A DNA stretch of 64,000 nucleotides from contig NZ_AP025018.1 of NCBI RefSeq assembly GCF_019977735.1, positions 7,258,580 to 7,322,579 on the forward strand, in the 5' to 3' direction. Below the pieces are notes generated by a model. The model was not told the DNA's origin and searched no databases. It saw nothing but the letters and a program-made list of their open reading frames with translations. Every line of letters starts with the position of its first letter. The first letter of the stretch is position 1. Shown here one piece after another: positions 1 to 64,000 of the stretch. The translations under genes were made by a program, and so were the position numbers. The DNA comes from Calothrix sp. PCC 7716 (lineage in GTDB: Bacteria > Cyanobacteriota > Cyanobacteriia > Cyanobacteriales > Nostocaceae).

Positions 1-2
1 TC

Positions 3-158
3 CATGCAGAGCAAAAGCTTTTTCCTGGAATCAATTTTATTAATAATTTAGCAGGTATAGATAATCCATTTAGGCAAGCAGCGTTACAAGTTGCTAGAGG
101 ACGCAAAAGAACTGGTGGATTTGCTGTGTTACAAGGTCAGAACTGGTTAGATATTTAG
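3..158 (+). CDS. C-terminal end of an unrecognised protein (5' part outside window)
   Basis: One reading frame is open from the left edge to a TAG at 156-158 and encodes 51 residues ending in GQNWLDI. The fragment is rich in Asn, Gln, Arg and Gly, with the run ARGRKRTGG near its middle. I do not recognise the family. The other two plus-strand frames stop within the first 50 bases. The stop lies only about 15 bp before a solitary insertion-sequence end, so the true C-terminus could have been altered by a past insertion. Confidence 0.45.
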   Translation, partial: HAEQKLFPGINFINNLAGIDNPFRQAALQVARGRKRTGGFAVLQGQNWLDI

Positions 159-173
159 CTTTTTAAGGTAATT

Positions 174-205
174 ATTGGACTTTGGACAAAAAAGGTTTGC
201 TTACG
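174..205 (+). repeat. Solitary IS terminal repeat
   Basis: This copy of the sequence TTGGACTTTGGACAAA, followed by a GGTTTGC segment, matches the left end of the complete IS that begins at 387 and has the same orientation. No transposase lies between the two copies. It is probably the end of an older, mostly deleted copy or a small non-autonomous element. The 181 bp between it and the IS hold no other feature I can see. Confidence 0.6.
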
Positions 206-386
206 TACTAATGTCCTAAGAAAATTTAATCATTTTTAATTATGCTTCCAGTTTATTGTATTAATTTTGCTGAACATTAACGTGAACTAATGCGAACTTA
301 GGTACTGTTTTGTTGAGTTATAAAAATAGCTATCAGTATCTCAATACATTGTATTATCAGAACATACTATGTACCAAATCTACTGA

Positions 387-2180
387 TTTGGACTTTGGAC
401 AAAATAATAAGTTTGCGAACAATGTTTGTGAGCTAAAAAAGGACGCAGTTTTTTATCCCAGTTATGAGATTAACTGAGTAAAACAAGTATATTTGCAGAA
501 AAACTACGCAGCTTTAGGCTGTGAAATGTTTGATTTTTGACTTTTTTTGATAACAGGATGCTTAACTCTTTTAGTCTGGGTCTGACCCCTCACCCTACCA
601 GTCGCATTTCCTCGGGGTTTTGGCGAATTTCCTGGTTTTCCGACCTCCGAAATAATTCTTTGGAAGTCACGTTGTACGGTACTGGGAGAAATAATTTTAT
701 CATTGTTTTGCTTTTGATAGCGCTCCCACGGTCTTGGTAAATAGTTAGATAATTCTTTTGCAGCCCATAATTGTACGTAGGCGAGCATTACTAAACGTAT
801 CCAATTTTCTTCGCGCTTTACGTCGGTAGTTTGGAAATTAGTCATTAGTAAACGTTGCTTTTTAAATCTAAACATATGTTCTATGTCAAACCGTTGCCGA
901 TAGCAAGAATAGACTTCTGCAAGCGTAATACGTCCGCGTTGCTCACCCATAACTATCAACCACATCGGTTTCCAAACCGCACAGCCAGTATCATCGGTAA
1001 CATGAACCCGTACTAGAGTAAATGGGCATTTATACATTTGTTCTTGTTGAGTTCCCCTCATCAACATATGGTGCCAAGCCTTGAGGGTTACTGTGAATTG
1101 GCGACCTTTCTTGCTAGTGCTCTTGAATTGTGTTGTCTCGTCAGGCGGGTGCCAAGTCTCTTCAAGGGCAAGGTCGAAACGTTCAGCAAATTTTTTTGGA
1201 CACCCGCGTTTCTTCTCTTCTTGTTGTGCAGGTGGTGAAGAGTAAAAAATTCGATTACTACGAACTCTGGTAATTACAACCAAATTTTTGTGTTTGGATG
1301 AATTAAATAGGAATGAGCGTTGACTATAAGCACTATCAGCAGTTAATACTGATAATTTACCGTGCCACGGAAGCGATTCATCTGACATCAATGCGTTAAT
1401 TTGGTTAATGCCAACACTTATACCTTTCTTATCAGTTGGAACTCTTTCTCCCGACAGTGGAATTGACCAAGGCGCCGACTGGTGGGAGTCTTTTTCAGGT
1501 AACAGCGACACGAATGAAAAAGAATGACCAACACCGATGGATTTATTACCTGCAATAGTATTTGGCTGGTAAATATAACCTCTTTCAGGTAAGGTTGGAG
1601 AGTAAGGGCGCGGGTGAGGAGTTGTATCCGTTGCAAATAAGTAAAAAGAGCGTTTTTCCGGTTGGGGCGTAACTTCAGCAATTAGTCGAGTTAAATTTTT
1701 TAGCTTTTTTCTCTTCTTTTTCTTATCATCGTTGAAATTAAATGATTTTTCAATTGCCTTGTAGATTGAGCTATAAGTCCTTTCAAATAAAGGACTTATA
1801 GATAACTCAACAGGGGAAGAAGCGCCGTTTGAGTTACTAGCCAAAGCATCAATTAAATCAATAATACTATCACTGTAAGATTTAAACAATTTACGTAAAT
1901 GTTGCCGAAAAGAGCGGAATTGCGCTATTAATTGATTATTGTTTATTACTTGCATAGCCATCAGTTGTTTTGGTATGTAGTTCGTTTCTGATAATACTAT
2001 GTATTGATATACTCACCCTGATGGCTATTTTTATAACTAACAACTTAGAGCAAAAGTTTTTATTAGTTCATATCAACTACTGGGAAGTCAATCTAATAAA
2101 ATGAAAAATATAAATGAAAACAACGTAAATGTTCTTCGCAATATTAGTGCGCGAACGTACTATTTTGTCCAAAGTCCAAA
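387..2180 (-). mobile_element. Complete IS element with about 30-bp inverted terminal repeats (IS4/IS701-like)
   Basis: The outer 30 bases at 387-416 and the reverse complement of 2151-2180 agree at 27 positions, beginning TTTGGACTTTGGACAAAATA. The element is about 1.79 kb and carries a single transposase gene in the leftward orientation, with about 120 bp after its stop and 220 bp before its start. I found no convincing target-site duplication, so this copy may be old or may have recombined with the related end at 174. Confidence 0.75.
504..1961 (-). CDS. DDE transposase of the IS at 387-2180
   Basis: This 485-residue transposase belongs to the broad IS4/IS701-like cyanobacterial group. Three acidic segments fit a DDE active site: ATDTTP near residue 112, LTADSAYS near residue 206, and YRQRFDIEHMFRFKKQR near residue 355, where Glu follows a conserved Tyr-Arg context. 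The C-terminal 50 residues are rich in Lys, Arg, Gly and Pro and probably contact DNA. The reading frame is intact, so the element could still be mobile. The start codon Met-Ala-Met offers two ATG choices six bases apart. The call as a transposase is secure; the exact family is not. Confidence 0.85.
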   Translation of the reverse strand: MAMQVINNNQLIAQFRSFRQHLRKLFKSYSDSIIDLIDALASNSNGASSPVELSISPLFERTYSSIYKAIEKSFNFNDDKKKKRKKLKNLTRLIAEVTPQPEKRSFYLFATDTTPHPRPYSPTLPERGYIYQPNTIAGNKSIGVGHSFSFVSLLPEKDSHQSAPWSIPLSGERVPTDKKGISVGINQINALMSDESLPWHGKLSVLTADSAYSQRSFLFNSSKHKNLVVITRVRSNRIFYSSPPAQQEEKKRGCPKKFAERFDLALEETWHPPDETTQFKSTSKKGRQFTVTLKAWHHMLMRGTQQEQMYKCPFTLVRVHVTDDTGCAVWKPMWLIVMGEQRGRITLAEVYSCYRQRFDIEHMFRFKKQRLLMTNFQTTDVKREENWIRLVMLAYVQLWAAKELSNYLPRPWERYQKQNNDKIISPSTVQRDFQRIISEVGKPGNSPKPRGNATGRVRGQTQTKRVKHPVIKKSQKSNISQPKAA

Positions 2181-2232
2181 ATGCATAACATGTCATTAAA
2201 TCTGGTGACAGGCACCTATTTTACACATGGGA

Positions 2233-2267
2233 ACTCTTCTCTCTGTGCCCTCTGTGTCTCTGTGGTA
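2233..2267 (+). repeat. Dispersed CTCTGTGTCTCTGTGGT repeat
   Basis: One copy of an intergenic repeat with the core CTCTGTGTCTCTGTGGT. Other copies are at 33481-33515 (inverse orientation), 33607-33640 and 49024-49053. All lie outside genes, so this is a dispersed family and not part of a coding sequence. Confidence 0.7.
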
Positions 2268-2340
2268 ATAATCTTTACAAAATGATATTTTATACATTAA
2301 TAAAGCTTTTAAAACATCCTCTAAACGGCGCCGTAACTCA

Positions 2341-2455
2341 TATCTTGCAGCAGTCCAAGAAACCGGGCTTCTTGAGAAAGATTTTGCTATAAACCCCTAG
2401 TTTGTCGTAAAGAAGCCCGGTTTCTTTAAGCTTGTTGACAATGCTGCAAGATATA
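2341..2455. repeat. Nested inverted-repeat element
   Basis: An outer inverted repeat (TATCTTGCAGCA at 2341 and TGCTGCAAGATA at 2442) encloses two head-to-head copies of the palindromic motif AAGAAACCGGGCTTCTT (2357-2373 and about 2409-2428). Each inner copy can fold alone, and the two can pair with each other. Related AAGAAACC-GGTTTCTT palindromes occur at 12093-12126 and 15411-15425. The surrounding 2181-2611 interval has no gene. Confidence 0.7.
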
Positions 2456-2611
2456 AGGTAACCACAAAACAAAACTTCCAAATAATTAAACCCACAAAAT
2501 ATAACACATCTAATAATGCATACAAACCATTAATTAAACTCTTGTGGGATGGGCATCCTTGCCCGTCGCCTTTACAAGATGCTTCTACCTGGGCATGACA
2601 CGAGGCATGAA

Positions 2612-3631
2612 TTAAAACTTATAATTTGATTTTATAATATTCATTCCTGCTGTTGCGAACCTTTTGTATGCTTCATCAGCAGCTTGGGTATAGTCAACCA
2701 CATCTTTCACGACTACAGGAGAACTACAATCTTCCAAAAGGTATATTTTCTTAGCTAAATTTGTGTCTGTTTGTTTAATTTCTATTAACAAGTCGTCTAT
2801 TGTCCAAGCGACACAGTGACTTTTTGCTTGTCCACCAATTATGACAATATCATATTGTAAAAGCTGTTTAATCAAACGAGTATTTTTTTCTGCAATTGTA
2901 CGGTTATCAAAGCTTGTGGCAACTTCTGGACGTAATACTGAATAATTTTCGGTTAAAGGATTATTTCCTTTGATTTCAAACTGTGTTTGACTGCTACGCG
3001 CGATTGAATGAAAAAATATTGCTTCTTCTACTGCTGATACTAATGCATGACCAATACCACCTAACATTGAATGATAAGGCCAAACGGTTAGAGGATATTT
3101 GCCGTTTTGTGTTAATTGCTTGACGTAATGATAAGCGTGTTTTTTTAATAATTCGTAATCCCATCCTAAACTAAAGGCAACACCTGGGTTAACTTTCCAT
3201 ATACCTTTGTCAATATCTGCGGGTGTAATATTTGTTGCTGCTGGTGTTGGATTTTGTCCGCTATCATTTACCCAAAATATAGGATGAAATATTTGCATTG
3301 CTGTATGGGTATCTAGCGTTGGTATAATTGTTGTGATTGTCCCTAAGTTACGATAGATAAATTCACATAAGCGGATGTTGTCTTCTACGGCGCCTTTTCC
3401 AGATTGTCCTCCTACGAATAATTCAAACCCTGGAATGCAAAATGTATTTTGTACGTCTATTAATAGTAAGCAAATGCGCTTTTTGTCTTGTGATGCTGGT
3501 TTGATGTTATGTTTTTTTGTCCATTCGTTTGCTTCGGCGCCTAAGATTTGATAGGGGACACGGTAGACTTCGCTTACTGTTTCTGGTTTGAAGTGAGGAG
3601 GGATGGGGAGTTGGCTTGCTGGGGTGTTCAT
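2612..3631 (-). CDS. Isochorismatase-fold cysteine hydrolase, nicotinamidase-like
   Basis: This 339-residue protein belongs to the isochorismatase/nicotinamidase superfamily, which cleaves amide bonds with an Asp-Lys-Cys triad. The nucleophile region is LLIDVQNTF (Asp near residue 59) and the catalytic Cys is in the GGQAKSHC segment near residue 268. LDTHTAM and VWPYHSM resemble the metal-binding Asp-x-His and the Trp-Pro-x-His motifs of nicotinamidases. It is longer than typical nicotinamidases (about 200 residues), with an N-terminal extension and inserts. It may be co-transcribed with the decarboxylase upstream (141 bp gap). The true substrate is unknown; nicotinamide is only one possibility. 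Confidence 0.8.
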   Translation of the reverse strand: MNTPASQLPIPPHFKPETVSEVYRVPYQILGAEANEWTKKHNIKPASQDKKRICLLLIDVQNTFCIPGFELFVGGQSGKGAVEDNIRLCEFIYRNLGTITTIIPTLDTHTAMQIFHPIFWVNDSGQNPTPAATNITPADIDKGIWKVNPGVAFSLGWDYELLKKHAYHYVKQLTQNGKYPLTVWPYHSMLGGIGHALVSAVEEAIFFHSIARSSQTQFEIKGNNPLTENYSVLRPEVATSFDNRTIAEKNTRLIKQLLQYDIVIIGGQAKSHCVAWTIDDLLIEIKQTDTNLAKKIYLLEDCSSPVVVKDVVDYTQAADEAYKRFATAGMNIIKSNYKF

Positions 3632-3694
3632 GAGTGATTTTTGCTACTGATAAAAATAATTTTTAACCTGCTAAACGTCACCATGATAACGTTA

Positions 3695-3716
3695 GAACGG
3701 GCAGGGATGCCCGTTC
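3695..3716. repeat. Palindromic GGGCAGGGATGCCC repeat
   Basis: A near-perfect palindrome centred on GGGCAGGGATGCCC lies between the two leftward genes. Variants of the same repeat occur near 2545, at 18287-18310 and at 45350-45372, all intergenic. It may fold in RNA and affect readthrough between the flanking genes, but no T-run follows it. Confidence 0.65.
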
Positions 3717-3772
3717 CACAAGACAATGTAATCTACACAGACAATTTACAATGTAATCTACAAGACAGGATA

Positions 3773-5404
3773 TTAAATGAGACCGGAGGCTACACGTTTA
3801 AGGGTGGATGATGCATCCATTTTGTCTAGGTGGACATCGAGTATACAAAAACTTTCTGTGTGCAGGGCTGCTTCTTGGAGTGCTATTTCTAGTTCTCCTT
3901 CGGTTTTGACTAAAAAGCCTCGTCCTTTACCTAATAGTTCTGGTAAGCGGCTATAGTTCCACCGTAATATGTTGTTGAATGAGCCGTCGATTATGTAACG
4001 TTCAGTTACATAGCCGTCGTTGTTGAGCAGGATAACTATTGGGTTACAATCAAATCTTGCTGCTGTTGATAGTTCTATTCCTGTCATTTGAAAGGCGCCA
4101 TCACCGACTAGTACTAATGGACGCAGATGGGGTTGCGCTTTTTGGACTCCAATTGCTGCTGGTACGGCAAAACCTAAAGATGCATAATACGCTGGTGAGA
4201 GAAAAGCAGCGCTACGATGTACTGAAAAATCAGCGGCGCCAAATAATGCATCACCAACATCAGCAATGACTATTGTGTCTTTTCCTAGAAATGTATTCAA
4301 GCGTGTGAATAGTCTTTCTGCTGTAACCGGCTGATTTGGGTCTTGGACTTTGTAAATTGGCGCCAGCTTGCAGTTTGGCGGACAATGTAATTCGCGCGGT
4401 GATAAGTCTGGTAATGTTGCAAGTGCGTTTATAAAGTCGGCAAATTGTACATCTTCGTAAACATGGTAGCCAATTGAAAGCTTTTCACTAAAAGCATGGA
4501 TGCAACGCTCACGTTCCAAACGCGCGGTGTAAATGCCAAGGTTCATGTCTGTCATCATTACACCCAACATAATCACGCAGTCGCTGGACTCTACATATTC
4601 ACGCACATCTTGCTGTCCAATACCTCCTTGATAAATACCCAAGTAAGCTGGTTCGACTTCATCAACTACAGATTTTCCTAGAATTGTTGCTGCAACAGGA
4701 ATATTTGACTTGCGAATCAAATCAAGCAAGACATTCTGTAATCTAAAACGATGAATTTCTTCTCCTGCTAAAATTACAGGCTGCTTGGCGTTATTGATTA
4801 AAGTTAAAGCTTCTTTGATAGCAGCTTGCAAGGTTTCTGGGTCACTTTGCGTTTTGGCATGAGTAGGGGTATGGTAACGTCTTCCTGTCACCATTACCAT
4901 GTCACGCGGTAATTCTATATAAACTGGTCGCTTAAACCGCAATGCTGCTGCTAATACACGGTCAATTTCTTCTAGTGCTGTATCTGGGTTATCTAGGACA
5001 GTGGAAGCAACTGTCAATTGTTCAAATACTTTTTTCTGAGTATCAAATTCACGCACCTTGTGGTGAATTAAGGGGTGTCTTAAGCGCTCCTCAATTCCTG
5101 GGGCGCCGCTAATTACTACTACAGGTGATAGTTCTGCGAATCCTTGAGCGGTTGTGTTGGCAATTTTTAAACCTCCAACACCATAGGTTACACAAACTGC
5201 TCCTAACCCCTGAACCCGCGCGTATGCATCAGCCGCAAATCCGGCGCCTTGTTCGTCACAGGTGTTGATTAATTCTAATTCACTCTCTTCAATTAAAGTC
5301 ATGAATTTCAACACGAAATCACCAGGAACGCCAAATATATGGCGAACTCCATGTTCGTGTAGCTGCTGAAGTAGATATTCGCCGATAGTAATTTCTGCGT
5401 TCAT
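3773..5404 (-). CDS. Thiamine-diphosphate 2-oxo acid decarboxylase (pyruvate/indolepyruvate decarboxylase-like)
   Basis: The protein has the three-domain architecture of ThDP-dependent decarboxylases. The N-terminal pyrimidine-binding domain includes the catalytic Glu context NTCDEQGAGFAADAYAR. A central domain follows. The C-terminal domain has the ThDP-Mg motif VGDGAFQMTG, ending in LLNNDGY. The sequence is closer to PDC/IPDC than to acetolactate synthase: it lacks a FAD-type central region I can recognise and has the YGVGGL motif of the decarboxylases. I chose the ATG at 5404 (MNAEITIGEYLL), which starts right at the conserved N-terminus; the alternative at 5428 adds eight residues. It would convert a 2-oxo acid to an aldehyde. 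The substrate cannot be read from sequence. Confidence 0.85.
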   Translation of the reverse strand: MNAEITIGEYLLQQLHEHGVRHIFGVPGDFVLKFMTLIEESELELINTCDEQGAGFAADAYARVQGLGAVCVTYGVGGLKIANTTAQGFAELSPVVVISGAPGIEERLRHPLIHHKVREFDTQKKVFEQLTVASTVLDNPDTALEEIDRVLAAALRFKRPVYIELPRDMVMVTGRRYHTPTHAKTQSDPETLQAAIKEALTLINNAKQPVILAGEEIHRFRLQNVLLDLIRKSNIPVAATILGKSVVDEVEPAYLGIYQGGIGQQDVREYVESSDCVIMLGVMMTDMNLGIYTARLERERCIHAFSEKLSIGYHVYEDVQFADFINALATLPDLSPRELHCPPNCKLAPIYKVQDPNQPVTAERLFTRLNTFLGKDTIVIADVGDALFGAADFSVHRSAAFLSPAYYASLGFAVPAAIGVQKAQPHLRPLVLVGDGAFQMTGIELSTAARFDCNPIVILLNNDGYVTERYIIDGSFNNILRWNYSRLPELLGKGRGFLVKTEGELEIALQEAALHTESFCILDVHLDKMDASSTLKRVASGLI

Positions 5405-5566
5405 AAATTTAGGTATTAGTAGATACAAGTAAATATGTACGTTAGCTAGTAAAAAAGCTGAACATCTGAAGAACTGAGTAATTACCTCAATCTTAAATGT
5501 TCAGCTATAAAAAATTGTTGCAAAAGCAACAAATATTGACTCTTTGTGATATGTACTTTACACGTA

Positions 5567-7153
5567 CTATCCCATAGATACAGTTAAACTGTTGGGTTCA
5601 CCTAAGTTACCTTGCATAACTACACCGCGATTATTTGCCGACATGTGTCGCAAAATAATGTATATTGACTCAATGTTGTCACTGGCGCCTGCTTTGTCAG
5701 CAATTTGCGCTAATGTCATAGGTGCTTTTTCGGTTTGCAATACGTTGATGACTTTTGTTTGTAAGTCCAATATGACTGCCGCAGCTTTTTTACCTGCTTC
5801 TACACCTGGTTGATGGTAAGCGTTTATGTTTACCAAACTTGCATAATAACCAACTGTTCGGTCATATAATGCAATTAAGGCGCCGACAGTACGAGGGTTA
5901 ACTTCGGGAATTGTGACGGTAATTGAGTCACGATGGTTTTCGTATAATGCAGTACGCGAACCTTGGAGGAAACCAGAGAGGTAGTCACCAGAGGTAATAC
6001 CTGGTTCGAGTTCAGGAGATGCTCCCTCACGGTCTTTCAATACTTCAATAAAGGTAAGAAAGAAGTTTGGCACCCCTTCGCGTAACTGTTGAACGTAAGC
6101 GTGTTGGTCGGTAGAGCCTTTATTACCATATACAGCAATACCCTGATGTACGATATTACCGTCAAGGTCTTTTTCTTTTCCTAAAGATTCCATGACGAGT
6201 TGCTGCAAGTAGCGACTAAATAGCAGCAAGCTGTCTTTATAGGGTAGAACGACCATATCCTTCTCACCCTTCCCATTCCCTGCGTAATACCACGCTAAAG
6301 CTAGCATTGCAGCAGGATTTTTCTTGATATCGGCAATGCGTGTGGCATCGTCCATTTCTTTGGCGCCAGAAAGCATCTCTTTAATATCAATGCCTTGAAG
6401 TGCAGCAGGTACTAACCCAACGGTAGACATTTCCGAAGTGCGTCCACCAACCCAATCATACATTGGGAAGCGCATTAGCCAGTTTTCGTTTTTGGCTTGG
6501 TCGTCTAGCTTACTACCTGGCATGGTAATAGCAACGGCGTAATTCGCAAAATCTAAATTTTGTCCCGCATAAGCCTTTTTAACTTCCAACATGCCGTTAC
6601 GCGGTTCGGGAGTACCACCAGATTTAGAGATTACTAAAACTAAAGTACTAGAAAGTTTATTACGTAGATGCGTGAGAATCTTGTCGATGCCAGTTGGGTC
6701 TGTATTATCGATAAAATGAATTGCTAAAGGAGGAAAATCGGGGGCAAGGGCTTCAGCGACAAATTCGGGACCAAGTGCAGAACCACCGATACCGATAGAG
6801 ATAATATCAGTAAAGCGTGCAGCTTTGGGAGGATGAATTCCACCAGTGTGAACTTTTTCCGCGAAAACTTCGATTTGTTCGATTGAACTCACAATTTCTT
6901 GTGTCAGTTCGGGAGTCGGCGCCAAATCAGGATTTCGCAGCCAGTAGTGTCCAACCATGCGGTCTTCGTCGGGGTTTGCAATGGCGCCCTTTTCAAGCTC
7001 CGCCATCGAAGCGAAAGCCTTCTCGAACTTTGGTTGCAACGCCTCTACGAACGCATTATCAAAGCGCATCCGACTAATATCGAGGTAAAACCCCAATCCT
7101 TCGTGGTAATATAACCATTCCTGGTATCGCTGCCAAAGTGTCGAAGCGTCCAT
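5567..7153 (-). CDS. pgi: Glucose-6-phosphate isomerase
   Basis: The enzyme interconverts glucose-6-phosphate and fructose-6-phosphate in glycolysis and the oxidative pentose cycle. The 528 residues match the cyanobacterial Pgi length. Visible landmarks are the sugar-phosphate-binding [14 protein letters not shown], the SKSGGTPE phosphate loop, [11 protein letters not shown], and the catalytic [15 protein letters not shown] segment. The C-terminal tail contains an extra region ([12 protein letters not shown]) that resembles a small winged-helix-like extension. The start at 7153 ([14 protein letters not shown]) is the natural one. The gene stands alone, about 160 bp upstream of the decarboxylase on the same strand. 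Confidence 0.97.
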
Positions 7154-7237
7154 AGGGAAATCTCAAGTAAGTTTTATCAACAACAAGTTTAAGGTAAGGA
7201 CTGGCTTATCCCATTCAACCTTATACAGTTTTAAGTC

Positions 7238-7513
7238 TTATGCCATCTGCTCGTCCTTAACATCTGGCATAGGTATAACTCGCAGAAACTTAACAATTTC
7301 ACCCCGTAGCTCAATACCAATAAGGTATCTATCGAGGCTAAATCGGTAAAATATGCCTTCACCATCAATTTGCCGTAACTGTGGTAAGTAGTGCAGTTGC
7401 CCTTTTTGGGGAAACTCCACAAACGCTAAATTATACACTTGCTGGTAAATAGTAGGTTCCAAACGACGTAAATCGTTTAAGAACGACCGCTCATAGCGTA
7501 CTTCGATATTCAC
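7238..7513 (-). CDS. RelE/ParE-superfamily toxin
   Basis: This 91-residue basic protein has the size and the beta-rich pattern of RelE/ParE toxins. It starts with a short strand and a helix (VRYERSFLNDLRRL), then strands around GIFYRFSLDRYLIGIEL, ending VKFLRVIPM. RelE toxins cleave mRNA in the ribosome; ParE toxins poison gyrase. The sequence does not decide between them. It begins 17 bp after the upstream small gene, which fits an antitoxin-first operon. Confidence 0.75.
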   Translation of the reverse strand: MNIEVRYERSFLNDLRRLEPTIYQQVYNLAFVEFPQKGQLHYLPQLRQIDGEGIFYRFSLDRYLIGIELRGEIVKFLRVIPMPDVKDEQMA

Positions 7514-7530
7514 ACAAACATTTCCCCTTT

Positions 7531-7728
7531 CTACGTCATTGTTAGGTATCGCACCGCTTCCTCATGCGTTAATGCATCCCACGGTTGCTGCAATTGTTTA
7601 ACGGACTGTATCGCTTTGAGAACTTTGTAGTCACAATGCAGCGCATACACTACACTCCAAACTAGTTGGAGTTCGTCATCGGTCATTTGTTCTATTAGTC
7701 CATGCAACTGGGGTCGCAGCACACTCAT
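7531..7728 (-). CDS. Small antitoxin-like protein
   Basis: This 65-residue acidic helical protein (MTDDELQLVWSVVYAL in the middle) precedes the RelE-like toxin by 17 bp and is the likely cognate antitoxin. No clear DNA-binding domain is visible, though the first 20 residues could form part of one. The assignment rests mainly on size, order and the partner gene. Confidence 0.65.
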   Translation of the reverse strand: MSVLRPQLHGLIEQMTDDELQLVWSVVYALHCDYKVLKAIQSVKQLQQPWDALTHEEAVRYLTMT

Positions 7729-7990
7729 AAATAAACTCTAAGAACGTAACTAATCTTTATAATTCCCAAAAAATGCATAAAAATAAGTCTTGTTATTCTA
7801 AAGATAATATGTAATGATGAATGGTTTTTACTAGAATCGATACCAACGTAGACGATATTGAATTTGACATTTAAATTGCCAATGTTAATTTCTGTATCTT
7901 TACAAAGTCTATTTTTTGGATACTATTCTTGATAACGTAAAAATTCTTATGTTTAATAAGGCTTCATAACCCAGTAAACGTAAAATCAGT

Positions 7991-9322
7991 ATGCAAAACA
8001 TCGAAAAAACTAGCTTTAACAATCGTATCAAGTCAAAACAAGGGTTTATTCGCAGCAATATCCTCTTTATGGCTCTTTGTAGTATTGGGTTGTTTGTAAC
8101 TGGATGTGGTGGTGGTACTAACACGGGTGGTACTGGCGCCGCAAATCAAGATGCTTCAGGAGGTGCTTCAGGAGGTGCTTCTGGCAACACCGTTAAAATT
8201 ATGTCCAGCTTTCCCCTAACAGGTAGTTCTGTCGGTCAAACCCAAACAATCGTCAACAGTATCAAACAAGCACTCGACGAGACTAACTCAACAGTTTGTG
8301 ATGGTAAGCTCAAAATTGAATATGAGTCTTTAGACGGTGCAACTGCCGCAAGCGGAAAATGGGATGCTGCTAGAGAAGCTGAAAACGCAAATAGAGCAGT
8401 CTCAGACCCCAATGTTGTTGCGTATATCGGTACTTTTAACTCCGGTGCCGCCAAAATTTCAATTCCCATCCTCAACCAAGCCAACTTAGTAATGGTCAGT
8501 CCAGCAAATACCGCTGTGGGCTTAACTAAACCAGGTGGAGAACCAGGGGAACCCGAAAAATACTACCCCAATGGCAAGCGAAATTATGCGCGCGTAGTTC
8601 CTGCTGATGATTTACAAGGTTCTGCAGCAGCAAATTGGGCAAAATCACTCGGAGTCAAAAGAGTTTACATCCTCGATGACCAAGAAGTTTACGGCAAAGG
8701 ACTTGCTGATGTATTTAAAGCTACTGCCAAAAAACTTGGTATCGAAGTTTTAGGACACGAAGGTATTGACGCCAGAGCAACAGACTATAGAGCATTGATG
8801 AATAAAATCAAAGCCGTCAACCCAGATATGATTTATTTTGGTGGTATTACCCAAAATAACGCTGGGCAGTTAATCAAAGATATGCGTAACGTTGGGATGG
8901 CACAAGATAAAGTCAAATTTATGAGTCCTGATGGTACATATGAACAAGCTTTGATTGACGCAGCAGGGAAAGATGCAGAAGGTGTTTTAGCAACCTTTGG
9001 TGGTATTCCACCCAAACAGTTAACAGGCGCCGGTAAAGCATGGTACGACAGCTATAAGAAGAAATTTAACGCTGAACCTGAAGCTTATGCTGCATATGGT
9101 TACGAAGCTGCCAAAGTAGTTATTAATGGTATTGGCAAAGTTTGTAAAAATGACCGTGCGGCTATTCGAGATGCAGTTTTAGGAACTAAAGACTATCAAG
9201 GTATTCTTGGTACTTGGAGTTTTGATGCAAATGGTGATACAACTTTAACCACAATGTCGGGTAATACCGTCAAAAACAGCAAATGGGAATTTGTTACCTT
9301 GCTAGACGCTAAAGCCAAATAA
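7991..9322 (+). CDS. Amino-acid ABC transporter substrate-binding lipoprotein (LivK/NatB type)
   Basis: This 443-residue binding protein of the leucine/isoleucine/valine family captures amino acids in the periplasm for the downstream permease. A 38-residue signal ends in the lipobox FVTGC (lipidated Cys39), followed by a Gly/Thr/Asn/Ala-rich linker. The mature domain starts at NTVKIMSSFPLTG, and VVAYIGTFNSGAA and GHEGIDARATDYRALM are typical family segments. It resembles the NatB component of the cyanobacterial N-I neutral amino-acid system more than urea-binding UrtA. It heads a five-gene operon. A promoter presumably lies in the 262-bp gap upstream; I saw no GTA-N8-TAC NtcA site there. Confidence 0.9.
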   Translation: MQNIEKTSFNNRIKSKQGFIRSNILFMALCSIGLFVTGCGGGTNTGGTGAANQDASGGASGGASGNTVKIMSSFPLTGSSVGQTQTIVNSIKQALDETNSTVCDGKLKIEYESLDGATAASGKWDAAREAENANRAVSDPNVVAYIGTFNSGAAKISIPILNQANLVMVSPANTAVGLTKPGGEPGEPEKYYPNGKRNYARVVPADDLQGSAAANWAKSLGVKRVYILDDQEVYGKGLADVFKATAKKLGIEVLGHEGIDARATDYRALMNKIKAVNPDMIYFGGITQNNAGQLIKDMRNVGMAQDKVKFMSPDGTYEQALIDAAGKDAEGVLATFGGIPPKQLTGAGKAWYDSYKKKFNAEPEAYAAYGYEAAKVVINGIGKVCKNDRAAIRDAVLGTKDYQGILGTWSFDANGDTTLTTMSGNTVKNSKWEFVTLLDAKAK

Positions 9323-9335
9323 GTTTTAACACTAC

Positions 9336-9361
9336 GTAGGGTGGGCCGAAGCCCACCATAC
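9336..9361. repeat. Palindromic GTGGGC-GCCCAC repeat
   Basis: An inverted repeat (GTAGGGTGGGC and GCCCACCATAC) lies between the binding-protein and permease genes. Family members are at 12945-12968, 21099-21122 and 42587-42611, plus the copy split by the IS at 13000. In the operon mRNA it could form a stem that stabilises the upstream message, as is common for binding-protein genes. Confidence 0.7.
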
Positions 9362-9392
9362 ATATAGATAATGACTAACACATAAAACAACT

Positions 9393-10523
9393 ATGATAAA
9401 ATCACTCCAGAAAGCATCTAAAAGTAGTTCGCTAGGTAAAAAATCATTAAGCGGTTGGCAAAAAATTCTTTTATATATAGTTATAGCTTATTTAGTTTTA
9501 CTACTGGCGCCAATAGCAGGGTTCGATTTACCAAGAATTATAGGCGAAATCAAAAGTAACCCTGCTCTTTTAGTACAACAGCTATTAATCGGACTTGTGA
9601 ACGGTGCAATTATTGCGATTATTGCATTAGGTTACACAATGGTTTACGGCATCATCGAGTTGATTAATTTTGCTCACGGCGATTTATACATGTTAGGTGC
9701 ATTTGCATCACTAACTGTTATTGGTGCTTTTGGAATTACTGATGGTGCCTCATTTCAAGCTAGTATTGGGGCTATAATAATAGCTTTGATTGTTAGCTGT
9801 GCTTTATGCGCTTCCTTAAATATACTAACTGAGAAGTACGCCTATCGACCATTACGAAATGCCCCACGATTGGCGCCTTTAATTTCGGCAATTGGAGTTT
9901 CGTTCATTTTTCAAAATACTGGACTGTTCTGGGGTGGCTTAAAGTCATTTATCCCTATAATGGGTGTAAACGCAGCAGCACCAAAGAACTTCCCAGACTT
10001 ATTACCGCGTGTAGATATTTTCAAAGCATTAGGAATTGAAACCAGTATTCAATTCACAACTAAAGACTTAATCGTATTAGTGACTGCACTAGTTTTAATG
10101 GTGGGGCTACATTCATTTGTACAGTTTACATCTTGGGGTAAAGCAATGCGCGCAACTGCCCAAAATCGAGATGCAGCTAAAATGATGGGTATTAATGTAG
10201 ATGGCATTATTATACTGACTTTTTTAATTGGTGGTTGTTTAGCAGGAGCAGCAGGGCTATTAGTCGGACTTTATAACAATACGATTGTATTTACAATGGG
10301 TTTTACCGCTGGGTTACGAGCATTCACCGCAGCAGTTTTAGGAGGAATTGGTAATATTGTCGGCGCCATGTTAGGGGGAGTATTAATTGGACTACTCTCA
10401 GCTTTAAGCGACCAATATTTTTCTAGCCGATGGACAAACGCTTGGGTTTTTGCCGTTTTAGTGATAATTTTAGCGTTTCGACCAGGTGGTTTACTTGGTG
10501 ATAGCTCACAAGAAAAGGTTTAA
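9393..10523 (+). CDS. livH: Branched-chain amino-acid ABC transporter permease, LivH type
   Basis: This is one of two inner-membrane permease subunits. The 376 residues include an N-terminal extension of about 60 residues before the conserved core that starts around QQLLIGLVNGAIIAIIALGYTMVYGIIELINFAHGD (a hallmark of LivH). The loop AMRATAQNRDAAKMMGINVDG is the cytoplasmic coupling (EAA-like) region. About eight or more hydrophobic segments are visible. The E. coli LivH is about 308 residues, so the extra membrane segment at the N-terminus is notable. It is followed after 23 bp by the second permease. Confidence 0.92.
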   Translation: MIKSLQKASKSSSLGKKSLSGWQKILLYIVIAYLVLLLAPIAGFDLPRIIGEIKSNPALLVQQLLIGLVNGAIIAIIALGYTMVYGIIELINFAHGDLYMLGAFASLTVIGAFGITDGASFQASIGAIIIALIVSCALCASLNILTEKYAYRPLRNAPRLAPLISAIGVSFIFQNTGLFWGGLKSFIPIMGVNAAAPKNFPDLLPRVDIFKALGIETSIQFTTKDLIVLVTALVLMVGLHSFVQFTSWGKAMRATAQNRDAAKMMGINVDGIIILTFLIGGCLAGAAGLLVGLYNNTIVFTMGFTAGLRAFTAAVLGGIGNIVGAMLGGVLIGLLSALSDQYFSSRWTNAWVFAVLVIILAFRPGGLLGDSSQEKV

Positions 10524-10546
10524 CAAGATAGATATAAGTAATCACC

Positions 10547-12094
10547 ATGAAGAAATTACTAAATCAAATTATCAAATCAATTGGGGCTTTGGGAATAGTT
10601 GCTGTTATTACTGTTTTAACCTTTGGTGGTTGGAGTGGCGCCATTATAAGTTGGCTACTTGGTACTGCAGTAGGAATTACCCAAACTCAAGGTAAAAAAA
10701 TTAATACTCCTACGACTGGTGCTAGTAATGGTGCTTTTTCAGGATTAAGCTTAGGTATTTGCGTACTAGTCGCTAGTTTAATTCAGGGTTTGTTATTATT
10801 GCCAATTTCAGGGCGCCCAGCAATACCATTCCCACAAGCATTATTATTTGGAGTTAGCGGTCTAATAATTGCGCCATTATTTGCCGCTGTTACTGGAGCT
10901 ATACAAACATTAAATCCCAAACAGCGACAACTAGGAATGTTAATCGTTCTTGGTTTTTCAGTAATTTTATTTCCCTTCGTAGATGCAGTCGCGCAGACTC
11001 GTTGGATATCAACAGTAATTGAAATCCAAATTTTTGTTCTGTTAGCACTGGGTCTAAATATTACCGTTGGCTTTGCTGGACTGCTTGACTTGGGTTACGC
11101 AGCTTTTTTTGCAATTGGTGCCTACACAACAGGTTTACTGTGTTCACCTCAACTTAATATTCACTGGAACTTTTGGCTAGTAATTCCCATTGCAGCAGCA
11201 GTTGCAGCGATGTTTGGCGTAATTCTTGGAACTCCAACATTAAGGTTGAGAGGTGATTACCTAGCTATCGTTACCCTTGGTTTCGGGGAAATAGTTCCTG
11301 TTCTTTTTCGTAACTTAACGCAAATTCGTATCGAAGAACCAATATCCAAAATAATTGGTAGCTTACTTGGGCGCCCAGAAATGGCGATTTGTCTTGTTGG
11401 ATGTGACCGCGCGATTAATTTGACTGGTGGTGAACCAGGAATTAACCCTATTGACCGACCCTACCTACCAATCATCGGTAGTTTCACCAGCAGCAATCCT
11501 TTTCCTTGGTATTATTTGATTTTATTTCTCGTAATTTTCTCTTACTTCGCAATTAGTCGATTACGAGATTCGCGTTTAGGAAGAGCTTGGACGGCAATTC
11601 GCGAAGATGAGCTTGCCGCAAGTGCTATGGGTATAAATCTTGTTAGAACCAAATTACTGGCATTTGCAATGGGAGCAGCTTTTGCAGGATTTGCAGGTTC
11701 ATTTTACGCCGCTTATATTAGTGCGATTTTCCCTAGTGTATTTGACTTTTCAGTGTCTGTCATTATACTGTGTATGGTGATTTTAGGCGGTTTAGGAAAC
11801 ATGACAGGAGTTATCTTAGGTGGCATCATTATAATGGGTGCCGACCGACTATTTCTACCTCAAATCGCCAGAATATTAGAAGGAATTCGCACGACAACTT
11901 TGCTACCGCTAGTTAGCAATCCACAATGGCAAGAATTTATTAGAACCAGCTTAGACCCAACACAAATGCGTTTATTTCTGTTTGGTTTAACTCTTGTAAT
12001 TATGATGTTAGTGCGTCCAGAAGGACTAGTTCCCGATAGACTGCATCAAGCTGAATTACATGGAGTTTCAACAGATAGCGAAGCAGCAACTTAA
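10547..12094 (+). CDS. livM: Branched-chain amino-acid ABC transporter permease, LivM type
   Basis: This second permease subunit has 515 residues. Core motifs are LALGLNITVGFAGLLDLGYAAFFAIGAYT and the coupling loop GRAWTAIREDELAASAMGIN. An N-terminal region of about 130 residues with three or more extra hydrophobic stretches precedes the core, and a 35-residue insert between two membrane spans (around CLVGCDRAINLTGGEPG) contains two Cys residues. Both additions are larger than in E. coli LivM (425 residues). The TAA stop is part of the AAGAAACC palindrome that follows. Confidence 0.92.
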   Translation: MKKLLNQIIKSIGALGIVAVITVLTFGGWSGAIISWLLGTAVGITQTQGKKINTPTTGASNGAFSGLSLGICVLVASLIQGLLLLPISGRPAIPFPQALLFGVSGLIIAPLFAAVTGAIQTLNPKQRQLGMLIVLGFSVILFPFVDAVAQTRWISTVIEIQIFVLLALGLNITVGFAGLLDLGYAAFFAIGAYTTGLLCSPQLNIHWNFWLVIPIAAAVAAMFGVILGTPTLRLRGDYLAIVTLGFGEIVPVLFRNLTQIRIEEPISKIIGSLLGRPEMAICLVGCDRAINLTGGEPGINPIDRPYLPIIGSFTSSNPFPWYYLILFLVIFSYFAISRLRDSRLGRAWTAIREDELAASAMGINLVRTKLLAFAMGAAFAGFAGSFYAAYISAIFPSVFDFSVSVIILCMVILGGLGNMTGVILGGIIIMGADRLFLPQIARILEGIRTTTLLPLVSNPQWQEFIRTSLDPTQMRLFLFGLTLVIMMLVRPEGLVPDRLHQAELHGVSTDSEAAT

Positions 12095-12126
12095 GAAACC
12101 AGGTTTCTTAAAGAAACCTGGTTTCT
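12093..12126. repeat. Two adjacent AAGAAACC-GGTTTCTT palindromes
   Basis: Two tandem palindromes (12093-12109 and 12110-12126) differ only at the centre base pair. They belong to the same family as the nested element near 2357 and the single copy at 15411-15425. The first overlaps the livM stop codon. Confidence 0.75.
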
Positions 12127-12158
12127 AATAGTCAAATTTACTTAAAAAGAAAGTATAT

Positions 12159-12944
12159 ATGATGGCAGTAGAACCCAAAGTAGCAATATTAGAAGCACAG
12201 CAACTGACAATGCGATTTGGTGGCTTAACAGCAGTAAATCAAGTTGATTTTGTCCTAGAAAAAGGAAGCATTTCTAGCCTTATCGGTCCAAACGGCGCCG
12301 GAAAAACAACATTCTTCAACATGCTGACCGGAATTTACAACCCTAGTGCAGGTAGATTATGGCTTTATGATAGAGACATAACAGGCTTAAAACCAGACGA
12401 ACTAACCAAACTAGGAGTAGCTAGAACTTTCCAAAATATCCGTTTGTTTAACAACATGACAGTACTAGATAACGTACTAGTTGGGATGCACTCCAAACTT
12501 AAAGCTAATTTAGTTGGAACCTTACTACGTCCACCAGCAGTTGTGCAAGAAGAAGCAAGCGCCAGAAAAAAAGCCTTATATTGGTTAGAATACGCAGGTT
12601 TAGCCAAATCTAGAACATTTGAATTAGCAAAAAACCTATCTTACGGTGAACAAAGGCGCCTCGAAATAGCAAGAGCATTAGCATCCGAACCGCAATTATT
12701 GCTGCTAGATGAACCAACAGCGGGAATGAATCCCAAAGAAACAGGAGAGTTAACGGCGTTCATGCAACAAATTCGCCGCGAACTCCAACTCACCATATTA
12801 CTAATCGAACACGACATGAAACTAGTAATGGGAATCAGCGACTATATCACCGTACTAGCAAACGGTAAAAAAATCTCCGAAGGAACACCCAATCATGTAC
12901 GTCAAGACCCCCTAGTCATCGAAGCCTACCTAGGCAAAGAATAG
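12159..12944 (+). CDS. livG: Branched-chain amino-acid ABC transporter ATPase, LivG type
   Basis: This 261-residue ATPase has Walker A at GPNGAGKTTFF, signature LSYGEQRRLEIARAL, Walker B LLLDEPTAGMNP and the H-loop LLIEHDM. The long LivG-type insertion between Walker A and the signature (around RTFQNIRLFNNMTVLDNVLVG) separates it from LivF. Two start codons are in frame (MMAV); either is possible. In the ancestral operon the LivF gene would follow closely; here an insertion sequence now separates them. Confidence 0.95.
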   Translation: MMAVEPKVAILEAQQLTMRFGGLTAVNQVDFVLEKGSISSLIGPNGAGKTTFFNMLTGIYNPSAGRLWLYDRDITGLKPDELTKLGVARTFQNIRLFNNMTVLDNVLVGMHSKLKANLVGTLLRPPAVVQEEASARKKALYWLEYAGLAKSRTFELAKNLSYGEQRRLEIARALASEPQLLLLDEPTAGMNPKETGELTAFMQQIRRELQLTILLIEHDMKLVMGISDYITVLANGKKISEGTPNHVRQDPLVIEAYLGKE

Positions 12945-12968
12945 TAAGGTGGGCACTGCCCACCCTAC
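12945..12968. repeat. Palindromic GTGGGC-GCCCAC repeat
   Basis: A copy of the GTGGGCACTGCCCAC palindrome directly follows the livG stop codon. A second tandem copy about 40 bp further on was the target of the IS at 13000-14482. Confidence 0.7.
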
Positions 12969-12987
12969 GTAACTACGCAAATAGTAA

Positions 12988-14494
12988 GGTGGGCACTGCT
13001 AGCCCTGTCAAGGTGGCAAGGTTAGACAATATCCTTTTGTGGGATAATTATCTACAGCGCCTGAATTCGCGGGCGCCGAGCGACAACTTGAGGAAGGGCT
13101 AGCTTTATGCTGGGTGCAATTTTTGAGCGATTTGTGGAAGAAAGTCCAATCAGTGTCATGGTTAGAGGATTGATGGAACAAGTGTTGGCGCCAGAAAAAA
13201 TCAATCAAATATTTGAAACAAACGCTCAAACCCAGTATACGCGGGAGTTGCTGTTTTCGAGTGTAGTAGATTTGATGAGTTTGGTTGTATGCGGAATTCA
13301 TCCATCCGTGAACGCGGCGTATAGAGCCAAAGCTCAACAATTAAATGTTAGTAGAACAGCTGTGTACGATAAATTAAATCGAGTTGATACTTGTGTAAGC
13401 GCTGCAATTGTCCGCGAAACAGGGATGTCGATGGCATCGTTGATTGAATTGATTGGAGGAAAATCACCTTCCTTATTGGCGCCATATAAGATTCGAGTAA
13501 TAGATGGTAATTGTTTAGAAGGAACCGACCATCGCCTTGAAGTACTCAGAAATATTGGAGCAGTCGCGCTACCGGGAAAATCTCTCGTCATACTTGACCC
13601 AGAGTTAAGATTAGCAATTAATGTTTTTCCTTGTGAGGATGGTCACGCACAGGAACGGTCATTATTTAATCAAGTTTTGCCAACAGTGAATGCGGGAGAA
13701 CTGTGGATTGGAGACCGCTGCATGTGTACGTTAGGATTCTTATTTGGAATCATTAAGCGTGGTTCAAATTTTGTCATACGTGAACATAAAAGTATGCCAC
13801 AAGAGATAGTAAGTGCTTTACGCAGAAAAGGCAAAACCACCACAGGAGAGCTATTTGAGCAAATGGTACGTTTAACTTATGGGGGAGAATCAGTACTTGT
13901 AAGACGAATAGTTTTAAAACTATTTAAACCAACCCGTAATGGGGAGTCAGAAATAGCAATTCTAACTATGTTACCAGTTAGTGAAGCAAAAACTGAAATT
14001 GTTGCAGAACTTTACCGTGGGCGACGAAGTGTCGAAAATTTATTCCAAGATGTAACTCAAAATTACGAATGTGAAATTCAAACTTTGGGTTATCCCAAAG
14101 CCGCATTATTTTCTTTTTGTTTAGCATTAGTTACCTACAATATTTTGGCAACTGTTCGTGCAGTTCTAGCATCAGTACATGGAGTTGGAAAAGTTGAAGC
14201 AGGTCTATCTGACTATTATATGGCAGAAGAAATTCAGGGTACTTATAGGGGTATGATGATTGCCATTCCTCCCGAAAATTGGAGTATTTTTGCTGAATTA
14301 AATCAACAACAGCTTGCTTCAGTTTTAGTTGATTTGGCTGCGCGCGTTCGCTTAAGTTCATTTCTCAAACAACCGCGCGCCCCAAAGAAAAATATTGACC
14401 CTCCAACTTGCGACCCACGTCACCGACACGTCGCTACTGCAAGGCTTTTAGCCGAAGCCAAAAAGTCACCTTGACAGGGCTAGGTGGGCACTGC
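12988..14494 (+). mobile_element. IS4-like insertion sequence with 12-bp target duplication, inside the liv operon
   Basis: The element proper is 13000-14482. Its 16-bp perfect inverted ends are TAGCCCTGTCAAGGTG (13000-13015 and the complement of 14467-14482). It is bounded by a perfect 12-bp duplication GGTGGGCACTGC at 12988-12999 and 14483-14494. Size (1483 bp), duplication length and transposase type fit the IS4 family. Removing it and one duplication restores an ordinary GTGGGC palindromic repeat between livG and livF. The perfect ends and duplication suggest a recent insertion. Confidence 0.93.
13107..14474 (+). CDS. IS4-family transposase
   Basis: This 455-residue transposase has an intact frame. 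Acidic active-site candidates are VIDGNCLEG near residue 135, WIGDRCMC near residue 207, and YRGRRSVENLFQDV near residue 310, which matches the IS4 Y-x2-R-x3-E signature. The TGA stop lies inside the right inverted end, so the last codons double as part of the transposase-binding site. Transcription runs in the same direction as the interrupted transporter operon and could either block or supply expression of the downstream ATPase gene. Confidence 0.93.
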   Translation: MLGAIFERFVEESPISVMVRGLMEQVLAPEKINQIFETNAQTQYTRELLFSSVVDLMSLVVCGIHPSVNAAYRAKAQQLNVSRTAVYDKLNRVDTCVSAAIVRETGMSMASLIELIGGKSPSLLAPYKIRVIDGNCLEGTDHRLEVLRNIGAVALPGKSLVILDPELRLAINVFPCEDGHAQERSLFNQVLPTVNAGELWIGDRCMCTLGFLFGIIKRGSNFVIREHKSMPQEIVSALRRKGKTTTGELFEQMVRLTYGGESVLVRRIVLKLFKPTRNGESEIAILTMLPVSEAKTEIVAELYRGRRSVENLFQDVTQNYECEIQTLGYPKAALFSFCLALVTYNILATVRAVLASVHGVGKVEAGLSDYYMAEEIQGTYRGMMIAIPPENWSIFAELNQQQLASVLVDLAARVRLSSFLKQPRAPKKNIDPPTCDPRHRHVATARLLAEAKKSP

Positions 14495-14533
14495 CTACCC
14501 TACGTAACTATGTAACTAAACTAATAAAATATT

Positions 14534-15247
14534 ATGCTAGAAGTAAAAGATATACACACATACTACGGTAATATACAAGCCCTCAAAGGAATCTCAATAA
14601 AAATCAACCAGGGCGAAATCTGCACACTCATCGGCAGTAACGGCGCCGGAAAAACCACCCTTTTAAGAACCATCCAAGGGTTAATACGTCCCCGCCAAGG
14701 TACGATATTATTTGAGGGAAAACCAATCGAAACCGTATCACCGCAAAAAATTGTGCGCGAACTACGAATAGCTCAAAGTCCCGAAGGACGAATGATTTTT
14801 CCGCGCATGACAGTACTAGAAAATTTAGAAATGGGCGCCTTTTCAAGAAAAGACACCTTATCAATAAAATCAGACTTAGAATATGTACTTAACTTATTTC
14901 CCCGTTTGCGAGAGCGAATAAGCCAAAAAGGAGGAACACTTAGCGGAGGAGAACAACAAATGCTATCAATAGGACGGGCACTGATGGCAAAACCTCGCTT
15001 ACTACTGCTTGATGAACCAAGTATGGGTTTGGCGCCTAACTTAGTGCAAGAAATATTTTCTCTAATTAAACAAATAAACAAAGAAAGAGAAACAACTATT
15101 TTATTAGTAGAACAAAACGCCCGCCAAGCATTAGATGTAGCAGTACGCGGTTATGTACTACGAACTGGCAAAATAGAACTAGAAGGTCGAGCTAGTGACT
15201 TACAAACCAACGAAGAAGTCCGTAAAGCATATCTAGGCGAAGGTTAA
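14534..15247 (+). CDS. livF: Branched-chain amino-acid ABC transporter ATPase, LivF type
   Basis: This 237-residue ATPase has Walker A IGSNGAGKTTLL, signature LSGGEQQMLSIGRAL, Walker B LLLDEPSMGLAPN and the switch VEQNAR. The length is standard for LivF. It completes the transporter with livH, livM, livG and the binding lipoprotein. Since the IS now sits 52 bp upstream, expression from the operon promoter may be reduced unless the IS is read through or carries an outward promoter. The coding sequence shows no damage. Confidence 0.95.
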   Translation: MLEVKDIHTYYGNIQALKGISIKINQGEICTLIGSNGAGKTTLLRTIQGLIRPRQGTILFEGKPIETVSPQKIVRELRIAQSPEGRMIFPRMTVLENLEMGAFSRKDTLSIKSDLEYVLNLFPRLRERISQKGGTLSGGEQQMLSIGRALMAKPRLLLLDEPSMGLAPNLVQEIFSLIKQINKERETTILLVEQNARQALDVAVRGYVLRTGKIELEGRASDLQTNEEVRKAYLGEG

Positions 15248-15271
15248 GCATCATAATTAGACACAAAAAAA

Positions 15272-15293
15272 ACCTCGGCTACCGCACCGAGGT
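15272..15293 (-). terminator. Rho-independent terminator for the leftward DUF1400 gene
   Basis: A 7-bp GC-rich stem (ACCTCGG with CCGAGGT) is followed, on the minus strand, by a run of eight T residues. That orientation suits the hydrolase gene ending at 15434. On the plus strand only a weak ATATTTT follows, so it may also slow transcription leaving livF. Confidence 0.75.
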
Positions 15294-15433
15294 ATATTTT
15301 ACTTTAAACATTGATGGGAGATACTATAAAACCGATATCAAAGGGTGGAATACCTCTGATATTAAGTAATGTAACGTTTTATTTCAAAATCGTCAAACTC
15401 TAAACGGTATAGAAACCTGGTTTCTTACATATC

Positions 15434-17080
15434 CTACTTTTGAACTAATTCCTTGGCGATAGCTAATGCGCTACTGGGAATTTGAGTAATTAGACGGATG
15501 GGAAATGCTTGTGTAGAAGCAAACTGAGCATAGTCCGCAGTCAAAAACACTTCATATTTTTTGGCTTCGGGTGTAAGTTGAGCCGCAGATGCTAGTACAA
15601 TACTCTTTACATAATTGCGGACATCAACTGCTTGGTCGCCAACGATTTCACCCCCACTGATCGGAGTATCGATTTTGCCGCGTTGGTCAAGAGTTGCACT
15701 TGGGTCTTTTACACTTAGGTGAGTGGCACCTACAATACCAACTAAAGATTTAGGATTCGGAAGTTTGTCAAAGCTAATTACTTGTTCGGTTAGTGCGGGT
15801 GTTGTTTTGTCAGCGGAAGCAGCAAGTATAAGCGTAGGAACTTGTACTTTAGATAAACCAGTATCGCCAAATAATAAGGATGTGGTGGGGTTTAGTGCTA
15901 TAACCCGTTTGATTCTAGTGTCGCGAAAAGAATAATTGTTTTCTGGTAATTCCTGGGCAATACACTGCATACCTTCACCGAGACTAACAACAGCAAGATT
16001 ATCTTTACACCGTTGTTTAAGAAATTCTAGCTGATACTCGGCGCCACCAACAGCAAGCGCAGTACTTCCTCCAAACGAGTAACCAAGAATAATTACATTA
16101 TTAGTAGCAAGTTTGCCAGTCAAAGCAAAAGACCCATTACGGTTACTCGCATCAAGTTGGTCTAAGACAAAGCTAATATCTTGAGGACGTTCTAAAAATT
16201 CTTGCGGTTTCATAATTCGGTTCTTACCAACAAGTGCCGAATTTACATTTGCTTCGTTACTTCCAGGATGCTCTAATGTAACTACTGGATAACCATATGA
16301 TGCTAAATGCTCCGCCAAATATTTTAATTCTGTGCGTACAGACCCCAGTCCATGAGAAAAAATAATTATAGGTTTACTCGAATTAACCTCTTTTGACCAA
16401 TATAAATCAATAGGTATTTTTCGTGTCCGTTTTTTATCATCCAAATTCAACTTCAAAATTTGAACTTCTGCTGACCCAGGTTTAGAAGCATCAAGTGGTA
16501 ACTTTAATTGAACTTTGCGACTGCTCAAACGAGGTTCTATTGCTGCCATGAACCGTTGCGTCTGCCAAAATGCAGTATTAAAACTGCCTGCAACTTTAAA
16601 AGCTTGTGGTAAATCTATTTCTAGCTGTTTGCTAGGATAATTAGCTATAAATGATAATACAGATAAACCTTGAGGCGCCGTTGAACCTAAAACCAATGCA
16701 CCACGCACAGCTTGAAACCGCGCATCATCTCGGCGCCGAATTACACTTGACAAGTCATTTAGAATAGTCGAACCAATACGTGTACTTAATAAATTATTCA
16801 TCGTCACAACGCTAATTGGCACATTTGTCCGCAGTGCTGTAACAAGTTGCTGACGCTGCCCAAGCGATAACCTATAAGTATAAATGTCATAGCCACTAGG
16901 AATTTTACCCGTTTGTGCTATTTGTTGCAGTTCCGAGAGCGTAATCGTCTCAGTAAATGGCCCATATCTCACCACTAAAGTATCAGCAGCTTGAGCGGCG
17001 CCAATTCCTAAAACCTGTGTTGTTGCAAATGTACCCAATAAACACACAGCTAACTCAATCATTTTCCGGTGTTGCGCCAT
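15434..17080 (-). CDS. Secreted or membrane-attached alpha/beta hydrolase with N-terminal DUF1400
   Basis: The protein starts with a signal-peptide-like segment (MIELAVCLLGTFATT to AAQA), then a DUF1400 region of about 130 residues (YGPFTETITLSELQQIAQTG onward), then an alpha/beta hydrolase domain. The nucleophile elbow is GYSFGGS and the oxyanion region is IFSHGLGS. A late His in GATHLSVKD and an acidic residue in ASADKTTPA complete a likely triad. I chose the ATG at 17080, which places the signal peptide near the start; the 17116 option adds 12 residues. A paralogue of almost equal length is at 33872-35551. Esterase or lipase activity is likely; the substrate is unknown. Confidence 0.82.
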   Translation of the reverse strand: MAQHRKMIELAVCLLGTFATTQVLGIGAAQAADTLVVRYGPFTETITLSELQQIAQTGKIPSGYDIYTYRLSLGQRQQLVTALRTNVPISVVTMNNLLSTRIGSTILNDLSSVIRRRDDARFQAVRGALVLGSTAPQGLSVLSFIANYPSKQLEIDLPQAFKVAGSFNTAFWQTQRFMAAIEPRLSSRKVQLKLPLDASKPGSAEVQILKLNLDDKKRTRKIPIDLYWSKEVNSSKPIIIFSHGLGSVRTELKYLAEHLASYGYPVVTLEHPGSNEANVNSALVGKNRIMKPQEFLERPQDISFVLDQLDASNRNGSFALTGKLATNNVIILGYSFGGSTALAVGGAEYQLEFLKQRCKDNLAVVSLGEGMQCIAQELPENNYSFRDTRIKRVIALNPTTSLLFGDTGLSKVQVPTLILAASADKTTPALTEQVISFDKLPNPKSLVGIVGATHLSVKDPSATLDQRGKIDTPISGGEIVGDQAVDVRNYVKSIVLASAAQLTPEAKKYEVFLTADYAQFASTQAFPIRLITQIPSSALAIAKELVQK

Positions 17081-17207
17081 AAATATTGTTACCTTATATT
17101 GTGGTAATAACCGCAAAAATACGGTGAAATTGGCAAAGCACCGGAATTATATAATCACTACTGCGCTTATGTCTAGGTTAGATTTACTAGTTTTGATTGG
17201 AAGAATT

Positions 17208-17340
17208 GGCAACGAATACAACGGATGTAACGGATAAATGATGGGAGACAGTACTAAGATGCTTCACTGCGTTCAGCATGACATGAAAGCTCCGCATGAC
17301 AATGAAAAATTATCCGTTACATCCGCTCTTATCGGTTGCC
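17208..17340. repeat. MITE-like element with about 30-bp imperfect inverted ends
   Basis: The left arm (17208-17237) and the right arm (17310-17340) are imperfect complements built around ACGGATGTAACGGATAA. The 72-bp centre carries a fragment of another dispersed repeat (GCTTCACTGCGTTCAGCATG, also near 50673). A solitary related arm occurs at about 30249-30275. The size and structure fit a small non-autonomous element. No transposase is present and I saw no clear target duplication. Confidence 0.6.
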
Positions 17341-17344
17341 AGGG

Positions 17345-18124
17345 TTACTCTTCTGCTAAGGATTTTGCAGTCTTAGATAGTAATTTACCCAAACGTTGAA
17401 CAGGCCCCTTAAATCCTCTTTTTGCTTCGTGAGCAGCTTGTTGAGTTTGCTCACCCAAACGAGTTAATACTTCTGCAATATCATTAGCTTTAGGTTTGCT
17501 ACGCTTTAATACTTGCTTAAGTTCTTTCAACTCGTTGGCAATTTCTTTAATACTTTCGTCTTCAGAATTATGCAGCACTTTATACCAAGTATCAATGGCG
17601 CCTACAGAAGTTTCGCTATCAACTTGGGTTAAGTCACCATCTAAAGTATCTATTAAGCCATCGATTTCTTCGATTTGCTCGTGTTCTTCGATTTTACCTA
17701 CAGTGTTACCAACTTTAGTTAGTTGCTTACCTAGTTGTCTAACTGGAGTTTTAACTTCTTTTTCAGCGTCCCCAGCATAGTTAGCTGTTTGTTCGCCAAT
17801 TTCTATTAAAACTTCACTAATTTCATGTCCTGTAGCTTTGTTGCTTTTCAGGAGTTTTCCTAGTTCTTTCAGGTGCGAAACTATTTCTTTGACTTCGGGT
17901 TCTTTGACTTTTTGCAGTACACCTTGCCATTCGTTAACTAGTTCAACTGCTGCTTCTGTTTCTAGGTCGGTCAAATCACCACTAAGTGTTGAACGCAACT
18001 CATCTAGCTTCTCTAATAATTCATTATCAGCTTTTGAAGAGGTGCCATTTTGTTGTGCAGGTTGCTTTTCGTCTTCGTTATGGTCTGCTTCCTGCTTACT
18101 TTTTGCTTGTGTTTTGCCTGCCAT
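17345..18124 (-). CDS. Acidic/basic all-helical protein with two internal repeats, function unknown
   Basis: After a charged, disordered N-terminal region of about 35 residues, two homologous segments of about 100 residues follow (roughly 38-140 and 150-255). Paired landmarks are LSGDLTDLETEAAVEL with LDGDLTQVDSETSVGA, EISEVLIEIGEQT with DIAEVLTRLGEQT, and VRQLGKQLTKVG with VQRLGKLLSKTA. Each repeat ends in a basic amphipathic helix, while the centre is acidic. No signal peptide or membrane span is visible. I do not recognise the family; a structural or membrane-surface-binding role is conceivable but unproven. Confidence 0.75.
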   Translation of the reverse strand: MAGKTQAKSKQEADHNEDEKQPAQQNGTSSKADNELLEKLDELRSTLSGDLTDLETEAAVELVNEWQGVLQKVKEPEVKEIVSHLKELGKLLKSNKATGHEISEVLIEIGEQTANYAGDAEKEVKTPVRQLGKQLTKVGNTVGKIEEHEQIEEIDGLIDTLDGDLTQVDSETSVGAIDTWYKVLHNSEDESIKEIANELKELKQVLKRSKPKANDIAEVLTRLGEQTQQAAHEAKRGFKGPVQRLGKLLSKTAKSLAEE

Positions 18125-18286
18125 AATGTAAAACTTGCTACAGAATTTTGTAAATGTATAAGTTTTAGTTTACGAATCTACAATATCAGTTCCCTCATTC
18201 TAAAGAGCCAAAATCAAACGAATGTATTATTTATCGTTTGATAGAGGCTTTTTTATTTTTTATGATTATTCAATGAATATCAATTC

Positions 18287-18310
18287 ACAGGCAGGGATGC
18301 CTGTGCCACA
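18287..18310. repeat. Palindromic GGCAGGGATGCC repeat
   Basis: The copy reads CAGGCAGGGATGCCTGTG and lies just downstream of the cupin gene. It is of the same family as 3695-3716 and could act as an RNA hairpin at the end of the leftward cupin transcript. Confidence 0.6.
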
Positions 18311-18325
18311 ATGAAGCTGTTAAAA

Positions 18326-18769
18326 TTAAGGTGCCAGTCTGCTGAGTACTGACATATCTTCTTCGTCTAGCTCGACAGGAATACCGCTACGAATAAGTTC
18401 GGAAAAATCTTCGTTTGGTACCATGATTGTTAAGGTATATAAACGTGAGGCGCCTGTATTTTTTATCATGTGAGTGCCTGTTGGTGGTACCAGTAAACTA
18501 TCTCCTGTTTTAATTGAAACATTTTTGCCATCACAGATAGCTACTCCTTCTCCTTTAAGCACGAAAAACATTTCTACTGCCCATTGATGACGGTTGGGTG
18601 GAGTTTTTCCACCAATATCAAAAATTTCTACGCAACAGGTTAATGAGGTGTTGGCACTAGCGGTGTCGAAAACAATTGCTAATCGATTTGAATCATGGGG
18701 ACTTATGCGATAGACTTGATAGTCTTTGGGAGATTTAACGACAGGAATAACACAACTCTTCACTTGCAT
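18326..18769 (-). CDS. Cupin-domain protein
   Basis: This 147-residue single-domain cupin has the core from HQWAVEMFFVLKGEGVAICDG through TGDSLLVPPTGTHMIKNTG. The motif has a Glu and two His residues (HQWAVE and GTH) able to bind a metal. Upstream, 51 bp away on the same strand, is a cysteine hydrolase, and a divergent amidohydrolase follows, so it probably serves the same catabolic route, perhaps as a small isomerase or dioxygenase. No precise function can be assigned. Confidence 0.8.
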   Translation of the reverse strand: MQVKSCVIPVVKSPKDYQVYRISPHDSNRLAIVFDTASANTSLTCCVEIFDIGGKTPPNRHQWAVEMFFVLKGEGVAICDGKNVSIKTGDSLLVPPTGTHMIKNTGASRLYTLTIMVPNEDFSELIRSGIPVELDEEDMSVLSRLAP

Positions 18770-18820
18770 ATAATTATCTCCTATTGTAATTTTGAACTCC
18801 TAACTGCTAACTCCTAACTG

Positions 18821-19591
18821 CTAACTCCTAACTGCTTCTTCGATTGCTTGGGAGTTTGTGACAAAACCAAAGCATTGTTTGACGTTATATATAGTTGCTT
18901 GCCAGCAATATTCAGGTGATGTTGTGGCAGTACAGTCTTCTACCAATATGCAGTCGTATCCTAAAAAGTTTGCATCTTGAAGTGTTGCCATGACACATTG
19001 GTCGGCATTTACACCTGTAAATAATAGTGTCGTGCGTCCTAGGTTCTTTATGATACTATCTAAAGGCGTATCCCAAAACCCTGACATTCTATACTTATCG
19101 ACGCGAATATCTGATGGCGCCACCTCTAGTTCATCTACCACTGCTGCTGCCCAACTTCCTGCCATTAATACATGGGTGCCGTTTTTTGGTAGTGGGTCGC
19201 CTAAACCTACTCCTTCACCTGTAGGATTATATACATGTAGCACGTTAGCACTTATGTTCATTAAGTCTTGACGATTACCCCAATTTACCCAAAGTACAGG
19301 AATATTAACTTGGCGTAATATTGGTAATAATTTTTGTAACGGTTTAATTGGTTGCCGTGCAGGTGTTACATCTACACCAATATGCGCTAACCAACCATCT
19401 GGGTGACAAAAGTCGTTTTGCATATCGATAACGAGAATGGCTGTTTTCGCTAAATCGATACGTAGCTGCTTGGTAGCAGTTGTTAAAATCACAGGTTGTG
19501 GAGATAGTGGAGGACGAGTAATATCAGCAACCTCGTGATTTACAGACCAAGCGTTTGGTTCTACCCCTAATTTCCGAAGTGGTAAGTTCAT
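18821..19591 (-). CDS. Isochorismatase-family cysteine hydrolase (biuret/ureidoacrylate hydrolase-like)
   Basis: This 256-residue protein has the Asp-Lys-Cys triad: VIDMQNDFCHPDG (Asp56 region), DKYRMSGFWDTPLD (Lys) and GVNADQCVMATL (Cys). This arrangement, including the MSGFWDT motif, is closer to biuret and ureidoacrylate amidohydrolases than to nicotinamidase. It faces an amidohydrolase gene across a 106-bp divergent promoter region and precedes a cupin gene. The set suggests stepwise release of ammonium from an N-rich compound. It is a different subfamily from the hydrolase at 2612-3631. Confidence 0.85.
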   Translation of the reverse strand: MNLPLRKLGVEPNAWSVNHEVADITRPPLSPQPVILTTATKQLRIDLAKTAILVIDMQNDFCHPDGWLAHIGVDVTPARQPIKPLQKLLPILRQVNIPVLWVNWGNRQDLMNISANVLHVYNPTGEGVGLGDPLPKNGTHVLMAGSWAAAVVDELEVAPSDIRVDKYRMSGFWDTPLDSIIKNLGRTTLLFTGVNADQCVMATLQDANFLGYDCILVEDCTATTSPEYCWQATIYNVKQCFGFVTNSQAIEEAVRS

Positions 19592-19697
19592 AAAGAGATT
19601 TATATTGGGAAGGGGAATTGGTTCGCTACTTCCCGTACCTTACTTTTTAACTCGAAAATTCACTATTAAGTCTAATTACTTAATTAAGGTTAAAATC

Positions 19698-21095
19698 ATG
19701 GACTTTACTATTGAGAATGCTTTAATTGCAACAGAGGATGATTATGTAAGCACTAAAGTGCTTATTACGAGTGGTCGTGTTGCTGGTATTTCCTCACAAC
19801 TTGATACTGTTGGTACGTCAATAAACGCTGACAATAAACTTTTACTTCCAGGTTTCGTTAATGCTCACACTCATTCTTCCGAAATGTGGCAGCGTGGGAT
19901 AATGTCGATGTTTCCCCTCGAACTGTGGTTAGCTGAATTATACGACTTTGCACCACTTGATATTGAAAAGGTTTATCTAAGCGCTTTGGGTACTGCCGTT
20001 GAAACTTTACTTTCTGGTGGTACTACCGTTGTAGACCATTTAGTTTTAATTCCTGGCAAAGAACTCGAAACTATTGCGACCGCAGTGCGTGCGTATCAAG
20101 AAGTTGGTATTCGCGCTTTTGTTGCTCCTCTTATTCAAGACGAGTCACTTGCTGCTGGAATACCATCTGGAGATACCAAGCAAACTCACGAACCTTATTT
20201 TCGTTCCACCCAAGCAACCCTTGATATTATTGAAGAAGCTGTTAAAAAGTTTCATTGTCCTGAAAAAGGTATTAATATTGCTGTGGCGCCTACAGGTATT
20301 CAACTATGTAGCGATGCTTTATTTAAAGGATGCGCTGAACTTAGCGATAAATACGACCTTTGCCGACACTCACATTTACTCGAAACCAAAGCACAAGAAA
20401 AACTTGCTAAAGAAAAATACGGTTGTACTGCGGTTGAACATCTTGAGCGTATAGGCTATTTAGATTACCGTACTTCTTTAGCACACTGCGTCCACCTTAC
20501 CGATAAAGATATAGCAATTCTTGCCCACACTAAATCTACTGTGGTTCACAACCCCCTTAGTAACCTACGCTTAGGTAGTGGTATTGCCCCTATCCTTAAA
20601 TATCGTCAAGCTGGTGTAAATGTTTCTTTTGGTTGTGATGGTGCATCAAGTAACGACTCGCAAGATTTACTCGAAGCTATCAAAATTGGTTCTATTGTAC
20701 ATAATGTGACTGATTTTGATTATCAACACTGGATTACACCACATCAATCTGTCAAAATGGCTGCATTAGGTGGCGCCACTGGATTAAATATGGCTGATAA
20801 TAATGGTTCTCTTGATGTTGGTAAAAAAGCTGACTTAGTACTTTATGATTTAACCAGCTTATCATTATTACCCCGTACAGACCCAATTGGATTACTAGTA
20901 CTTGGGCGCCCTGTCAACGTAGTAGATAGTGCTTGGGTAAATGGAAAGCAAATAGTGAAGAGCGGAAATGTTACAACAATTGACGTACAGAACCTACGGC
21001 AAGAACTATTAAAACATAGTCAGTGGCAAAAATCACGCAAATCCAAAACAGCAGCAGAGTTAGAAAAGCATTATCGGTTAGTAATGGGACTGTAA
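19698..21095 (+). CDS. Amidohydrolase of the AtzB/TrzN/guanine-deaminase-like group
   Basis: The 465-residue protein from the ATG at 19698 has the metal-binding pair NAHTH (His57, His59), a third His in RHSHLLET, a fourth in TSLAHCVHL, and the catalytic Asp in FGCDGASSND. HNPLSNLRLGSG is the signature of aminohydrolases acting on heterocyclic amines. It would deaminate or dehydrate a ring compound in the cytoplasm using a divalent metal. The longer start at 19605 would add 31 non-conserved residues overlapping the divergent promoter region. The partner hydrolase and cupin are next door. The substrate remains open: purine, pyrimidine, triazine-like or methylthioadenosine-like. Confidence 0.85.
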   Translation: MDFTIENALIATEDDYVSTKVLITSGRVAGISSQLDTVGTSINADNKLLLPGFVNAHTHSSEMWQRGIMSMFPLELWLAELYDFAPLDIEKVYLSALGTAVETLLSGGTTVVDHLVLIPGKELETIATAVRAYQEVGIRAFVAPLIQDESLAAGIPSGDTKQTHEPYFRSTQATLDIIEEAVKKFHCPEKGINIAVAPTGIQLCSDALFKGCAELSDKYDLCRHSHLLETKAQEKLAKEKYGCTAVEHLERIGYLDYRTSLAHCVHLTDKDIAILAHTKSTVVHNPLSNLRLGSGIAPILKYRQAGVNVSFGCDGASSNDSQDLLEAIKIGSIVHNVTDFDYQHWITPHQSVKMAALGGATGLNMADNNGSLDVGKKADLVLYDLTSLSLLPRTDPIGLLVLGRPVNVVDSAWVNGKQIVKSGNVTTIDVQNLRQELLKHSQWQKSRKSKTAAELEKHYRLVMGL

Positions 21096-21098
21096 AGG

Positions 21099-21122
21099 TA
21101 CGGTGGGCAGTGCCCACCTTAC
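21099..21122. repeat. Palindromic GTGGGCAGTGCCCAC repeat
   Basis: A clean copy of the family lies immediately after the amidohydrolase stop codon, where it may help end or stabilise the transcript. Confidence 0.7.
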
Positions 21123-21216
21123 TTATTGAAACTAATGGTAATATTAGTAACTACACAGTCAGCATAATTAACGTTCCGCCTTGTTGACTGAAATACCTGA
21201 TACGGCAGCAACAAGG

Positions 21217-24200
21217 ATGAAGCGAACTACAATCAACTCAATTATCGAGACTTTTATTTTAACTATTTTAGCTTCTTGTAGTACGGTGCCTCGGTGTTTG
21301 GCTCAGGTAGTTCCCGATAATACAATTCCTACACAGGTAAAAACTAACGTTGATATCAACAACTTGCCAAGTGTTGTTATCGATGGAGGCAGTATTAAAG
21401 GGAGTAACCTCTTCCACAGCTTTAGTGAATTTAATGTGAATGCTGGGCAAGGTGTTTATTTTATAAACCCGAATGATGTTACTAACATATTAACTCGCGT
21501 TACAGGCGCCAATATTTCAAATATAAATGGTACGCTTGGTGTGTTAGGTAATGCTAATTTATTTTTGCTTAATCCTAATGGAATCACATTTGGCACCAAT
21601 GCACGCTTAGAAATGAATGGTTCTTTTCTTGCAACAACAGCTACCAGTATTAATTTTGCAGACGGTACGAAATTTTCTACTACTGATAATATATCTAACC
21701 CGCTTTTAACTATTAGTACACCTATTGGTTTGAATTTGAATAGTCAAGGAGCAATTCAAGTTAATAATGCAGGGAATACAACAACAAATCAAGGTTTATC
21801 TATTGCACCAGGGAAAACTCTCGCTTTAGTTGGTGGAAATATTCGCTTAGATGGAGGGTTAATTACAGTACCATCAGGAAGAATAGAAATAGGTAGCGTT
21901 GCAAATGGAAGTGTTAGTATTAATTCTGTTACCGCTGGTTGGAGTTTAGGGTATGACTCTGTAGATAAATTTGGAAACATTGATTTGTTGAACCGTGCGA
22001 ATATATCAAATATATCAAGTAGCTCACAACCAAATGGCGCCGTTCAAGTTCAAGCTAGTAATATAACTTTAAGTACGAGTTCCCAAATTTCTAGCTTAAC
22101 CCCAAGCACTCAACCTGGAGCAGATATAAATATTAAAGCAACTCAATCTTTAAATATTGGTGGTAGGAATAATATTCAACCAATAAATTCTCAAATTAGT
22201 AGTACTGTTGCTCCTGGTGCTTTGGCAATGGGTGGTAATATTTCAATAATTACACCCCAAATTAATATAACTGATGGGGGCAGAATTGAGACGGCAAGTC
22301 TAGGTAAGGGAAACGCAGGAAATGTAAACATAAAATCAGATACAATCAATATAAATGGATTTTCGACTATTCAAAGTCAAGAAGATGCAAGTAAGTTTGC
22401 TAGTAGTGGTATTTATAGTGCAATTACAAATGTTGGCAATGGAGGCAATATTAATGTATCATCAAAAAATATTACATTGCTAAACGGTGGTTTTATCAGT
22501 ACATTTGCAAGTCCAAGAGCAACTGGCGCCTCTGGAAGTATAAATGTAAATGCAACAGAAAGTATTATTGGTAATGGCACCAACCTTTTAACTCCAATTT
22601 ATAGTAGTGGCATTAATGCAGTAAATTTTGGCGCCAGTGATGGTGGTAATATTCGTGTTACGACGAAACAATTAAACGTGCAACAAGGAGCGGGAGTTCA
22701 ATCTTATGCTTATGGAAGCGGAAAAGGTGCAAATATATATGTTAATGCCAGCGAGTCAATTTATGCTTCAGATGATAACCCTTTAATAAAAGGTGTATCT
22801 AGCGGTATTGGGACTTCTACGTTTGGCACTAGCAATGGTGGAGATATTCATATTTTAACCGATAAATTACAGTTATTTAATGGTGCTGATGTTTATTCAT
22901 TCTCATCAAATCAACCGCTTGGTGGAATTTCGGTACCTAGTTCTGGAACTGGGAATGGCGGTAATATTATAGTTAATGCGAACTCAGTGGAAATGGTAGG
23001 AGTGAGTGCTTTAGCTCCTGACACTAATAGTGGTTTATTGAGTGTTTCTTCTGGTTCTGGACGTAGCGGTGATCTTAAAGTCTCTGCTCAAAGCTTTATA
23101 ATAAAAGATGGCGCCTCAATATCAACAAGCGTAATAGTTGGAGCTTTGAGTTTAGGAATTCCTGATTTAAATGCCGGTAAAGGAAAAGGTGGTAATTTAA
23201 TCATAGATGCTAGTCGTATTGAAGTATCGGGAACAAACAAATTCCTTTTTACCCCTAGCAACATTGGTACTGCTTCTTCTGGCGAAGGCAAAGGAGGAGA
23301 TACTTTAATTAATACCCGTCAGTTAATTATTCAAGATGGCGCTAAAGTTGGTTCAATAGCAGCTGCCACAGGAAATGCAGGCGCCATAAAAGTAAATGCA
23401 GATACTATAAAAGTATCTGGGGTAAGTAATAATGGAATACCATCAGAAATTTCCTCGAATGCCCTTATTTTTAGTGATGAAGTACGGGCATTTTATTTTT
23501 TACCACCTGTACCAACTGGCAACACAGGTCAAGTCAATATCAATGCAGAAAAAATAATTGTTAATGATGGCGCCAGAATAAGCGTACAACATGACGGTAC
23601 TGGAGATGCCGGAAAATTACGCATTGCAGCAAATACTTTAGAATTAGACCACGGTAGTATTCAAGCAACTTCAAACTCTGGAGAAGGTGGTGATATTAAT
23701 CTTCAAACTCAATTATTACAAATGCAAAGAAATAGTACTATCACAGCTACAGCTAAAAATCAAGGCAATGGCGGAAATATTATAATTGATGCACAAGCAG
23801 TTGTACAGCTAGAAAACAGTGATATTATTGCCCAAGCATTTAATGGTCGTGGTGGAAACATTCAAATCAATACTCAAGGACTTTTAGGTGGTCAATTTCG
23901 TTCTGACCTTACACCACAAAGTGATATCACAGCAAGTTCGCAGTTTGGTGTAAATGGTATAGTAAATTTAAATGTTTCTCAAACTGATATTACTCCAGCA
24001 ATAAATACTTTTACACTGAGTTTTTTAGATAACAATACTCAAATAACCAACACCTGTAGTGCTGTAAACGAAAATAGATTTACTATTTCTGGACGAGGTG
24101 GTTTTCCAGCATCACCTATACAACCATTACAGGGTGAAACTATTTGGCAAGATTTTCGCAACACTGATAACTATAATTCTTATCCTCAGAAGAGGCAAGC

Positions 24201-24339
24201 TTCTAAAGTAAATAATAATTTAGATTTAGTTGAAGCAACTGGATTGGTGGTAGATAATAAAGGTAAAGTTGAGCTAGTCACCGATAAAGCTTCACCTACT
24301 CTTCAACGCAATTGGTATTCGGCACCAAATTGCGGATAA
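21217..24339 (+). CDS. Filamentous-haemagglutinin-type exoprotein (two-partner secretion TpsA)
   Basis: From the ATG at 21217 (preceded by AAGG) the protein has about 1040 residues. A signal peptide ends near RCLAQ. The TPS haemagglutination domain follows, with VVIDGGSIKGSNLFHSFSEF and the NPNGITFG motif that guides export through a TpsB pore. The rest is a long beta-helix of repeats in which GNGGNI-, GRGGNI- and KGGD-like turns recur every 40-80 residues. The C-terminus (NTCSAVNENRFTISGRGG) is typical of cyanobacterial members. A TTG start at 21181 would only lengthen the signal. No TpsB partner is encoded in this window. Confidence 0.9.
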   Translation: MKRTTINSIIETFILTILASCSTVPRCLAQVVPDNTIPTQVKTNVDINNLPSVVIDGGSIKGSNLFHSFSEFNVNAGQGVYFINPNDVTNILTRVTGANISNINGTLGVLGNANLFLLNPNGITFGTNARLEMNGSFLATTATSINFADGTKFSTTDNISNPLLTISTPIGLNLNSQGAIQVNNAGNTTTNQGLSIAPGKTLALVGGNIRLDGGLITVPSGRIEIGSVANGSVSINSVTAGWSLGYDSVDKFGNIDLLNRANISNISSSSQPNGAVQVQASNITLSTSSQISSLTPSTQPGADINIKATQSLNIGGRNNIQPINSQISSTVAPGALAMGGNISIITPQINITDGGRIETASLGKGNAGNVNIKSDTININGFSTIQSQEDASKFASSGIYSAITNVGNGGNINVSSKNITLLNGGFISTFASPRATGASGSINVNATESIIGNGTNLLTPIYSSGINAVNFGASDGGNIRVTTKQLNVQQGAGVQSYAYGSGKGANIYVNASESIYASDDNPLIKGVSSGIGTSTFGTSNGGDIHILTDKLQLFNGADVYSFSSNQPLGGISVPSSGTGNGGNIIVNANSVEMVGVSALAPDTNSGLLSVSSGSGRSGDLKVSAQSFIIKDGASISTSVIVGALSLGIPDLNAGKGKGGNLIIDASRIEVSGTNKFLFTPSNIGTASSGEGKGGDTLINTRQLIIQDGAKVGSIAAATGNAGAIKVNADTIKVSGVSNNGIPSEISSNALIFSDEVRAFYFLPPVPTGNTGQVNINAEKIIVNDGARISVQHDGTGDAGKLRIAANTLELDHGSIQATSNSGEGGDINLQTQLLQMQRNSTITATAKNQGNGGNIIIDAQAVVQLENSDIIAQAFNGRGGNIQINTQGLLGGQFRSDLTPQSDITASSQFGVNGIVNLNVSQTDITPAINTFTLSFLDNNTQITNTCSAVNENRFTISGRGGFPASPIQPLQGETIWQDFRNTDNYNSYPQKRQASKVNNNLDLVEATGLVVDNKGKVELVTDKASPTLQRNWYSAPNCG

Positions 24340-24365
24340 TCAATCACGTTTGTACCTAAAATTGT

Positions 24366-25151
24366 ATGCAACAATCTAATTCTAGTTCTCATCAAAGTAT
24401 TCTTTTACCTCTGGCAACTCTTGTAGCTATTATTACTGCATTCGTTGTTAATGTCTGGTCAAATATTTTTCCTTTAGGTGGACTCAGTATTGGTGAAATT
24501 TCTAATACTGTCTTTAAGGATGTTTTAATTATTCCTGCAAATTATGCTTTTGCTATTTGGGGAGTAATTTATCTAGGTTTATTTGCGTTTGGAGTCTATC
24601 AAATTCTACCTCCACAGCGAAACAATCCATATCTACGCAAAGCCGGATTATTTTTAATTGTTGCGAGTATTGCTCAATGTGTATGGGTCTATTTATTTTT
24701 GTCACGGATGTTTACTTTGTCGGTGGTCGCAATGCTTTTGATTTTGCTACCACTTATCGGCGCCGTTTTACAGTTAAAATTAGTAAACCCTGCAACTCGT
24801 AGCTACAAATGGTATGCGCGTATTCCCATGAGTATTTACCTTGGTTGGATAAGTGTTGCTACAATTGTCAATGTTGCTTCTGCGCTTGTTGCTTCCGGTT
24901 GGAATGGTGGAGGAATTTCTCCAACGACTTGGACTATTATTATGGTATTGATTGCTACTGGTTTAGCATCTATCATGACGACAAAATATCAAGATATTGC
25001 TTATACTGGAGTCACAATTTGGGCATTAATTGCCATTGCTATCAAGCATTCGAGTAATTTGGCTTTACTAACTGTAACAACATCCGCTGCCGTTGCACTG
25101 TTAATTTTAATTGTTTTGGTTCTGCCTCGGTTAAATACTCACCGTTTGTAA
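24366..25151 (+). CDS. TspO/MBR-like tryptophan-rich membrane protein
   Basis: This 261-residue protein has about seven hydrophobic segments and Trp residues at conserved places (FAIWGVIYLGLFAFG, YLGWISVATIVN, SGWNGGG). This pattern is found in the long, seven-span branch related to TspO, whose canonical members have five spans and about 160 residues. TspO proteins bind tetrapyrroles or cholesterol-like ligands; whether this branch does is unknown. It lies 26 bp after the exoprotein gene, but a functional link is not obvious. Confidence 0.75.
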   Translation: MQQSNSSSHQSILLPLATLVAIITAFVVNVWSNIFPLGGLSIGEISNTVFKDVLIIPANYAFAIWGVIYLGLFAFGVYQILPPQRNNPYLRKAGLFLIVASIAQCVWVYLFLSRMFTLSVVAMLLILLPLIGAVLQLKLVNPATRSYKWYARIPMSIYLGWISVATIVNVASALVASGWNGGGISPTTWTIIMVLIATGLASIMTTKYQDIAYTGVTIWALIAIAIKHSSNLALLTVTTSAAVALLILIVLVLPRLNTHRL

Positions 25152-25210
25152 TTTATCTAAACCTTGTTTGATGTAAATATCTCTTGATGGGTTGGGAATC
25201 TCTATTTTTT

Positions 25211-27367
25211 CTATAACAAATGTCGTAACCTATGCATAAAAGCAGAAACATTACAAGGCACATTAATATAATCTAAACATCCTAAGTCTAATGCAATTTC
25301 TACATGATTAGATTGAGTTGCTAACCACAATAGCTTTGTACGTTGTGTTACTTTACTACGCTTAAATTCTTTGAGTAAATCTAACCCATTTACAATGGGC
25401 AAATTATCTTCTAATAAAATAATTTTACCGTATATACTAGGATTATTTACGATTACTGAGATAGCACGCTGCCCATCTTGTATCCAATGAGTATGATAAC
25501 CTCTTATTTCGAGGGCGCCCATTATTTTATGCGCGAATTCTGAGTCACAATGTAATAATATTACATCAAAAACTGGAAGTGGATGCGTCTTTAGCGGTTG
25601 CCACGTAGCTGATAATACACGACATCCAGATGTTTTAGCTTGTTCTAGAACCGATACAGCTTGTTTATAAAGAGATTGAATATTTTTACCGTCTTCGGGA
25701 TACTGAACTACACCAGCACTAAATGTATTAGATATTTTATACTGATTGTCGTTTTGATTATTTTCTATATCAGATACAGAAAATTCAATTTGCCGCAATA
25801 ATTCCAACACTTCTGCTAACCAGTCTACACTTTCACCACGATTTAAACCATACATGCCAATAATAAATTCGGCGCCGTTCCAACGTGAGACAACATCTTC
25901 ACTTCGCAGTTTTTGACGTAAAAGATGAGCTAACTTACGCAGCATTTGGTCGCCGAGTCGATGTCCATAATCACGGTTGATTTGCGATAATTTATCTAAT
26001 GTTACTACTGCTAAACAAAAAGGCTGTTGATAATGTGAAGCTAAATGTATAAACTTGTCTATATCTTGACTGGAACGGTGACGATTTGGTAGACCTGTTA
26101 AAGTATCTATTTCTGCTTGCTCACGTAATAAACGCGCACGTTCTAAACGATTAAATATACGAGTAATTAACTCCGGCGCCACCACAGGTTTACTGACATA
26201 ATCATCACCACCTGCCGCAAACACGTTTTGAATTGTTTCTGCGTCGCGTTGTCCTGTTAAAAATAAAATTGGTAGCCATGCCCATTTAGGATTATTACGT
26301 ATAATTTGACATAACTCGATGCCATTTGTGTCAGGCATTTGCACATCAAGAACTAGTAAATCTGGTATTATAGCATCTAATTCTTCCCAAATTTGCTGTG
26401 GGTCGTTAAGAATTGTAACTTGTAATCCCCAAGGTTCTAACAAAGTTCGCACTAAACGCGATACTAATTTATCGTCATCTACCACCATCACCTTTGCTTC
26501 AGGTTGTTTGGGAGGTTTAATATTTTGGTTTAGAGATTGATTATGATTATCGTATGTATTTAATATATTTGATTGAGTCGTAGATTGAACCAGACCGTGT
26601 AACACATCATTACGTGGTGTTGGACTGGATTCTGCTGTTAAGGTGTTAGTTTTTGAGATGAGGACATTAATTTTACTCTTGTGTGCTTTTTGAAAAACAG
26701 GGTTGAGACGATACCCCATTCCATATACAGTTTCTATTAAATCGGAGGCGCCAACCGATTTAAGTTTTTGACGTAACCGTTTAATAAGTGCCCTTAATGT
26801 TTCTGAACTAGGTGGTTCATCTTCCAACGACCATAATTTACTTAGAATACTCGTTTGGCTATGGATTTTTTGGCTATTTTGCATGAACAATTCTACTAAG
26901 CCATATTCTTTTGCAGTCAAACTGAGTAAAATTTCTCCGTATAATACCTCGCATTTACTAGGGTCTAGCTGTAAATCTCCCCACATCAATACAGGAGTTC
27001 CTGTGTTAGCTTTGCGACGCAGTAATGCGCGGATGCGTGCTTCAAGTTCTGGTAGCGATATCGACTTTACCGCGTAATCATCGGCACCTGCATCAAGACC
27101 AACTATCTTATCATCGCTAATACCCCTAGCAGTTAAAAGCATGACTGGAACTTGTAAACCCTTCGCGCGCAACTTGCGACAGAAGCTAATACCATCAAGT
27201 TTCGGTAACATGACATCCAAAACAATTAAATCATAATTAGCAGCTTCGATATAATCCCAACCTTCTATTCCATCAAAAGCAACGTCAACAACATAATTCT
27301 GCTCAACCAAATTAGCTTTAAGCAGTTCGGAAAATATATCATCATCATCAACAAGCAGAATTCTCAT
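25211..27367 (-). CDS. Multi-receiver response regulator with winged helix and degenerate GGDEF domain
   Basis: The 718-residue protein has domains in this order: receiver 1 (about 1-120, phospho-acceptor Asp51 in LIVLDVMLPKLDG), OmpR-type winged helix (about 130-225, ending ETVYGMGYRLNPVF), Ser/Thr/Asn-rich linker, receiver 2 (about 292-410, LLVLDVQMPDTNG), GGDEF-like domain (about 430-590), and a third receiver-like domain (about 600-718). The GGDEF signature reads WNGAEF, so the first Gly and the Asp are altered and diguanylate cyclase activity is doubtful. The third receiver has ILLEDNLPIVNG and lacks part of the usual C-terminal Lys context. It could bind DNA and integrate several phosphorelays. 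No sensor kinase is adjacent. Confidence 0.88.
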   Translation of the reverse strand: MRILLVDDDDIFSELLKANLVEQNYVVDVAFDGIEGWDYIEAANYDLIVLDVMLPKLDGISFCRKLRAKGLQVPVMLLTARGISDDKIVGLDAGADDYAVKSISLPELEARIRALLRRKANTGTPVLMWGDLQLDPSKCEVLYGEILLSLTAKEYGLVELFMQNSQKIHSQTSILSKLWSLEDEPPSSETLRALIKRLRQKLKSVGASDLIETVYGMGYRLNPVFQKAHKSKINVLISKTNTLTAESSPTPRNDVLHGLVQSTTQSNILNTYDNHNQSLNQNIKPPKQPEAKVMVVDDDKLVSRLVRTLLEPWGLQVTILNDPQQIWEELDAIIPDLLVLDVQMPDTNGIELCQIIRNNPKWAWLPILFLTGQRDAETIQNVFAAGGDDYVSKPVVAPELITRIFNRLERARLLREQAEIDTLTGLPNRHRSSQDIDKFIHLASHYQQPFCLAVVTLDKLSQINRDYGHRLGDQMLRKLAHLLRQKLRSEDVVSRWNGAEFIIGMYGLNRGESVDWLAEVLELLRQIEFSVSDIENNQNDNQYKISNTFSAGVVQYPEDGKNIQSLYKQAVSVLEQAKTSGCRVLSATWQPLKTHPLPVFDVILLHCDSEFAHKIMGALEIRGYHTHWIQDGQRAISVIVNNPSIYGKIILLEDNLPIVNGLDLLKEFKRSKVTQRTKLLWLATQSNHVEIALDLGCLDYINVPCNVSAFMHRLRHLL

Positions 27368-27494
27368 TGGGTCTAATCAACTATCGATGCTTAATCACAG
27401 TGTTTCTAAGTAGCCTAAGCTAAAAATTATATTAAATCCACCGTAAAAACAAGGAAGTTTTATAATGATAATGATTCGATTTATCAGGAACATT

Positions 27495-28703
27495 TTATGC
27501 AATACTTCCCCGCTTACGTGCTTCTTTATACGAAGTTCCAACATTTCTCAATCCAGCTTTAATCATTTGGCGTTCTAAAACCGAGAAAAAGCGAGCTTTA
27601 TCACCACCTTTAACAACAGCTTGGTTGTGCGCTTCCGCAATAGCGACAGGATAACCATAACCTTTTTGCACCTGAGCCAACATCAAACCTAGTGACTCAT
27701 CGAATAACTGTGTATCTTCTGCAACCCATCTAGGTATTTCAATTCGTGCAATCTCAGTACCAACGTGAACATAACAAAAATAAATTTGCTGGTCTTGGTA
27801 CAATTCAAGAATTCGAGCATTACTACGCCACAAGGGTCCACGCTGTCCAGGTTGAAGTTGGGTTGCCCAAAGAGTACTGTCTCGTAATGGGTCGAATACT
27901 TTACATGGAACTTTATCGTTTTGATTAGGACAAAAGCTCGCGCAATCTGGCACAGGATGAGTACAAGCAAGCAAACGTAAAAAGTTAACCCCTTCAACGT
28001 TACGCGAAGCACTCAAATAACCCATTAAAGGAGCGCGTGCTTCTTTCATTTGACCCCATGCTTCTAATATTGGCGGCAAAATATGTTCGCGTGCTTCCAA
28101 AGGTAACTGTTCTAAAAACCAATAAATAAGTGAACCATCAACCATTGCCAAAGTTGGAACGCGAGGGTTTAGCTGATTCAAAAGTGGAGTTTGCTCACCT
28201 ACAACTCCACAAGCTAGCTCTGCCAAAACCATCGCTTCCGAAGCAGTACGACGATAACTCATCCATTCCTCAGTACGTATTCCCCACTTACGTGAAGCAT
28301 ATAAATCTTCGGGACGGTAAAACACTTCGGGTAAACTATCGAGGAGTGGATGTTTATTTTGTCCGTAATGTAAAACGACTCTGCCAATATTAAGAAGATA
28401 ACAGTAAGCGATTTCGTGATGATTCGGTGCTATTTGCGAACCATCAGTCGCAATAACAGTGTGTACCTTTGGTGGAACTGGAATCTCAACACGAGTATCA
28501 AGCGGTTCAATAGGAGTTGCATTAGCGAACACAATGCGGTCTTTCCACTTCTCTTGCTTCTCGACAAACTCCTCTTGACGAGCGAAAGCATCAACTAAAT
28601 ATTTAGAAGCTAATTCTAGACGTTTTTGACCTGCGACAGCTTCTTGCGTTAAGTGCTGACTCAAACCTTGAATTTGACCAGCGAGTTTTGTGATGTCAAG
28701 CAT
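27495..28703 (-). CDS. NurA-domain nuclease
   Basis: This 402-residue protein has the NurA fold, an RNase-H-like 5'-3' nuclease. Acidic active-site candidates are in VIATDGSQIAP near residue 88 and LAMVDGSLIYW near residue 190, with a late AIAEAHNQAVV segment. In archaea NurA works with HerA and Mre11-Rad50 on DNA ends; cyanobacteria keep a stand-alone version and its role there is not settled. The stretch CTHPVPDCASFCPNQ holds three Cys residues that could bind a metal. No GGCGCC site is present in the gene. Confidence 0.82.
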   Translation of the reverse strand: MLDITKLAGQIQGLSQHLTQEAVAGQKRLELASKYLVDAFARQEEFVEKQEKWKDRIVFANATPIEPLDTRVEIPVPPKVHTVIATDGSQIAPNHHEIAYCYLLNIGRVVLHYGQNKHPLLDSLPEVFYRPEDLYASRKWGIRTEEWMSYRRTASEAMVLAELACGVVGEQTPLLNQLNPRVPTLAMVDGSLIYWFLEQLPLEAREHILPPILEAWGQMKEARAPLMGYLSASRNVEGVNFLRLLACTHPVPDCASFCPNQNDKVPCKVFDPLRDSTLWATQLQPGQRGPLWRSNARILELYQDQQIYFCYVHVGTEIARIEIPRWVAEDTQLFDESLGLMLAQVQKGYGYPVAIAEAHNQAVVKGGDKARFFSVLERQMIKAGLRNVGTSYKEARKRGSIA

Positions 28704-28712
28704 AAAAATGAG

Positions 28713-28768
28713 TAAAAAGTGCTGAGTGCTGAGTAGAAGTAAAAAGTGCTGAGTGCTGAGTGCTGAGT
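28713..28768. repeat. Short TGCTGAG heptamer arrays
   Basis: Two short runs of the heptamer TGCTGAG (two and three units) are separated by AGAAGTAAAAAG. A degenerate inverse copy lies near 29200. They are the same family as the large array at 32788-32906. Confidence 0.75.
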
Positions 28769-28810
28769 TTAAGAGAATGTTTTAAAAGTTAAAGAAATTA
28801 TAAATTGCCA

Positions 28811-29023
28811 TTAGTTCAAGAGCGAAAAATCTGTATGTAATAACATATCGCGCTTACACCTTAATAATGACTCCAAGTATTCACGTACAAATGCACTCTC
28901 TTCATTTTTAAGCAAATTCTTCGCTTCTGCAAGTACTTCGTCACCTATTTTTACTTCATCTAAAGCATAACTGATTGCCTCTAAAGCAGCATATCTTACT
29001 TCCGGTTCACGATTTTGTAACAA
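28811..29023 (-). pseudogene. HEAT-repeat protein fragment
   Basis: The 70 residues, starting LLQNREPEVRYAALEAISYAL, look like one to two HEAT repeats. The only available start here is TTG. The same frame stays open upstream to about 29120 (giving GAYKKINLYSQDAASIVK) but has no ATG start. A GGCGCC site lies in that upstream part, and the frame then meets a TGA. I therefore think this is the 3' remnant of a longer HEAT-repeat gene. A short real gene with a non-ATG start is the alternative. Confidence 0.5.
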
Positions 29024-29224
29024 AAGTTTAACTATTGAAGCTGCATCTTGTGAATATAAATTAATTTTTTTATAGGCGCCATAATTCGTGTAACAGCTTG
29101 TAAACGTAACGAATCAAACTTTGTTATACTGTAATAGTGATTACGCTACAAGCCAAGAGTTAGGAGTAAAACACTTCACTCTTAACTCTTCCACTCAGCA
29201 CTAAGCACTCAGCACTCTTTTCTT

Positions 29225-30004
29225 TTACACCCAATCTGAAAAGTCTTGTGAGTATTGTGCTAATGATAACAAATGCATACGGGCATCGCTGTGGGCAACT
29301 AGACGTTCTGATGGAGTATTATAGCCCCAGTCAGCTAGAAATAAGGTTACATCATCTAAGTCGCTTTGCTTTTTAACTAATTGTAAGGTGTTAAGACGGT
29401 CTTCGATAAACCAAATATTGGCGCCTTCTGTCGAAGCTTTTAGTTCTCTCAATATTTCGTATTTGGGTCGTTTGGTTTCTTTTCCAAATATAACTTCGCG
29501 CGGTAAATCTATTCCTTCTTTTTGTAAGAGTTTATGAGCAAATCTACCTTCTTTGGTTGTAACAATATATATTTTTACGCCGCTGGCAATCATGTTTCTT
29601 ATTCTGTCTGCAACTCCCGGATAAAATCGATGTAAGCTCATCCAATCTTCTAAATCATTCTCAATCCAATCATCACGTAATGAGTCAAGTTTATGTGCAA
29701 CTTCTGATGACTGAAGATTAGATTCTGCTAAAATTCTTTTAGTGATATTTGCCCAATCTTTTAAGATATTATCCTCAGATATACCTTCTACTATTGCTTT
29801 AATCAAAACAGGCATTTCCCAACCCGTTTCTATTACTGGCCGCAGACTATAAAACATTGATGCATAATCATCGGTTGCTATTTGTTGAGTCGGCGCCCAT
29901 ATTTGGCAATAAGTTCGCCAAGCAACCTCAAAGTACTCGACCATACCGTCACAAATAACACCGTCAAAATCAGACGCTAAAATAGTTGGAATACTCACTG
30001 TCAT
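29225..30004 (-). CDS. HAD-superfamily hydrolase
   Basis: This 259-residue phosphatase-like protein has HAD motif I ASDFDGVICDG (Asp12, Asp14), motif II IYIVTTKEG, a Lys in GKETKRPKYEIL, and motif IV WFIEDRLNTL. The helical cap between motifs I and II is of the C1 type. It is well conserved in cyanobacteria as a haloacid-dehalogenase-like protein, but the substrate is not known. It stands alone, with a 352-bp repeat-bearing gap on its upstream side. Confidence 0.82.
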   Translation of the reverse strand: MTVSIPTILASDFDGVICDGMVEYFEVAWRTYCQIWAPTQQIATDDYASMFYSLRPVIETGWEMPVLIKAIVEGISEDNILKDWANITKRILAESNLQSSEVAHKLDSLRDDWIENDLEDWMSLHRFYPGVADRIRNMIASGVKIYIVTTKEGRFAHKLLQKEGIDLPREVIFGKETKRPKYEILRELKASTEGANIWFIEDRLNTLQLVKKQSDLDDVTLFLADWGYNTPSERLVAHSDARMHLLSLAQYSQDFSDWV

Positions 30005-30356
30005 TTTTACCGTACCTAAAACTTTACAAAACCTGCAATTAATTAAAATTAATTTTCTTTAATAAAATAGTAATCCAAAAATCATTGTTGATTATATAAA
30101 TTGATTTCTATAAACATTATACTGAAACTCCATTCCTAGCTTCTTAAAGAAGTAGAGAATCTCGTTCACAGCAATAACATTAGTAGATATATAATAACCT
30201 GTGAATAACGATAAATAAAATAAATATATTTGTTTATAACAAATAACTTATCCGTTACATCCGTTGTAAACGATGCCACAAAATAGCAGCCTATTAGGCT
30301 GCCATTTCAAACCTACTATATAAATTTCTGCAAAAGTGAAAAGGCTTATGCGATAC
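30005..30356. other. Gene-free interval with a hairpin and a repeat arm
   Basis: No coding sequence is visible. At 30249-30275 there is a solitary arm (TTATCCGTTACATCCG) of the MITE-like element found at 17208-17340. At 30286-30302 GCAGCC and GGCTGC form a compact hairpin that may end the leftward rpe transcript, though only a weak T-run follows. The rest is AT-rich and unremarkable. Confidence 0.5.
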
Positions 30357-31064
30357 TTAGACTTTCGCCAATTCTGGAGCGGGACGTTTGCTGTTACGGA
30401 TAGCTTCGATAGCTTGTGCATAGTCAGGAGCATTATATACCGCCGAACCTGCTACAATCGCGTTGGCGCCTGCCTCCAAAACCTGCCAAGTATTATTCGC
30501 TTTTAAACCACCATCAACTTGAATCCAAGGGTCTAAACCGCGTTCGTCACACATTTGACGCAACTGACGAATTTTAGGCACCATCCCAGGAATAAAGCTT
30601 TGACCCCCAAAACCAGGGTTAACGCTCATAATTAATACTAAATCGACAATATCAAGCACGTACTCAATTAAATCCAACGGAGTTGAAGGATTTAGTACCA
30701 CACCAGCTTTTTTGCCATGCTCTTTAATCAAACCAAGGGTACGGTGCAGGTGCGGAGAAGCATTATGCTCACAATGTACCGTAATATGGTCGGCGCCAGC
30801 TTTAGCAAAATCTGCTACATATTTTTCTGGCTCCACAATCATTAAGTGGACATCGAGTGGTTTTTTGGTAACTGGACGAATTGCTTCAACTATCAGCGGA
30901 CCAATGGTTATATTCGGAACAAAGCGTCCGTCCATTACATCAACATGTATCCAATCAGCTCCTGCCTCATCTACGGCACGAACTTCTTCTCCTAAACGGC
31001 TAAAATCTGCTGATAATATAGACGGAGCAATTACAATGGGCTTGTCGGATGGCGTATGGGTCAT
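30357..31064 (-). CDS. rpe: Ribulose-phosphate 3-epimerase
   Basis: The enzyme interconverts ribulose-5-phosphate and xylulose-5-phosphate in the Calvin and pentose phosphate cycles. The 235-residue TIM barrel is of standard length. Landmarks are [13 protein letters not shown], the metal/catalytic Asp in [31 protein letters not shown] and [10 protein letters not shown]. The gene is monocistronic, divergent from a subtilase gene, with the 132-bp gap upstream holding its promoter. Confidence 0.97.
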
Positions 31065-31196
31065 GGCGCTTCGCTTATAGGTGCTTGAAATTCTGTATTC
31101 ATTGTAACAAAATATGAGCCGAGACTCATCTATCTAATTTCATCCTACAATAACCCTTTACATTTATTTACCTTTTATAAAGATTAACAAAAGACG

Positions 31197-32783
31197 ATGG
31201 CGAAAAAACAAACCTGGATATTTTGGGGATTGAGTACACTTGTAGTAAGTACGCCAGTTCTAGCTATTAAATTTAGCAGTTCACTAGATAGTTTTGGAAT
31301 TGATGCGCTGAAGTTACACAAACCTCCTTACAATTTAACTGGGCGCAAAATCGCCATTGGTCAAGTAGAAATTGGGCGCCCAGGAAAGTTTGGTGTCGAT
31401 AAATCAGTTTCTAATAATCGTGCGTTGTCACCTGTAGCAGTATTTGCACGAACTATTCCAGCCAAGTCGAATAGTGGTGTAGACCCCCACGCACATAATG
31501 TTGCGGGTGTAATGGCAAGTAATGACAAAGCATTTCCTGGAGTGGCGCCAAACGCGCGACTATATTCTTCGGCAGTGGGTTCAACAAAAAGCCAAGGTCA
31601 ACCCGAAGAATGTTTATCAACGCAGCATATTGCATCGCAAAATGGTAGTGATGTGCGCGCAATTAATTTTAGCTTTGGTGAACCACTTAATCGTGACCCA
31701 CGTCCCGACCCTGTTCTCGACGGCAATGCATTATTAACTATGTGTGTTGACTGGTCGAGTAGAGTTCATAATACCTTATACGTGATTGCTGGAAATCAAG
31801 GTAAAGGTGGAATTCCTATACCCACCGATAACTTCAACGCTGTAAACGTCGCCTTTTCTTCGCGTCGTGGCGATATCTTTACAAAAGTTGACGTTTCCAA
31901 CTTAGCAGCAGCGAATGAAGGCGCCACAACTCGGCTAGCAGGTAAAGAAATAAATATTGGAGTTCGTCGTTCGGTGAATATTCTTGCTCCTGGCAGTAAT
32001 ATTCGGATGTTAAATCCTGATGGCAAAATAAATAAAGTTACAGGCACAAGTTTTGCGGCGCCTCATGTAACAGGAACAGTAGCTTTATTGCAAGAATTTG
32101 GTGATAGACAGATACGAAAAAGACAGTCAAATTGGAGTATGGCTTCGCGGCGCCACGAAGTCATGAAAGCAATATTACTAAACTCCGCCGAAAAATTAAA
32201 AGACAATGGTGATGGTTTACGCTTAGGCATGACGCGAACAATTATCGATAAGCAGAACTTAGACTGGCTAGCTTCTGACGTTTATAAAGACCCCAAAATA
32301 CCACTTCATGCCCAAATGGGTACCGGACATATGAACGCATCGCGCGCACTACAACAATTTGGCGCCGGACAGTGGCAACCAAACCAATCGGCGCCTGCTT
32401 TAGGATGGGATTACAATACAATTACAGCAAATACTAATGTAGATTATCAACTTAAAAAACCACTCAAAGCAGGTAGTTTCGTTTCCCTAACATTGAGTTG
32501 GAATAGATTAGTTGAACTCGAAGACAAAAATAACAATAAAATGTATGACGAAGAAGAAAACTTCCGCGACCGAGGTTTAAACAATCTAGATTTATATTTA
32601 GTCCAAGACACACCCAACGGTTCGACATCAATAGCATGTTCATCAGTTAGCGAAGTAGACAGCGTAGAACACATATTTTGCCCAGTTCCAACCGCAGGTA
32701 AATATAAAATTCGCATTCAATATAAAAAACAAATCAACGAAGCAAAACAACCCTATGCACTAGCATGGTGGACGGTACAGTAG
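31197..32783 (+). CDS. Atypical secreted S8 (subtilisin-like) peptidase
   Basis: This 528-residue protein has an N-terminal signal (WIFWGLSTLVVSTPVLA). His98 in DPHAHNVAG, oxyanion Asn200 in IAGNQG and Ser285 in GTSFAAPHVTG are clear subtilase motifs. The position of the usual catalytic Asp reads GQVEIG, so Glu58 replaces it, and the HGTHVAG motif is altered to HAHNVAG. The C-terminal region from about residue 390 looks like a beta-sandwich (pre-peptidase C-like) domain. There is no separate propeptide of normal size. It may be a low-activity or specialised peptidase, or catalytically dead. Confidence 0.85.
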   Translation: MAKKQTWIFWGLSTLVVSTPVLAIKFSSSLDSFGIDALKLHKPPYNLTGRKIAIGQVEIGRPGKFGVDKSVSNNRALSPVAVFARTIPAKSNSGVDPHAHNVAGVMASNDKAFPGVAPNARLYSSAVGSTKSQGQPEECLSTQHIASQNGSDVRAINFSFGEPLNRDPRPDPVLDGNALLTMCVDWSSRVHNTLYVIAGNQGKGGIPIPTDNFNAVNVAFSSRRGDIFTKVDVSNLAAANEGATTRLAGKEINIGVRRSVNILAPGSNIRMLNPDGKINKVTGTSFAAPHVTGTVALLQEFGDRQIRKRQSNWSMASRRHEVMKAILLNSAEKLKDNGDGLRLGMTRTIIDKQNLDWLASDVYKDPKIPLHAQMGTGHMNASRALQQFGAGQWQPNQSAPALGWDYNTITANTNVDYQLKKPLKAGSFVSLTLSWNRLVELEDKNNNKMYDEEENFRDRGLNNLDLYLVQDTPNGSTSIACSSVSEVDSVEHIFCPVPTAGKYKIRIQYKKQINEAKQPYALAWWTVQ

Positions 32784-32787
32784 AAAG

Positions 32788-32906
32788 TGCTGAGTGCTGA
32801 GTGCTGAGTGTTGAGTGCTGAGTGTTGAGTGCTGAGTGCTGAGTACTGAGTGTTGAGTGCTGAGTGTTGAGTGCTGAGTGCTGAGTACTGAGTGTTGAGT
32901 GCTGAG
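32788..32906. repeat. 17-unit heptanucleotide tandem array
   Basis: Seventeen contiguous heptamers of the form TGCTGAG follow the subtilase stop codon by 4 bp. Unit variants are TGCTGAG, TGTTGAG and TACTGAG. From unit 4 on, six units in a fixed order form a 42-bp higher-order repeat present twice and starting a third time. Short tandem heptamers of this kind are known from heterocyst-forming cyanobacteria. Open frames read through the array are artefacts. Confidence 0.93.
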
Positions 32907-32962
32907 TAAAATACAAAATTGTAGGTTGGGTGTAGCGACAGCGTAACCCAACAAAAACTTAA

Positions 32963-33193
32963 TTAACTATTTTTATTAACTTGCTCTATTCGTTGTTTAA
33001 TAGCTTCTTCTGCAATACGAATATTTTCTTGTATTGGTGTACCGTCTGCTGCTACAAATGGTCCATACCAAGTAGCTTCCTCATCGGGTGTCCGGCGCCT
33101 ATATAATTCACGTAACGGGGAAGCATCCTCTCGATGTGCAAGAGCATAAGCTAATAATTCCTTATTTGTCATCGCTTCAAAGTTCGGTTGCAT
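32963..33193 (-). CDS. DUF6887-type small protein, partner of the upstream DUF6888-type gene
   Basis: This 76-residue protein starts MQPNFEAMTNKELLAYALAHRED, which is the recurring start of a widespread cyanobacterial small-protein family, and ends with a helix (RIAEEAIKQRIEQV). It overlaps the upstream small gene by 17 bp in another frame, so the two are translationally coupled. Paired, overlapping small genes of this kind resemble toxin-antitoxin modules, but I know of no proven activity. Confidence 0.75.
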   Translation of the reverse strand: MQPNFEAMTNKELLAYALAHREDASPLRELYRRRTPDEEATWYGPFVAADGTPIQENIRIAEEAIKQRIEQVNKNS

Positions 33194-33335
33194 TTAAAAA
33201 CCTCCATTGTCCATTAGGTGGTACTATAATTTGAAGTTCTTCACTGGCAAAAATAAACACAACTCCTGTATATTCATCAAAACGGTAAATTTCGATGTTG
33301 CGGTAACTATTAGATAGCATCTGACAGACTCTCAT
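33177..33335 (-). CDS. DUF6888-type small protein (52 residues)
   Basis: This short frame from the ATG at 33335 encodes MRVCQMLSNSYRNIEIYRFD then TGVVFIFASEELQIIV and PPNGQWRF. I recognise the CQMLSNSYRNIEIYRFD block as the conserved core of a small cyanobacterial family usually found just upstream of the MQPNFEAMTNKEL protein. The frame is open for ten more codons upstream without a start. Its stop lies inside the next gene. Function unknown. Confidence 0.7.
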   Translation of the reverse strand: MRVCQMLSNSYRNIEIYRFDEYTGVVFIFASEELQIIVPPNGQWRFLNATEL

Positions 33336-33660
33336 ACAGGCATGTGCTATAAAGCGTATTGCTTGTTAGCTTGTGGTAAAATAAGCCCTTTTGAAATCTG
33401 GCACATATATTATTGACTATATTGACATTTTATAGATATTTTCATGTGTAAAATAATACTCTACCATCACTTGCTTATTTTTACCACAGAGACACAGAGT
33501 TCACGGAGAGAAGAGAAATTAACCACATTATCCGCAGGGTAGACACAAAGTACACAAAGAAAGAATTATTAAGATGTTGAACCGCCAAAAGTTCTGATAG
33601 AAACTCTCTTACCTCTGTGTACTCTGCGTCTCTGTGGTAAATAAATATAGTCTTAAAAAA
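33336..33660. repeat. Gene-free interval with ACCACAGAGACACAGAG repeats
   Basis: Copies of the ACCACAGAGACACAGAG family occur at 33481-33515 and, inverted, at 33607-33640, so the pair can form a long imperfect stem around a degenerate copy near 33540. No coding sequence is visible. Confidence 0.6.
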
Positions 33661-33846
33661 TTATACAAAGCTTATTTGAATCCATAAGCCTTTATCCGCC
33701 TCATACATAATAATATCAGTCCGCAAAACATACTTTTCTCCTTGAATCACAGAGGCGCCTTCGTGTAATAATTCATGAAAAAGCAACAAAGCCATACCCG
33801 TCGCAGGAACAACAGCTACAGTACCCAAAATCTTGTAGACACGTTA
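33661..33846 (-). pseudogene. 3' remnant of a 2OG-Fe(II) oxygenase gene
   Basis: Read leftward, the frame encodes about 60 residues including GMALLLFHELLHEGASV and GEKYVLRTDIIMYE, the C-terminal part of prolyl-4-hydroxylase-like 2OG-Fe(II) oxygenases (distal His plus the RxD-type end of the fold). A stop codon occurs just upstream, inside the ACGTTACATGTAACGT repeat, and no start codon or N-terminal half is present. The gene was therefore truncated, probably by the repeat insertion. Confidence 0.7.
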
Positions 33847-33862
33847 CATGTAACGTCTCTAC
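33835..33862. repeat. Palindrome ACGTTACATGTAACGT
   Basis: A 16-bp perfect palindrome is flanked by GTAGA and TCTAC-like arms. Another copy is at 38913-38938 and a derivative at 41398-41433. It lies at the broken 5' end of the oxygenase remnant and just after the DUF1400 gene. Confidence 0.7.
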
Positions 33863-33871
33863 ATGTGTCTA

Positions 33872-35551
33872 TTAATTATTCGCGAAGATTTTTTCTAATT
33901 GCTCACTAGTTAATGAACGTACTAAATCTACATTGAGCGGCGCCTTACTAATATACTGAGCATAAGCTGCGGTCAAATATGGACTATATTGCTGTTGGTT
34001 TACAAGATGAGTTTGAAAAAATGCCACGCTGAATGCTTTAACATACATTTGAGCAATGGCAGGGTTAGGCCCAATTAATTCTCTAGGCACTGGTAGAACG
34101 GGTTGTGAAGCGTTTAATTTTTCAGAAGTTGAAAAATGAGTTCCATTCTCAATTAATGCTAAGTACTTATTTTGCGATGCCACCCAAGTGAAAGGAATTA
34201 CCTGTTCGGGTACTGCTGGTGTAATAACATCTTGACTACCTCCCATAAACATTATCGGGACTTGTATTTTACTAAATCCTTTTCGATTCAAAATAACGCT
34301 ACCGAAAGGATTTAAAGCCATTACAGCCTTAACGCGCGTGTCTTGGAATGATGGAATTGGTATTTTTTTTTGTAATAATTCGTTAGCTCGGCATTGTAAT
34401 AATACTGATAAATTTAATGAGTTATTAGGATTGCATTGCCTACTAACAGAGTTTACATCGATTGTGGCACCTGCTAATGTTAAAGCTGTATACCCTCCAT
34501 AAGAGTGTCCAATTACACCAACTTCTTGAACATTGAGTTGTCCAACAAAATTTGAACCCGACTCATTCAGACTTTGGAGTCGGTCGAGTAAGAATTTAAT
34601 ATCTAAAGGACGGTTAATTAATTCGCGTGCTTCGGGTGGACTTGCTAAACCTGCAAAATATTGCTGAATTTTTTTAGCGTCGCTACCTGGATGTTCGAGA
34701 ACTGCAACAGCAAAACCATACGAAGCAAGATGCTGCGCTGCATAAGCAAAAGTTTCTCGGTCTTCTGCAACACCGTGGGAAATTACAATTAATGGAAATG
34801 GTGGTTTAATCGAAGGTAAATATAAATCAACAGGAAAAACGCGACTTCGGGCAACATCGTTCATCTCCAAAGAGACTACTTTATAACCAAAACTACCATT
34901 GACTCGTAAATCTGGCTGTTGTGAAAAATTGGTAGTTTGGTTTAACACTTCCGCAGTGGCAACTTCTTTAAGACCACCGACAACCCTATCCCTTCTTCGT
35001 AGTAACTCTGAAAAATTAGTAAGTATGGACTGCCCTTCAGTTAAGTTAAGACGAATAGTACTAGAAGGATAGCGACGAATTACTTCAACAATATTTAACC
35101 CCTTGGGGTTAGTCGCAGATAGTATCAACGCTGAACGCAACGCATAAAAGCTACCTTGCCTACTTTCCGTCATTATCAACTCAGATAACCGTCGCACTAC
35201 ACTCTCACCTAAAGCTGAGTAGGTAACTTGTGAAACTAAAGTAGCATCTAATTTGAAATAAGTTCTAAGCAACCGCCGAAATTGTGCGCGTTGAGATGAA
35301 GGTACACGATTTAGATAAAAAGCAAAATCGTTTGTTACCCTACCTGACTCGGCATAAGTCTCTATATCATCAGTTGATATTGTAAACTCCCCAAACGGAG
35401 GGTAATAAAAAGCAATACGTTCAGCAGCATTACCTGGAGTTGCGCTTACGAGTGTTGATACTATCCCAATCAAGGCGCCAGCTATAGTATTTTGCCACTT
35501 ATGCTGTTTTTTCTCTCTATAAGTAATATTACGACTAACAGAAAAACTCAT
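33872..35551 (-). CDS. Second DUF1400 plus alpha/beta hydrolase protein
   Basis: This 559-residue protein has the same plan as 15434-17080: an N-terminal hydrophobic signal (IAGALIGIVSTLVS), a DUF1400 region beginning FYYPPFGEFTISTDDIE, then a hydrolase domain with the elbow GHSYGGY, an oxyanion segment VISHGVAE and a late His in ENGTHFS. Sequence identity to the first copy appears moderate, so the duplication is old. It is probably exported. The ATG at 35551 precedes the signal segment by about 20 charged residues, which is slightly long. Confidence 0.82.
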   Translation of the reverse strand: MSFSVSRNITYREKKQHKWQNTIAGALIGIVSTLVSATPGNAAERIAFYYPPFGEFTISTDDIETYAESGRVTNDFAFYLNRVPSSQRAQFRRLLRTYFKLDATLVSQVTYSALGESVVRRLSELIMTESRQGSFYALRSALILSATNPKGLNIVEVIRRYPSSTIRLNLTEGQSILTNFSELLRRRDRVVGGLKEVATAEVLNQTTNFSQQPDLRVNGSFGYKVVSLEMNDVARSRVFPVDLYLPSIKPPFPLIVISHGVAEDRETFAYAAQHLASYGFAVAVLEHPGSDAKKIQQYFAGLASPPEARELINRPLDIKFLLDRLQSLNESGSNFVGQLNVQEVGVIGHSYGGYTALTLAGATIDVNSVSRQCNPNNSLNLSVLLQCRANELLQKKIPIPSFQDTRVKAVMALNPFGSVILNRKGFSKIQVPIMFMGGSQDVITPAVPEQVIPFTWVASQNKYLALIENGTHFSTSEKLNASQPVLPVPRELIGPNPAIAQMYVKAFSVAFFQTHLVNQQQYSPYLTAAYAQYISKAPLNVDLVRSLTSEQLEKIFANN

Positions 35552-35864
35552 AAAACAAATATACTAGCTGAGATAAATCAAGCAAACTCATTATTTCATT
35601 AAATATCGCATCCTAGCATCACCGTATCGGTTGATTTTGGCTTACTGAGTAGAGAAACCACGTATATTTTCGGAGGATGTAACGAACAAAATCGATAAAT
35701 TAGTATTTTCACTGAAGCTTATTTGAATATTTATATTTTATAAAATGAAATATATTACGAACCTTCTAAAGCCAAACTATATACTGAACCACTTTGAGCA
35801 ATCTTGTCACAACAAGGTTGCTCAAATTATAAGTAAGTAACGAGAAAATATACCGTGAATATAC
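35552..35864 (-). terminator. Interval with a strong hairpin after the mtnX-mtnB-monooxygenase genes
   Basis: The 313-bp gap has no gene. At 35793-35826 a 15-bp stem (TTTGAGCAA with TTGCTCAAA, then CTTGT with ACAAG) closes a CACA loop. It lies 39 bp beyond the monooxygenase stop on the transcribed strand, so it probably ends or protects that transcript, although no long T-run follows. Confidence 0.5.
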
Positions 35865-36155
35865 TTAAAATATTACCTCATAGCGACGAATATCAGGCGC
35901 CATAGCAACCAAACCATCAAGTTTTCCAGCAGCTTCAACAAAATGCGGCGCCTGTAAGTGTAAATTCAAAGCAGCATCATTTACCCATTCTTCCACAAAC
36001 GTAAAATCAGTCGGGTCATTTAAATTTTGCAGAAGTTCATACTTAATACACCCAGTTTCAAGTCTTGTAGCTTCAACAAGAGGTAATGCCAAAGCTTTAA
36101 ATTCACTTTCTTTACCAGGTAAAGTCACAACACGGGCAACAACGCGAAGAGTCAT
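35865..36155 (-). CDS. Antibiotic-biosynthesis-monooxygenase (ABM) domain protein
   Basis: This 96-residue ferredoxin-like-fold protein is of the YgiN/quinol-monooxygenase type. Landmarks are LRVVARVVTLPGKE at the start, the helix ending LVEATRLETGCIKYEL, and FTFVEEWVNDAALNLHLQAPHF. Such proteins act as cofactor-free oxygenases or as heme/quinone binders. It follows mtnB by 14 bp on the same strand, so it may process or detoxify a by-product of methionine salvage; that link is inferred from position only. Confidence 0.85.
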   Translation of the reverse strand: MTLRVVARVVTLPGKESEFKALALPLVEATRLETGCIKYELLQNLNDPTDFTFVEEWVNDAALNLHLQAPHFVEAAGKLDGLVAMAPDIRRYEVIF

Positions 36156-36169
36156 AGTTAGTTTTTAAC

Positions 36170-36817
36170 CTAAATTCCAGCTTTTCTTGCAGCGACCATA
36201 TAACGAAATACAAACTCTGTAATTTCAATATAGTTACGTGCGGTTTCAAGAGAGTTTGCCCAGACTGTAACACCGTGGTTGCGAATTAGTAAAGCAGGTA
36301 TTTGGGGTTTTTGTGCCAAGAAGCGGGTTTTGATATCCGAGGCAATTTGTGGAACCTTTAAATGATTATCGAACAAAGGCATAACGCAATTAGGATTTTC
36401 TTCCCAGATACCCAAACCCTTAATCATTTCTAAAGGTGGCAATGGTATTTCATCACCCTTAATAAAATTCGATACTAAATTTGCATCAACTGAGTGAACG
36501 TGGTAACAAGCTTGTGCATCAGCAAATAGTTCGTAAATGCTAGAGTGAATAGAAGTTTCTGCCGATGGTTTTACTTTGGCATCAACTGGCGCCTCTGTGC
36601 TTCCATCAGGATAAACACGAACAAAATCCTCTTGGGATAGTTTTCCTTTAGACTTACCACTTGCAGTAATCCAAAAGCTACCATCAGGCATTTTTGCTGA
36701 TAAATTTCCTGCTGTGCCTAACATCCAACCTTGTGCATAGAAATAATCGGCGGCGCCGATAAGTTCTACACGCGGGTCAAAATTAACACTAACTGTATCA
36801 AGTAATTGTTGCTTCAT
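36170..36817 (-). CDS. mtnB: Methylthioribulose-1-phosphate dehydratase
   Basis: The enzyme dehydrates 5-methylthioribulose-1-phosphate in the methionine salvage pathway. The 215-residue class II aldolase fold shows the nucleotide/phosphate-type motif GTAGNLSAKM, the zinc ligands CYHVHSVDANL (HxH) and the later His in RNHGVTVWANS. It overlaps the 3' end of mtnX by 20 bp, showing coupled translation. Confidence 0.93.
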   Translation of the reverse strand: MKQQLLDTVSVNFDPRVELIGAADYFYAQGWMLGTAGNLSAKMPDGSFWITASGKSKGKLSQEDFVRVYPDGSTEAPVDAKVKPSAETSIHSSIYELFADAQACYHVHSVDANLVSNFIKGDEIPLPPLEMIKGLGIWEENPNCVMPLFDNHLKVPQIASDIKTRFLAQKPQIPALLIRNHGVTVWANSLETARNYIEITEFVFRYMVAARKAGI

Positions 36818-37448
36818 TGCCCCAAATTTCTATTAAAGCGTTGCGAATATCAAAAAAATCATTCCAAGCAATATAAGGTTTACTTCGTTCGTCGAGATAT
36901 TTAGCCAAACGGTCACGAGCAAAAACCACAGGCGCCGAAGTAGCCATATTTAAATCGGTAACAGAATCACCAATTGCTATTTTAGTACTCGTTGCGTCAT
37001 ATAAATCCATAACTTTGACTTTATCAACCAACTCAGTTTCACCTTCATATGGCGATACAACGCGAAAATGCGAACCACTCGTATCTATATCTATGGCATA
37101 AATAGCGTGTGCGCGTTCCACCAAAGAATCTAATACCGCGCATACCATCGAGCGTAACCCACCCGACACCACCACAAACGGTACATCCCGCTCTTCCAAA
37201 AAATCTAATAACTCAGGAAGTCCCGCACGCATTTGTTTATGCCGAGTAAACTCAATAATTTCGGGTAAACATGATGATGGTATAGATTCTAATATGCGAC
37301 GCACACCATCACGCAACGTCACCTTTAAAGCATACATTTGGGGAATTAACTCAGAAGCAAGTTCAGGTGCAAACTCCTTTAGTACCGCAACAAAAGTTTC
37401 CTGTGCGGTTATCGTGCCATCAAAATCACAAAAAACTATATTCTTCAT
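36798..37448 (-). CDS. mtnX: HAD phosphatase of methionine salvage, MtnX type
   Basis: This protein of about 216 residues is of the 2-hydroxy-3-keto-5-methylthiopentenyl-1-phosphate phosphatase family. HAD motif I is FCDFDGTITAQETF, motif II VVVSGGLRS, and motif IV IGDSVTDLNMA. The ATG at 37448 starts the protein right before motif I; the longer frame begins with TTG at 37469. With mtnB it covers two consecutive steps after methylthioribulose-1-phosphate. The enolase step (MtnW, RuBisCO-like) is not in the window. Confidence 0.9.
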   Translation of the reverse strand: MKNIVFCDFDGTITAQETFVAVLKEFAPELASELIPQMYALKVTLRDGVRRILESIPSSCLPEIIEFTRHKQMRAGLPELLDFLEERDVPFVVVSGGLRSMVCAVLDSLVERAHAIYAIDIDTSGSHFRVVSPYEGETELVDKVKVMDLYDATSTKIAIGDSVTDLNMATSAPVVFARDRLAKYLDERSKPYIAWNDFFDIRNALIEIWGNEATIT

Positions 37449-37626
37449 TTTTCTAAAATTATAAATCAATGCTTTAAATCTTTGGGTGGTGGTAAATATA
37501 TGCCATCAAAACTAAATGCTAACTCTTTAATCTAATTTTAAAGGAAAGTTATCTACTAGGACTAAAAATTTAGCACGCTAAATACCAAAGAACCAAAATA
37601 TCTATATATAATGTTAGATTTTGAGA

Positions 37627-37896
37627 TTAACGCGCGACTATAACGAAGCCAATAAACAATAAACTAAAAAACAAAGCGGTAATCATAACGTATTCAATTC
37701 TACGGCTAAATAATCTAACCGCTCCTAAAATCAGAAATACTAGTATAACTATGCCTACGTAAGAAGCAGTTTCCCAATCTTTAGCAATTAATGGGTCATC
37801 AATTGAATTGCGAGCAGCTTGTTCTGTTCGTAATGCTACTGGTGCTGTTAAAGGCGCCGAACCTATAAATAATGATGTTTCTTCAGATAAAGACAT
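37627..37896 (-). CDS. Small two-span membrane protein, unknown
   Basis: This 89-residue protein has an N-terminal soluble segment of about 45 residues and two hydrophobic helices (ASYVGIVILVFLILGAVRLF and VMITALFFSLLFIGFVIVA) separated by a basic SRRIEY turn. The size and composition look like a cyanobacterial-specific membrane protein. I do not recognise it. Confidence 0.6.
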   Translation of the reverse strand: MSLSEETSLFIGSAPLTAPVALRTEQAARNSIDDPLIAKDWETASYVGIVILVFLILGAVRLFSRRIEYVMITALFFSLLFIGFVIVAR

Positions 37897-38008
37897 AATT
37901 AATTTATATTAATTTGTTCTTAAAGTAAATGCTTTATCTTTTACATCTACAAAGAAACTAATAACATCTAACCTAAGTATCATCTAATTTAATCTAACTA
38001 CATGTATG

Positions 38009-38875
38009 TTAAGTGTAGGTATTCGAGGATTTCGGCGCAGTCGTTAAACTATCGATACCACCAAGACGAATTTGTTCATAAACACCTTGAGTTGGCGCCA
38101 ACCAAACTCTACCTGTACCTCGAAAAGTTTGCAATAGTCCCTCACCACTCGCCAAAGAGCCTAAAATACTCTTTGTTGATTTCTCGACGGTAAACTCTAT
38201 TCTACCGCTTCGCATTAAAGCAAAGTTACCATCGACTCGAAGCGTTTCGTTTTCTAAATGTACACAATGCACTTCGTCAGCAGGTACTGGTAGTTCAAAG
38301 ATGCATATACCTGTACCACGAATGCGAGTTTGGAATAAACCTTCACCACCTAATAATGCTGAGGAAACATTCTTTTGCATAAAGGCACCAACCTCAAGGG
38401 CGCCTTCACCACAGTAAAATAAACCTTTATCAGCGATAAGTTCTTCGTTGTTGAGATAGTAAACCATGAAATGACTAAACGACGGTTCGAGATATATAAC
38501 TCCATCACCACGATAGCGAGGAATAAATATAGACTCGTTGGTAAGCAACTTATTCAGCATTGCTTTTCCGAGTCCAGCGACTCCACCCGCTTTATTCTCA
38601 ACTTGAATGTTACCATGTAAATACTGTAAGGCGCCTGCTTCGATTTGCGCTTCTCCACCTTGGAGAGTTATTTTAATTTGTTTAAGCTGCATTCCAGCTT
38701 GATTCGCGTAATATATTGCTTGGGCTGTTACTGGGTCGTTTATTCCCGATAATGTTTTGTAACCAAGAATTTCAACCTTAAACCTTTCCCCTGATATACA
38801 GTTAAGAACTTCTAACTTAGAAGCGCTTTTGCGTTGTGATGGTTCTATGAAACCTCTATCCGCTGGATTTACCAT
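38009..38875 (-). CDS. AIM24-family protein
   Basis: This 288-residue beta-rich protein is of the AIM24/TIGR00266 family (TRAP-like fold). Repeated Gly-rich turns such as GEGLFQTRIRGTG and GEGLLQTFRGTG are typical. No signal peptide or membrane span is evident. The family is common in bacteria and mitochondria, with poorly defined roles in membrane-associated organisation. A tRNA gene lies just upstream on the same strand. Confidence 0.88.
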   Translation of the reverse strand: MVNPADRGFIEPSQRKSASKLEVLNCISGERFKVEILGYKTLSGINDPVTAQAIYYANQAGMQLKQIKITLQGGEAQIEAGALQYLHGNIQVENKAGGVAGLGKAMLNKLLTNESIFIPRYRGDGVIYLEPSFSHFMVYYLNNEELIADKGLFYCGEGALEVGAFMQKNVSSALLGGEGLFQTRIRGTGICIFELPVPADEVHCVHLENETLRVDGNFALMRSGRIEFTVEKSTKSILGSLASGEGLLQTFRGTGRVWLAPTQGVYEQIRLGGIDSLTTAPKSSNTYT

Positions 38876-38912
38876 AGCAGTTTGCCCCAGTTGCTACAAA
38901 TATATTGTAATG

Positions 38913-38938
38913 GAGACGTTACATGTAACGTCTCTACA
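38913..38938. repeat. Palindrome GAGACGTTACATGTAACGTCTC
   Basis: A perfect 22-bp palindrome, with the ACGTTACATGTAACGT core shared with 33835-33862, lies between the AIM24 gene and tRNA-Ala. Confidence 0.75.
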
Positions 38939-38966
38939 TTAATTGTGCCTTATATACCTATATATA

Positions 38967-39039
38967 TGGAGGTTAGCGGACTCGAACCGCTGACATCCTG
39001 CTTGCAAAGCAGGCGCTCTACCAACTGAGCTAAACCCCC
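38967..39039 (-). tRNA. tRNA-Ala (anticodon TGC)
   Basis: The 73-nt minus-strand cloverleaf has acceptor GGGGGTT pairing with AACCTCC, D arm AGCTCAGTTGGTAGAGC, anticodon stem CCTGC/GCAGG around TTTGCAA (anticodon TGC), and T arm with GGTTCGAGTCC. The 3' CCA coincides only in part with the acceptor end and need not be encoded. No intron is present. Confidence 0.96.
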
Positions 39040-39102
39040 TTTTATTTTGATAGATTAGATTATATCTGATAATGTTCTTAAAAGAAAGAGGTTATAAGAA
39101 AA

Positions 39103-39984
39103 ATGACTCTGGTAGTAGCTGCATTTTATAAATTTACTAAACTGCCAGATTTTGCCCAGATGCAAGACCCTTTACTGGCATTTTGTCAAGTCCAAGGAAT
39201 TAAGGGTACTATTTTACTGGCGCCTGAAGGTATTAACGGTACTATAGCGGGTGAGCGTAACTCTATTGATGCAGTATTATCTTACCTACGTTCAGATTCT
39301 CGCCTAGCTGACTTAGAACATAAAGAATCTTCAGCTTCAGAATTTCCCTTTGAACGTATGAAGGTAAAGTTAAAGAAAGAAATCGTCACATTAGGTTTAC
39401 CTGTTAACCCTACTTCCCAAGTTGGAACCTACGTTAGACCATCTGATTGGAACGCTGTTATATCTGACCCCGATGTAGTTGTTATAGATACTCGTAACGA
39501 TTATGAAGTAAAAATCGGTTCATTTAAAGGCGCCGTTAACCCAGAGACTCACTCGTTTCGAGAGTTTCCCGACTATGTACGTCATCACCTCGACCCCAAA
39601 AAACACAAAAAAGTAGCAATGTTCTGCACAGGGGGTATTCGCTGCGAAAAAGCTTCCTCTTATATGATGTCTCAAGGATTTGAGCAAGTGTACCATCTTC
39701 AAGGTGGTATTTTGAAATATTTAGAAGAAGTACCACAGCAAGAAAGTCTCTGGTCTGGAGAATGTTTTGTGTTTGACGAACGTATTGCAGTTCAACACGG
39801 GTTAGAACAAGGAACTCATGACATGTGTGTAGGATGCGGACACCCTATTAACGACGAAGATAAACTTTCCCCTCACTACGAAGAAGGAATTTGCTGTTCT
39901 CATTGTTACGATACGTTGACTCCTGAGAAGCGTGCGGGTCTGGAAGAAAAAAGGCGCCAAAACCTTCGTAATAAAGCACTTTAG
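39103..39984 (+). CDS. trhO: tRNA uridine(34) hydroxylase, rhodanese-domain (TrhO/YceA)
   Basis: This 293-residue protein uses oxygen to make 5-hydroxyuridine at wobble position 34 of certain tRNAs. An acylphosphatase-like N-terminal domain has [14 protein letters not shown], and the central rhodanese domain has the active loop [11 protein letters not shown] (Cys175, Cys181). The C-terminal zinc-ribbon-like region has CVGCGHP and CCSHCYD. The last 19 codons and the stop form the first unit of a 92-bp tandem repeat that continues past the gene. Confidence 0.93.
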
Positions 39985-40200
39985 TGCTTTCTTTGGGACA
40001 AGCACTGAAGTGCAACAAGAAACGCGCGGGTCTGAAAGAAAAAAGGCGCCAAAACCATCGTAATAAAGCACTTTAGTGCTTTCTTTGGGACAAGCACTGA
40101 AGTGCAACAAGAAACGCGCGGGTCTGAAAGAAAAAAGGCGCCAAAACCATCGTAATAAAGCACTTTAGTGCTTTCTTTGGGACAAGCACTGAAGTGCTTA
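39925..40200 (+). repeat. 92-bp tandem repeat copying the 3' end of trhO three times
   Basis: Three units (about 39925-40016, 40017-40108, 40109-40200) contain the trhO C-terminal codons, the stop and a hairpin AAAGCACTTTAGTGCTTT. Units two and three still encode KRAGLKEKRRQNHRNKAL in frame before a stop, but without start or ribosome site. Each unit has one GGCGCC. The unit hairpins can end transcription in either direction and the last unit abuts the O-methyltransferase stop codon. Confidence 0.93.
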
Positions 40201-40890
40201 TTACGAGGAGTGCTTTTTCATCGCCAACATCAACCCATCACCAACAGGCACTAAACTAATATTAACCCGCGCGTCCTTATGTAACTTCGCATTCAACGTG
40301 CGGATTTTCTTCGTTCTATTATCTTGTACTTCTTGGTCAGCCACCCTTCCAAACCACAATACATTATCGATTGCAATTAAACCACCCGGACGCACGAGTT
40401 GCAAACACCGTTCATAATAATCATCATAAGCACTTTTATCTGCATCAATGAAAGCAAAATCAAACGTTTCGAGTTCTGTTTGAATCAACTTATCGAGCGT
40501 TTCAACCGCCGGAGCAATATGCAAATCTATCTTATGTGATACCCCCGCTTTCTCCCAATAACGCCGTGCAATTTGTGTATACTCTTCACTAATATCGCAA
40601 GCTACAACCTTACCATCAGGTGGCAAAGCTAACGCTACTACCAAAGCACTATATCCAGTAAAAACACCGACTTCTAAAGTTTTTTTCGCTCCAATTAACT
40701 GTACAAGCAAACTCATAAATTGTCCTTGTTCAGGAGCAATTTGCATTATTGCCATTGGGTGCTGCGCTGTTTCCTGTCGCAGTTGCATCAATATTTCTGG
40801 TTCTCGTACCGACACAGAAAGTAAGTAATCACGAAGGTTATTTTCAAGTCCAAGCGTTTGTTTTGTCATATTAATAAGCGTGTCTTCCAA
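40201..40890 (-). CDS. Class I SAM-dependent O-methyltransferase (caffeoyl-CoA OMT type)
   Basis: This 229-residue protein has the SAM-binding TLEVGVFTGYSALVVALAL and VACDISEEY. Metal-binding FIDADKSAYDDYYE and AIDNVLWFGR follow, as in cation-dependent O-methyltransferases. These act on catechol-type groups. It is convergent with trhO, with the tandem repeat between them. Confidence 0.9.
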   Translation of the reverse strand: MEDTLINMTKQTLGLENNLRDYLLSVSVREPEILMQLRQETAQHPMAIMQIAPEQGQFMSLLVQLIGAKKTLEVGVFTGYSALVVALALPPDGKVVACDISEEYTQIARRYWEKAGVSHKIDLHIAPAVETLDKLIQTELETFDFAFIDADKSAYDDYYERCLQLVRPGGLIAIDNVLWFGRVADQEVQDNRTKKIRTLNAKLHKDARVNISLVPVGDGLMLAMKKHSS

Positions 40891-41124
40891 TCAATATTTG
40901 CGTATTTATACATTAATGTATCTAATTTTTTATACATTCTATTTGTGTTAATTCTTTATAATCAAGATATTTATCGGTGAATATAACTAATTTTACAATA
41001 TCAAAATATTAAAAAAACAAAATTAGTTTACTGAAAATACAAATCTACTTCATACTTTTGATTCTTTAACAAAATATCATTGGAATTGTAAAATCTTATG
41101 TTGTAAAATAATCAGGGAGAAACA

Positions 41125-41373
41125 ATGGCTGTACATTTCTTAGCTGCATTAAACTTGCTCAATGCGCCAGTATTAAATAATACTAGCCCCCTAGTGAAAA
41201 AAGGTAACAATCGTGATTACAGCTATGAAATATGGAATACAGAAGATACTATTGGTTACTATTTGAAAGTCAGTAGGTCTGGAAAACATCCTTTTAGTCA
41301 GGCGCCGCAAATAGTGGGTAGTTTCAAAACTCCACAAGATGCATTCAATTATTTAGATACTAACTATAGGTAA
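41125..41373 (+). CDS. Small protein of unknown function
   Basis: This 82-residue protein is preceded by a good Shine-Dalgarno (CAGGGAG at about 41113). The N-terminal MAVHFLAALNLLNAPVL is mildly hydrophobic; the rest contains SYEIWNTEDTIGYYLKV, which looks like a small beta-hairpin domain. I do not recognise it. A hairpin follows directly after the gene. Confidence 0.6.
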   Translation: MAVHFLAALNLLNAPVLNNTSPLVKKGNNRDYSYEIWNTEDTIGYYLKVSRSGKHPFSQAPQIVGSFKTPQDAFNYLDTNYR

Positions 41374-41397
41374 ATCCTCCCAAAAATAAATAAAATC

Positions 41398-41433
41398 ACG
41401 TGTAGAGGCTAAACATGTTTAATCTCTACACGT
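41398..41433 (+). terminator. Hairpin after the 82-residue gene
   Basis: A perfect 10-bp stem (ACGTGTAGAG with CTCTACACGT) encloses the palindrome AAACATGTTT. It resembles a derivative of the ACGTTACATGTAACGT repeat family and sits 25 bp after the stop. No T-run, so its role as a terminator is uncertain. Confidence 0.45.
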
Positions 41434-41642
41434 TACAAAACGTTATGAAACAAAATAATAATAAATAAATACACTTACTAGCTCTAATAAACTTGATAAT
41501 TCGTGGTTGTAGAGCTATTAGGTTATTGAGCATTGGCAGAATGTCAAGGTTTCCATAATTATTCAAATGATTATTTTGATGATAATTGGTAAACTAAAAT
41601 ACAATTTATAATTCCATTTTCTGCATATTTGGGAGAAGTACG

Positions 41643-42581
41643 ATGAGCCGTCCTATTATACTTGGTATTGTTGGTGATAGTGCAGCAGGTAAGACAACTT
41701 TAACGAAAGGAATTGCTCAGGTATTAGGGCCGGAGAATGTGACGGTGATTTGCACTGATGATTATCACAGGTATGACCGCAAGCAGCGTGCAGAAATAGG
41801 TATTACAGCGCTTCACCCAGATTGTAACTATTTAGATATTATGCAACAGCAGTTATCACTGTTGCGAATGGGGCAAGCAATTCTAAAACCTATTTATAGT
41901 CACAAAACAGGAACCTTTGAGGCGCCGGAGTATATAAAGCCTGGTCAATTTGTAATAGTCGAAGGATTATTAGGATATTCAACTCGTGCAGCGCGAGACT
42001 GTTACGACGTTAAAGTATATCTCGCTCCTCCTGAAGGACTGCGGGCAAAATGGAAAATTAAACGTGATACCCAAAAGCGGGGTTATACCGAAGAGCAAGT
42101 ATTAGCAGAATTAGAAAAGCGAGAACCAGATTCTGAACAGTACATTCGTCCGCAGCGTCAATGGTCGGATATTGTAGTTAGTTTTTGCCCTCCTAACGAT
42201 GATATCGACCAAGCTAACGGACATTTAAATGTACGCTTAGTACTTCGTCCAACAATACCTCATCCCGATTTTACCCAAGTACTAGCCTCTGGAAATGGCA
42301 ATCTCAGTTCAGCTATTCGATTAGAACTAGACCGAGATATGGGAAAACCCGTTGATGTATTGGGAGTTGACGGACACGCAACGTTAGAACAAGTAAATAA
42401 ACTTGAGCAAATGATTTGTTCAGATATGCCACATTTAAAAAGCGTGTGCGACCGTGAATCAAATCCCGAACTAGGTAAGGTTTCTGGCACAACAGGTGAA
42501 ACAATTCAAAGTTACCCTTTAGCTTTAACTCAACTGTTAGTAACCTACCACATGCTCAAAGCAACACAAGTACACCCGTAA
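41643..42581 (+). CDS. Phosphoribulokinase paralogue
   Basis: The 312-residue protein has the P-loop GIVGDSAAGKTTL, then VICTDDYHRYDRKQR and the ITALHPDCNYLD substrate segment of PRK, with YIRPQRQWSDIVV later. The canonical cyanobacterial enzyme has a regulatory Cys in the P-loop (GDSGCGKST); here that position is Ala, while the second Cys (ICTDDYH) remains. Redox control through the P-loop disulfide is therefore impossible in this form. It is slightly shorter than Calvin-cycle PRK, and its C-terminal 100 residues diverge. It probably phosphorylates ribulose-5-phosphate or a related sugar or nucleoside, but may be a different kinase. Confidence 0.82.
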   Translation: MSRPIILGIVGDSAAGKTTLTKGIAQVLGPENVTVICTDDYHRYDRKQRAEIGITALHPDCNYLDIMQQQLSLLRMGQAILKPIYSHKTGTFEAPEYIKPGQFVIVEGLLGYSTRAARDCYDVKVYLAPPEGLRAKWKIKRDTQKRGYTEEQVLAELEKREPDSEQYIRPQRQWSDIVVSFCPPNDDIDQANGHLNVRLVLRPTIPHPDFTQVLASGNGNLSSAIRLELDRDMGKPVDVLGVDGHATLEQVNKLEQMICSDMPHLKSVCDRESNPELGKVSGTTGETIQSYPLALTQLLVTYHMLKATQVHP

Positions 42582-42586
42582 ATGTA

Positions 42587-42611
42587 GTAGGGTGGGCAGT
42601 GCCCACCTTAC
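42587..42611. repeat. Palindromic GTGGGCAGTGCCCAC repeat
   Basis: A copy of the family lies 6 bp after the kinase stop codon, a position like those of the copies after livG and the amidohydrolase gene. Confidence 0.7.
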
Positions 42612-42744
42612 TAAATGATACATAACTTAATGAAGCATACATTTAAACTAATTGAAGATTCTGTCAAATTAAGATTTTTTCAAAAAAAAAGACGATAAAT
42701 GTACATAGGTACATTTGTGTTTTAATAAGCTTCTACCTATATAT

Positions 42745-43479
42745 ATGGCTTATAATCTTCGAGTGATTGATATGGCAGAATGCGAGCGTCCGCGAGAGCG
42801 TTTGCTTGCACACGGTTCCAAATTACTATCCACAGCAGAGTTAATTGCAATTTTACTAGCTACAGGTCAAGGCGCCGGAAAGTTATCTGCGGTAGGTTTA
42901 GGACAACACATAATATCTGAGTTGTCAAAGTGTGAACGTGACCCTTTAGCTGCTCTACGTGAAGTCAATCCTTCGGAATTGATGAATATAAAAGGAATAG
43001 GACCAGCAAAGGCAACAACTATTCTAGCTGCTGTTGAATTAGGTAAGCGCGCGTTTCAAGCAAGTCCAGATCAACGAATTCCAGTAGAGAGTCCAGCAGA
43101 TGCAGCAGCAGTGTTGAGTCAAGACTTAATGTGGTATCCGCAAGAAAGATTTGCCGTCATTTTACTAGACGTGAAAAATAAAATGCTAGGAAAACAAGTC
43201 ATAACTATCGGTTCAGCAACAGAAACTCTTGCACCACCCAGAGAAATCTTCCGCGAAGTTATACGTCAAGGCGCCACTAGGTTAATAGTTGCACATAATC
43301 ATCCTTCTGGTAGCGTTGAACCGAGTACTGAAGATATTGATTTAACTCGTCAATTATTAAAAGGCGCCTTGCTTTTGAACATACCACTATTAGACCACGT
43401 AATTTTAGGTAACGGTAACTTTCAGAGCTTGCGGGAAATCACAACTTTATGGGACGAATACCCACAAGGAGATATATAA
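42745..43479 (+). CDS. radC: RadC-type JAB/MPN-domain protein
   Basis: From the ATG at 42745 the protein has about 244 residues: a helix-hairpin-helix region ([14 protein letters not shown]) followed by the JAMM metalloprotease-like domain with [17 protein letters not shown] (His-x-His ... Asp). The TTG at 42715 would add 10 unconserved residues. RadC was named for DNA repair but its real role is unresolved. It is monocistronic and followed by a possible weak hairpin (GGGGACGGAT with ATCCATCCCC). Confidence 0.92.
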
Positions 43480-43593
43480 ACCAAAAAGGGGACGGATAAT
43501 AAATCCATCCCCAACTTTCCAATGACATTAAATCAACAAATAACAATTAAAGTAGATGCTCATTGTCTTCACAGACCGCCTTTTCTTGGTCAA

Positions 43594-44346
43594 CTACGCA
43601 GTTTTCTGACTTTTGCGCTTTCGTAACAACATACCACCGACACCAACCAATCCTAAAACTACACCTGGCTCAGGAACACTTGCATATCTACCTGTGCCAA
43701 TACGGAAAGTATGATTATCAGTTTCAAAACCGCCACTGGCGTCAGTTTGTGACAAAACAATTTTGTCGAAGTTATCGTTATCACCTTCTGAGAAAAACTC
43801 GAAGAAACCATTCTTTTGACCACCGTGCTGCGTTGCTGTAACTGGGGCAAGTGTAGTCATTAGGTCATAAGTTAGTTCTCTAACTAGGTTCGCTCCATTA
43901 AAGAATTTCAAGGTATTACCAATACTTAGCGCTCCCAGATTTAAACCAAAGTAGTTAAATTTCTTACCACCCTTAGCTTCGATAATTGCATCATTCCCTG
44001 TGAATACCGCTAAATATTTAGAGTTATTTACTTCACCGGTTACACCAGAAGGCGCCCATTGGTCAGCATAAATACCAGTTTGCCTTGAGCCTGCTGTTGT
44101 TGATATGGAACCATTTGAAAACGAATACTGTACTTTGTCGTTGCCAGGTAACGCAGCATTATTAAAGTCTAAAGTTGTATAGCCTTGTTCATTAACATTA
44201 TTTGAAAAAGCTCCTTGGTTAGTTACGCCTGGGGTGCGGAACGTACCTGCATTGTAGGTAAATCCAAGAGCATGTGCGGAACCAGCGTAGCTAACAGATG
44301 CAACAACAGATAAAGCAGCGATTGTAAGAGCTTTTTTGATAAACAT
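43594..44346 (-). CDS. PEP-CTERM sorted exoprotein
   Basis: This 250-residue protein has a signal peptide (MFIKKALTIAALSVVASVSY, cleavage near AHA) and a C-terminal sorting tail: VPEPG, a hydrophobic stretch VVLGLVGVGGMLL, and RKRKSQKTA. The middle is a beta-rich domain with few charged residues, no Cys and several Gly-Asn turns. PEP-CTERM proteins are handled by exosortase and often end up in exopolysaccharide or the surface layer. Upstream ribosome site TGGAG is well spaced. Confidence 0.88.
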   Translation of the reverse strand: MFIKKALTIAALSVVASVSYAGSAHALGFTYNAGTFRTPGVTNQGAFSNNVNEQGYTTLDFNNAALPGNDKVQYSFSNGSISTTAGSRQTGIYADQWAPSGVTGEVNNSKYLAVFTGNDAIIEAKGGKKFNYFGLNLGALSIGNTLKFFNGANLVRELTYDLMTTLAPVTATQHGGQKNGFFEFFSEGDNDNFDKIVLSQTDASGGFETDNHTFRIGTGRYASVPEPGVVLGLVGVGGMLLRKRKSQKTA

Positions 44347-44711
44347 GTTTTTAACTCCAGGTATGTTTTGCTATCAATAACCTAATTGTGGAATAGGCTC
44401 ATAGCTTTAGACACCAGAGTGATTACGGCTTTTTTTATTATTTTTCTCTGTCTGCTAAAAAGTACTTTATTTGACCATATACTTCTAGGAATCAAGTAAT
44501 ACCACTCATCCTAAAATGAAGAAGCGCACAAAAATCAAGCCAAAAATATGTAGATTATGTAAATCATGTCATTCTTTGTACTATATAGTGCAAATGGGTT
44601 AATGTTCTAACATCTCCTTAGTCTGATATTTATATTGCTTGCTAGTTTAGTAAAGGAGAATTAAAGCATTATGAATGCAATACCTAGCTGAAAGAATCTA
44701 ACCAAACAAAC
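44347..44711 (+). other. Gene-free interval with a six-codon leader ORF
   Basis: Most of the interval is AT-rich and holds no gene. Near its right end a strong Shine-Dalgarno (TAAAGGAG, about 44651) precedes ATG-AAT-GCA-ATA-CCT-AGC-TGA (44671-44691), 20 bp before the methyltransferase start. This could be a short upstream ORF that sets translation of the next gene, or merely a chance start. Confidence 0.35.
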
Positions 44712-45335
44712 ATGACCAACAGCGCAAAACAATATGCTCCTGCAACTCAACGCAACCGTGAAGCGATTCTAAAAGTACTTCAGCAAGTGCTACCACTAAG
44801 TGGCACAATTTTAGAAGTTGCTTCTGGAACAGGAGAACATGCGGTATTTATGGCGCCGCATTTATTAAAGCATAACTGGTTGCCTTCTGACCCTAACCCC
44901 ATGTCGCGTGCGTCCATAGCAGCATGGTTACATGAAGTAGAAAGCAATAATATCTATGAACCTTTGGATATAGATGCTTCTTTACCAACTTGGAGTGTAG
45001 AGACGCATCAAGACTTTTCACCAATAACAGCCATCGTCAATATAAACATGATTCATATATCACCGTGGGCTGCATGTTTGGGTTTAATGGCAGGCGCCAA
45101 TAGAATATTACCTCCAGGCGGTATCTTATATATGTATGGCCCCTACAAACAAAATGGCAAACATACGGCGCCAAGTAACGAAGCCTTTGACCAATCCTTA
45201 AAAATGCAAAATCCAGAATGGGGTGTACGCGACTTAGAAGAAGTGATACAAGCAGCTAGCGCACAAAATCTATCCTTCCTAAAAACCTTTCAAATGCCAG
45301 CAAACAACCTCTCACTAATATTCCAACATCTTTAA
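44712..45335 (+). CDS. DUF938 SAM-dependent methyltransferase
   Basis: This 207-residue class I methyltransferase fold has TILEVASGTGEHAVFMAPH as SAM motif I, LPSDPNPMSRAS as motif II, and NINMIHISPW as the family signature. The substrate is unknown. It precedes the acireductone dioxygenase gene by about 100 bp on the same strand, so a link to sulfur metabolism is possible but not shown. Confidence 0.88.
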   Translation: MTNSAKQYAPATQRNREAILKVLQQVLPLSGTILEVASGTGEHAVFMAPHLLKHNWLPSDPNPMSRASIAAWLHEVESNNIYEPLDIDASLPTWSVETHQDFSPITAIVNINMIHISPWAACLGLMAGANRILPPGGILYMYGPYKQNGKHTAPSNEAFDQSLKMQNPEWGVRDLEEVIQAASAQNLSFLKTFQMPANNLSLIFQHL

Positions 45336-45349
45336 ATTAATCTTGTGGA

Positions 45350-45402
45350 ACAGGCATCCCTGCCTGTCCCAAATATTTGTCCCTGCCTGTCCCAAATATT
45401 TG
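45350..45402. repeat. GGCATCCCTGCC palindrome with a duplicated right arm
   Basis: The palindrome CAGGCATCCCTGCCTG at 45351 belongs to the same family as 3695-3716. The segment CCCTGCCTGTCCCAAATATT is directly repeated (45358 and 45381), indicating a local 23-bp duplication within the leader of mtnD. Confidence 0.65.
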
Positions 45403-45437
45403 CTACCTTAATAAAGGTGACATCAAAGGAGGTTGAT

Positions 45438-45992
45438 ATGGCAATTTTACAAATGGAAAACGGAAGCAAACTCACAGACTTGCAGTCCATAGTACAAGAA
45501 CTGGCGCCTCTAGGAATAACCCTTAACTACTGGTCAATTGGCGATAACCCTGAATTACACCACTTACTATCTCAAGACAGCCTAGACGATGCACAAAAAG
45601 AAACCGTGCTAACTCATCTAGACCATTATTTTAATGAACTTGCAAGCACAGGCTACACATCACGAGACTTAATCGTTTTACATCCAGAAGTCCCAAATCT
45701 CGATACAATGCTATCAAAATTTGATAAAATTCATACCCACGCTGATGATGAAGTGCGTTATATAGTCGCGGGTGAAGGAATTTTTGGGTTTGTCCGTCCA
45801 GATGGTAGTCAAGTAGAACTAACAGTGCAAGCGCAAGAATATATTAACGTTCCAGCAGGTACACAACACTGGTTTATTTTGACACCTGCAAAACGTGTAA
45901 AAGCCGTGCGCTATTTCTGCGGCACGGCTGGCTGGGTTCCAGAATATACAGATATTCAAATTCGTGTTGGGCGCCAGGTAGCTGGTGTTTAA
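45438..45992 (+). CDS. mtnD: Acireductone dioxygenase
   Basis: The enzyme oxidises acireductone in methionine salvage to the 2-keto acid precursor of methionine and formate (with Fe). The 184-residue cupin has the metal-ligand segment KIHTHADDEVRYIVAGEG (His, His, Glu) and the second His in GTQHWFIL. I chose the ATG at 45438 because of the strong Shine-Dalgarno AAAGGAGGT before it; the upstream frame to 45345 runs through a repeat. It complements mtnX-mtnB 8 kb away on the other strand. Confidence 0.94.
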   Translation: MAILQMENGSKLTDLQSIVQELAPLGITLNYWSIGDNPELHHLLSQDSLDDAQKETVLTHLDHYFNELASTGYTSRDLIVLHPEVPNLDTMLSKFDKIHTHADDEVRYIVAGEGIFGFVRPDGSQVELTVQAQEYINVPAGTQHWFILTPAKRVKAVRYFCGTAGWVPEYTDIQIRVGRQVAGV

Positions 45993-45999
45993 TTTTTAA

Positions 46000-47994
46000 T
46001 TATTTGATTAAAACAACACAAACAATACCGCCAATTGTTAACATGCTGCCAAATAAAAGTGACCAAAAGCGGTGGTAGCTGTTAACAACAGTGCCACTTT
46101 CACTTTTAAGTTCTATCAAATCCATGTACGAAGCGGCGCCACGACGGAACCAACCAGTGGCTCCAACTTCACGACCTATCAAGCTTTCAACACGCTTCAT
46201 GCCGAATAAAAAATTACCAAGTGGACCGAAACGTGATGCGTAATGTAAATATAGTAACCCACTACGGTCTTGTAGCATCATATCCGAGCCAAACTTATAT
46301 CCAGAGTCACCGCGTCCAATTAATTCGCCTTGAAGTTTAGCTGGTTTTCCACGCAACGGACTCGCGTAAGGGTCTGACATTAAAGTTAAAACATCGGTTG
46401 CAGTAGCTCGGCTAAAGTCTGGGTACATAATAAACGCTTTGATAAGTATTCCCAAACCTAACCCAATTAAAGGTAAGCCAAATACAAAACCAATATGACC
46501 ATTAGTACCAGCAGCTAGAACTATACCAGCAATGATACCACCAACAAAACCAATAGTTTCGGCGCCGTAAAGTACAACATCTAAAGCAAAGCTACCGTAT
46601 AACTTGGTCTTACTAAGGTTTTTACCTTCGGCAACAATTCGTCCCATGTCGAACTCAATATCTAAACCTAATTGTTCAGCATAGGTACTTAATGCACGAA
46701 CTCGTTTTCCTGTCAATGGGTGAGTAGAATTTAATTCCATCCAGGCGCCCCAAGGGTTAAACATATCCCACAAGAAAACGCGCCCAACTTTTTGCTTATC
46801 GGAAGCAACACGATACGCTGTTCCAGTTGAACTAGCAGCTTTAGCATCATAAATGCCTAGCGCCCGAGTACCTTCAATTAAACGACTAGGTTCTTTACTG
46901 CGGGAACCTTCTTCAACAATACCGTAAGCGATTTTTACCAAAGCGCGCGAAAGTCCGTTTGGATTACCTGTGCTTTCAGCAGCAAAGTGGTCAGCGAAAT
47001 ATTCTCGTGTTCGCGATAAGTACAGCACCATATATGTGCCGACTATATAAAATACATAAGCGGTAATAGAAGCTGTTTGCAGAGCATCTTTGATTTTATT
47101 ATCACCACCACCACGTCCAAATTGTCTGAACGTAACGTAAATCAAGTAACACATTTGCACCAAAGTAGATGCAACGGTCATCACAGCAAAATCCCAATGG
47201 ACAATATGTCCTAATTCATGAGCATAAACAGTAGCAATTTCGTCATCATCTAAGTATTTAAACAGTCCTTCACTCACAACTAAACGTGCGCTGTTAGGTA
47301 ATGAACCGTAAGTAAATGCCGTTGGGTTATTGTCACTAATAACTCCCAAACGCGGCATTTTGAGATTTTTCTGCTGACAAACTCGACGTAGTACGCGCGC
47401 TGTTTCTGGACTGCGAATCTCAATATCCGAAAAATCAACCCAACGTGTCTGATAAAGCCACGATTGAGTTAAGTCCATCAAAAACGGCGCCAAGAAGAAA
47501 GTTAAAGTATTAAATATCAGGGTAATTGCAACAGCAAATATTAACCCTTGAGTAGGATTATCACTACCCAAAATTAATATTACCGCCAACCCCAACACAA
47601 AAACCATTCCAAACAGTAAGGATATAGTAACTCCCGACGCTAACGCCAAGCTACCACCCACACCACCCATTGCGAGTTTGACACCAGCAGTTGCAGCACG
47701 TCCTGCTGTATGGGCGCCTGTTTGTTGCGCTTGTGCTTGTGATGAATTTAAACTTTGGTAAGTAAGTTTAGCCCACTCCGAAACCTGCGAATTCTCGCTA
47801 TGCATCAATTGCTGACACAGCGTCATTGCTTGTTCGACTTGACCAACACGTTGATAAGCTTTAACCAAACCCATCTGCGCTTTCGCATAGTCAGGGGTTC
47901 CAGCACTCTCACCGCGACAAAAATCTTCTAGCAATTCAATAGCTTCTTGATAATTTCCACTTTTTAGGGCATCTAACCCAGATTGCAATGACAT
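46000..47994 (-). CDS. TPR-containing M48 zinc metallopeptidase (membrane)
   Basis: This 664-residue protein has an N-terminal TPR-like region (residues 1-80, GNYQEAIELLEDFC), two membrane spans (about 115-175), then an M48 peptidase domain with HELGH (259-263) and the third zinc ligand in YFADHFAAE. More membrane spans follow, and the C-terminal 150 residues form a separate beta-rich domain. It is a HtpX-like quality-control protease fused to TPR and tail domains, a plan common in cyanobacteria. The stop lies 8 bp from the convergent mtnD stop. Confidence 0.92.
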   Translation of the reverse strand: MSLQSGLDALKSGNYQEAIELLEDFCRGESAGTPDYAKAQMGLVKAYQRVGQVEQAMTLCQQLMHSENSQVSEWAKLTYQSLNSSQAQAQQTGAHTAGRAATAGVKLAMGGVGGSLALASGVTISLLFGMVFVLGLAVILILGSDNPTQGLIFAVAITLIFNTLTFFLAPFLMDLTQSWLYQTRWVDFSDIEIRSPETARVLRRVCQQKNLKMPRLGVISDNNPTAFTYGSLPNSARLVVSEGLFKYLDDDEIATVYAHELGHIVHWDFAVMTVASTLVQMCYLIYVTFRQFGRGGGDNKIKDALQTASITAYVFYIVGTYMVLYLSRTREYFADHFAAESTGNPNGLSRALVKIAYGIVEEGSRSKEPSRLIEGTRALGIYDAKAASSTGTAYRVASDKQKVGRVFLWDMFNPWGAWMELNSTHPLTGKRVRALSTYAEQLGLDIEFDMGRIVAEGKNLSKTKLYGSFALDVVLYGAETIGFVGGIIAGIVLAAGTNGHIGFVFGLPLIGLGLGILIKAFIMYPDFSRATATDVLTLMSDPYASPLRGKPAKLQGELIGRGDSGYKFGSDMMLQDRSGLLYLHYASRFGPLGNFLFGMKRVESLIGREVGATGWFRRGAASYMDLIELKSESGTVVNSYHRFWSLLFGSMLTIGGIVCVVLIK

Positions 47995-48119
47995 ATTTCT
48001 TCCTCTAGTAGGAGGCGCCTACAATTCATGGATAATATATAGATTCACCGTTCGTCACCGCAATTTCGGCAAAGTTTACAAAAAGTATAAATTAGTACTT
48101 TATCTACGTATATTTATTT

Positions 48120-48167
48120 ATCACTCTGAGCGTAGCGTAAACGGAGTTTTCCCGTAGGGAAGAATCT
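48120..48167. repeat. Dispersed repeat, partner near 50718
   Basis: The segment with CTGAGCGTAGCGTAAACGG and CCCGTAGGGAAGAATCT has an inverse relative at 50718-50762. Both contain AAACGGAGTTTTCCCG or its complement. They are intergenic. Confidence 0.65.
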
Positions 48168-48236
48168 AGCAGAAATGTACTTGCAGGCGCCTACTTGTTG
48201 AGATATTAGTACTCTATGTCATTGATTTTGTTTTTA

Positions 48237-48839
48237 TTATGGGATAAGGTCTTCGAGCTTAAGCTGCAAGTTTGGGAAAAGGCTAGAGGTAATTGTATCT
48301 TTCAAGCGATATTGTTGCTTTTGGTATCTACCATTAACTAGCTGGCAGACTGTAAAAGTAGGTTGTTTTGGGCTGCCAATGAATTCTAAACCACCTAGAC
48401 CGCGAAAATCTACAATCCAATACTCTGGAATTTCAAGAAAAGCATATTCTTCTACTTTTCTAGCGTAGTCGTCTTGCCAGTTTGTACTAACAACTTCGGC
48501 AACAAATTTAATTGTGGCACCATTACAAATTATAGGTTCTCTTTGCCACAGGGGTTCAAGACTCAGTTTTGCTCTATCTAAAACAATTACGTCAGGACGT
48601 AGTGCCGTTGCTTCGGCGTATGGTGGTTTAATTAGACAGGTTCTCGGAATTAGCCAATTTAAATTCAAACGGTAAATTTCGCTATAAACTCTACCAGCAA
48701 TATTTCCTGATACATCTTCATGAGGACCCGTCGGTTCCATGTCACGTAGTTCTCCATCAATTAGTTCATAGCGGGGGTTATCTGCATATTCAGTTATAAA
48801 TTGCTCAAAAGTTAAAAGTTTAGGCGGCGTATAAGTCAT
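48237..48839 (-). CDS. Uma2-family (DUF820) restriction-endonuclease-like protein
   Basis: This 200-residue PD-(D/E)XK-fold protein is of the expanded cyanobacterial Uma2 group. Markers are YELIDGELRDM at the start, RPDVIVLDR (acidic residue), FVAEVVSTNWQDDYARKVEEY (E-x-K-like core) and EYWIVDF. Proteins of this group are found by the dozen in Nostocales genomes, and their biological role is not established. It is monocistronic. Confidence 0.88.
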   Translation of the reverse strand: MTYTPPKLLTFEQFITEYADNPRYELIDGELRDMEPTGPHEDVSGNIAGRVYSEIYRLNLNWLIPRTCLIKPPYAEATALRPDVIVLDRAKLSLEPLWQREPIICNGATIKFVAEVVSTNWQDDYARKVEEYAFLEIPEYWIVDFRGLGGLEFIGSPKQPTFTVCQLVNGRYQKQQYRLKDTITSSLFPNLQLKLEDLIP

Positions 48840-49023
48840 AGGCTATAATTATACTTAAGACTAGCTTGGTTATTTTTCATAAATTAATTAAAATTATTTT
48901 AGCTTGGAACCAATTAAACGCGGCTATAATAAAACAAGTATAATAAAATTCTTTACACTCTTCAACTCAATGGTCGAGTAATTATGTCGAAACCTGACCA
49001 AGAACATAATAACCCCGCACTTT

Positions 49024-49053
49024 TCTCTCTGTGAACTCTGTGTCTCTGTGGTT
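49024..49053 (+). repeat. CTCTGTGTCTCTGTGGT repeat
   Basis: A copy of the family at 2233-2267 sits immediately beyond the stop codon of the acyl-adenylating enzyme. The rest of the 225-bp gap from 48840 shows nothing notable. Confidence 0.65.
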
Positions 49054-49064
49054 AAAAAACTATG

Positions 49065-50642
49065 TCATCTTAAAGAAAGTTTTAACAGTGCGGGATAATC
49101 AACTTTGGCATTGTGTCGTTTATCTAAGGGAAATTTTTTGCACACCTTAATTTTTTGAATGTGCATATTTTCTAAAGAATCTTTCACAGATTTCCAATCT
49201 ATTTGTGACTTCGGTTTATTTAGTTCTACTACTAAAGTTCGCTGACCTTGATGGAGAATTACTGCGCTATAACGGATGTCGGGATGATTTTGCATGATTC
49301 CTTCTACAGCTAAAGGATAAAGAGTCCCGTAATTATCGTCGATACAACCTATACAACGACCTAGTAACCACAAGCGACCTTGATTATCTATATATCCAGT
49401 ATCACCCGTTCGGTGCCATGAAGTTTCTTCGACTGTAAATTTTGTTTCTTCGTTACCATCACCATTAAGATAACTAGATAAAACGTGGTTTCCACTAACG
49501 ACGATTTCTCCAGGGGTTCCTATTGGTTGGCAAGCAGCAGTAAACTCAGCATGGGTGTGTGGACTGATAGGTTTACCCCAACATTGGGGTAATATTCTTA
49601 ATTGAATGCTGTCTACGGGTTTTCCAACTAGCAATCCTCCTCCTGTTAATGTGGTTGTTACATCTTCTGTTTGGGTTTGATGATGGGAGTAAGCTATGGG
49701 TTCTGCTTCTGTGGAACCATATACTGTAGTTATTTGACTATTGGGCGCAATTTTTTGTAATTCTATTAATGAGTTTGGCATCACTGGCGCCCCACCAACA
49801 AAAATTTTCTGTAAGCTGGGTAAAGTTAAGCTATGTTGTAAGCAATATGCGGTCAACCTTGATAAAAAACCAGGTGATGCTACTGTTTGTGAAGGTTGAT
49901 GAGTTAAAATCTGAGCTATGACTGGAGCAGGATTTATTGCTCCTGGTTTTCGTAAATTTGCATTTGGAATTAAGCTAGTTAAACCAGATGCTAAATTAGC
50001 AAGCACAAAAATTGGTAAGGTTGTTAAATCTAGTTGTTGCGCTTGAAGTTGTAAAGTATTAACTAAAGCTTGGTGTTGAGCTAGTAAAAATCCGTGGGTA
50101 CGTAATGCTGCTTTGGGTTTCCCTGTACTTCCACTGGTAAATGTTAGCAAAGCTGGGCTATCTTTTGTAGCTGTAAAAATTTGACTAGAAATATCATACG
50201 GCGCCTGTTGGGTATAATTCAAAGATATGGCACCTGGTATAGGGCAACCAATGGCAAATTTTAAAGGTATACGTTGTAAAGCTTGCGATTGTAAGCATAG
50301 CAAGTAGGCTCTAGAACTGGCAATTAGTGCTTTTGGAGTGTATAAGTTACAGCAGTCATTGATGTGATTTTTACCTACACCAGGGTCAAGGAACATGGCA
50401 ATTAGTCCCAAGCGGAATAAAGCAGCAAGAATAATATAAAGTTCTGCCGACATGGGATGAAATACTAATACTGTATCTCCAGGTTGTAACCCTTTTTGTT
50501 GCAATAAAGTCGCTGTAATGGCAGATGCTTTTTCTAGTTCTGCAAAGGTTGTAGTTCGAGAGCGTTTTTTATGAGTATCAATTATTGCTGGTAATTCAGC
50601 CTGGGTAGTAGCAAATTGTTGTAATATGGTAATAATATTCAT
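49065..50642 (-). CDS. Acyl/aryl-adenylating enzyme (AMP-binding, OleC-like)
   Basis: This 525-residue ANL-superfamily enzyme has P-loop FTSGSTGKPKAALRTH, VYGSTEAEPIAYS, hinge TGDTGYIDNQGRLW, and C-terminal PLDKRHNAKVDYPAL with the catalytic Lys. The RHNAKVDYP ending and the ALRTHGF stretch resemble OleC-type beta-lactone synthetases and fatty-acid CoA ligase relatives rather than NRPS adenylation domains. It is the last gene of a three-gene leftward operon with a GNAT and a BtaA-like protein. There is no OleA, OleB or OleD nearby, so another role for the activated acyl group is likely. Confidence 0.85.
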   Translation of the reverse strand: MNIITILQQFATTQAELPAIIDTHKKRSRTTTFAELEKASAITATLLQQKGLQPGDTVLVFHPMSAELYIILAALFRLGLIAMFLDPGVGKNHINDCCNLYTPKALIASSRAYLLCLQSQALQRIPLKFAIGCPIPGAISLNYTQQAPYDISSQIFTATKDSPALLTFTSGSTGKPKAALRTHGFLLAQHQALVNTLQLQAQQLDLTTLPIFVLANLASGLTSLIPNANLRKPGAINPAPVIAQILTHQPSQTVASPGFLSRLTAYCLQHSLTLPSLQKIFVGGAPVMPNSLIELQKIAPNSQITTVYGSTEAEPIAYSHHQTQTEDVTTTLTGGGLLVGKPVDSIQLRILPQCWGKPISPHTHAEFTAACQPIGTPGEIVVSGNHVLSSYLNGDGNEETKFTVEETSWHRTGDTGYIDNQGRLWLLGRCIGCIDDNYGTLYPLAVEGIMQNHPDIRYSAVILHQGQRTLVVELNKPKSQIDWKSVKDSLENMHIQKIKVCKKFPLDKRHNAKVDYPALLKLSLR

Positions 50643-50668
50643 TCTTTTATTTAAGAGTATGTTTTAAA

Positions 50669-50762
50669 TGTCATGCTTCACTACGTTCAGCATCTGAGTA
50701 TACATTGAGACTTATAGATTCTACCCTGCGGGAAAACTCCGTTTACGCTGCGCTCAGAATGA
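50669..50762. repeat. Repeats between the GNAT and adenylating-enzyme genes
   Basis: The GCTTCACTACGTTCAGCAT segment is shared with the centre of the 17208-17340 element. Next to it, a TTCTACCCTGCGGGAAAACT segment is the inverse relative of 48120-48167. The 123-bp gap thus looks expanded by repeat insertion inside an otherwise tight operon. Confidence 0.6.
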
Positions 50763-50765
50763 CAA

Positions 50766-51701
50766 TTAGAGTTTTTTGCTAAAAAGGGTGTATCGACGTA
50801 TTGTCGTTGCATAGCGACTGCTTAGATTGCGGGAAGGGTTTGCGTCGTGCATTAAAGCATGGATAGCTTGTGAATATTCAAGTTGGTGAGCTATTTGCTG
50901 ACACTGAGCTACGAGTAAGTTGCCTAATCCAGCGTATATACGTTTTGGTAAAATGGCGACGGTTTTGATAATGATGGTATTTACAGGTTCTCCTCGCTGT
51001 TTTTGCAACCAATCTGGTATGGCAAATAAAAACCCGATTGGATTTTGCTCATGTTCTGCGATTAATACTAATTCTGGTTGTATGTATGGTAATAATGACT
51101 GATATTGGGCAATAAATTGAGCTTCGTTAATTGGTGTAAACAGAAAATTATTGCGAAAGCTTTGAATTGCTACGGTATAAATACGATGTAGTTCTTGCTC
51201 TTGGTTTTGCAAGTCTAACGCGCGGATATGAATATTTGCTTGTTCACATCGTTGTTTCACGGATTGCAAGCGAGAGTCTATTTGCGTTAAGTCAGTGTTT
51301 AAACTGGAACTATAATTAGCCAGAGGTGTAAAATTTTGCTCTATAAAGTGTCGGCGCCAATTATCTGGGTTATTGGGTTCTAAAAAAAAAGCTGGGTGTA
51401 CACCTCGTTCTGTTAATAGTCTATAACGCTGCCATGTATTGCCATCAATTGGTGCAACTGCTAAATTACAACCAAGGGAAGCAAGTTGGTTACAAGCATG
51501 TGCTAATACTTCTGTAGCATTTTCATCAAGCACTTCGTAGTGTCCGATATAACCAAGTTTACATCCATTCAGTGAGGGTGTGTTTTTCCACCATAGAGAG
51601 TATTGCCCTACTACCTTTTGGTCGCTCACGAGTTGCCAGTGAGCATCAGCATCTGTAACTTCTTCTGTCTGTACAAAGTTATGAGAAATCAATTGTTGCA
51701 T
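50766..51701 (-). CDS. GNAT-fold acyltransferase (double-domain)
   Basis: This 311-residue protein has two GNAT-like halves. The first includes YIGHYEVLDENATEVLAHAC and is degenerate. The second includes LVLIAEHEQNPIGFLFAIP and the acceptor/CoA region KTVAILPKRIYAGLGNLLVA. Its start is 1 bp after the stop of the BtaA-like gene, so the two are translationally coupled. It may attach an acyl chain to the aminocarboxypropyl group made by its neighbour; this is inference from the operon. Confidence 0.8.
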   Translation of the reverse strand: MQQLISHNFVQTEEVTDADAHWQLVSDQKVVGQYSLWWKNTPSLNGCKLGYIGHYEVLDENATEVLAHACNQLASLGCNLAVAPIDGNTWQRYRLLTERGVHPAFFLEPNNPDNWRRHFIEQNFTPLANYSSSLNTDLTQIDSRLQSVKQRCEQANIHIRALDLQNQEQELHRIYTVAIQSFRNNFLFTPINEAQFIAQYQSLLPYIQPELVLIAEHEQNPIGFLFAIPDWLQKQRGEPVNTIIIKTVAILPKRIYAGLGNLLVAQCQQIAHQLEYSQAIHALMHDANPSRNLSSRYATTIRRYTLFSKKL

Positions 51702-51702
51702 T

Positions 51703-52803
51703 TCAAATAATCTCTTCTAAAATGAAGGCACTGTAAAAAAAAGCTTTATCTTGTTGATACAGCCTAGTAGCTTCCGAAGTGAGAGAATATAATAAATTCT
51801 TCATATCTTCTGGACGAGAACGTTTTACAAGTAAATTCCAGTAAGCTAACCGTGCGCTACTTTTTCCTACACGTATAAGCTTTCTGAGCAAAGTCTCGTA
51901 ATTTTGATTAGACATGTACTCAAAAATATTACTTAAGTTATATTTATGGATAAAGTCACAATCTAGATTTTTTAATAAATCTTCAATTGCAGTGCAGTGC
52001 CACTCTAAACGGTCAAGGTTTGCACGAATTATTTCAAAGTTTTCACGACGCAAAGCGTATGGTAATGCTGTCAGGTGTTGTCCTGTGGCAATCCATTGTA
52101 GGTAAGGGTTATCACAGGGGTTTATTGTTGTCATTGCGTAGGCAGTACGCTGTAATAAATGCTCTGCCACATTCTTTTGAGCGTATTCAAAAAAACTTGG
52201 GTGGCGCCCTAAACGACCTAGTATAAACTGAGAAAAGAAGATTTTAAAGAACAACTGCCAACGATTATTATTCCAATGTTGTTGGTAAAATATATGACGT
52301 TCTGCTTCTGTTTTTTCTGTAATAGCTTTGGTGATAGTGTCCTGATTGTGAATTAAAGGCAATATTGAGCGAAACAACCTTAAATAACGCTCGAATTTAC
52401 CTGCTGTCCCAATACCTTGTGCAATTGCTGTGCTACGATTATCCCAGAATTGACGAGTTACTGTAGATAGCTGAGGGCGACAACGGTGATATAAACTATT
52501 TCTATAGGCGCCGTCTCCAGGTAGTGAGCCAATTAACACCAGTAATTCAGGATGACTAAGTTCTCGGTAAGCTGCAACTCGTAACTCTAAGCAGGCAATT
52601 TGTGCAGGATTAATGTCTACTGCAATTACTCTAGCTGGACTTTGGCTTAACATTGCTAGGGTATTATCACCAGCAGAAGCAATAGATAAGCAAACGTCAC
52701 CAGGCTGAATATCTAGAGCATCCAACAGTATATCAGCATCCTCCCAACACTGGGCATAGCGAATTTCAGAAAAATCTGCTTTGTAACTAATTTCACTTGG
52801 CAT
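51703..52803 (-). CDS. DUF3419 (BtaA-like) SAM 3-amino-3-carboxypropyltransferase
   Basis: This 366-residue protein has the SAM-binding LSIASAGDNTLAMLSQSPAR and AVDINPAQIACLELR typical of BtaA, the enzyme that moves the 3-amino-3-carboxypropyl group of SAM to diacylglycerol in betaine-lipid synthesis. RYAQCWEDADILL at the N-terminus is another family motif. The N-methylating partner BtaB is not next to it; a GNAT and an adenylating enzyme are. It is the first gene of the operon, with 101 bp to the divergent small membrane-protein gene. Confidence 0.87.
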   Translation of the reverse strand: MPSEISYKADFSEIRYAQCWEDADILLDALDIQPGDVCLSIASAGDNTLAMLSQSPARVIAVDINPAQIACLELRVAAYRELSHPELLVLIGSLPGDGAYRNSLYHRCRPQLSTVTRQFWDNRSTAIAQGIGTAGKFERYLRLFRSILPLIHNQDTITKAITEKTEAERHIFYQQHWNNNRWQLFFKIFFSQFILGRLGRHPSFFEYAQKNVAEHLLQRTAYAMTTINPCDNPYLQWIATGQHLTALPYALRRENFEIIRANLDRLEWHCTAIEDLLKNLDCDFIHKYNLSNIFEYMSNQNYETLLRKLIRVGKSSARLAYWNLLVKRSRPEDMKNLLYSLTSEATRLYQQDKAFFYSAFILEEII

Positions 52804-52904
52804 TTAAGTAGTTTAAAAATTTATGTTTCTAATGGCAAATCAATCGGATTTATATCATCCCCCCATGTAAGTATGATTTAATTTAATACATATATGGTGG
52901 AAAC

Positions 52905-53153
52905 TTGTTACGTAATACAAAGTTATTTATTATACACTATATAAAATTATTAGCTGCAATCGCCTTGATAGCAGCAGGAGCAATACACACTTTCCCTGTT
53001 CTTTGGCTTGCTTGGGATGAACAAATGAGAAAAACCCCAGAATTACATGGGGTAATAGGGGCAATAGCTTTTACGTTGGGTATTGCTAATTTGGGTTTAT
53101 TAATGTTTGAATCTAGGAAATTAGTATGGCGCGCGCGTAGTGGTAGAACTTAA
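52905..53153 (+). CDS. Small membrane protein, unknown
   Basis: The 82 residues have two hydrophobic spans (LLAAIALIAAGAIHTFPVLW and GAIAFTLGIANLGLLMF) and a basic C-terminus. The only start in the frame near the N-terminus is TTG at 52905. It is divergent from the BtaA-like gene. The protein is not recognised; a real gene is likely because the hydrophobic pattern is regular, but the start is uncertain. Confidence 0.55.
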   Translation: MLRNTKLFIIHYIKLLAAIALIAAGAIHTFPVLWLAWDEQMRKTPELHGVIGAIAFTLGIANLGLLMFESRKLVWRARSGRT

Positions 53154-53225
53154 ATATAATATACAAATTTTTGGCAGAACAGAAGCGTAAAAAATAGGCG
53201 GCTAATCTTTGAATTCAGCTAACTA

Positions 53226-53894
53226 TCAACCAGAAAGTAAACTTGGAGAAGTCAATACAAAAACATCTCTGGTTCCTTTCGCTTCAACTTTAGGCTTGAT
53301 AGGAGTTGTAAAGTGGAAAAATTCATGGTCATTAACTAATAATAGCTCTCCTGGATTCAGGATTTTGCTAAAAACGGGATTTTCTTTTTTATTTACATAT
53401 AAATGGGTTTCTCCACCTTGGACATTTTCTCGGTCAACAGAGAAGATACCGATAAAATTAGTTCCATCTCTATGAATGCCTTCTGGTGCAGGATTTCCAG
53501 AATTATCCTCAGAACAAGTAATTCTAATTTGATGCACTCCTATTTCTGCTTCAGGGTGAAGTTTACAAGAATCACTAAATGCTAAGACCATATTTTTAAA
53601 TATATCAAGCTCTATAAGTGCATCATCTAATTCGGCATACTCTCTTTTGATATTACCTACCAATGGATTGTATTCTGCTGCTTGAAAGAAATAACCTTTC
53701 GGTAGCTTAATTACACTATCTTTAGAAGCTATAAATCTAGATAATCTTCTCAAACGATAATTACCTTTGATATAAGGGTCTACAGGTAAGTCGTTAAAAA
53801 ATGGTTTAAATCCCTCTAGTTTAATTGAATTTACTTTTCTTAAGGTAAACAGAAAAGCATATTCTAATTCCGTTAATGCTCCTACTTTTTGCAT
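53226..53894 (-). CDS. 2OG-Fe dioxygenase family protein (amino-acid hydroxylase-like)
   Basis: This 222-residue protein resembles the 2OG-Fe_dioxy family that includes L-isoleucine 4-hydroxylase. The iron ligands are in PEGIHRDG (HxD) and the distal His in NDHEFFHFTTPI; a basic residue for 2-oxoglutarate is in KGTRDVFVL. A strong AAAGGAGA ribosome site precedes the ATG at 53894. It probably hydroxylates a free amino acid or small acid. The gene lacks GGCGCC. The 53895-54073 gap shows nothing. Confidence 0.85.
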   Translation of the reverse strand: MQKVGALTELEYAFLFTLRKVNSIKLEGFKPFFNDLPVDPYIKGNYRLRRLSRFIASKDSVIKLPKGYFFQAAEYNPLVGNIKREYAELDDALIELDIFKNMVLAFSDSCKLHPEAEIGVHQIRITCSEDNSGNPAPEGIHRDGTNFIGIFSVDRENVQGGETHLYVNKKENPVFSKILNPGELLLVNDHEFFHFTTPIKPKVEAKGTRDVFVLTSPSLLSG

Positions 53895-54073
53895 AGGGTA
53901 TCTCCTTTTATATTCAAATCTCCCAATAAAATTTTTCTTTTTGGGAAGCTATAAAATTTATTATAGCTATTTTTTTGAAAAAAGTCGTGAGCTACACTAC
54001 ATAAATTACCATTCTATGATATGTGATTTTTCATTTACATTTTTTAACAGATACACCAAGCTGACAGCGTTCA

Positions 54074-54844
54074 TTAGTCCTTGACTGCTTTCACCAAGGT
54101 TTGGCAAGCCCGTAAAAAGATACTAACATCGACACCCAAACCTATGTACTGAATGCCTGCATCTATCCACCGTTTGGCAACTTCTGGATTGTCGGCAAAG
54201 GTGCCCACAATCTTACCTGCATTGCGAATAGTTGTGATACATTGCTGCATAAGGTTAATTACCCGTTGATCTCCAACCTGACCGGGAATTCCTAATGATT
54301 GCGATAAATCGTAGGGGCCAAGAAAAATCACATCAATATGGGGGACATTAACAATCTCTGTAATATTCTCTACGCCGCGCGCACCTTCAACGTGAACAAT
54401 TACCAAAGACTCTTGGTTGAGCTGGTCTGTAATGAGTGTCCCAGCTGCGGTGTACATGCCCGCACGTGTACCAAATGAAAGACCTCTCGTACCTAAAGGA
54501 CTATACTTAGCTGCCTTGACACAAGCACTCGCATCTTGTGGAGTTTCAATTTGGGGTACCTGTACACCAGCACTACCAATATCTAACGCGCGTTGAATTT
54601 GCGGTGCATCATTCTTACGAACGCGAACAACTGGTGAGATTCCCGCACACTCGGCAGCACGACAGAGATTTTCCGCAGCCAGAGTATGCAGGGGACTGTG
54701 TTCCATATCAATCACAGCAAAGTCAAATCCTGCGTATCCACAAATTTCTATAAATGTTGGATCGGAGCAGTTGATAAACGGGCCAATAACGACCTCACCC
54801 CGTTGGAGTTTTTGTTTGAGTTGGTTCTTACGCGGATTAATCAT
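54074..54844 (-). CDS. HpcH/HpaI-type aldolase
   Basis: This 256-residue TIM-barrel aldolase cleaves or joins 2-oxo-acid units with a divalent metal. Landmarks are AVIDMEHSPLHT (catalytic His), VVRVRKNDAPQIQRALD, metal ligands in VHVEGARGVENI (Glu) and FLGPYDLSQSLG (Asp). It is of the 2-keto-3-deoxy-sugar-acid or 4-hydroxy-2-oxoacid aldolase group. Composition is odd: two GATC sites in 771 bp, while the whole window has about six, and no GGCGCC. This suggests recent transfer. Confidence 0.9.
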   Translation of the reverse strand: MINPRKNQLKQKLQRGEVVIGPFINCSDPTFIEICGYAGFDFAVIDMEHSPLHTLAAENLCRAAECAGISPVVRVRKNDAPQIQRALDIGSAGVQVPQIETPQDASACVKAAKYSPLGTRGLSFGTRAGMYTAAGTLITDQLNQESLVIVHVEGARGVENITEIVNVPHIDVIFLGPYDLSQSLGIPGQVGDQRVINLMQQCITTIRNAGKIVGTFADNPEVAKRWIDAGIQYIGLGVDVSIFLRACQTLVKAVKD

Positions 54845-55022
54845 CTATAAATAAATATGAATGTGCCCAAAGTTGGAATTGATTTTAGCAAATGATTACA
54901 ATACGTAGGCGCCACTTTTATTATCGTGGACATGTAAGTAATGTATATATCAGCAGAAGACAGTTTTTAGATAAGACATTAAGCCAAAGTCAAGCTAACT
55001 TTTCTCTATCTAAGGAAACCTC

Positions 55023-58000
55023 ATGATTTTTCGTAGTACAGAACCGAATATCTCTATCCCTGAACAGCCAATCACAGAAATTGTCTTGCAACGAGCCGTA
55101 AAATTTGCTGATAAACCAGCGATGATTGACGGGCTAACTGGTCGAACGATAACTTATAACTCACTCTTCAACTCAATTAACAAAGTCGCTGCTGGTTTTG
55201 CTGCCTTGGGTTTGTCTAAGGGGGATGTAGTTGCTATTTATAGTCCTAACTGTCTAGAATATCCTATCGCTTTTCAGGCAATCGCTAGTTTAGGCGGAGT
55301 TTGCAGCACGGCAAATCCATCTTATACAGCTAGCGAACTTGCATATCAATTAAATGATGCTGGTGCTAAATATTTGTTGACAGTACCGTCCCTTTATGAA
55401 CGCGCATTAGAGGCCGCTAGTCAATCAAAAGTTGAGTCAGTATTCGTGTTTGGTAACATTGAGGGCGCAATCCCATTTTCTGTACTTCTAGAAAATTGTG
55501 ACGACTTACCAAAGGTAGAAATTAATCCAAAAGAGGACGCGGTTGCTTTGCCTTATTCTAGTGGTACAACTGGTTTGCCAAAAGGTGTCACACTAACACA
55601 CCATAATCTAGCAGCTAACGTATACCAACTTACAAGCCGCGAATTGATAAGTTCAGCAGACACAATAATTGGCATTCTCCCATTCTTTCATAGCTACGGA
55701 CTGCAAATTTTCTTAAACTATAGCCTTTATTGCGGCGCCACCATAGTTGTGATGCCACAATTTGATTTAGAGACTTTTTTAAGACTAGTAGAGAAGTATA
55801 AAATTACGCGCGCGCATTTAGTACCTCCGATAGTATTAGCCTTAGCAAAACAACCAATAGTAGATAAATACGACCTTTCTAGCTTAAAGATAATTACCTG
55901 CGGAGCAGCGCCATTGGGTAATGAATTGACCTTAGAATGCGAACAGCGTTTAAATTGTGTTATCAAGCAAGCCTACGGTTTGACAGAAACCAGCCCAGTA
56001 ACGCATATCAACCCAGATGAACGTGAAAAAATCAAACCCGGTTCTGTTGGTCGCTGCATGAGAAATACTGAATGCCAAATTGTAGATATTGAAACAGAGA
56101 AACCCTTGGGTGTTCGTGAGCAAGGAGAGCTATGGATTAGGGGTCCGCAAGTAATGAAAGGTTATTTAAATAACCCCGAAGCGACAGCAAAAGTAATTGA
56201 TGCTGATGGTTGGTTTCATACTGGCGATATAGCTTATGTAGATGAAGATGGTTATTTTTACATAGTTGACCGGATTAAAGAGTTAATTAAATACAACGGA
56301 TATCCAATTGCACCAGCAGAACTAGAGGCTGTATTGTTATCCCATCCAGCAGTAGCTGATGCTGCTGTAATCCCCAGTCCCCATCCAAGCACCGGTGAAG
56401 TTCCCAAGGGTTTTGTTGTCCTCAATAGCGTTGCTACTACCGAAGAAATTATGGAATTTGTAGCAAGACTTGTGGCGCCGCATAAAAGAATCCGTCGGTT
56501 GGAAATTGTCGATAAAATTCCCAAATCAGCTTCTGGTAAAATTTTGCGTCGGCTTTTAGTGCAACGAGAAATAGCAAATGTAAGAGAAAAACCACAAGAA
56601 CCTCTATTGACTCAAAATTTGCAGTTACTTCAACAATTAACATCTTCTGACGAAACAAAACGCCAAGAAATTCTGGTAAATTACATTAGAGAAAAAGTTA
56701 TCAAAGTTTTAGGGTTAGATGAGTCCCAACATCTAAATTTACAAAAGCCACTTTCGGAAATGGGACTAAATTCTCTGAGCAATATCGACCTGAAAAACCA
56801 GATTGATACCGAAATTGGTGTAAACTTACCTATAGAAATTTTGCTGGCAGGTTCAAATATTCATCAATTGGTTAATGTATTGCTTGAACAATTAACAACA
56901 AAAAGCATTGCAACTAATCATGTTATAGATTTAGAAGCTGAAGTGATTTTAGATGATGCAATCTACCCAGAAAATAATGATAACTCATTTATTACCGAAC
57001 CAACAGCCATTTTTCTCACAGGAGCGACAGGATTTTTAGGAGCTTTTTTACTCCAAGAACTTCTGCAACAAACTCAAGCTGATATTTATTGCTTAGTTCG
57101 TGCGTCGGATAAAGACTCTGCTTACATCAAAGTGCAAAAAAACTTAGAATATTATGGTATTTGGCAGGATGCTTTCCGTAGCCGAATTATTCCAGTTTTA
57201 GGCGATTTATCAAAATACCAGTTAGGTCTGTCAACCGAATATTTTGTTCATATTGCGAGTGTAATTGATGTAATTTATCATAGCGCAGCTTGGCTAAATT
57301 ATGTTTATCCCTACGAAGCTTTAAAACCTAGCAATGTTTTGGGAACGCAAGAAATTTTCCGATTAGCAAGTTTTGGTAAAGTTAAGCCAGTACATCATAT
57401 TTCTACCGTTGCTGTTTTTGAGTCATCTTTTTATTTGGGAAAAACAGTTAACGAATTAGAACCACTTGCCCATAGCTCTGGAATGAAACTTTCTTATTCT
57501 CAAAGTAAATGGGTTGCAGAAAAATTAGCTACGATTGCCCGCGCGCGAGGTATTCCCGTTTCTATCTACAGACCACCTTTTATTTCCGGTCATAGTCAAA
57601 CAGGTGCTTGGTATAGAGATGATGTTATTTGTCGAATGATTAAAGGTTGCATCCAAATGGGAAGCATGACGAGTTTAACTGATATATTGGATTTATCTCC
57701 TGTTGATTATGTCAGCAAAAGCATTATCTATTTATCAAGACAACGCGAAACTCTTGGTAAATCTTTCCATTTAAACAATCCTCAACCTATTTCTTGGAAA
57801 GAACTGACTGATTTTATTCGTTCTTTAGGCTATCCTCTAACGTATATTTCTTATCAAGATTGGCAGTCACAGCTTAGTAATAGAGCTATCTCGCAATTAA
57901 ATCCTTTATATCCTCTTTTACCTTTCTTTCTCAAAAATTCGAGTCAGCATCAACAAGCTAGAGAGCCAAAAATTACCTGTCAAGCAACACAAACCGCGCT

Positions 58001-58115
58001 CAAGGAAGGTTCGATTATATGTCCTCCGGTAGATACTAAATTGCTGAATACTTATTTCGACTATTTTATTCGTAGCGGTTTTTTGGACGTGGCGCCTCTA
58101 GTCGTCGAATGTTAG
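55023..58115 (+). CDS. Adenylation-carrier-reductase enzyme (carboxylic acid reductase-like)
   Basis: This 1030-residue protein has three domains. The 4CL-type adenylation domain (about 1-520) has YSSGTTGLPKGVTLTH, YGLTETSPVTHIN, WFHTGDIAYVDEDGYFYIVD and the catalytic Lys in PKSASGKILRRLL. The phosphopantetheine carrier (about 550-630) has EMGLNSLSNIDL with the Ser to be modified. The thioester reductase (about 660-1030) has FLTGATGFLGAFL for NADPH, HISTVAVF and YSQSKW. The enzyme would activate a carboxylic acid, hold it as a thioester and release an aldehyde or alcohol. RBS AAGGAAA lies just before the ATG. The acid is probably fatty or aromatic, judging by the 4CL-like domain. Confidence 0.88.
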   Translation: MIFRSTEPNISIPEQPITEIVLQRAVKFADKPAMIDGLTGRTITYNSLFNSINKVAAGFAALGLSKGDVVAIYSPNCLEYPIAFQAIASLGGVCSTANPSYTASELAYQLNDAGAKYLLTVPSLYERALEAASQSKVESVFVFGNIEGAIPFSVLLENCDDLPKVEINPKEDAVALPYSSGTTGLPKGVTLTHHNLAANVYQLTSRELISSADTIIGILPFFHSYGLQIFLNYSLYCGATIVVMPQFDLETFLRLVEKYKITRAHLVPPIVLALAKQPIVDKYDLSSLKIITCGAAPLGNELTLECEQRLNCVIKQAYGLTETSPVTHINPDEREKIKPGSVGRCMRNTECQIVDIETEKPLGVREQGELWIRGPQVMKGYLNNPEATAKVIDADGWFHTGDIAYVDEDGYFYIVDRIKELIKYNGYPIAPAELEAVLLSHPAVADAAVIPSPHPSTGEVPKGFVVLNSVATTEEIMEFVARLVAPHKRIRRLEIVDKIPKSASGKILRRLLVQREIANVREKPQEPLLTQNLQLLQQLTSSDETKRQEILVNYIREKVIKVLGLDESQHLNLQKPLSEMGLNSLSNIDLKNQIDTEIGVNLPIEILLAGSNIHQLVNVLLEQLTTKSIATNHVIDLEAEVILDDAIYPENNDNSFITEPTAIFLTGATGFLGAFLLQELLQQTQADIYCLVRASDKDSAYIKVQKNLEYYGIWQDAFRSRIIPVLGDLSKYQLGLSTEYFVHIASVIDVIYHSAAWLNYVYPYEALKPSNVLGTQEIFRLASFGKVKPVHHISTVAVFESSFYLGKTVNELEPLAHSSGMKLSYSQSKWVAEKLATIARARGIPVSIYRPPFISGHSQTGAWYRDDVICRMIKGCIQMGSMTSLTDILDLSPVDYVSKSIIYLSRQRETLGKSFHLNNPQPISWKELTDFIRSLGYPLTYISYQDWQSQLSNRAISQLNPLYPLLPFFLKNSSQHQQAREPKITCQATQTALKEGSIICPPVDTKLLNTYFDYFIRSGFLDVAPLVVEC

Positions 58116-58225
58116 AGCATATTCGTTTAAGAAATAGTACCCTGTTGTGTACCAAACAAAGTACGTAATTCCTGTTTGGCGCCGTGATGAATTACTTAGA
58201 TAACAATTCACACAGGATAAAAATT

Positions 58226-58738
58226 ATGACCGACATATTTAACACAACCGCTCAACTTCAAAAGCCAGTTTTAAAAGAAGGTTCCAAGGGTGAAGCAGTT
58301 AAGGAATTACAAAAACTCTTACTAAAATATAATGCTTATGTAACAATTGGCAGTTCCGGCGCCTGTGTATTTCCAGGAGAGGAAGTAATTGATGGTAACT
58401 TTGGTCCCAAAACTACAACCGCAGTTAAATTGTTCCAAGCACGGATGTTTTTAGTACAAGATGGTATTGTTGGTGATAGAACTTGGCGTTCATTGTTCAA
58501 AGGTGCCCCCGTTGATATGCCTGTTCTAAAAAAAGGCAGCAAAGGAGATTTAGTTAAGGCAGTTCAACAAAGACTATCAATTGGTGGTTATGAAGTTGGC
58601 GCCATTGATGGTGACTTTGGCAACCGTCTAGAGAAAGCTGTAAGACAGTTGCAAAAAAACACTGGTTTACCTGTTGATGGTGTAGTTGGCGACCGCACTT
58701 GGTTTGAGTTAAGCAAGATTAGTACAATTTTCTGCTAA
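58226..58738 (+). CDS. Protein with two PG_binding_1 repeats
   Basis: From the ATG at 58226 the 170-residue protein carries two peptidoglycan-binding type 1 domains. The shared pattern is (K-E/K-GSKG-x2-VK) then D-GxFGxxxxxAVxxxQ and GxVGDRTW, first around residues 15-95 and then 100-165. No signal peptide is visible with this start; the GTG at 58184 also gives none. Without a catalytic domain it may tether another protein or bind wall material after lysis or export. A hairpin follows. Confidence 0.82.
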   Translation: MTDIFNTTAQLQKPVLKEGSKGEAVKELQKLLLKYNAYVTIGSSGACVFPGEEVIDGNFGPKTTTAVKLFQARMFLVQDGIVGDRTWRSLFKGAPVDMPVLKKGSKGDLVKAVQQRLSIGGYEVGAIDGDFGNRLEKAVRQLQKNTGLPVDGVVGDRTWFELSKISTIFC

Positions 58739-58814
58739 GATTTTCACTTTATATAAGATAGCAGGCGCCAACGGTTAATATCAATTTAACAAGCATAGAA
58801 TTTGTAATAAAAAG

Positions 58815-58837
58815 CGCCTCCTAATATATTGGAGGCG
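58815..58837. terminator. Bidirectional terminator
   Basis: A 7-bp stem (CGCCTCC with GGAGGCG) closes a 9-nt AT loop; T-rich tracts lie on both sides. It lies between the convergent PG-binding gene and the PEP-synthase-like gene, so it can end both transcripts. Confidence 0.7.
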
Positions 58838-58975
58838 TTATATTTATATTACCTTTTGAACCAATTGCAACAGATGATTACGCGGAGACTTCCCCAAGGT
58901 TCACTTTGACTACCTTATTCTTTTCTGTTTCGCTCTTAGATGTTATGGAGCCGAAAGCTTATACTACGTTAATCG

Positions 58976-61501
58976 CTATAACCCGCGCGTAGAAGCAATT
59001 TTAGATACTATTCCAGTACTACCATCCATTTCTATATAGTCACCATCTTGTAACCACTGAGTAACACCAGAAATAGAAGTAATTGCTGGAATTCCCAATT
59101 CGCGGGAAACTATTGCTGCGTGAGATAGTAAACTCCCACATTCTACTAACAACCCAGATGCGAAAGGAAATAGTAAAATCCATCCTGGGTCTGTACGTTC
59201 GGCAACGAGAATTGTGTCTGGAGGAAATATTTGATTTGTAGAACCTAAAACTTGTTTGGGGTCTTTAATTACTCGCACACAACCCTTTACTATACCCCCA
59301 GAACAGCCAATACCCTGTTTTTGCGATACTAATTCTGAGTATGTTGTTTTTCCATGTTGTACAAACGAGTTTCCTTGATAAATTATGCCACGAGTTTCAA
59401 AGCGCGAATCGGTCGGCGCCATTTCTCGGTATTTAGCAAATTCAGGTTGACGCACAGCTACCAATCCTTTTAAATCTGTACAGGTAGCTGTTCCTTCAAT
59501 AAAACCGAGTATTTCCGAAACTTCTAAGTAAAAAATGTCTTGTGGTGATGTTAACAAGTCGAGAGCATAAAAACGGCGCCCTAATTCTACAAATACCTGT
59601 CTAGCTCTACCAAAAACACGGGTACGCTCAAACCGTAAATTCTCACGCTCTCGTACTCGGATACGGGCATTTTTTAATACCCAGTTAAATATTAACTTTC
59701 GTGAAGGGTATTTTTTGAACAACTCATTTACTATCTGTTCTGCTTTTTGACGGTTATTGGATGTATTTCGTTGTTCGCTTAACATTGCCAATTGACCAAT
59801 AGCTCGTAATAAGGGTAGAGGTTGGTCGTGAAGTGTTGGACTCTCTAATTTCAACTCTTCCAAACAGCGGTCGCCAAATTTTTCCAGATATTCTTGATAT
59901 TGTGCCTCAAATGCTTGTTGTTTCATCCCTTTGAGAATTTCATCCAAGGAACCTTCACACAGTAATTTGACGAAGGAAACATTTTCCCTCACGGAATTCG
60001 CCATGTTCTGCATTCGTTCAGCAGGTTCGGTACTAATAATCTTACCTTCGTCACTAATTAAATCATTTTGCAAACTATTTAACTTACCATCGCACCATTT
60101 CTCAGTCAGGCGCCGTAGCACTCCATAAAAAATCATCGCAAAGAAATCATTGATGAGAGGAGCATCCCAACGGGCCAGTAATTGCCCTTCTATTCTACGA
60201 TAATATGCAGCCAATTCATCAGCACGCCAATCAGCTAAATTAGGCTCTGATAAAGACAAAGCATTTTCTAATCTTAAATAAAATCTCTGAATTCGTTTGG
60301 GTAATAGTATATAGTTCATCACTAAACCAGCAAACGTTTTTAATAGGCGCCAACTATCTTGTAATTTATCCTGCCAAGTTGCAGATTGCAATTCACTAAC
60401 AATATTTTCGGGTAAAGATTCTTTTACACCCATCATCTGCTCCATAAAGCCTCGATTTAATCTAAATCCAGGCAGCAGAGCTAATACTCGATACCAACTT
60501 AACAAATTGTAATAAACACGTCCTCTAATTAACCCAATCATCCGAGCAAACGTATCATGATGACGCACGATTGCAGTTTGAGGAACACCCATGAAGTAAC
60601 AAAATTGACGATATACTTCTTCATAAGCCTTACGCGCGAAGCTAAATGTTAGAGGAGTAGTAACGCCATTGTAACTTTCGGCAATATTGCTGTTATCCCA
60701 TAAATTTAACAATCCATCAGGGTCAGGAATTTGAGCCAAAGTTGTAATCGGACGGGATTGTAATAAATATAACTGTTTGTTTTCAATTGCCCACTCAATA
60801 TCTTGGGGACAAGCAAAATGTTTACCTAACTGACGTACCAAGGTAGCTATTTGGGTAATTTGTTCATCTTCCAACAGTTGTTCAGTTTGATGTTGACTAA
60901 TATTACCTTTTATATCTATATAATATGTGTGAGCATTACTTTCTCCCGATACCAAAGAAGTGGATAAACCAGAAACTGCATTCACCACTGCAACAGAACG
61001 TCTACCAGTCACAGGGTCGGCGCCGAAAGCTACCCCTGATACAATTGGGTTAACCATACGCTGTATCAAAACAGCAGGAGGAGAAGGAATTAAAGGTAAA
61101 TTATGTTGACGACGATAAGCTAAAATTCGTTGACTAAAACCAGATCGCCAAACCTCTATTACCTTAGCAGGGACATCTTCTGGAGTCACATTCAAAAAAC
61201 TATCTAATTGCCCAGCAAAGGAATATTGCTCACCATCTTCATCAATAGCAGAAGAACGTACCGCTACTAATTCTCCATTTGGACAAAGTTCTTTTACAGC
61301 TTGCTGAATTTCTTCTTTAACTATTGGATGTAACTGAATATTAAAATCTTGCTCAGGAGTAAGACTATCTGACCAAGCATTGATTGAAACTACAAACCCT
61401 TGAGGAATCAAAAAACCATGACGTTGTAAATCGAAAAGAGTTTTTGCTTTGGCGCCTATCAGGTCATCTTTTTGTATAGGTGGATAAATAATATAATTCA
61501 T
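58976..61501 (-). CDS. PEP-synthase-like phosphotransferase
   Basis: From the ATG at 61501 the protein has 841 residues. The N-terminal ATP-grasp part (KAKTLFDLQRHGFLIPQGF, VAVRSSAIDEDGEQYSFAGQ, IEWAIENKQLYLLQSRPI) is followed by a large substrate-specific middle and a C-terminal swivelling domain with the phospho-His loop GSLLSHAAIVSRELGIPA. This is the plan of PEP synthase and of rifamycin phosphotransferases; it lacks the usual C-terminal PEP barrel of the true PEP synthase. It probably phosphorylates a small molecule or lipid head. It is the last gene of the UbiA operon, after a 183-bp repeat-bearing gap. Confidence 0.85.
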   Translation of the reverse strand: MNYIIYPPIQKDDLIGAKAKTLFDLQRHGFLIPQGFVVSINAWSDSLTPEQDFNIQLHPIVKEEIQQAVKELCPNGELVAVRSSAIDEDGEQYSFAGQLDSFLNVTPEDVPAKVIEVWRSGFSQRILAYRRQHNLPLIPSPPAVLIQRMVNPIVSGVAFGADPVTGRRSVAVVNAVSGLSTSLVSGESNAHTYYIDIKGNISQHQTEQLLEDEQITQIATLVRQLGKHFACPQDIEWAIENKQLYLLQSRPITTLAQIPDPDGLLNLWDNSNIAESYNGVTTPLTFSFARKAYEEVYRQFCYFMGVPQTAIVRHHDTFARMIGLIRGRVYYNLLSWYRVLALLPGFRLNRGFMEQMMGVKESLPENIVSELQSATWQDKLQDSWRLLKTFAGLVMNYILLPKRIQRFYLRLENALSLSEPNLADWRADELAAYYRRIEGQLLARWDAPLINDFFAMIFYGVLRRLTEKWCDGKLNSLQNDLISDEGKIISTEPAERMQNMANSVRENVSFVKLLCEGSLDEILKGMKQQAFEAQYQEYLEKFGDRCLEELKLESPTLHDQPLPLLRAIGQLAMLSEQRNTSNNRQKAEQIVNELFKKYPSRKLIFNWVLKNARIRVRERENLRFERTRVFGRARQVFVELGRRFYALDLLTSPQDIFYLEVSEILGFIEGTATCTDLKGLVAVRQPEFAKYREMAPTDSRFETRGIIYQGNSFVQHGKTTYSELVSQKQGIGCSGGIVKGCVRVIKDPKQVLGSTNQIFPPDTILVAERTDPGWILLFPFASGLLVECGSLLSHAAIVSRELGIPAITSISGVTQWLQDGDYIEMDGSTGIVSKIASTRGL

Positions 61502-61534
61502 AATACTACTCAATTAAGCGTTATTACCATGAGA

Positions 61535-61684
61535 ATCCCCCCTAGCCCCCCTTAATAAGGGGGGAAAAGAGAAGTTTAAAGCCCACCTTATTAAGGGGAA
61601 AAAAGAGAAGTTTAAAGCCCACCTTATTAAGGGGGAAAAAAGAGAGTTTAAAGCCCCCCTTATTAAGGGGGGTTGGGGGGATTT
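61535..61684. repeat. Tandem CCTTATTAAGG palindrome array
   Basis: The block starts AATCCCCCCTAG and ends with its complement-like GGTTGGGGGGATT. Four CCTTATTAAGG-type palindromes (the first reads CCTTAATAAGG) are spaced 36-37 bp apart, each followed by AAAA(A)AGAGAAGTTTAAAG. The right end touches the UbiA stop codon. The strongly folded RNA may separate expression of the UbiA and the PEP-synthase-like genes. Confidence 0.8.
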
Positions 61685-62593
61685 TTAAACTAGTGTCGGT
61701 ATAATACCCAAACTAAGGTAAACAAACAAAGTCCACAATCCAGACATGGTATCAATTAAATTTGCCCACTTAGTCACAGGTTGGCGCCGAAACACCCATC
61801 CGACTCCCACCGCGCAAAATAATAATGTCACCACTACAAACCCAACCAAAGTTACTTCACCAATTTGATACGCAGCAAACCAAGTAGCAAGCGTCCCTAA
61901 ACCAAGCGCAAACAGCCAAACCAGCACAGCATTTTTATATCCCCACAAACTACTATATGTTTCTACCCCAAATTCCTCATCATTCGGCGCCCTAATTTTC
62001 CGTCCAATTTCAATTACCATCCCGTTAAAAAAGCTAGCCAACAAAAACCACAAACCGTTTAATGGAAATGGGGTGCCAGAAACCAACCAATCGCAGGCAG
62101 TACCATAAAAATTAATTAGAGGCATAATTAGCATATGGCTCAACATATAAATTACAGGATTTGCTTTTAGCCACTTCGCTACAAAAAACTCTTGGCTCAT
62201 TAACCCGATATAAAGCCAAACTCCACCCAACACCAATGCTAACCAAGGTGATAAATAAAAACTTGCACTCAACTGAATTAAGGCGCCAAAAATACTTACC
62301 CAACCTAATTCATCTAAACTTACTAATCCTCTAGGAACGGGACGATAAGAACGGTAGCGCGCGTCTTCTGAAAAATCTTTAAATTCATCTGCTATCCGCA
62401 GTTGTAGAAAGAAAATAAAAATAGTAGTAAAGGCAACTAATAATGAAGATAAATTTGGTAGGCTGCCATTACCACGCAACAAACCAGAATAACCTACCGC
62501 AGAACCACTAAAAACTGCGATTAATATCCCGTTTTTAAAAACAGGAAAACGTTCTTTTTGATAAATCCACCATCGGTTTTGTTCTAGCAGCAT
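61685..62593 (-). CDS. UbiA-family prenyltransferase
   Basis: This 302-residue membrane protein has about eight spans. The first Asp-rich motif is RIADEFKDFSEDARYR (DxxxDxxxD region), and the YRPVPRG that follows is typical of UbiA. The second, around KIRAPNDEEFGVETYSSLWG, fits the second metal-binding site. UbiA enzymes attach isoprenoids to aromatic or polyol acceptors. The start codon directly follows the stop of the upstream small gene with no gap, showing coupled translation. The acceptor is unknown. Confidence 0.9.
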   Translation of the reverse strand: MLLEQNRWWIYQKERFPVFKNGILIAVFSGSAVGYSGLLRGNGSLPNLSSLLVAFTTIFIFFLQLRIADEFKDFSEDARYRSYRPVPRGLVSLDELGWVSIFGALIQLSASFYLSPWLALVLGGVWLYIGLMSQEFFVAKWLKANPVIYMLSHMLIMPLINFYGTACDWLVSGTPFPLNGLWFLLASFFNGMVIEIGRKIRAPNDEEFGVETYSSLWGYKNAVLVWLFALGLGTLATWFAAYQIGEVTLVGFVVVTLLFCAVGVGWVFRRQPVTKWANLIDTMSGLWTLFVYLSLGIIPTLV

Positions 62594-63025
62594 TTATTCA
62601 CTTCCTTCTGACTTAGCTCTCACAGTCAACTGAGCTTCTGCAATTTCTTCGTCATTCCAACCTTGCGCTCTGAGTCTGCTAGTAATTTGAGTTTCACTCC
62701 AACCTTGCTTGATACCTTTTTCTATATAATCAATCAAAGAAATACTTTGAGGAGTTAGTGAAATATTCTGCTCCCTAAGAGCATCACTTCTTATTTCTGT
62801 TGAATTATTTGGTACAAGAGTTCGCCCCAATAAATTTTCAATAACTTCGAGCGTTACCGAACCAAGAAGCCAGCAAAGAGGAATCCAAACTACTAAACTA
62901 ATTCCGAGAGTGCAAAAAAGTGATACCTGAATTATTAACAATGCAGGCTGAATTCCACCAGACATTAAAGCCAGGGAACCAAATACAATGGGGATGCCTA
63001 TTAAAATTTTTATAAATCGTCTCAT
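62594..63025 (-). CDS. Small membrane protein of the UbiA operon
   Basis: This 143-residue protein has two hydrophobic spans near the N-terminus (ILIGIPIVFGSLALMSGG and LLIIQVSLFCTLGISLVVW) and a soluble C-terminus ending with a helix pattern (QGWSETQITSRLRAQGWNDEEIAEA). The repeated GW-(S/N)-(E/D)-xxI motif (QGWSETQI, QGWNDEEI) suggests a small internal duplication. I do not recognise the family. It starts 12 bp after the stop of the duplicated membrane protein. Confidence 0.7.
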   Translation of the reverse strand: MRRFIKILIGIPIVFGSLALMSGGIQPALLIIQVSLFCTLGISLVVWIPLCWLLGSVTLEVIENLLGRTLVPNNSTEIRSDALREQNISLTPQSISLIDYIEKGIKQGWSETQITSRLRAQGWNDEEIAEAQLTVRAKSEGSE

Positions 63026-63037
63026 TTCCGATGCTTC

Positions 63038-64000
63038 CTATAAATTATTATCTAGAATATTTTCCCAATAACGTATAAAGGCAATCATTAATGCCATATA
63101 AAAAGGAACGGCAAATGCAATTTCAATAGGTATTTTTAAAACAGGCATAAACACACCTGTATAAAAATGTTGAGCGCTTTCACTATATACTCTAAAGCCA
63201 TTTCTAATAAATGTTGCTTCAATTGGTATAGCTAAAGATGTAGTAATACTCAATGCAATTAAAAATCTGTAAAGCATGGGAAAATGGCTAAAGAATTTTC
63301 CGACTAAAACAGCTGTTATACCGATTACGACAATCCAAATTCCAGGAATAAATAAGCTGATATCGTGGAAAATATATGACCACTGGGGAAATTTTTGATT
63401 TACCGCCATTGGTTCTACCATGACTTCAAATAAAAAGATACCTATGAAAGCAATTGTAATATCACGCAGCCATTTTCGACGTTTTAAAGGTACTAATGGT
63501 ACATCATCAATTACAAAACTCCAGTACTTATAGAAGCTAATAATCAAACCTGTAAACACGGGTGTGTAGTAGAAAATCTCTATTGGAACTCTGAAAATAA
63601 AAATGCCAGACACAACTTTGTTAACTTCTGGCGAGTAACCCCGTAAATTAATATTCACAGCCCATATTTCTAACGGTACAATTAAAAATGTCAAGATTCC
63701 CAAATAAATAAGAAATCTCTGTGACTCTTTCACATGGGGAAGTAACTTATCAATTACTAACACAGTAGTTAAAATCAAAGAAGTCCAACCAATTGTTAAA
63801 ATCCAGCTAACATCATGATATAAATAAGCCCACTCACCCATTCTATGATTTTTCCACATGGGCGCCGTAAACATTTCAAATATCAACACCCCCACAGCCA
63901 TAATACCAAACCGTTGCCACATTTTATCTTTAACTTTTGGCAAGAAAAACATACTTACTGCAAACCCCAAAGCAATAAATAATTCAAATATAATAATTGG
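63038..64000 (-). CDS. Internally duplicated polytopic membrane protein (N-terminus outside window)
   Basis: The frame stays open to the right edge without a stop, so the start is probably outside; a TTG at 63970 is the only near candidate inside. At least ten hydrophobic segments are visible. Two homologous halves of about 145 residues are seen: each has FE(M/V) then P-M, W-(A/S)-Y-(L/I)-(Y/F)-HD(V/I)S, PLEIWAVNINLRGYS or PIEATFIRNGFRVYS, VPIEIFYYTPVF or IPIEIAFAVPFY, and YW near the end. This Pro-Ile-Glu pattern resembles heterodimeric or fused lycopene-cyclase-like proteins. It heads the UbiA operon, which fits isoprenoid chemistry, but the assignment is tentative. Confidence 0.75.
   Translation of the reverse strand, partial: PIIIFELFIALGFAVSMFFLPKVKDKMWQRFGIMAVGVLIFEMFTAPMWKNHRMGEWAYLYHDVSWILTIGWTSLILTTVLVIDKLLPHVKESQRFLIYLGILTFLIVPLEIWAVNINLRGYSPEVNKVVSGIFIFRVPIEIFYYTPVFTGLIISFYKYWSFVIDDVPLVPLKRRKWLRDITIAFIGIFLFEVMVEPMAVNQKFPQWSYIFHDISLFIPGIWIVVIGITAVLVGKFFSHFPMLYRFLIALSITTSLAIPIEATFIRNGFRVYSESAQHFYTGVFMPVLKIPIEIAFAVPFYMALMIAFIRYWENILDNNL

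Follow-up and report, generated by a model that had tools for sequence, protein, structure and literature searches.

GGCGCC as the highly iterated palindrome of a Calothrix clade, probably held by restoration of a presumed methylase target base

An excess of the palindrome GGCGCC is a clade trait of the Calothrix/Dulcicalothrix genus, since the word is abundant in all seven genus genomes examined (7,475-20,380 sites, against 1-8 for the reversed word), with an observed-to-expected ratio (O/E) of 31 in the genus sample, an excess of about 30-fold. In our assessment GGCGCC is probably an alternate highly iterated palindrome (HIP) that has replaced HIP1 and is held by a target-base-specific restoration tied to a predicted methylase, and the comparison of species suggests that some process keeps restoring GGCGCC after mutation of the central base. 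The phenomenon is not new in kind, as GGCGCC has already been described as the alternate HIP of the sister strain Calothrix PCC 7103, from one genome plus 19 kb of Calothrix D253, in a study that called alternate HIPs sporadic (Elhai 2015, PMC4390886). That strain belongs to the same genus and shares the word, the depletion of GATC and the loss of HIP1 (163 copies in 11.6 Mb or 14 per Mb in our count, matching the value in Elhai's table), whereas the window analysed here, a stretch of 64,000 bases, comes from another genome of the genus and rates were measured by position. New are the genus-wide sharing, the presence of a candidate methylase in all seven genomes and the substitution rates by position.

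The window holds 123 copies of GGCGCC where its composition (38.9% GC) predicts 3.5, an O/E of 35, which bears out the preliminary description of about 120 sites against three to four expected, down to the exact first and last positions.

1471..63866, no strand: array of 123 copies of GGCGCC, with starts at 1471, 2327, 3389, ... 62282 and 63861 (1471 and 63861 being the outermost)

The copies lie on average 511 bp apart (median 416), with a coefficient of variation of spacing of 0.84 compared with 0.99 ± 0.09 for randomly placed sites, a value this low being reached in 2.2% of 2000 simulations; for a second stretch of 140 kb the coefficient is 0.91, with 7.3% of simulations as low. Genome-wide the count is far from expectation, with 20,380 sites in 12.37 Mb (1,648 per Mb) where the GC content of the window predicts about 670, and the reversed word CCGCGG occurs 7 times. 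Every 20-kb piece of the genome that was read contains GGCGCC, including one from a small contig. As expected of an alternate HIP, the word is a GC-rich palindrome and an extreme outlier in abundance that lies within about 1000-2000 copies per Mb. A bias towards certain codons or towards Gly-Ala pairs could in principle create the hexamer, and 58 of the 107 coding sites are indeed in-frame GGC GCC; the remaining 49 are read off-frame (34 as nnG GCG CCn, 15 as nGG CGC Cnn), 16 further sites lie outside open reading frames (ORFs), and the density is 2.00 per kb in ORFs and 1.51 per kb in non-ORF sequence of the window. Synonymous codon shuffling of 46 mechanically called ORFs of at least 120 aa (2 nested ones of 48 excluded) left 4.9 ± 2.1 sites, with a maximum of 13 in 300 shuffles, compared with the real 107, so that peptide or codon bias is ruled out and carries next to no probability. 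The frames and the density inside and outside ORFs therefore show that the enriched thing is a DNA word and not a peptide, as the preliminary description had held.

HIP1 (GCGATCGC) and CGATCG are both absent from the 64,000-base window, and genome-wide HIP1 is found 66 times in 12.37 Mb, where about 63 copies are expected and the reversed word occurs 64 times. HIP1 is thus at chance level outside the window as well, which supports the earlier claim that GGCGCC stands in for it here. HIP1, linked to GATC and CGATCG methylases, is likewise a GC-rich palindrome present at about 1-2 per kb within and between genes, and differs in being another word that is at chance level in this genome. A second word is enriched more weakly, and the earlier estimate of about thirty alternating CG tracts of six or more bases agrees with our count.

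2997..62363, no strand: 31 alternating CG tracts of 6-9 bases (CGCGCG/GCGCGC), the second, weaker enriched word

Within the ORFs of the window CGCGCG occurs 27 times versus 4.3 ± 2.3 after shuffling. In 1.94 Mb of genus sequence, in which the O/E counts pool loci that in a few cases overlap, CGCGCG and GCGCGC reach O/E values of 8.5 and 5.4, CGCGCG being the next palindrome after GGCGCC, while at control loci each was seen once versus 9.5 expected. Four other members of the order in which GGCGCC is above most were considered as further carriers and set aside, as their sampled O/E is 0.9-2.3 and three of them have HIP1.

The gain and decay of individual sites can be followed in a run of transporter genes.

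7991..15247, forward strand: gene run of an ABC transporter substrate-binding protein and two permeases (Pfam Peripla_BP_6 and, twice, BPD_transp_2; three ORFs scanned)
8444..8449, forward strand: decayed site GGTGCC, with GGCGCC in all seven other genus sequences aligned (from five genomes, of which two contribute two gene copies each)
10637..10642, forward strand: GGCGCC present here, GGTGCA in five other genus genomes

We take the run to be urt-like from its arrangement; a stretch with further copies in the genome interrupts it at about 12984-14503, and 3 of the 16 GGCGCC sites of the run lie inside that stretch. The matching locus of about 19 kb contains no GGCGCC in NIES-4101 and CSU_2_0 and 15 and 17 copies of HIP1, respectively. 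At 10637..10642 the second gene copy of PCC 7102 reads GGCGCC. Gene labels of the SLH type and dihydroorotase were assigned by eye.

Substitution rates were estimated by maximum likelihood at silent sites on a resolved six-species tree, using sampled alignments of 147-184 kb per close species out of about 9-12 Mb, sites at which all aligned genomes are in one of two states (HIP and controls alike) and coarse grids for the confidence limits. The silent return from GGTGCC to GGCGCC has a rate of 31.4 (20-43) in frame 0 and 35.7 (20-55) in frame 2 compared with 0.6-0.7 for control T-to-C changes, some 25-60 times faster, and simulations at control rates gave estimates of at most 2.0, or 4.3 when rates were made to vary strongly, in 12 runs of each kind. 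Central C-to-T loss runs at the control rate (3.7 and 4.6 versus 3.4-4.5), whereas the outer C6-to-T change has a silent rate of 0.51 (0.29-0.78) against a control of 2.75; outer transitions are 2-5 times rarer than controls, and within GGCGCC the central silent C-to-T change is about 7 times as frequent as the outer one. The statement that the palindrome is being kept has to be made more precise, in that transitions are reduced at the outer bases, whereas losses of the central base are as frequent as ordinary silent changes and its restoration is exceptionally rapid. The raw central C-to-T count (57/685 versus 230/8,504 at other CpG) was considered as stand-alone proof of m5C and rejected, as silent controls show the same C-to-T rate; with the excess gone against silent controls, the mutational sign of m5C therefore exists only relative to the outer bases. 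Restoration is also reflected in sites lost throughout the cluster of close species yet kept in NIES-4105, of which none were observed, while simulations yielded 17-22 without restoration and 0-1 with it (5 runs each).

Selection for a function of GGCGCC, for example in chromosome organisation, recombination or methylation signalling, would fit the outer silent C-to-T rate about 5 times under control, the slightly more even spacing and the presence of sites in every genome piece read, small contig included. According to fixation theory, however, selection strong enough to give a 25-60-fold return would nearly abolish central losses. As these run at the control rate, we regard selection as improbable.

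The same rates bear on the ratchet proposed by Elhai for this clade, by which mismatch repair, directed by G-m5C on the new strand, preserves any mutation creating a methylatable GGCGCC, driving all one-off neighbours to GGCGCC until about one site per kb is reached. The ratchet also predicts a fast central return ('GGTGCC to GGmeCGCC'), the density of 1.65 per kb comes close to the level at which it would stop, and the one-off neighbours other than GGTGCC/GGCACC have an O/E of 0.18-0.89 in the genus, below that of the control loci throughout the eight classes but for GGCGAC (0.78 versus 0.59). Yet among nine one-off classes, taken over all sites, only the central transition is clearly raised (22 versus 0.8, its limits being too coarse). 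In five neighbouring classes the return rate is bounded above at 1.0-2.7, as for AGCGCC/GGCGCT (1.0, control 0.47) and GACGCC/GGCGTC (2.7, control 0.42), two further ones have wide limits of 12 and 148, and on terminal branches 0 of 149 one-off site-branches became GGCGCC. The outer class GGCGCA shows a fast silent return of 20 (2.7-55), which would favour the ratchet, with 4 variable sites only, and over all sites its rate is 1.07 (0.01-4.5). The general ratchet therefore appears unlikely, if slightly less so than selection.

Alternatively, the sites might be a decaying relic whose building force has ended and which newly gained second methylases now erode by methylation. On terminal branches the net flow is indeed outward, GGCGCC having been lost 76 times and gained 3 times; when GGCGCC is pooled with its two decay forms there are 41 exits in 1,093, 8 clear entries and 16 unclear ones, and none of 22 site-branches with a unanimous GGTGCC/GGCACC ancestor returned. 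These terminal-branch figures also count against restoration. In addition, among five close species PCC 7102 alone lacks a second intact gene of the methylase family, and it has lost 3/133 sites versus 73/552 in the four others, which lose the central base faster (p 8e-5; at silent sites the likelihood-ratio is 11.6), although its branch is somewhat shorter and its assembly a draft. This difference also speaks for our preferred explanation, a restoration tied to the methylase. In contrast, the cluster stem carries 1 loss and 5 gains of GGCGCC (4 and 7 when pooled), and at 5 silent sites the decayed form is common to 3-4 of 5 species. A model with recent loss only is worse than constant return by 6.5 log units (364.1 versus 357.6), and when both are allowed the return rate stays at 20 with deep losses at zero, so that time-dependence plays some part. 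We give the relic no better prospects than selection.

The most likely candidate for producing GG(m5C)GCC is, from its sequence, a C5 methyltransferase (L002-type) whose gene is intact in 7/7 genus genomes, as counted from PF00145 matches in partly draft assemblies. L002 matches PF00145 with an E-value of 2e-64, and L004 with 3e-60. M.BsaHI, which recognises GRCGYC and reportedly methylates the central C, has a TI/TV loop preceded by R at a distance of 12 residues and by Gly/Ala at a distance of 10 (Neely and Roberts 2008, PMC2413257), and this loop signature is present in 14/14 members of the family alignment if the distances are counted as residues between. The genus proteins resemble the M.BsaHI type in the PF00145 domain, the length of about 300-337 aa and the TI/TV loop, as matched to the published description rather than to the M.BsaHI sequence, and two GRCGYC methylases have been predicted in Calothrix PCC 7103 (Elhai 2015, PMC4390886). 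They differ in that the loci fetched from the genus did not show the R.BsaHI motif SPERRFD. By eye, no restriction gene was seen among the direct neighbours of L002 in three loci read of seven fetched (two Pfam-scanned), and Pfam, PADLOC and NCBIfam gave no match for a 368-aa neighbour of L004, which also lacks the R.BsaHI motif; the solitary methyltransferase sought in the preliminary description thus has a plausible counterpart, a predicted GRCGYC enzyme whose adjoining genes in the loci read include no recognised restriction gene. Another C5 methylase of PCC 7102, 658 aa long, is encoded at a distance of about 3 kb from L002. An L009-type methylase is also present in 7/7 genus genomes, and copies of 55-74% identity are widespread in relatives with few GGCGCC, so that it does not track the trait; the L001 and L005 families were rejected as the cause, being patchy among the genus loci fetched. 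L002-type genes in relatives accompany fewer GGCGCC sites too, which counts against our preferred explanation.

Under that explanation, restoration at the methylase target base, the M.BsaHI-type enzyme would methylate the inner cytosine and, once the central C has mutated to T (GGTGCC/GGCACC), a base-specific process would turn T back to C, presumably through a bias of repair or mismatch direction at the target base and not through selection. One possible route is that a mismatch at the flipped target base, unlike one at the outer bases, still permits methylation of the new strand; if methylation is tolerated only there, mismatch repair would as a consequence be misdirected only there. Restoration by itself cannot yield a 30-fold excess, and new sites would occasionally arise from sequences at least two changes distant and then be held.

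Dcm/Vsr very-short-patch repair combines a cytosine-5 methylase with T-to-C return at its target base. Such a T-to-C bias is present here, provided that the presumed target base is right. The likeness extends to ScmA/VsrA of Caulobacter (PMC12907096), while the genus differs from both systems in showing no Vsr family member and in its reduced outer transitions. Vsr-type repair by homology was rejected, since the Vsr family endonuclease (PF03852) was found in 0/7 genus genomes by a search that matches in 5/14 control genomes. It is conceivable, though on balance doubtful, that Vsr-independent, base-specific restoring acts genome-wide on GGTGCC/GGCACC, so that each genome of the clade would contain some 7,000-20,000 copies of a hexamer able to repair itself.

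A genus with HIP1 swapped for GGCGCC, with seven genomes and the cultured strains PCC 7102 and PCC 7103, allows substitution rates to be used as a test of competing ideas on why one palindrome comes to fill many cyanobacterial genomes. The rates obtained argue against a general one-off ratchet and, at the central base, against plain selection; they favour a repair bias at the base presumed to be the target of the methylase. The genus-wide persistence of the word also weakens one of the two reasons given by Elhai for regarding HIP1, unlike the exceptional HIPs, as selected.

GGCGCC occurs 123 times in the window against 3.5 expected from composition, in line with the roughly 120 sites (three to four expected) of the preliminary description, and a maximal-order Markov estimate with the frequencies of GGCGC and GCGCC built in yields only 69. 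While 16 sites lie outside ORFs, 107 lie inside, compared with 4.9 ± 2.1 after synonymous codon shuffling of the 46 window ORFs of at least 120 aa, so that the excess goes beyond codon usage. The genes themselves are ordinary, a Pfam family being found in nine of ten proteins scanned (ABC-transporter parts, phosphoglucose isomerase, AMP-binding enzymes and others). The excess is genome-wide, with 20,380 GGCGCC and 7 copies of the reversed word in 12.37 Mb (10 contigs), and HIP1, as had been noticed, is not iterated here (66 genome-wide, about the chance number). Pieces of the small contigs C2 and C4, apparently plasmids, carry 1.5–2 GGCGCC per kb. Counted over the window plus a second stretch of 140 kb, the base 5' of the site is seldom G (66 of 778 flank bases, against 273 T, 248 A and 191 C). 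Inside the transporter gene run, about 1.5 kb (~12984–14503, with an ORF at 13107–14474) has two further copies in the genome at 99–100% identity and resembles a mobile element.

Other palindromes also depart from expectation. GATC (6 vs. 226 expected) and GGCC (12 vs. 92) are strongly avoided in the window, and codon shuffling agrees (6 vs. 132 and 11 vs. 60). Alternating CGCGCG/GCGCGC tracts, put at about thirty beforehand, were found at 31 places between 2997 and 62363. In a genus sample of 99 loci (1.94 Mb) they are 5–9 times overrepresented, control loci showing no overrepresentation, and the CGCGCG class turns over quickly (31 exits of 200). Numerous further six-base palindromes are nearly missing from this sample (GTCGAC 0, GTGCAC 0, CCGCGG 0, GCATGC 2, CCATGG 2; TTCGAA 5 vs. 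637 expected), a sign of many restriction systems.

An earlier study describes GGCGCC as an alternate HIP in Calothrix PCC 7103, predicts two GRCGYC methylases and notes extreme GATC depletion there (Elhai, 2015; PMC4390886); our HIP1 count in PCC 7103, 163 in 11.6 Mb, equals the 14 per Mb given in that text. Among the matches listed in literature searches covering few subscription journals, no second paper on a cyanobacterial GGCGCC HIP appeared. All seven genomes examined from the Calothrix/Dulcicalothrix genus, Calothrix sp. PCC 7716 among them, carry 7,475–20,380 GGCGCC each, with the reversed word at 1–8, which contradicts the argument that exceptional HIPs are sporadic and not found in clades (Elhai, 2015). 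Most of 290 genomes of the order, with Calothrix sp. PCC 7716 as sole member of the genus, hold a few to a few hundred. In about 19 kb compared, NIES-4101 and CSU_2_0, relatives outside the seven whose DNA is ~74% identical in that run, have no GGCGCC and 15 and 17 HIP1, respectively. The highest non-genus count, 9,489 in 3.8 Mb, belongs to a genome of another family (G057; loci L244, L245), against 304–343 in four congeners, and the reversed word is also raised there (2,450 vs. 172–367). A 16-kb sample of it (53.7% GC) gave an observed/expected ratio of 5.5 for GGCGCC and no HIP1, a methylase 55% identical to L002 is present, and a second origin of the iteration is possible.

A PF00145 profile search recovered two C5 methylase families with a gene in all seven genus genomes. 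The L009 type is common among relatives without the GGCGCC trait; the L002 type, by sequence, is the candidate for the matching methyltransferase suggested at the outset. All 14 aligned L002-type members share with M.BsaHI the GRCGYC recognition-loop features given by Neely and Roberts (2008; PMC2413257), where the central C is the base methylated. In Calothrix sp. PCC 7716, PCC 7102 and the FI2-JRJ7 genome the L002-type gene is flanked by an SLH-type gene (labelled by eye) and a RuBisCO-like one (identified by Pfam in the first genome), and no adjoining restriction gene was recognised at these three loci; in PCC 7102 a second C5 methylase sits ~3 kb off. The remaining GRCGYC words are depleted in the genus sample (observed/expected GACGTC 0.03, GACGCC 0.38, GGCGTC 0.22; GGCGCC 31). 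In 35 other genomes of the same family (f1), the 18 with an L002 relative have a median of 0.65 GGCGCC per Mb against 3.96 in those without (p 0.03), the difference to be anticipated were GGCGCC part of the enzyme's target and the target usually avoided. The genome of Calothrix sp. PCC 7716 also carries an L002-type methylase in split form (L008/L016) as well as a fragment (L015); L004, a further C5 methylase, adjoins a 368-aa ORF of no known family, perhaps its restriction partner.

Substitutions were followed through alignments of orthologous segments sampled from five closely related species (this genome and four at 94–95% identity), NIES-4105 (87%) and G294 (83%), on a tree with one inner node at 52% support. 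On the five terminal branches 76 of 685 ancestral sites were lost, 57 of them to the central-transition forms GGTGCC or GGCACC, and 3 were gained; all 11 gains (3 terminal, 5 stem, 3 NIES-4105) arose from words two or more changes removed from GGCGCC. With loss and return estimated apart by likelihood at silent sites, central C-to-T matches the controls (3.7 and 4.6; controls 3.4–4.5), whereas T-to-C return reaches 31 and 36 against 0.6–0.7, and outer C-to-T is 0.51 against 2.75. Fitted to all sites, central return is 22 against 0.8, with upper limits of 1.0–2.7 in five other classes and 4.5 for GGCGCA, and limits too wide to place two further classes; outer-transition losses fall 2–4.5 times under controls (0.34 vs. 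0.75; 0.12 vs. 0.54), and transversion losses in this fit show no clear pattern. Allowing recent losses lowers the return rate to 20 without removing it, and simulation did not produce high values spuriously. Fast central return with unslowed loss is not what selection alone gives, and has the appearance of repair, or of mismatch direction, acting on a single base.

The lineages differ in loss: PCC 7102 lost 3 of 133 sites and the other four close species 16–22 of 122–147 each. The silent control sites of PCC 7102 show no slowing, though its branch is slightly shorter overall. Its genome-wide ratio of the summed decay forms GGTGCC and GGCACC to GGCGCC, 0.126, is the lowest of the seven (others 0.155–0.254). 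Among the five, only PCC 7102 lacks a second intact L002-type gene in the PF00145 listing of its draft assembly; the sole other candidate read is only 29% identical. In this one lineage, the low loss fits extra methylase copies raising central-C deamination in the other four.

Beyond the observed excess, its spread through the genus, the candidate gene and the rates, L002-type enzymes would methylate GG(m5C)GCC, and restoration would be tied to their target base. For the base that they flip out, C5 methylases accept a mismatch or favour it. The same pattern would result from mismatch steering at the target base and from a T:G enzyme other than Vsr, and neither explains the protection of outer bases or the first rise of sites: GGCGCC pooled with its decay forms shows more exits than clear entries on terminal branches (41 vs. 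8, 16 unclear), the cluster stem giving 4 exits and 7 entries and the NIES-4105 branch 6 and 3. In one possible mechanism of such steering, a mismatch at the target base alone could receive new-strand methylation and so direct mismatch repair, which would confine to the centre of the site the G-m5C mismatch-repair ratchet proposed by Elhai (2015).
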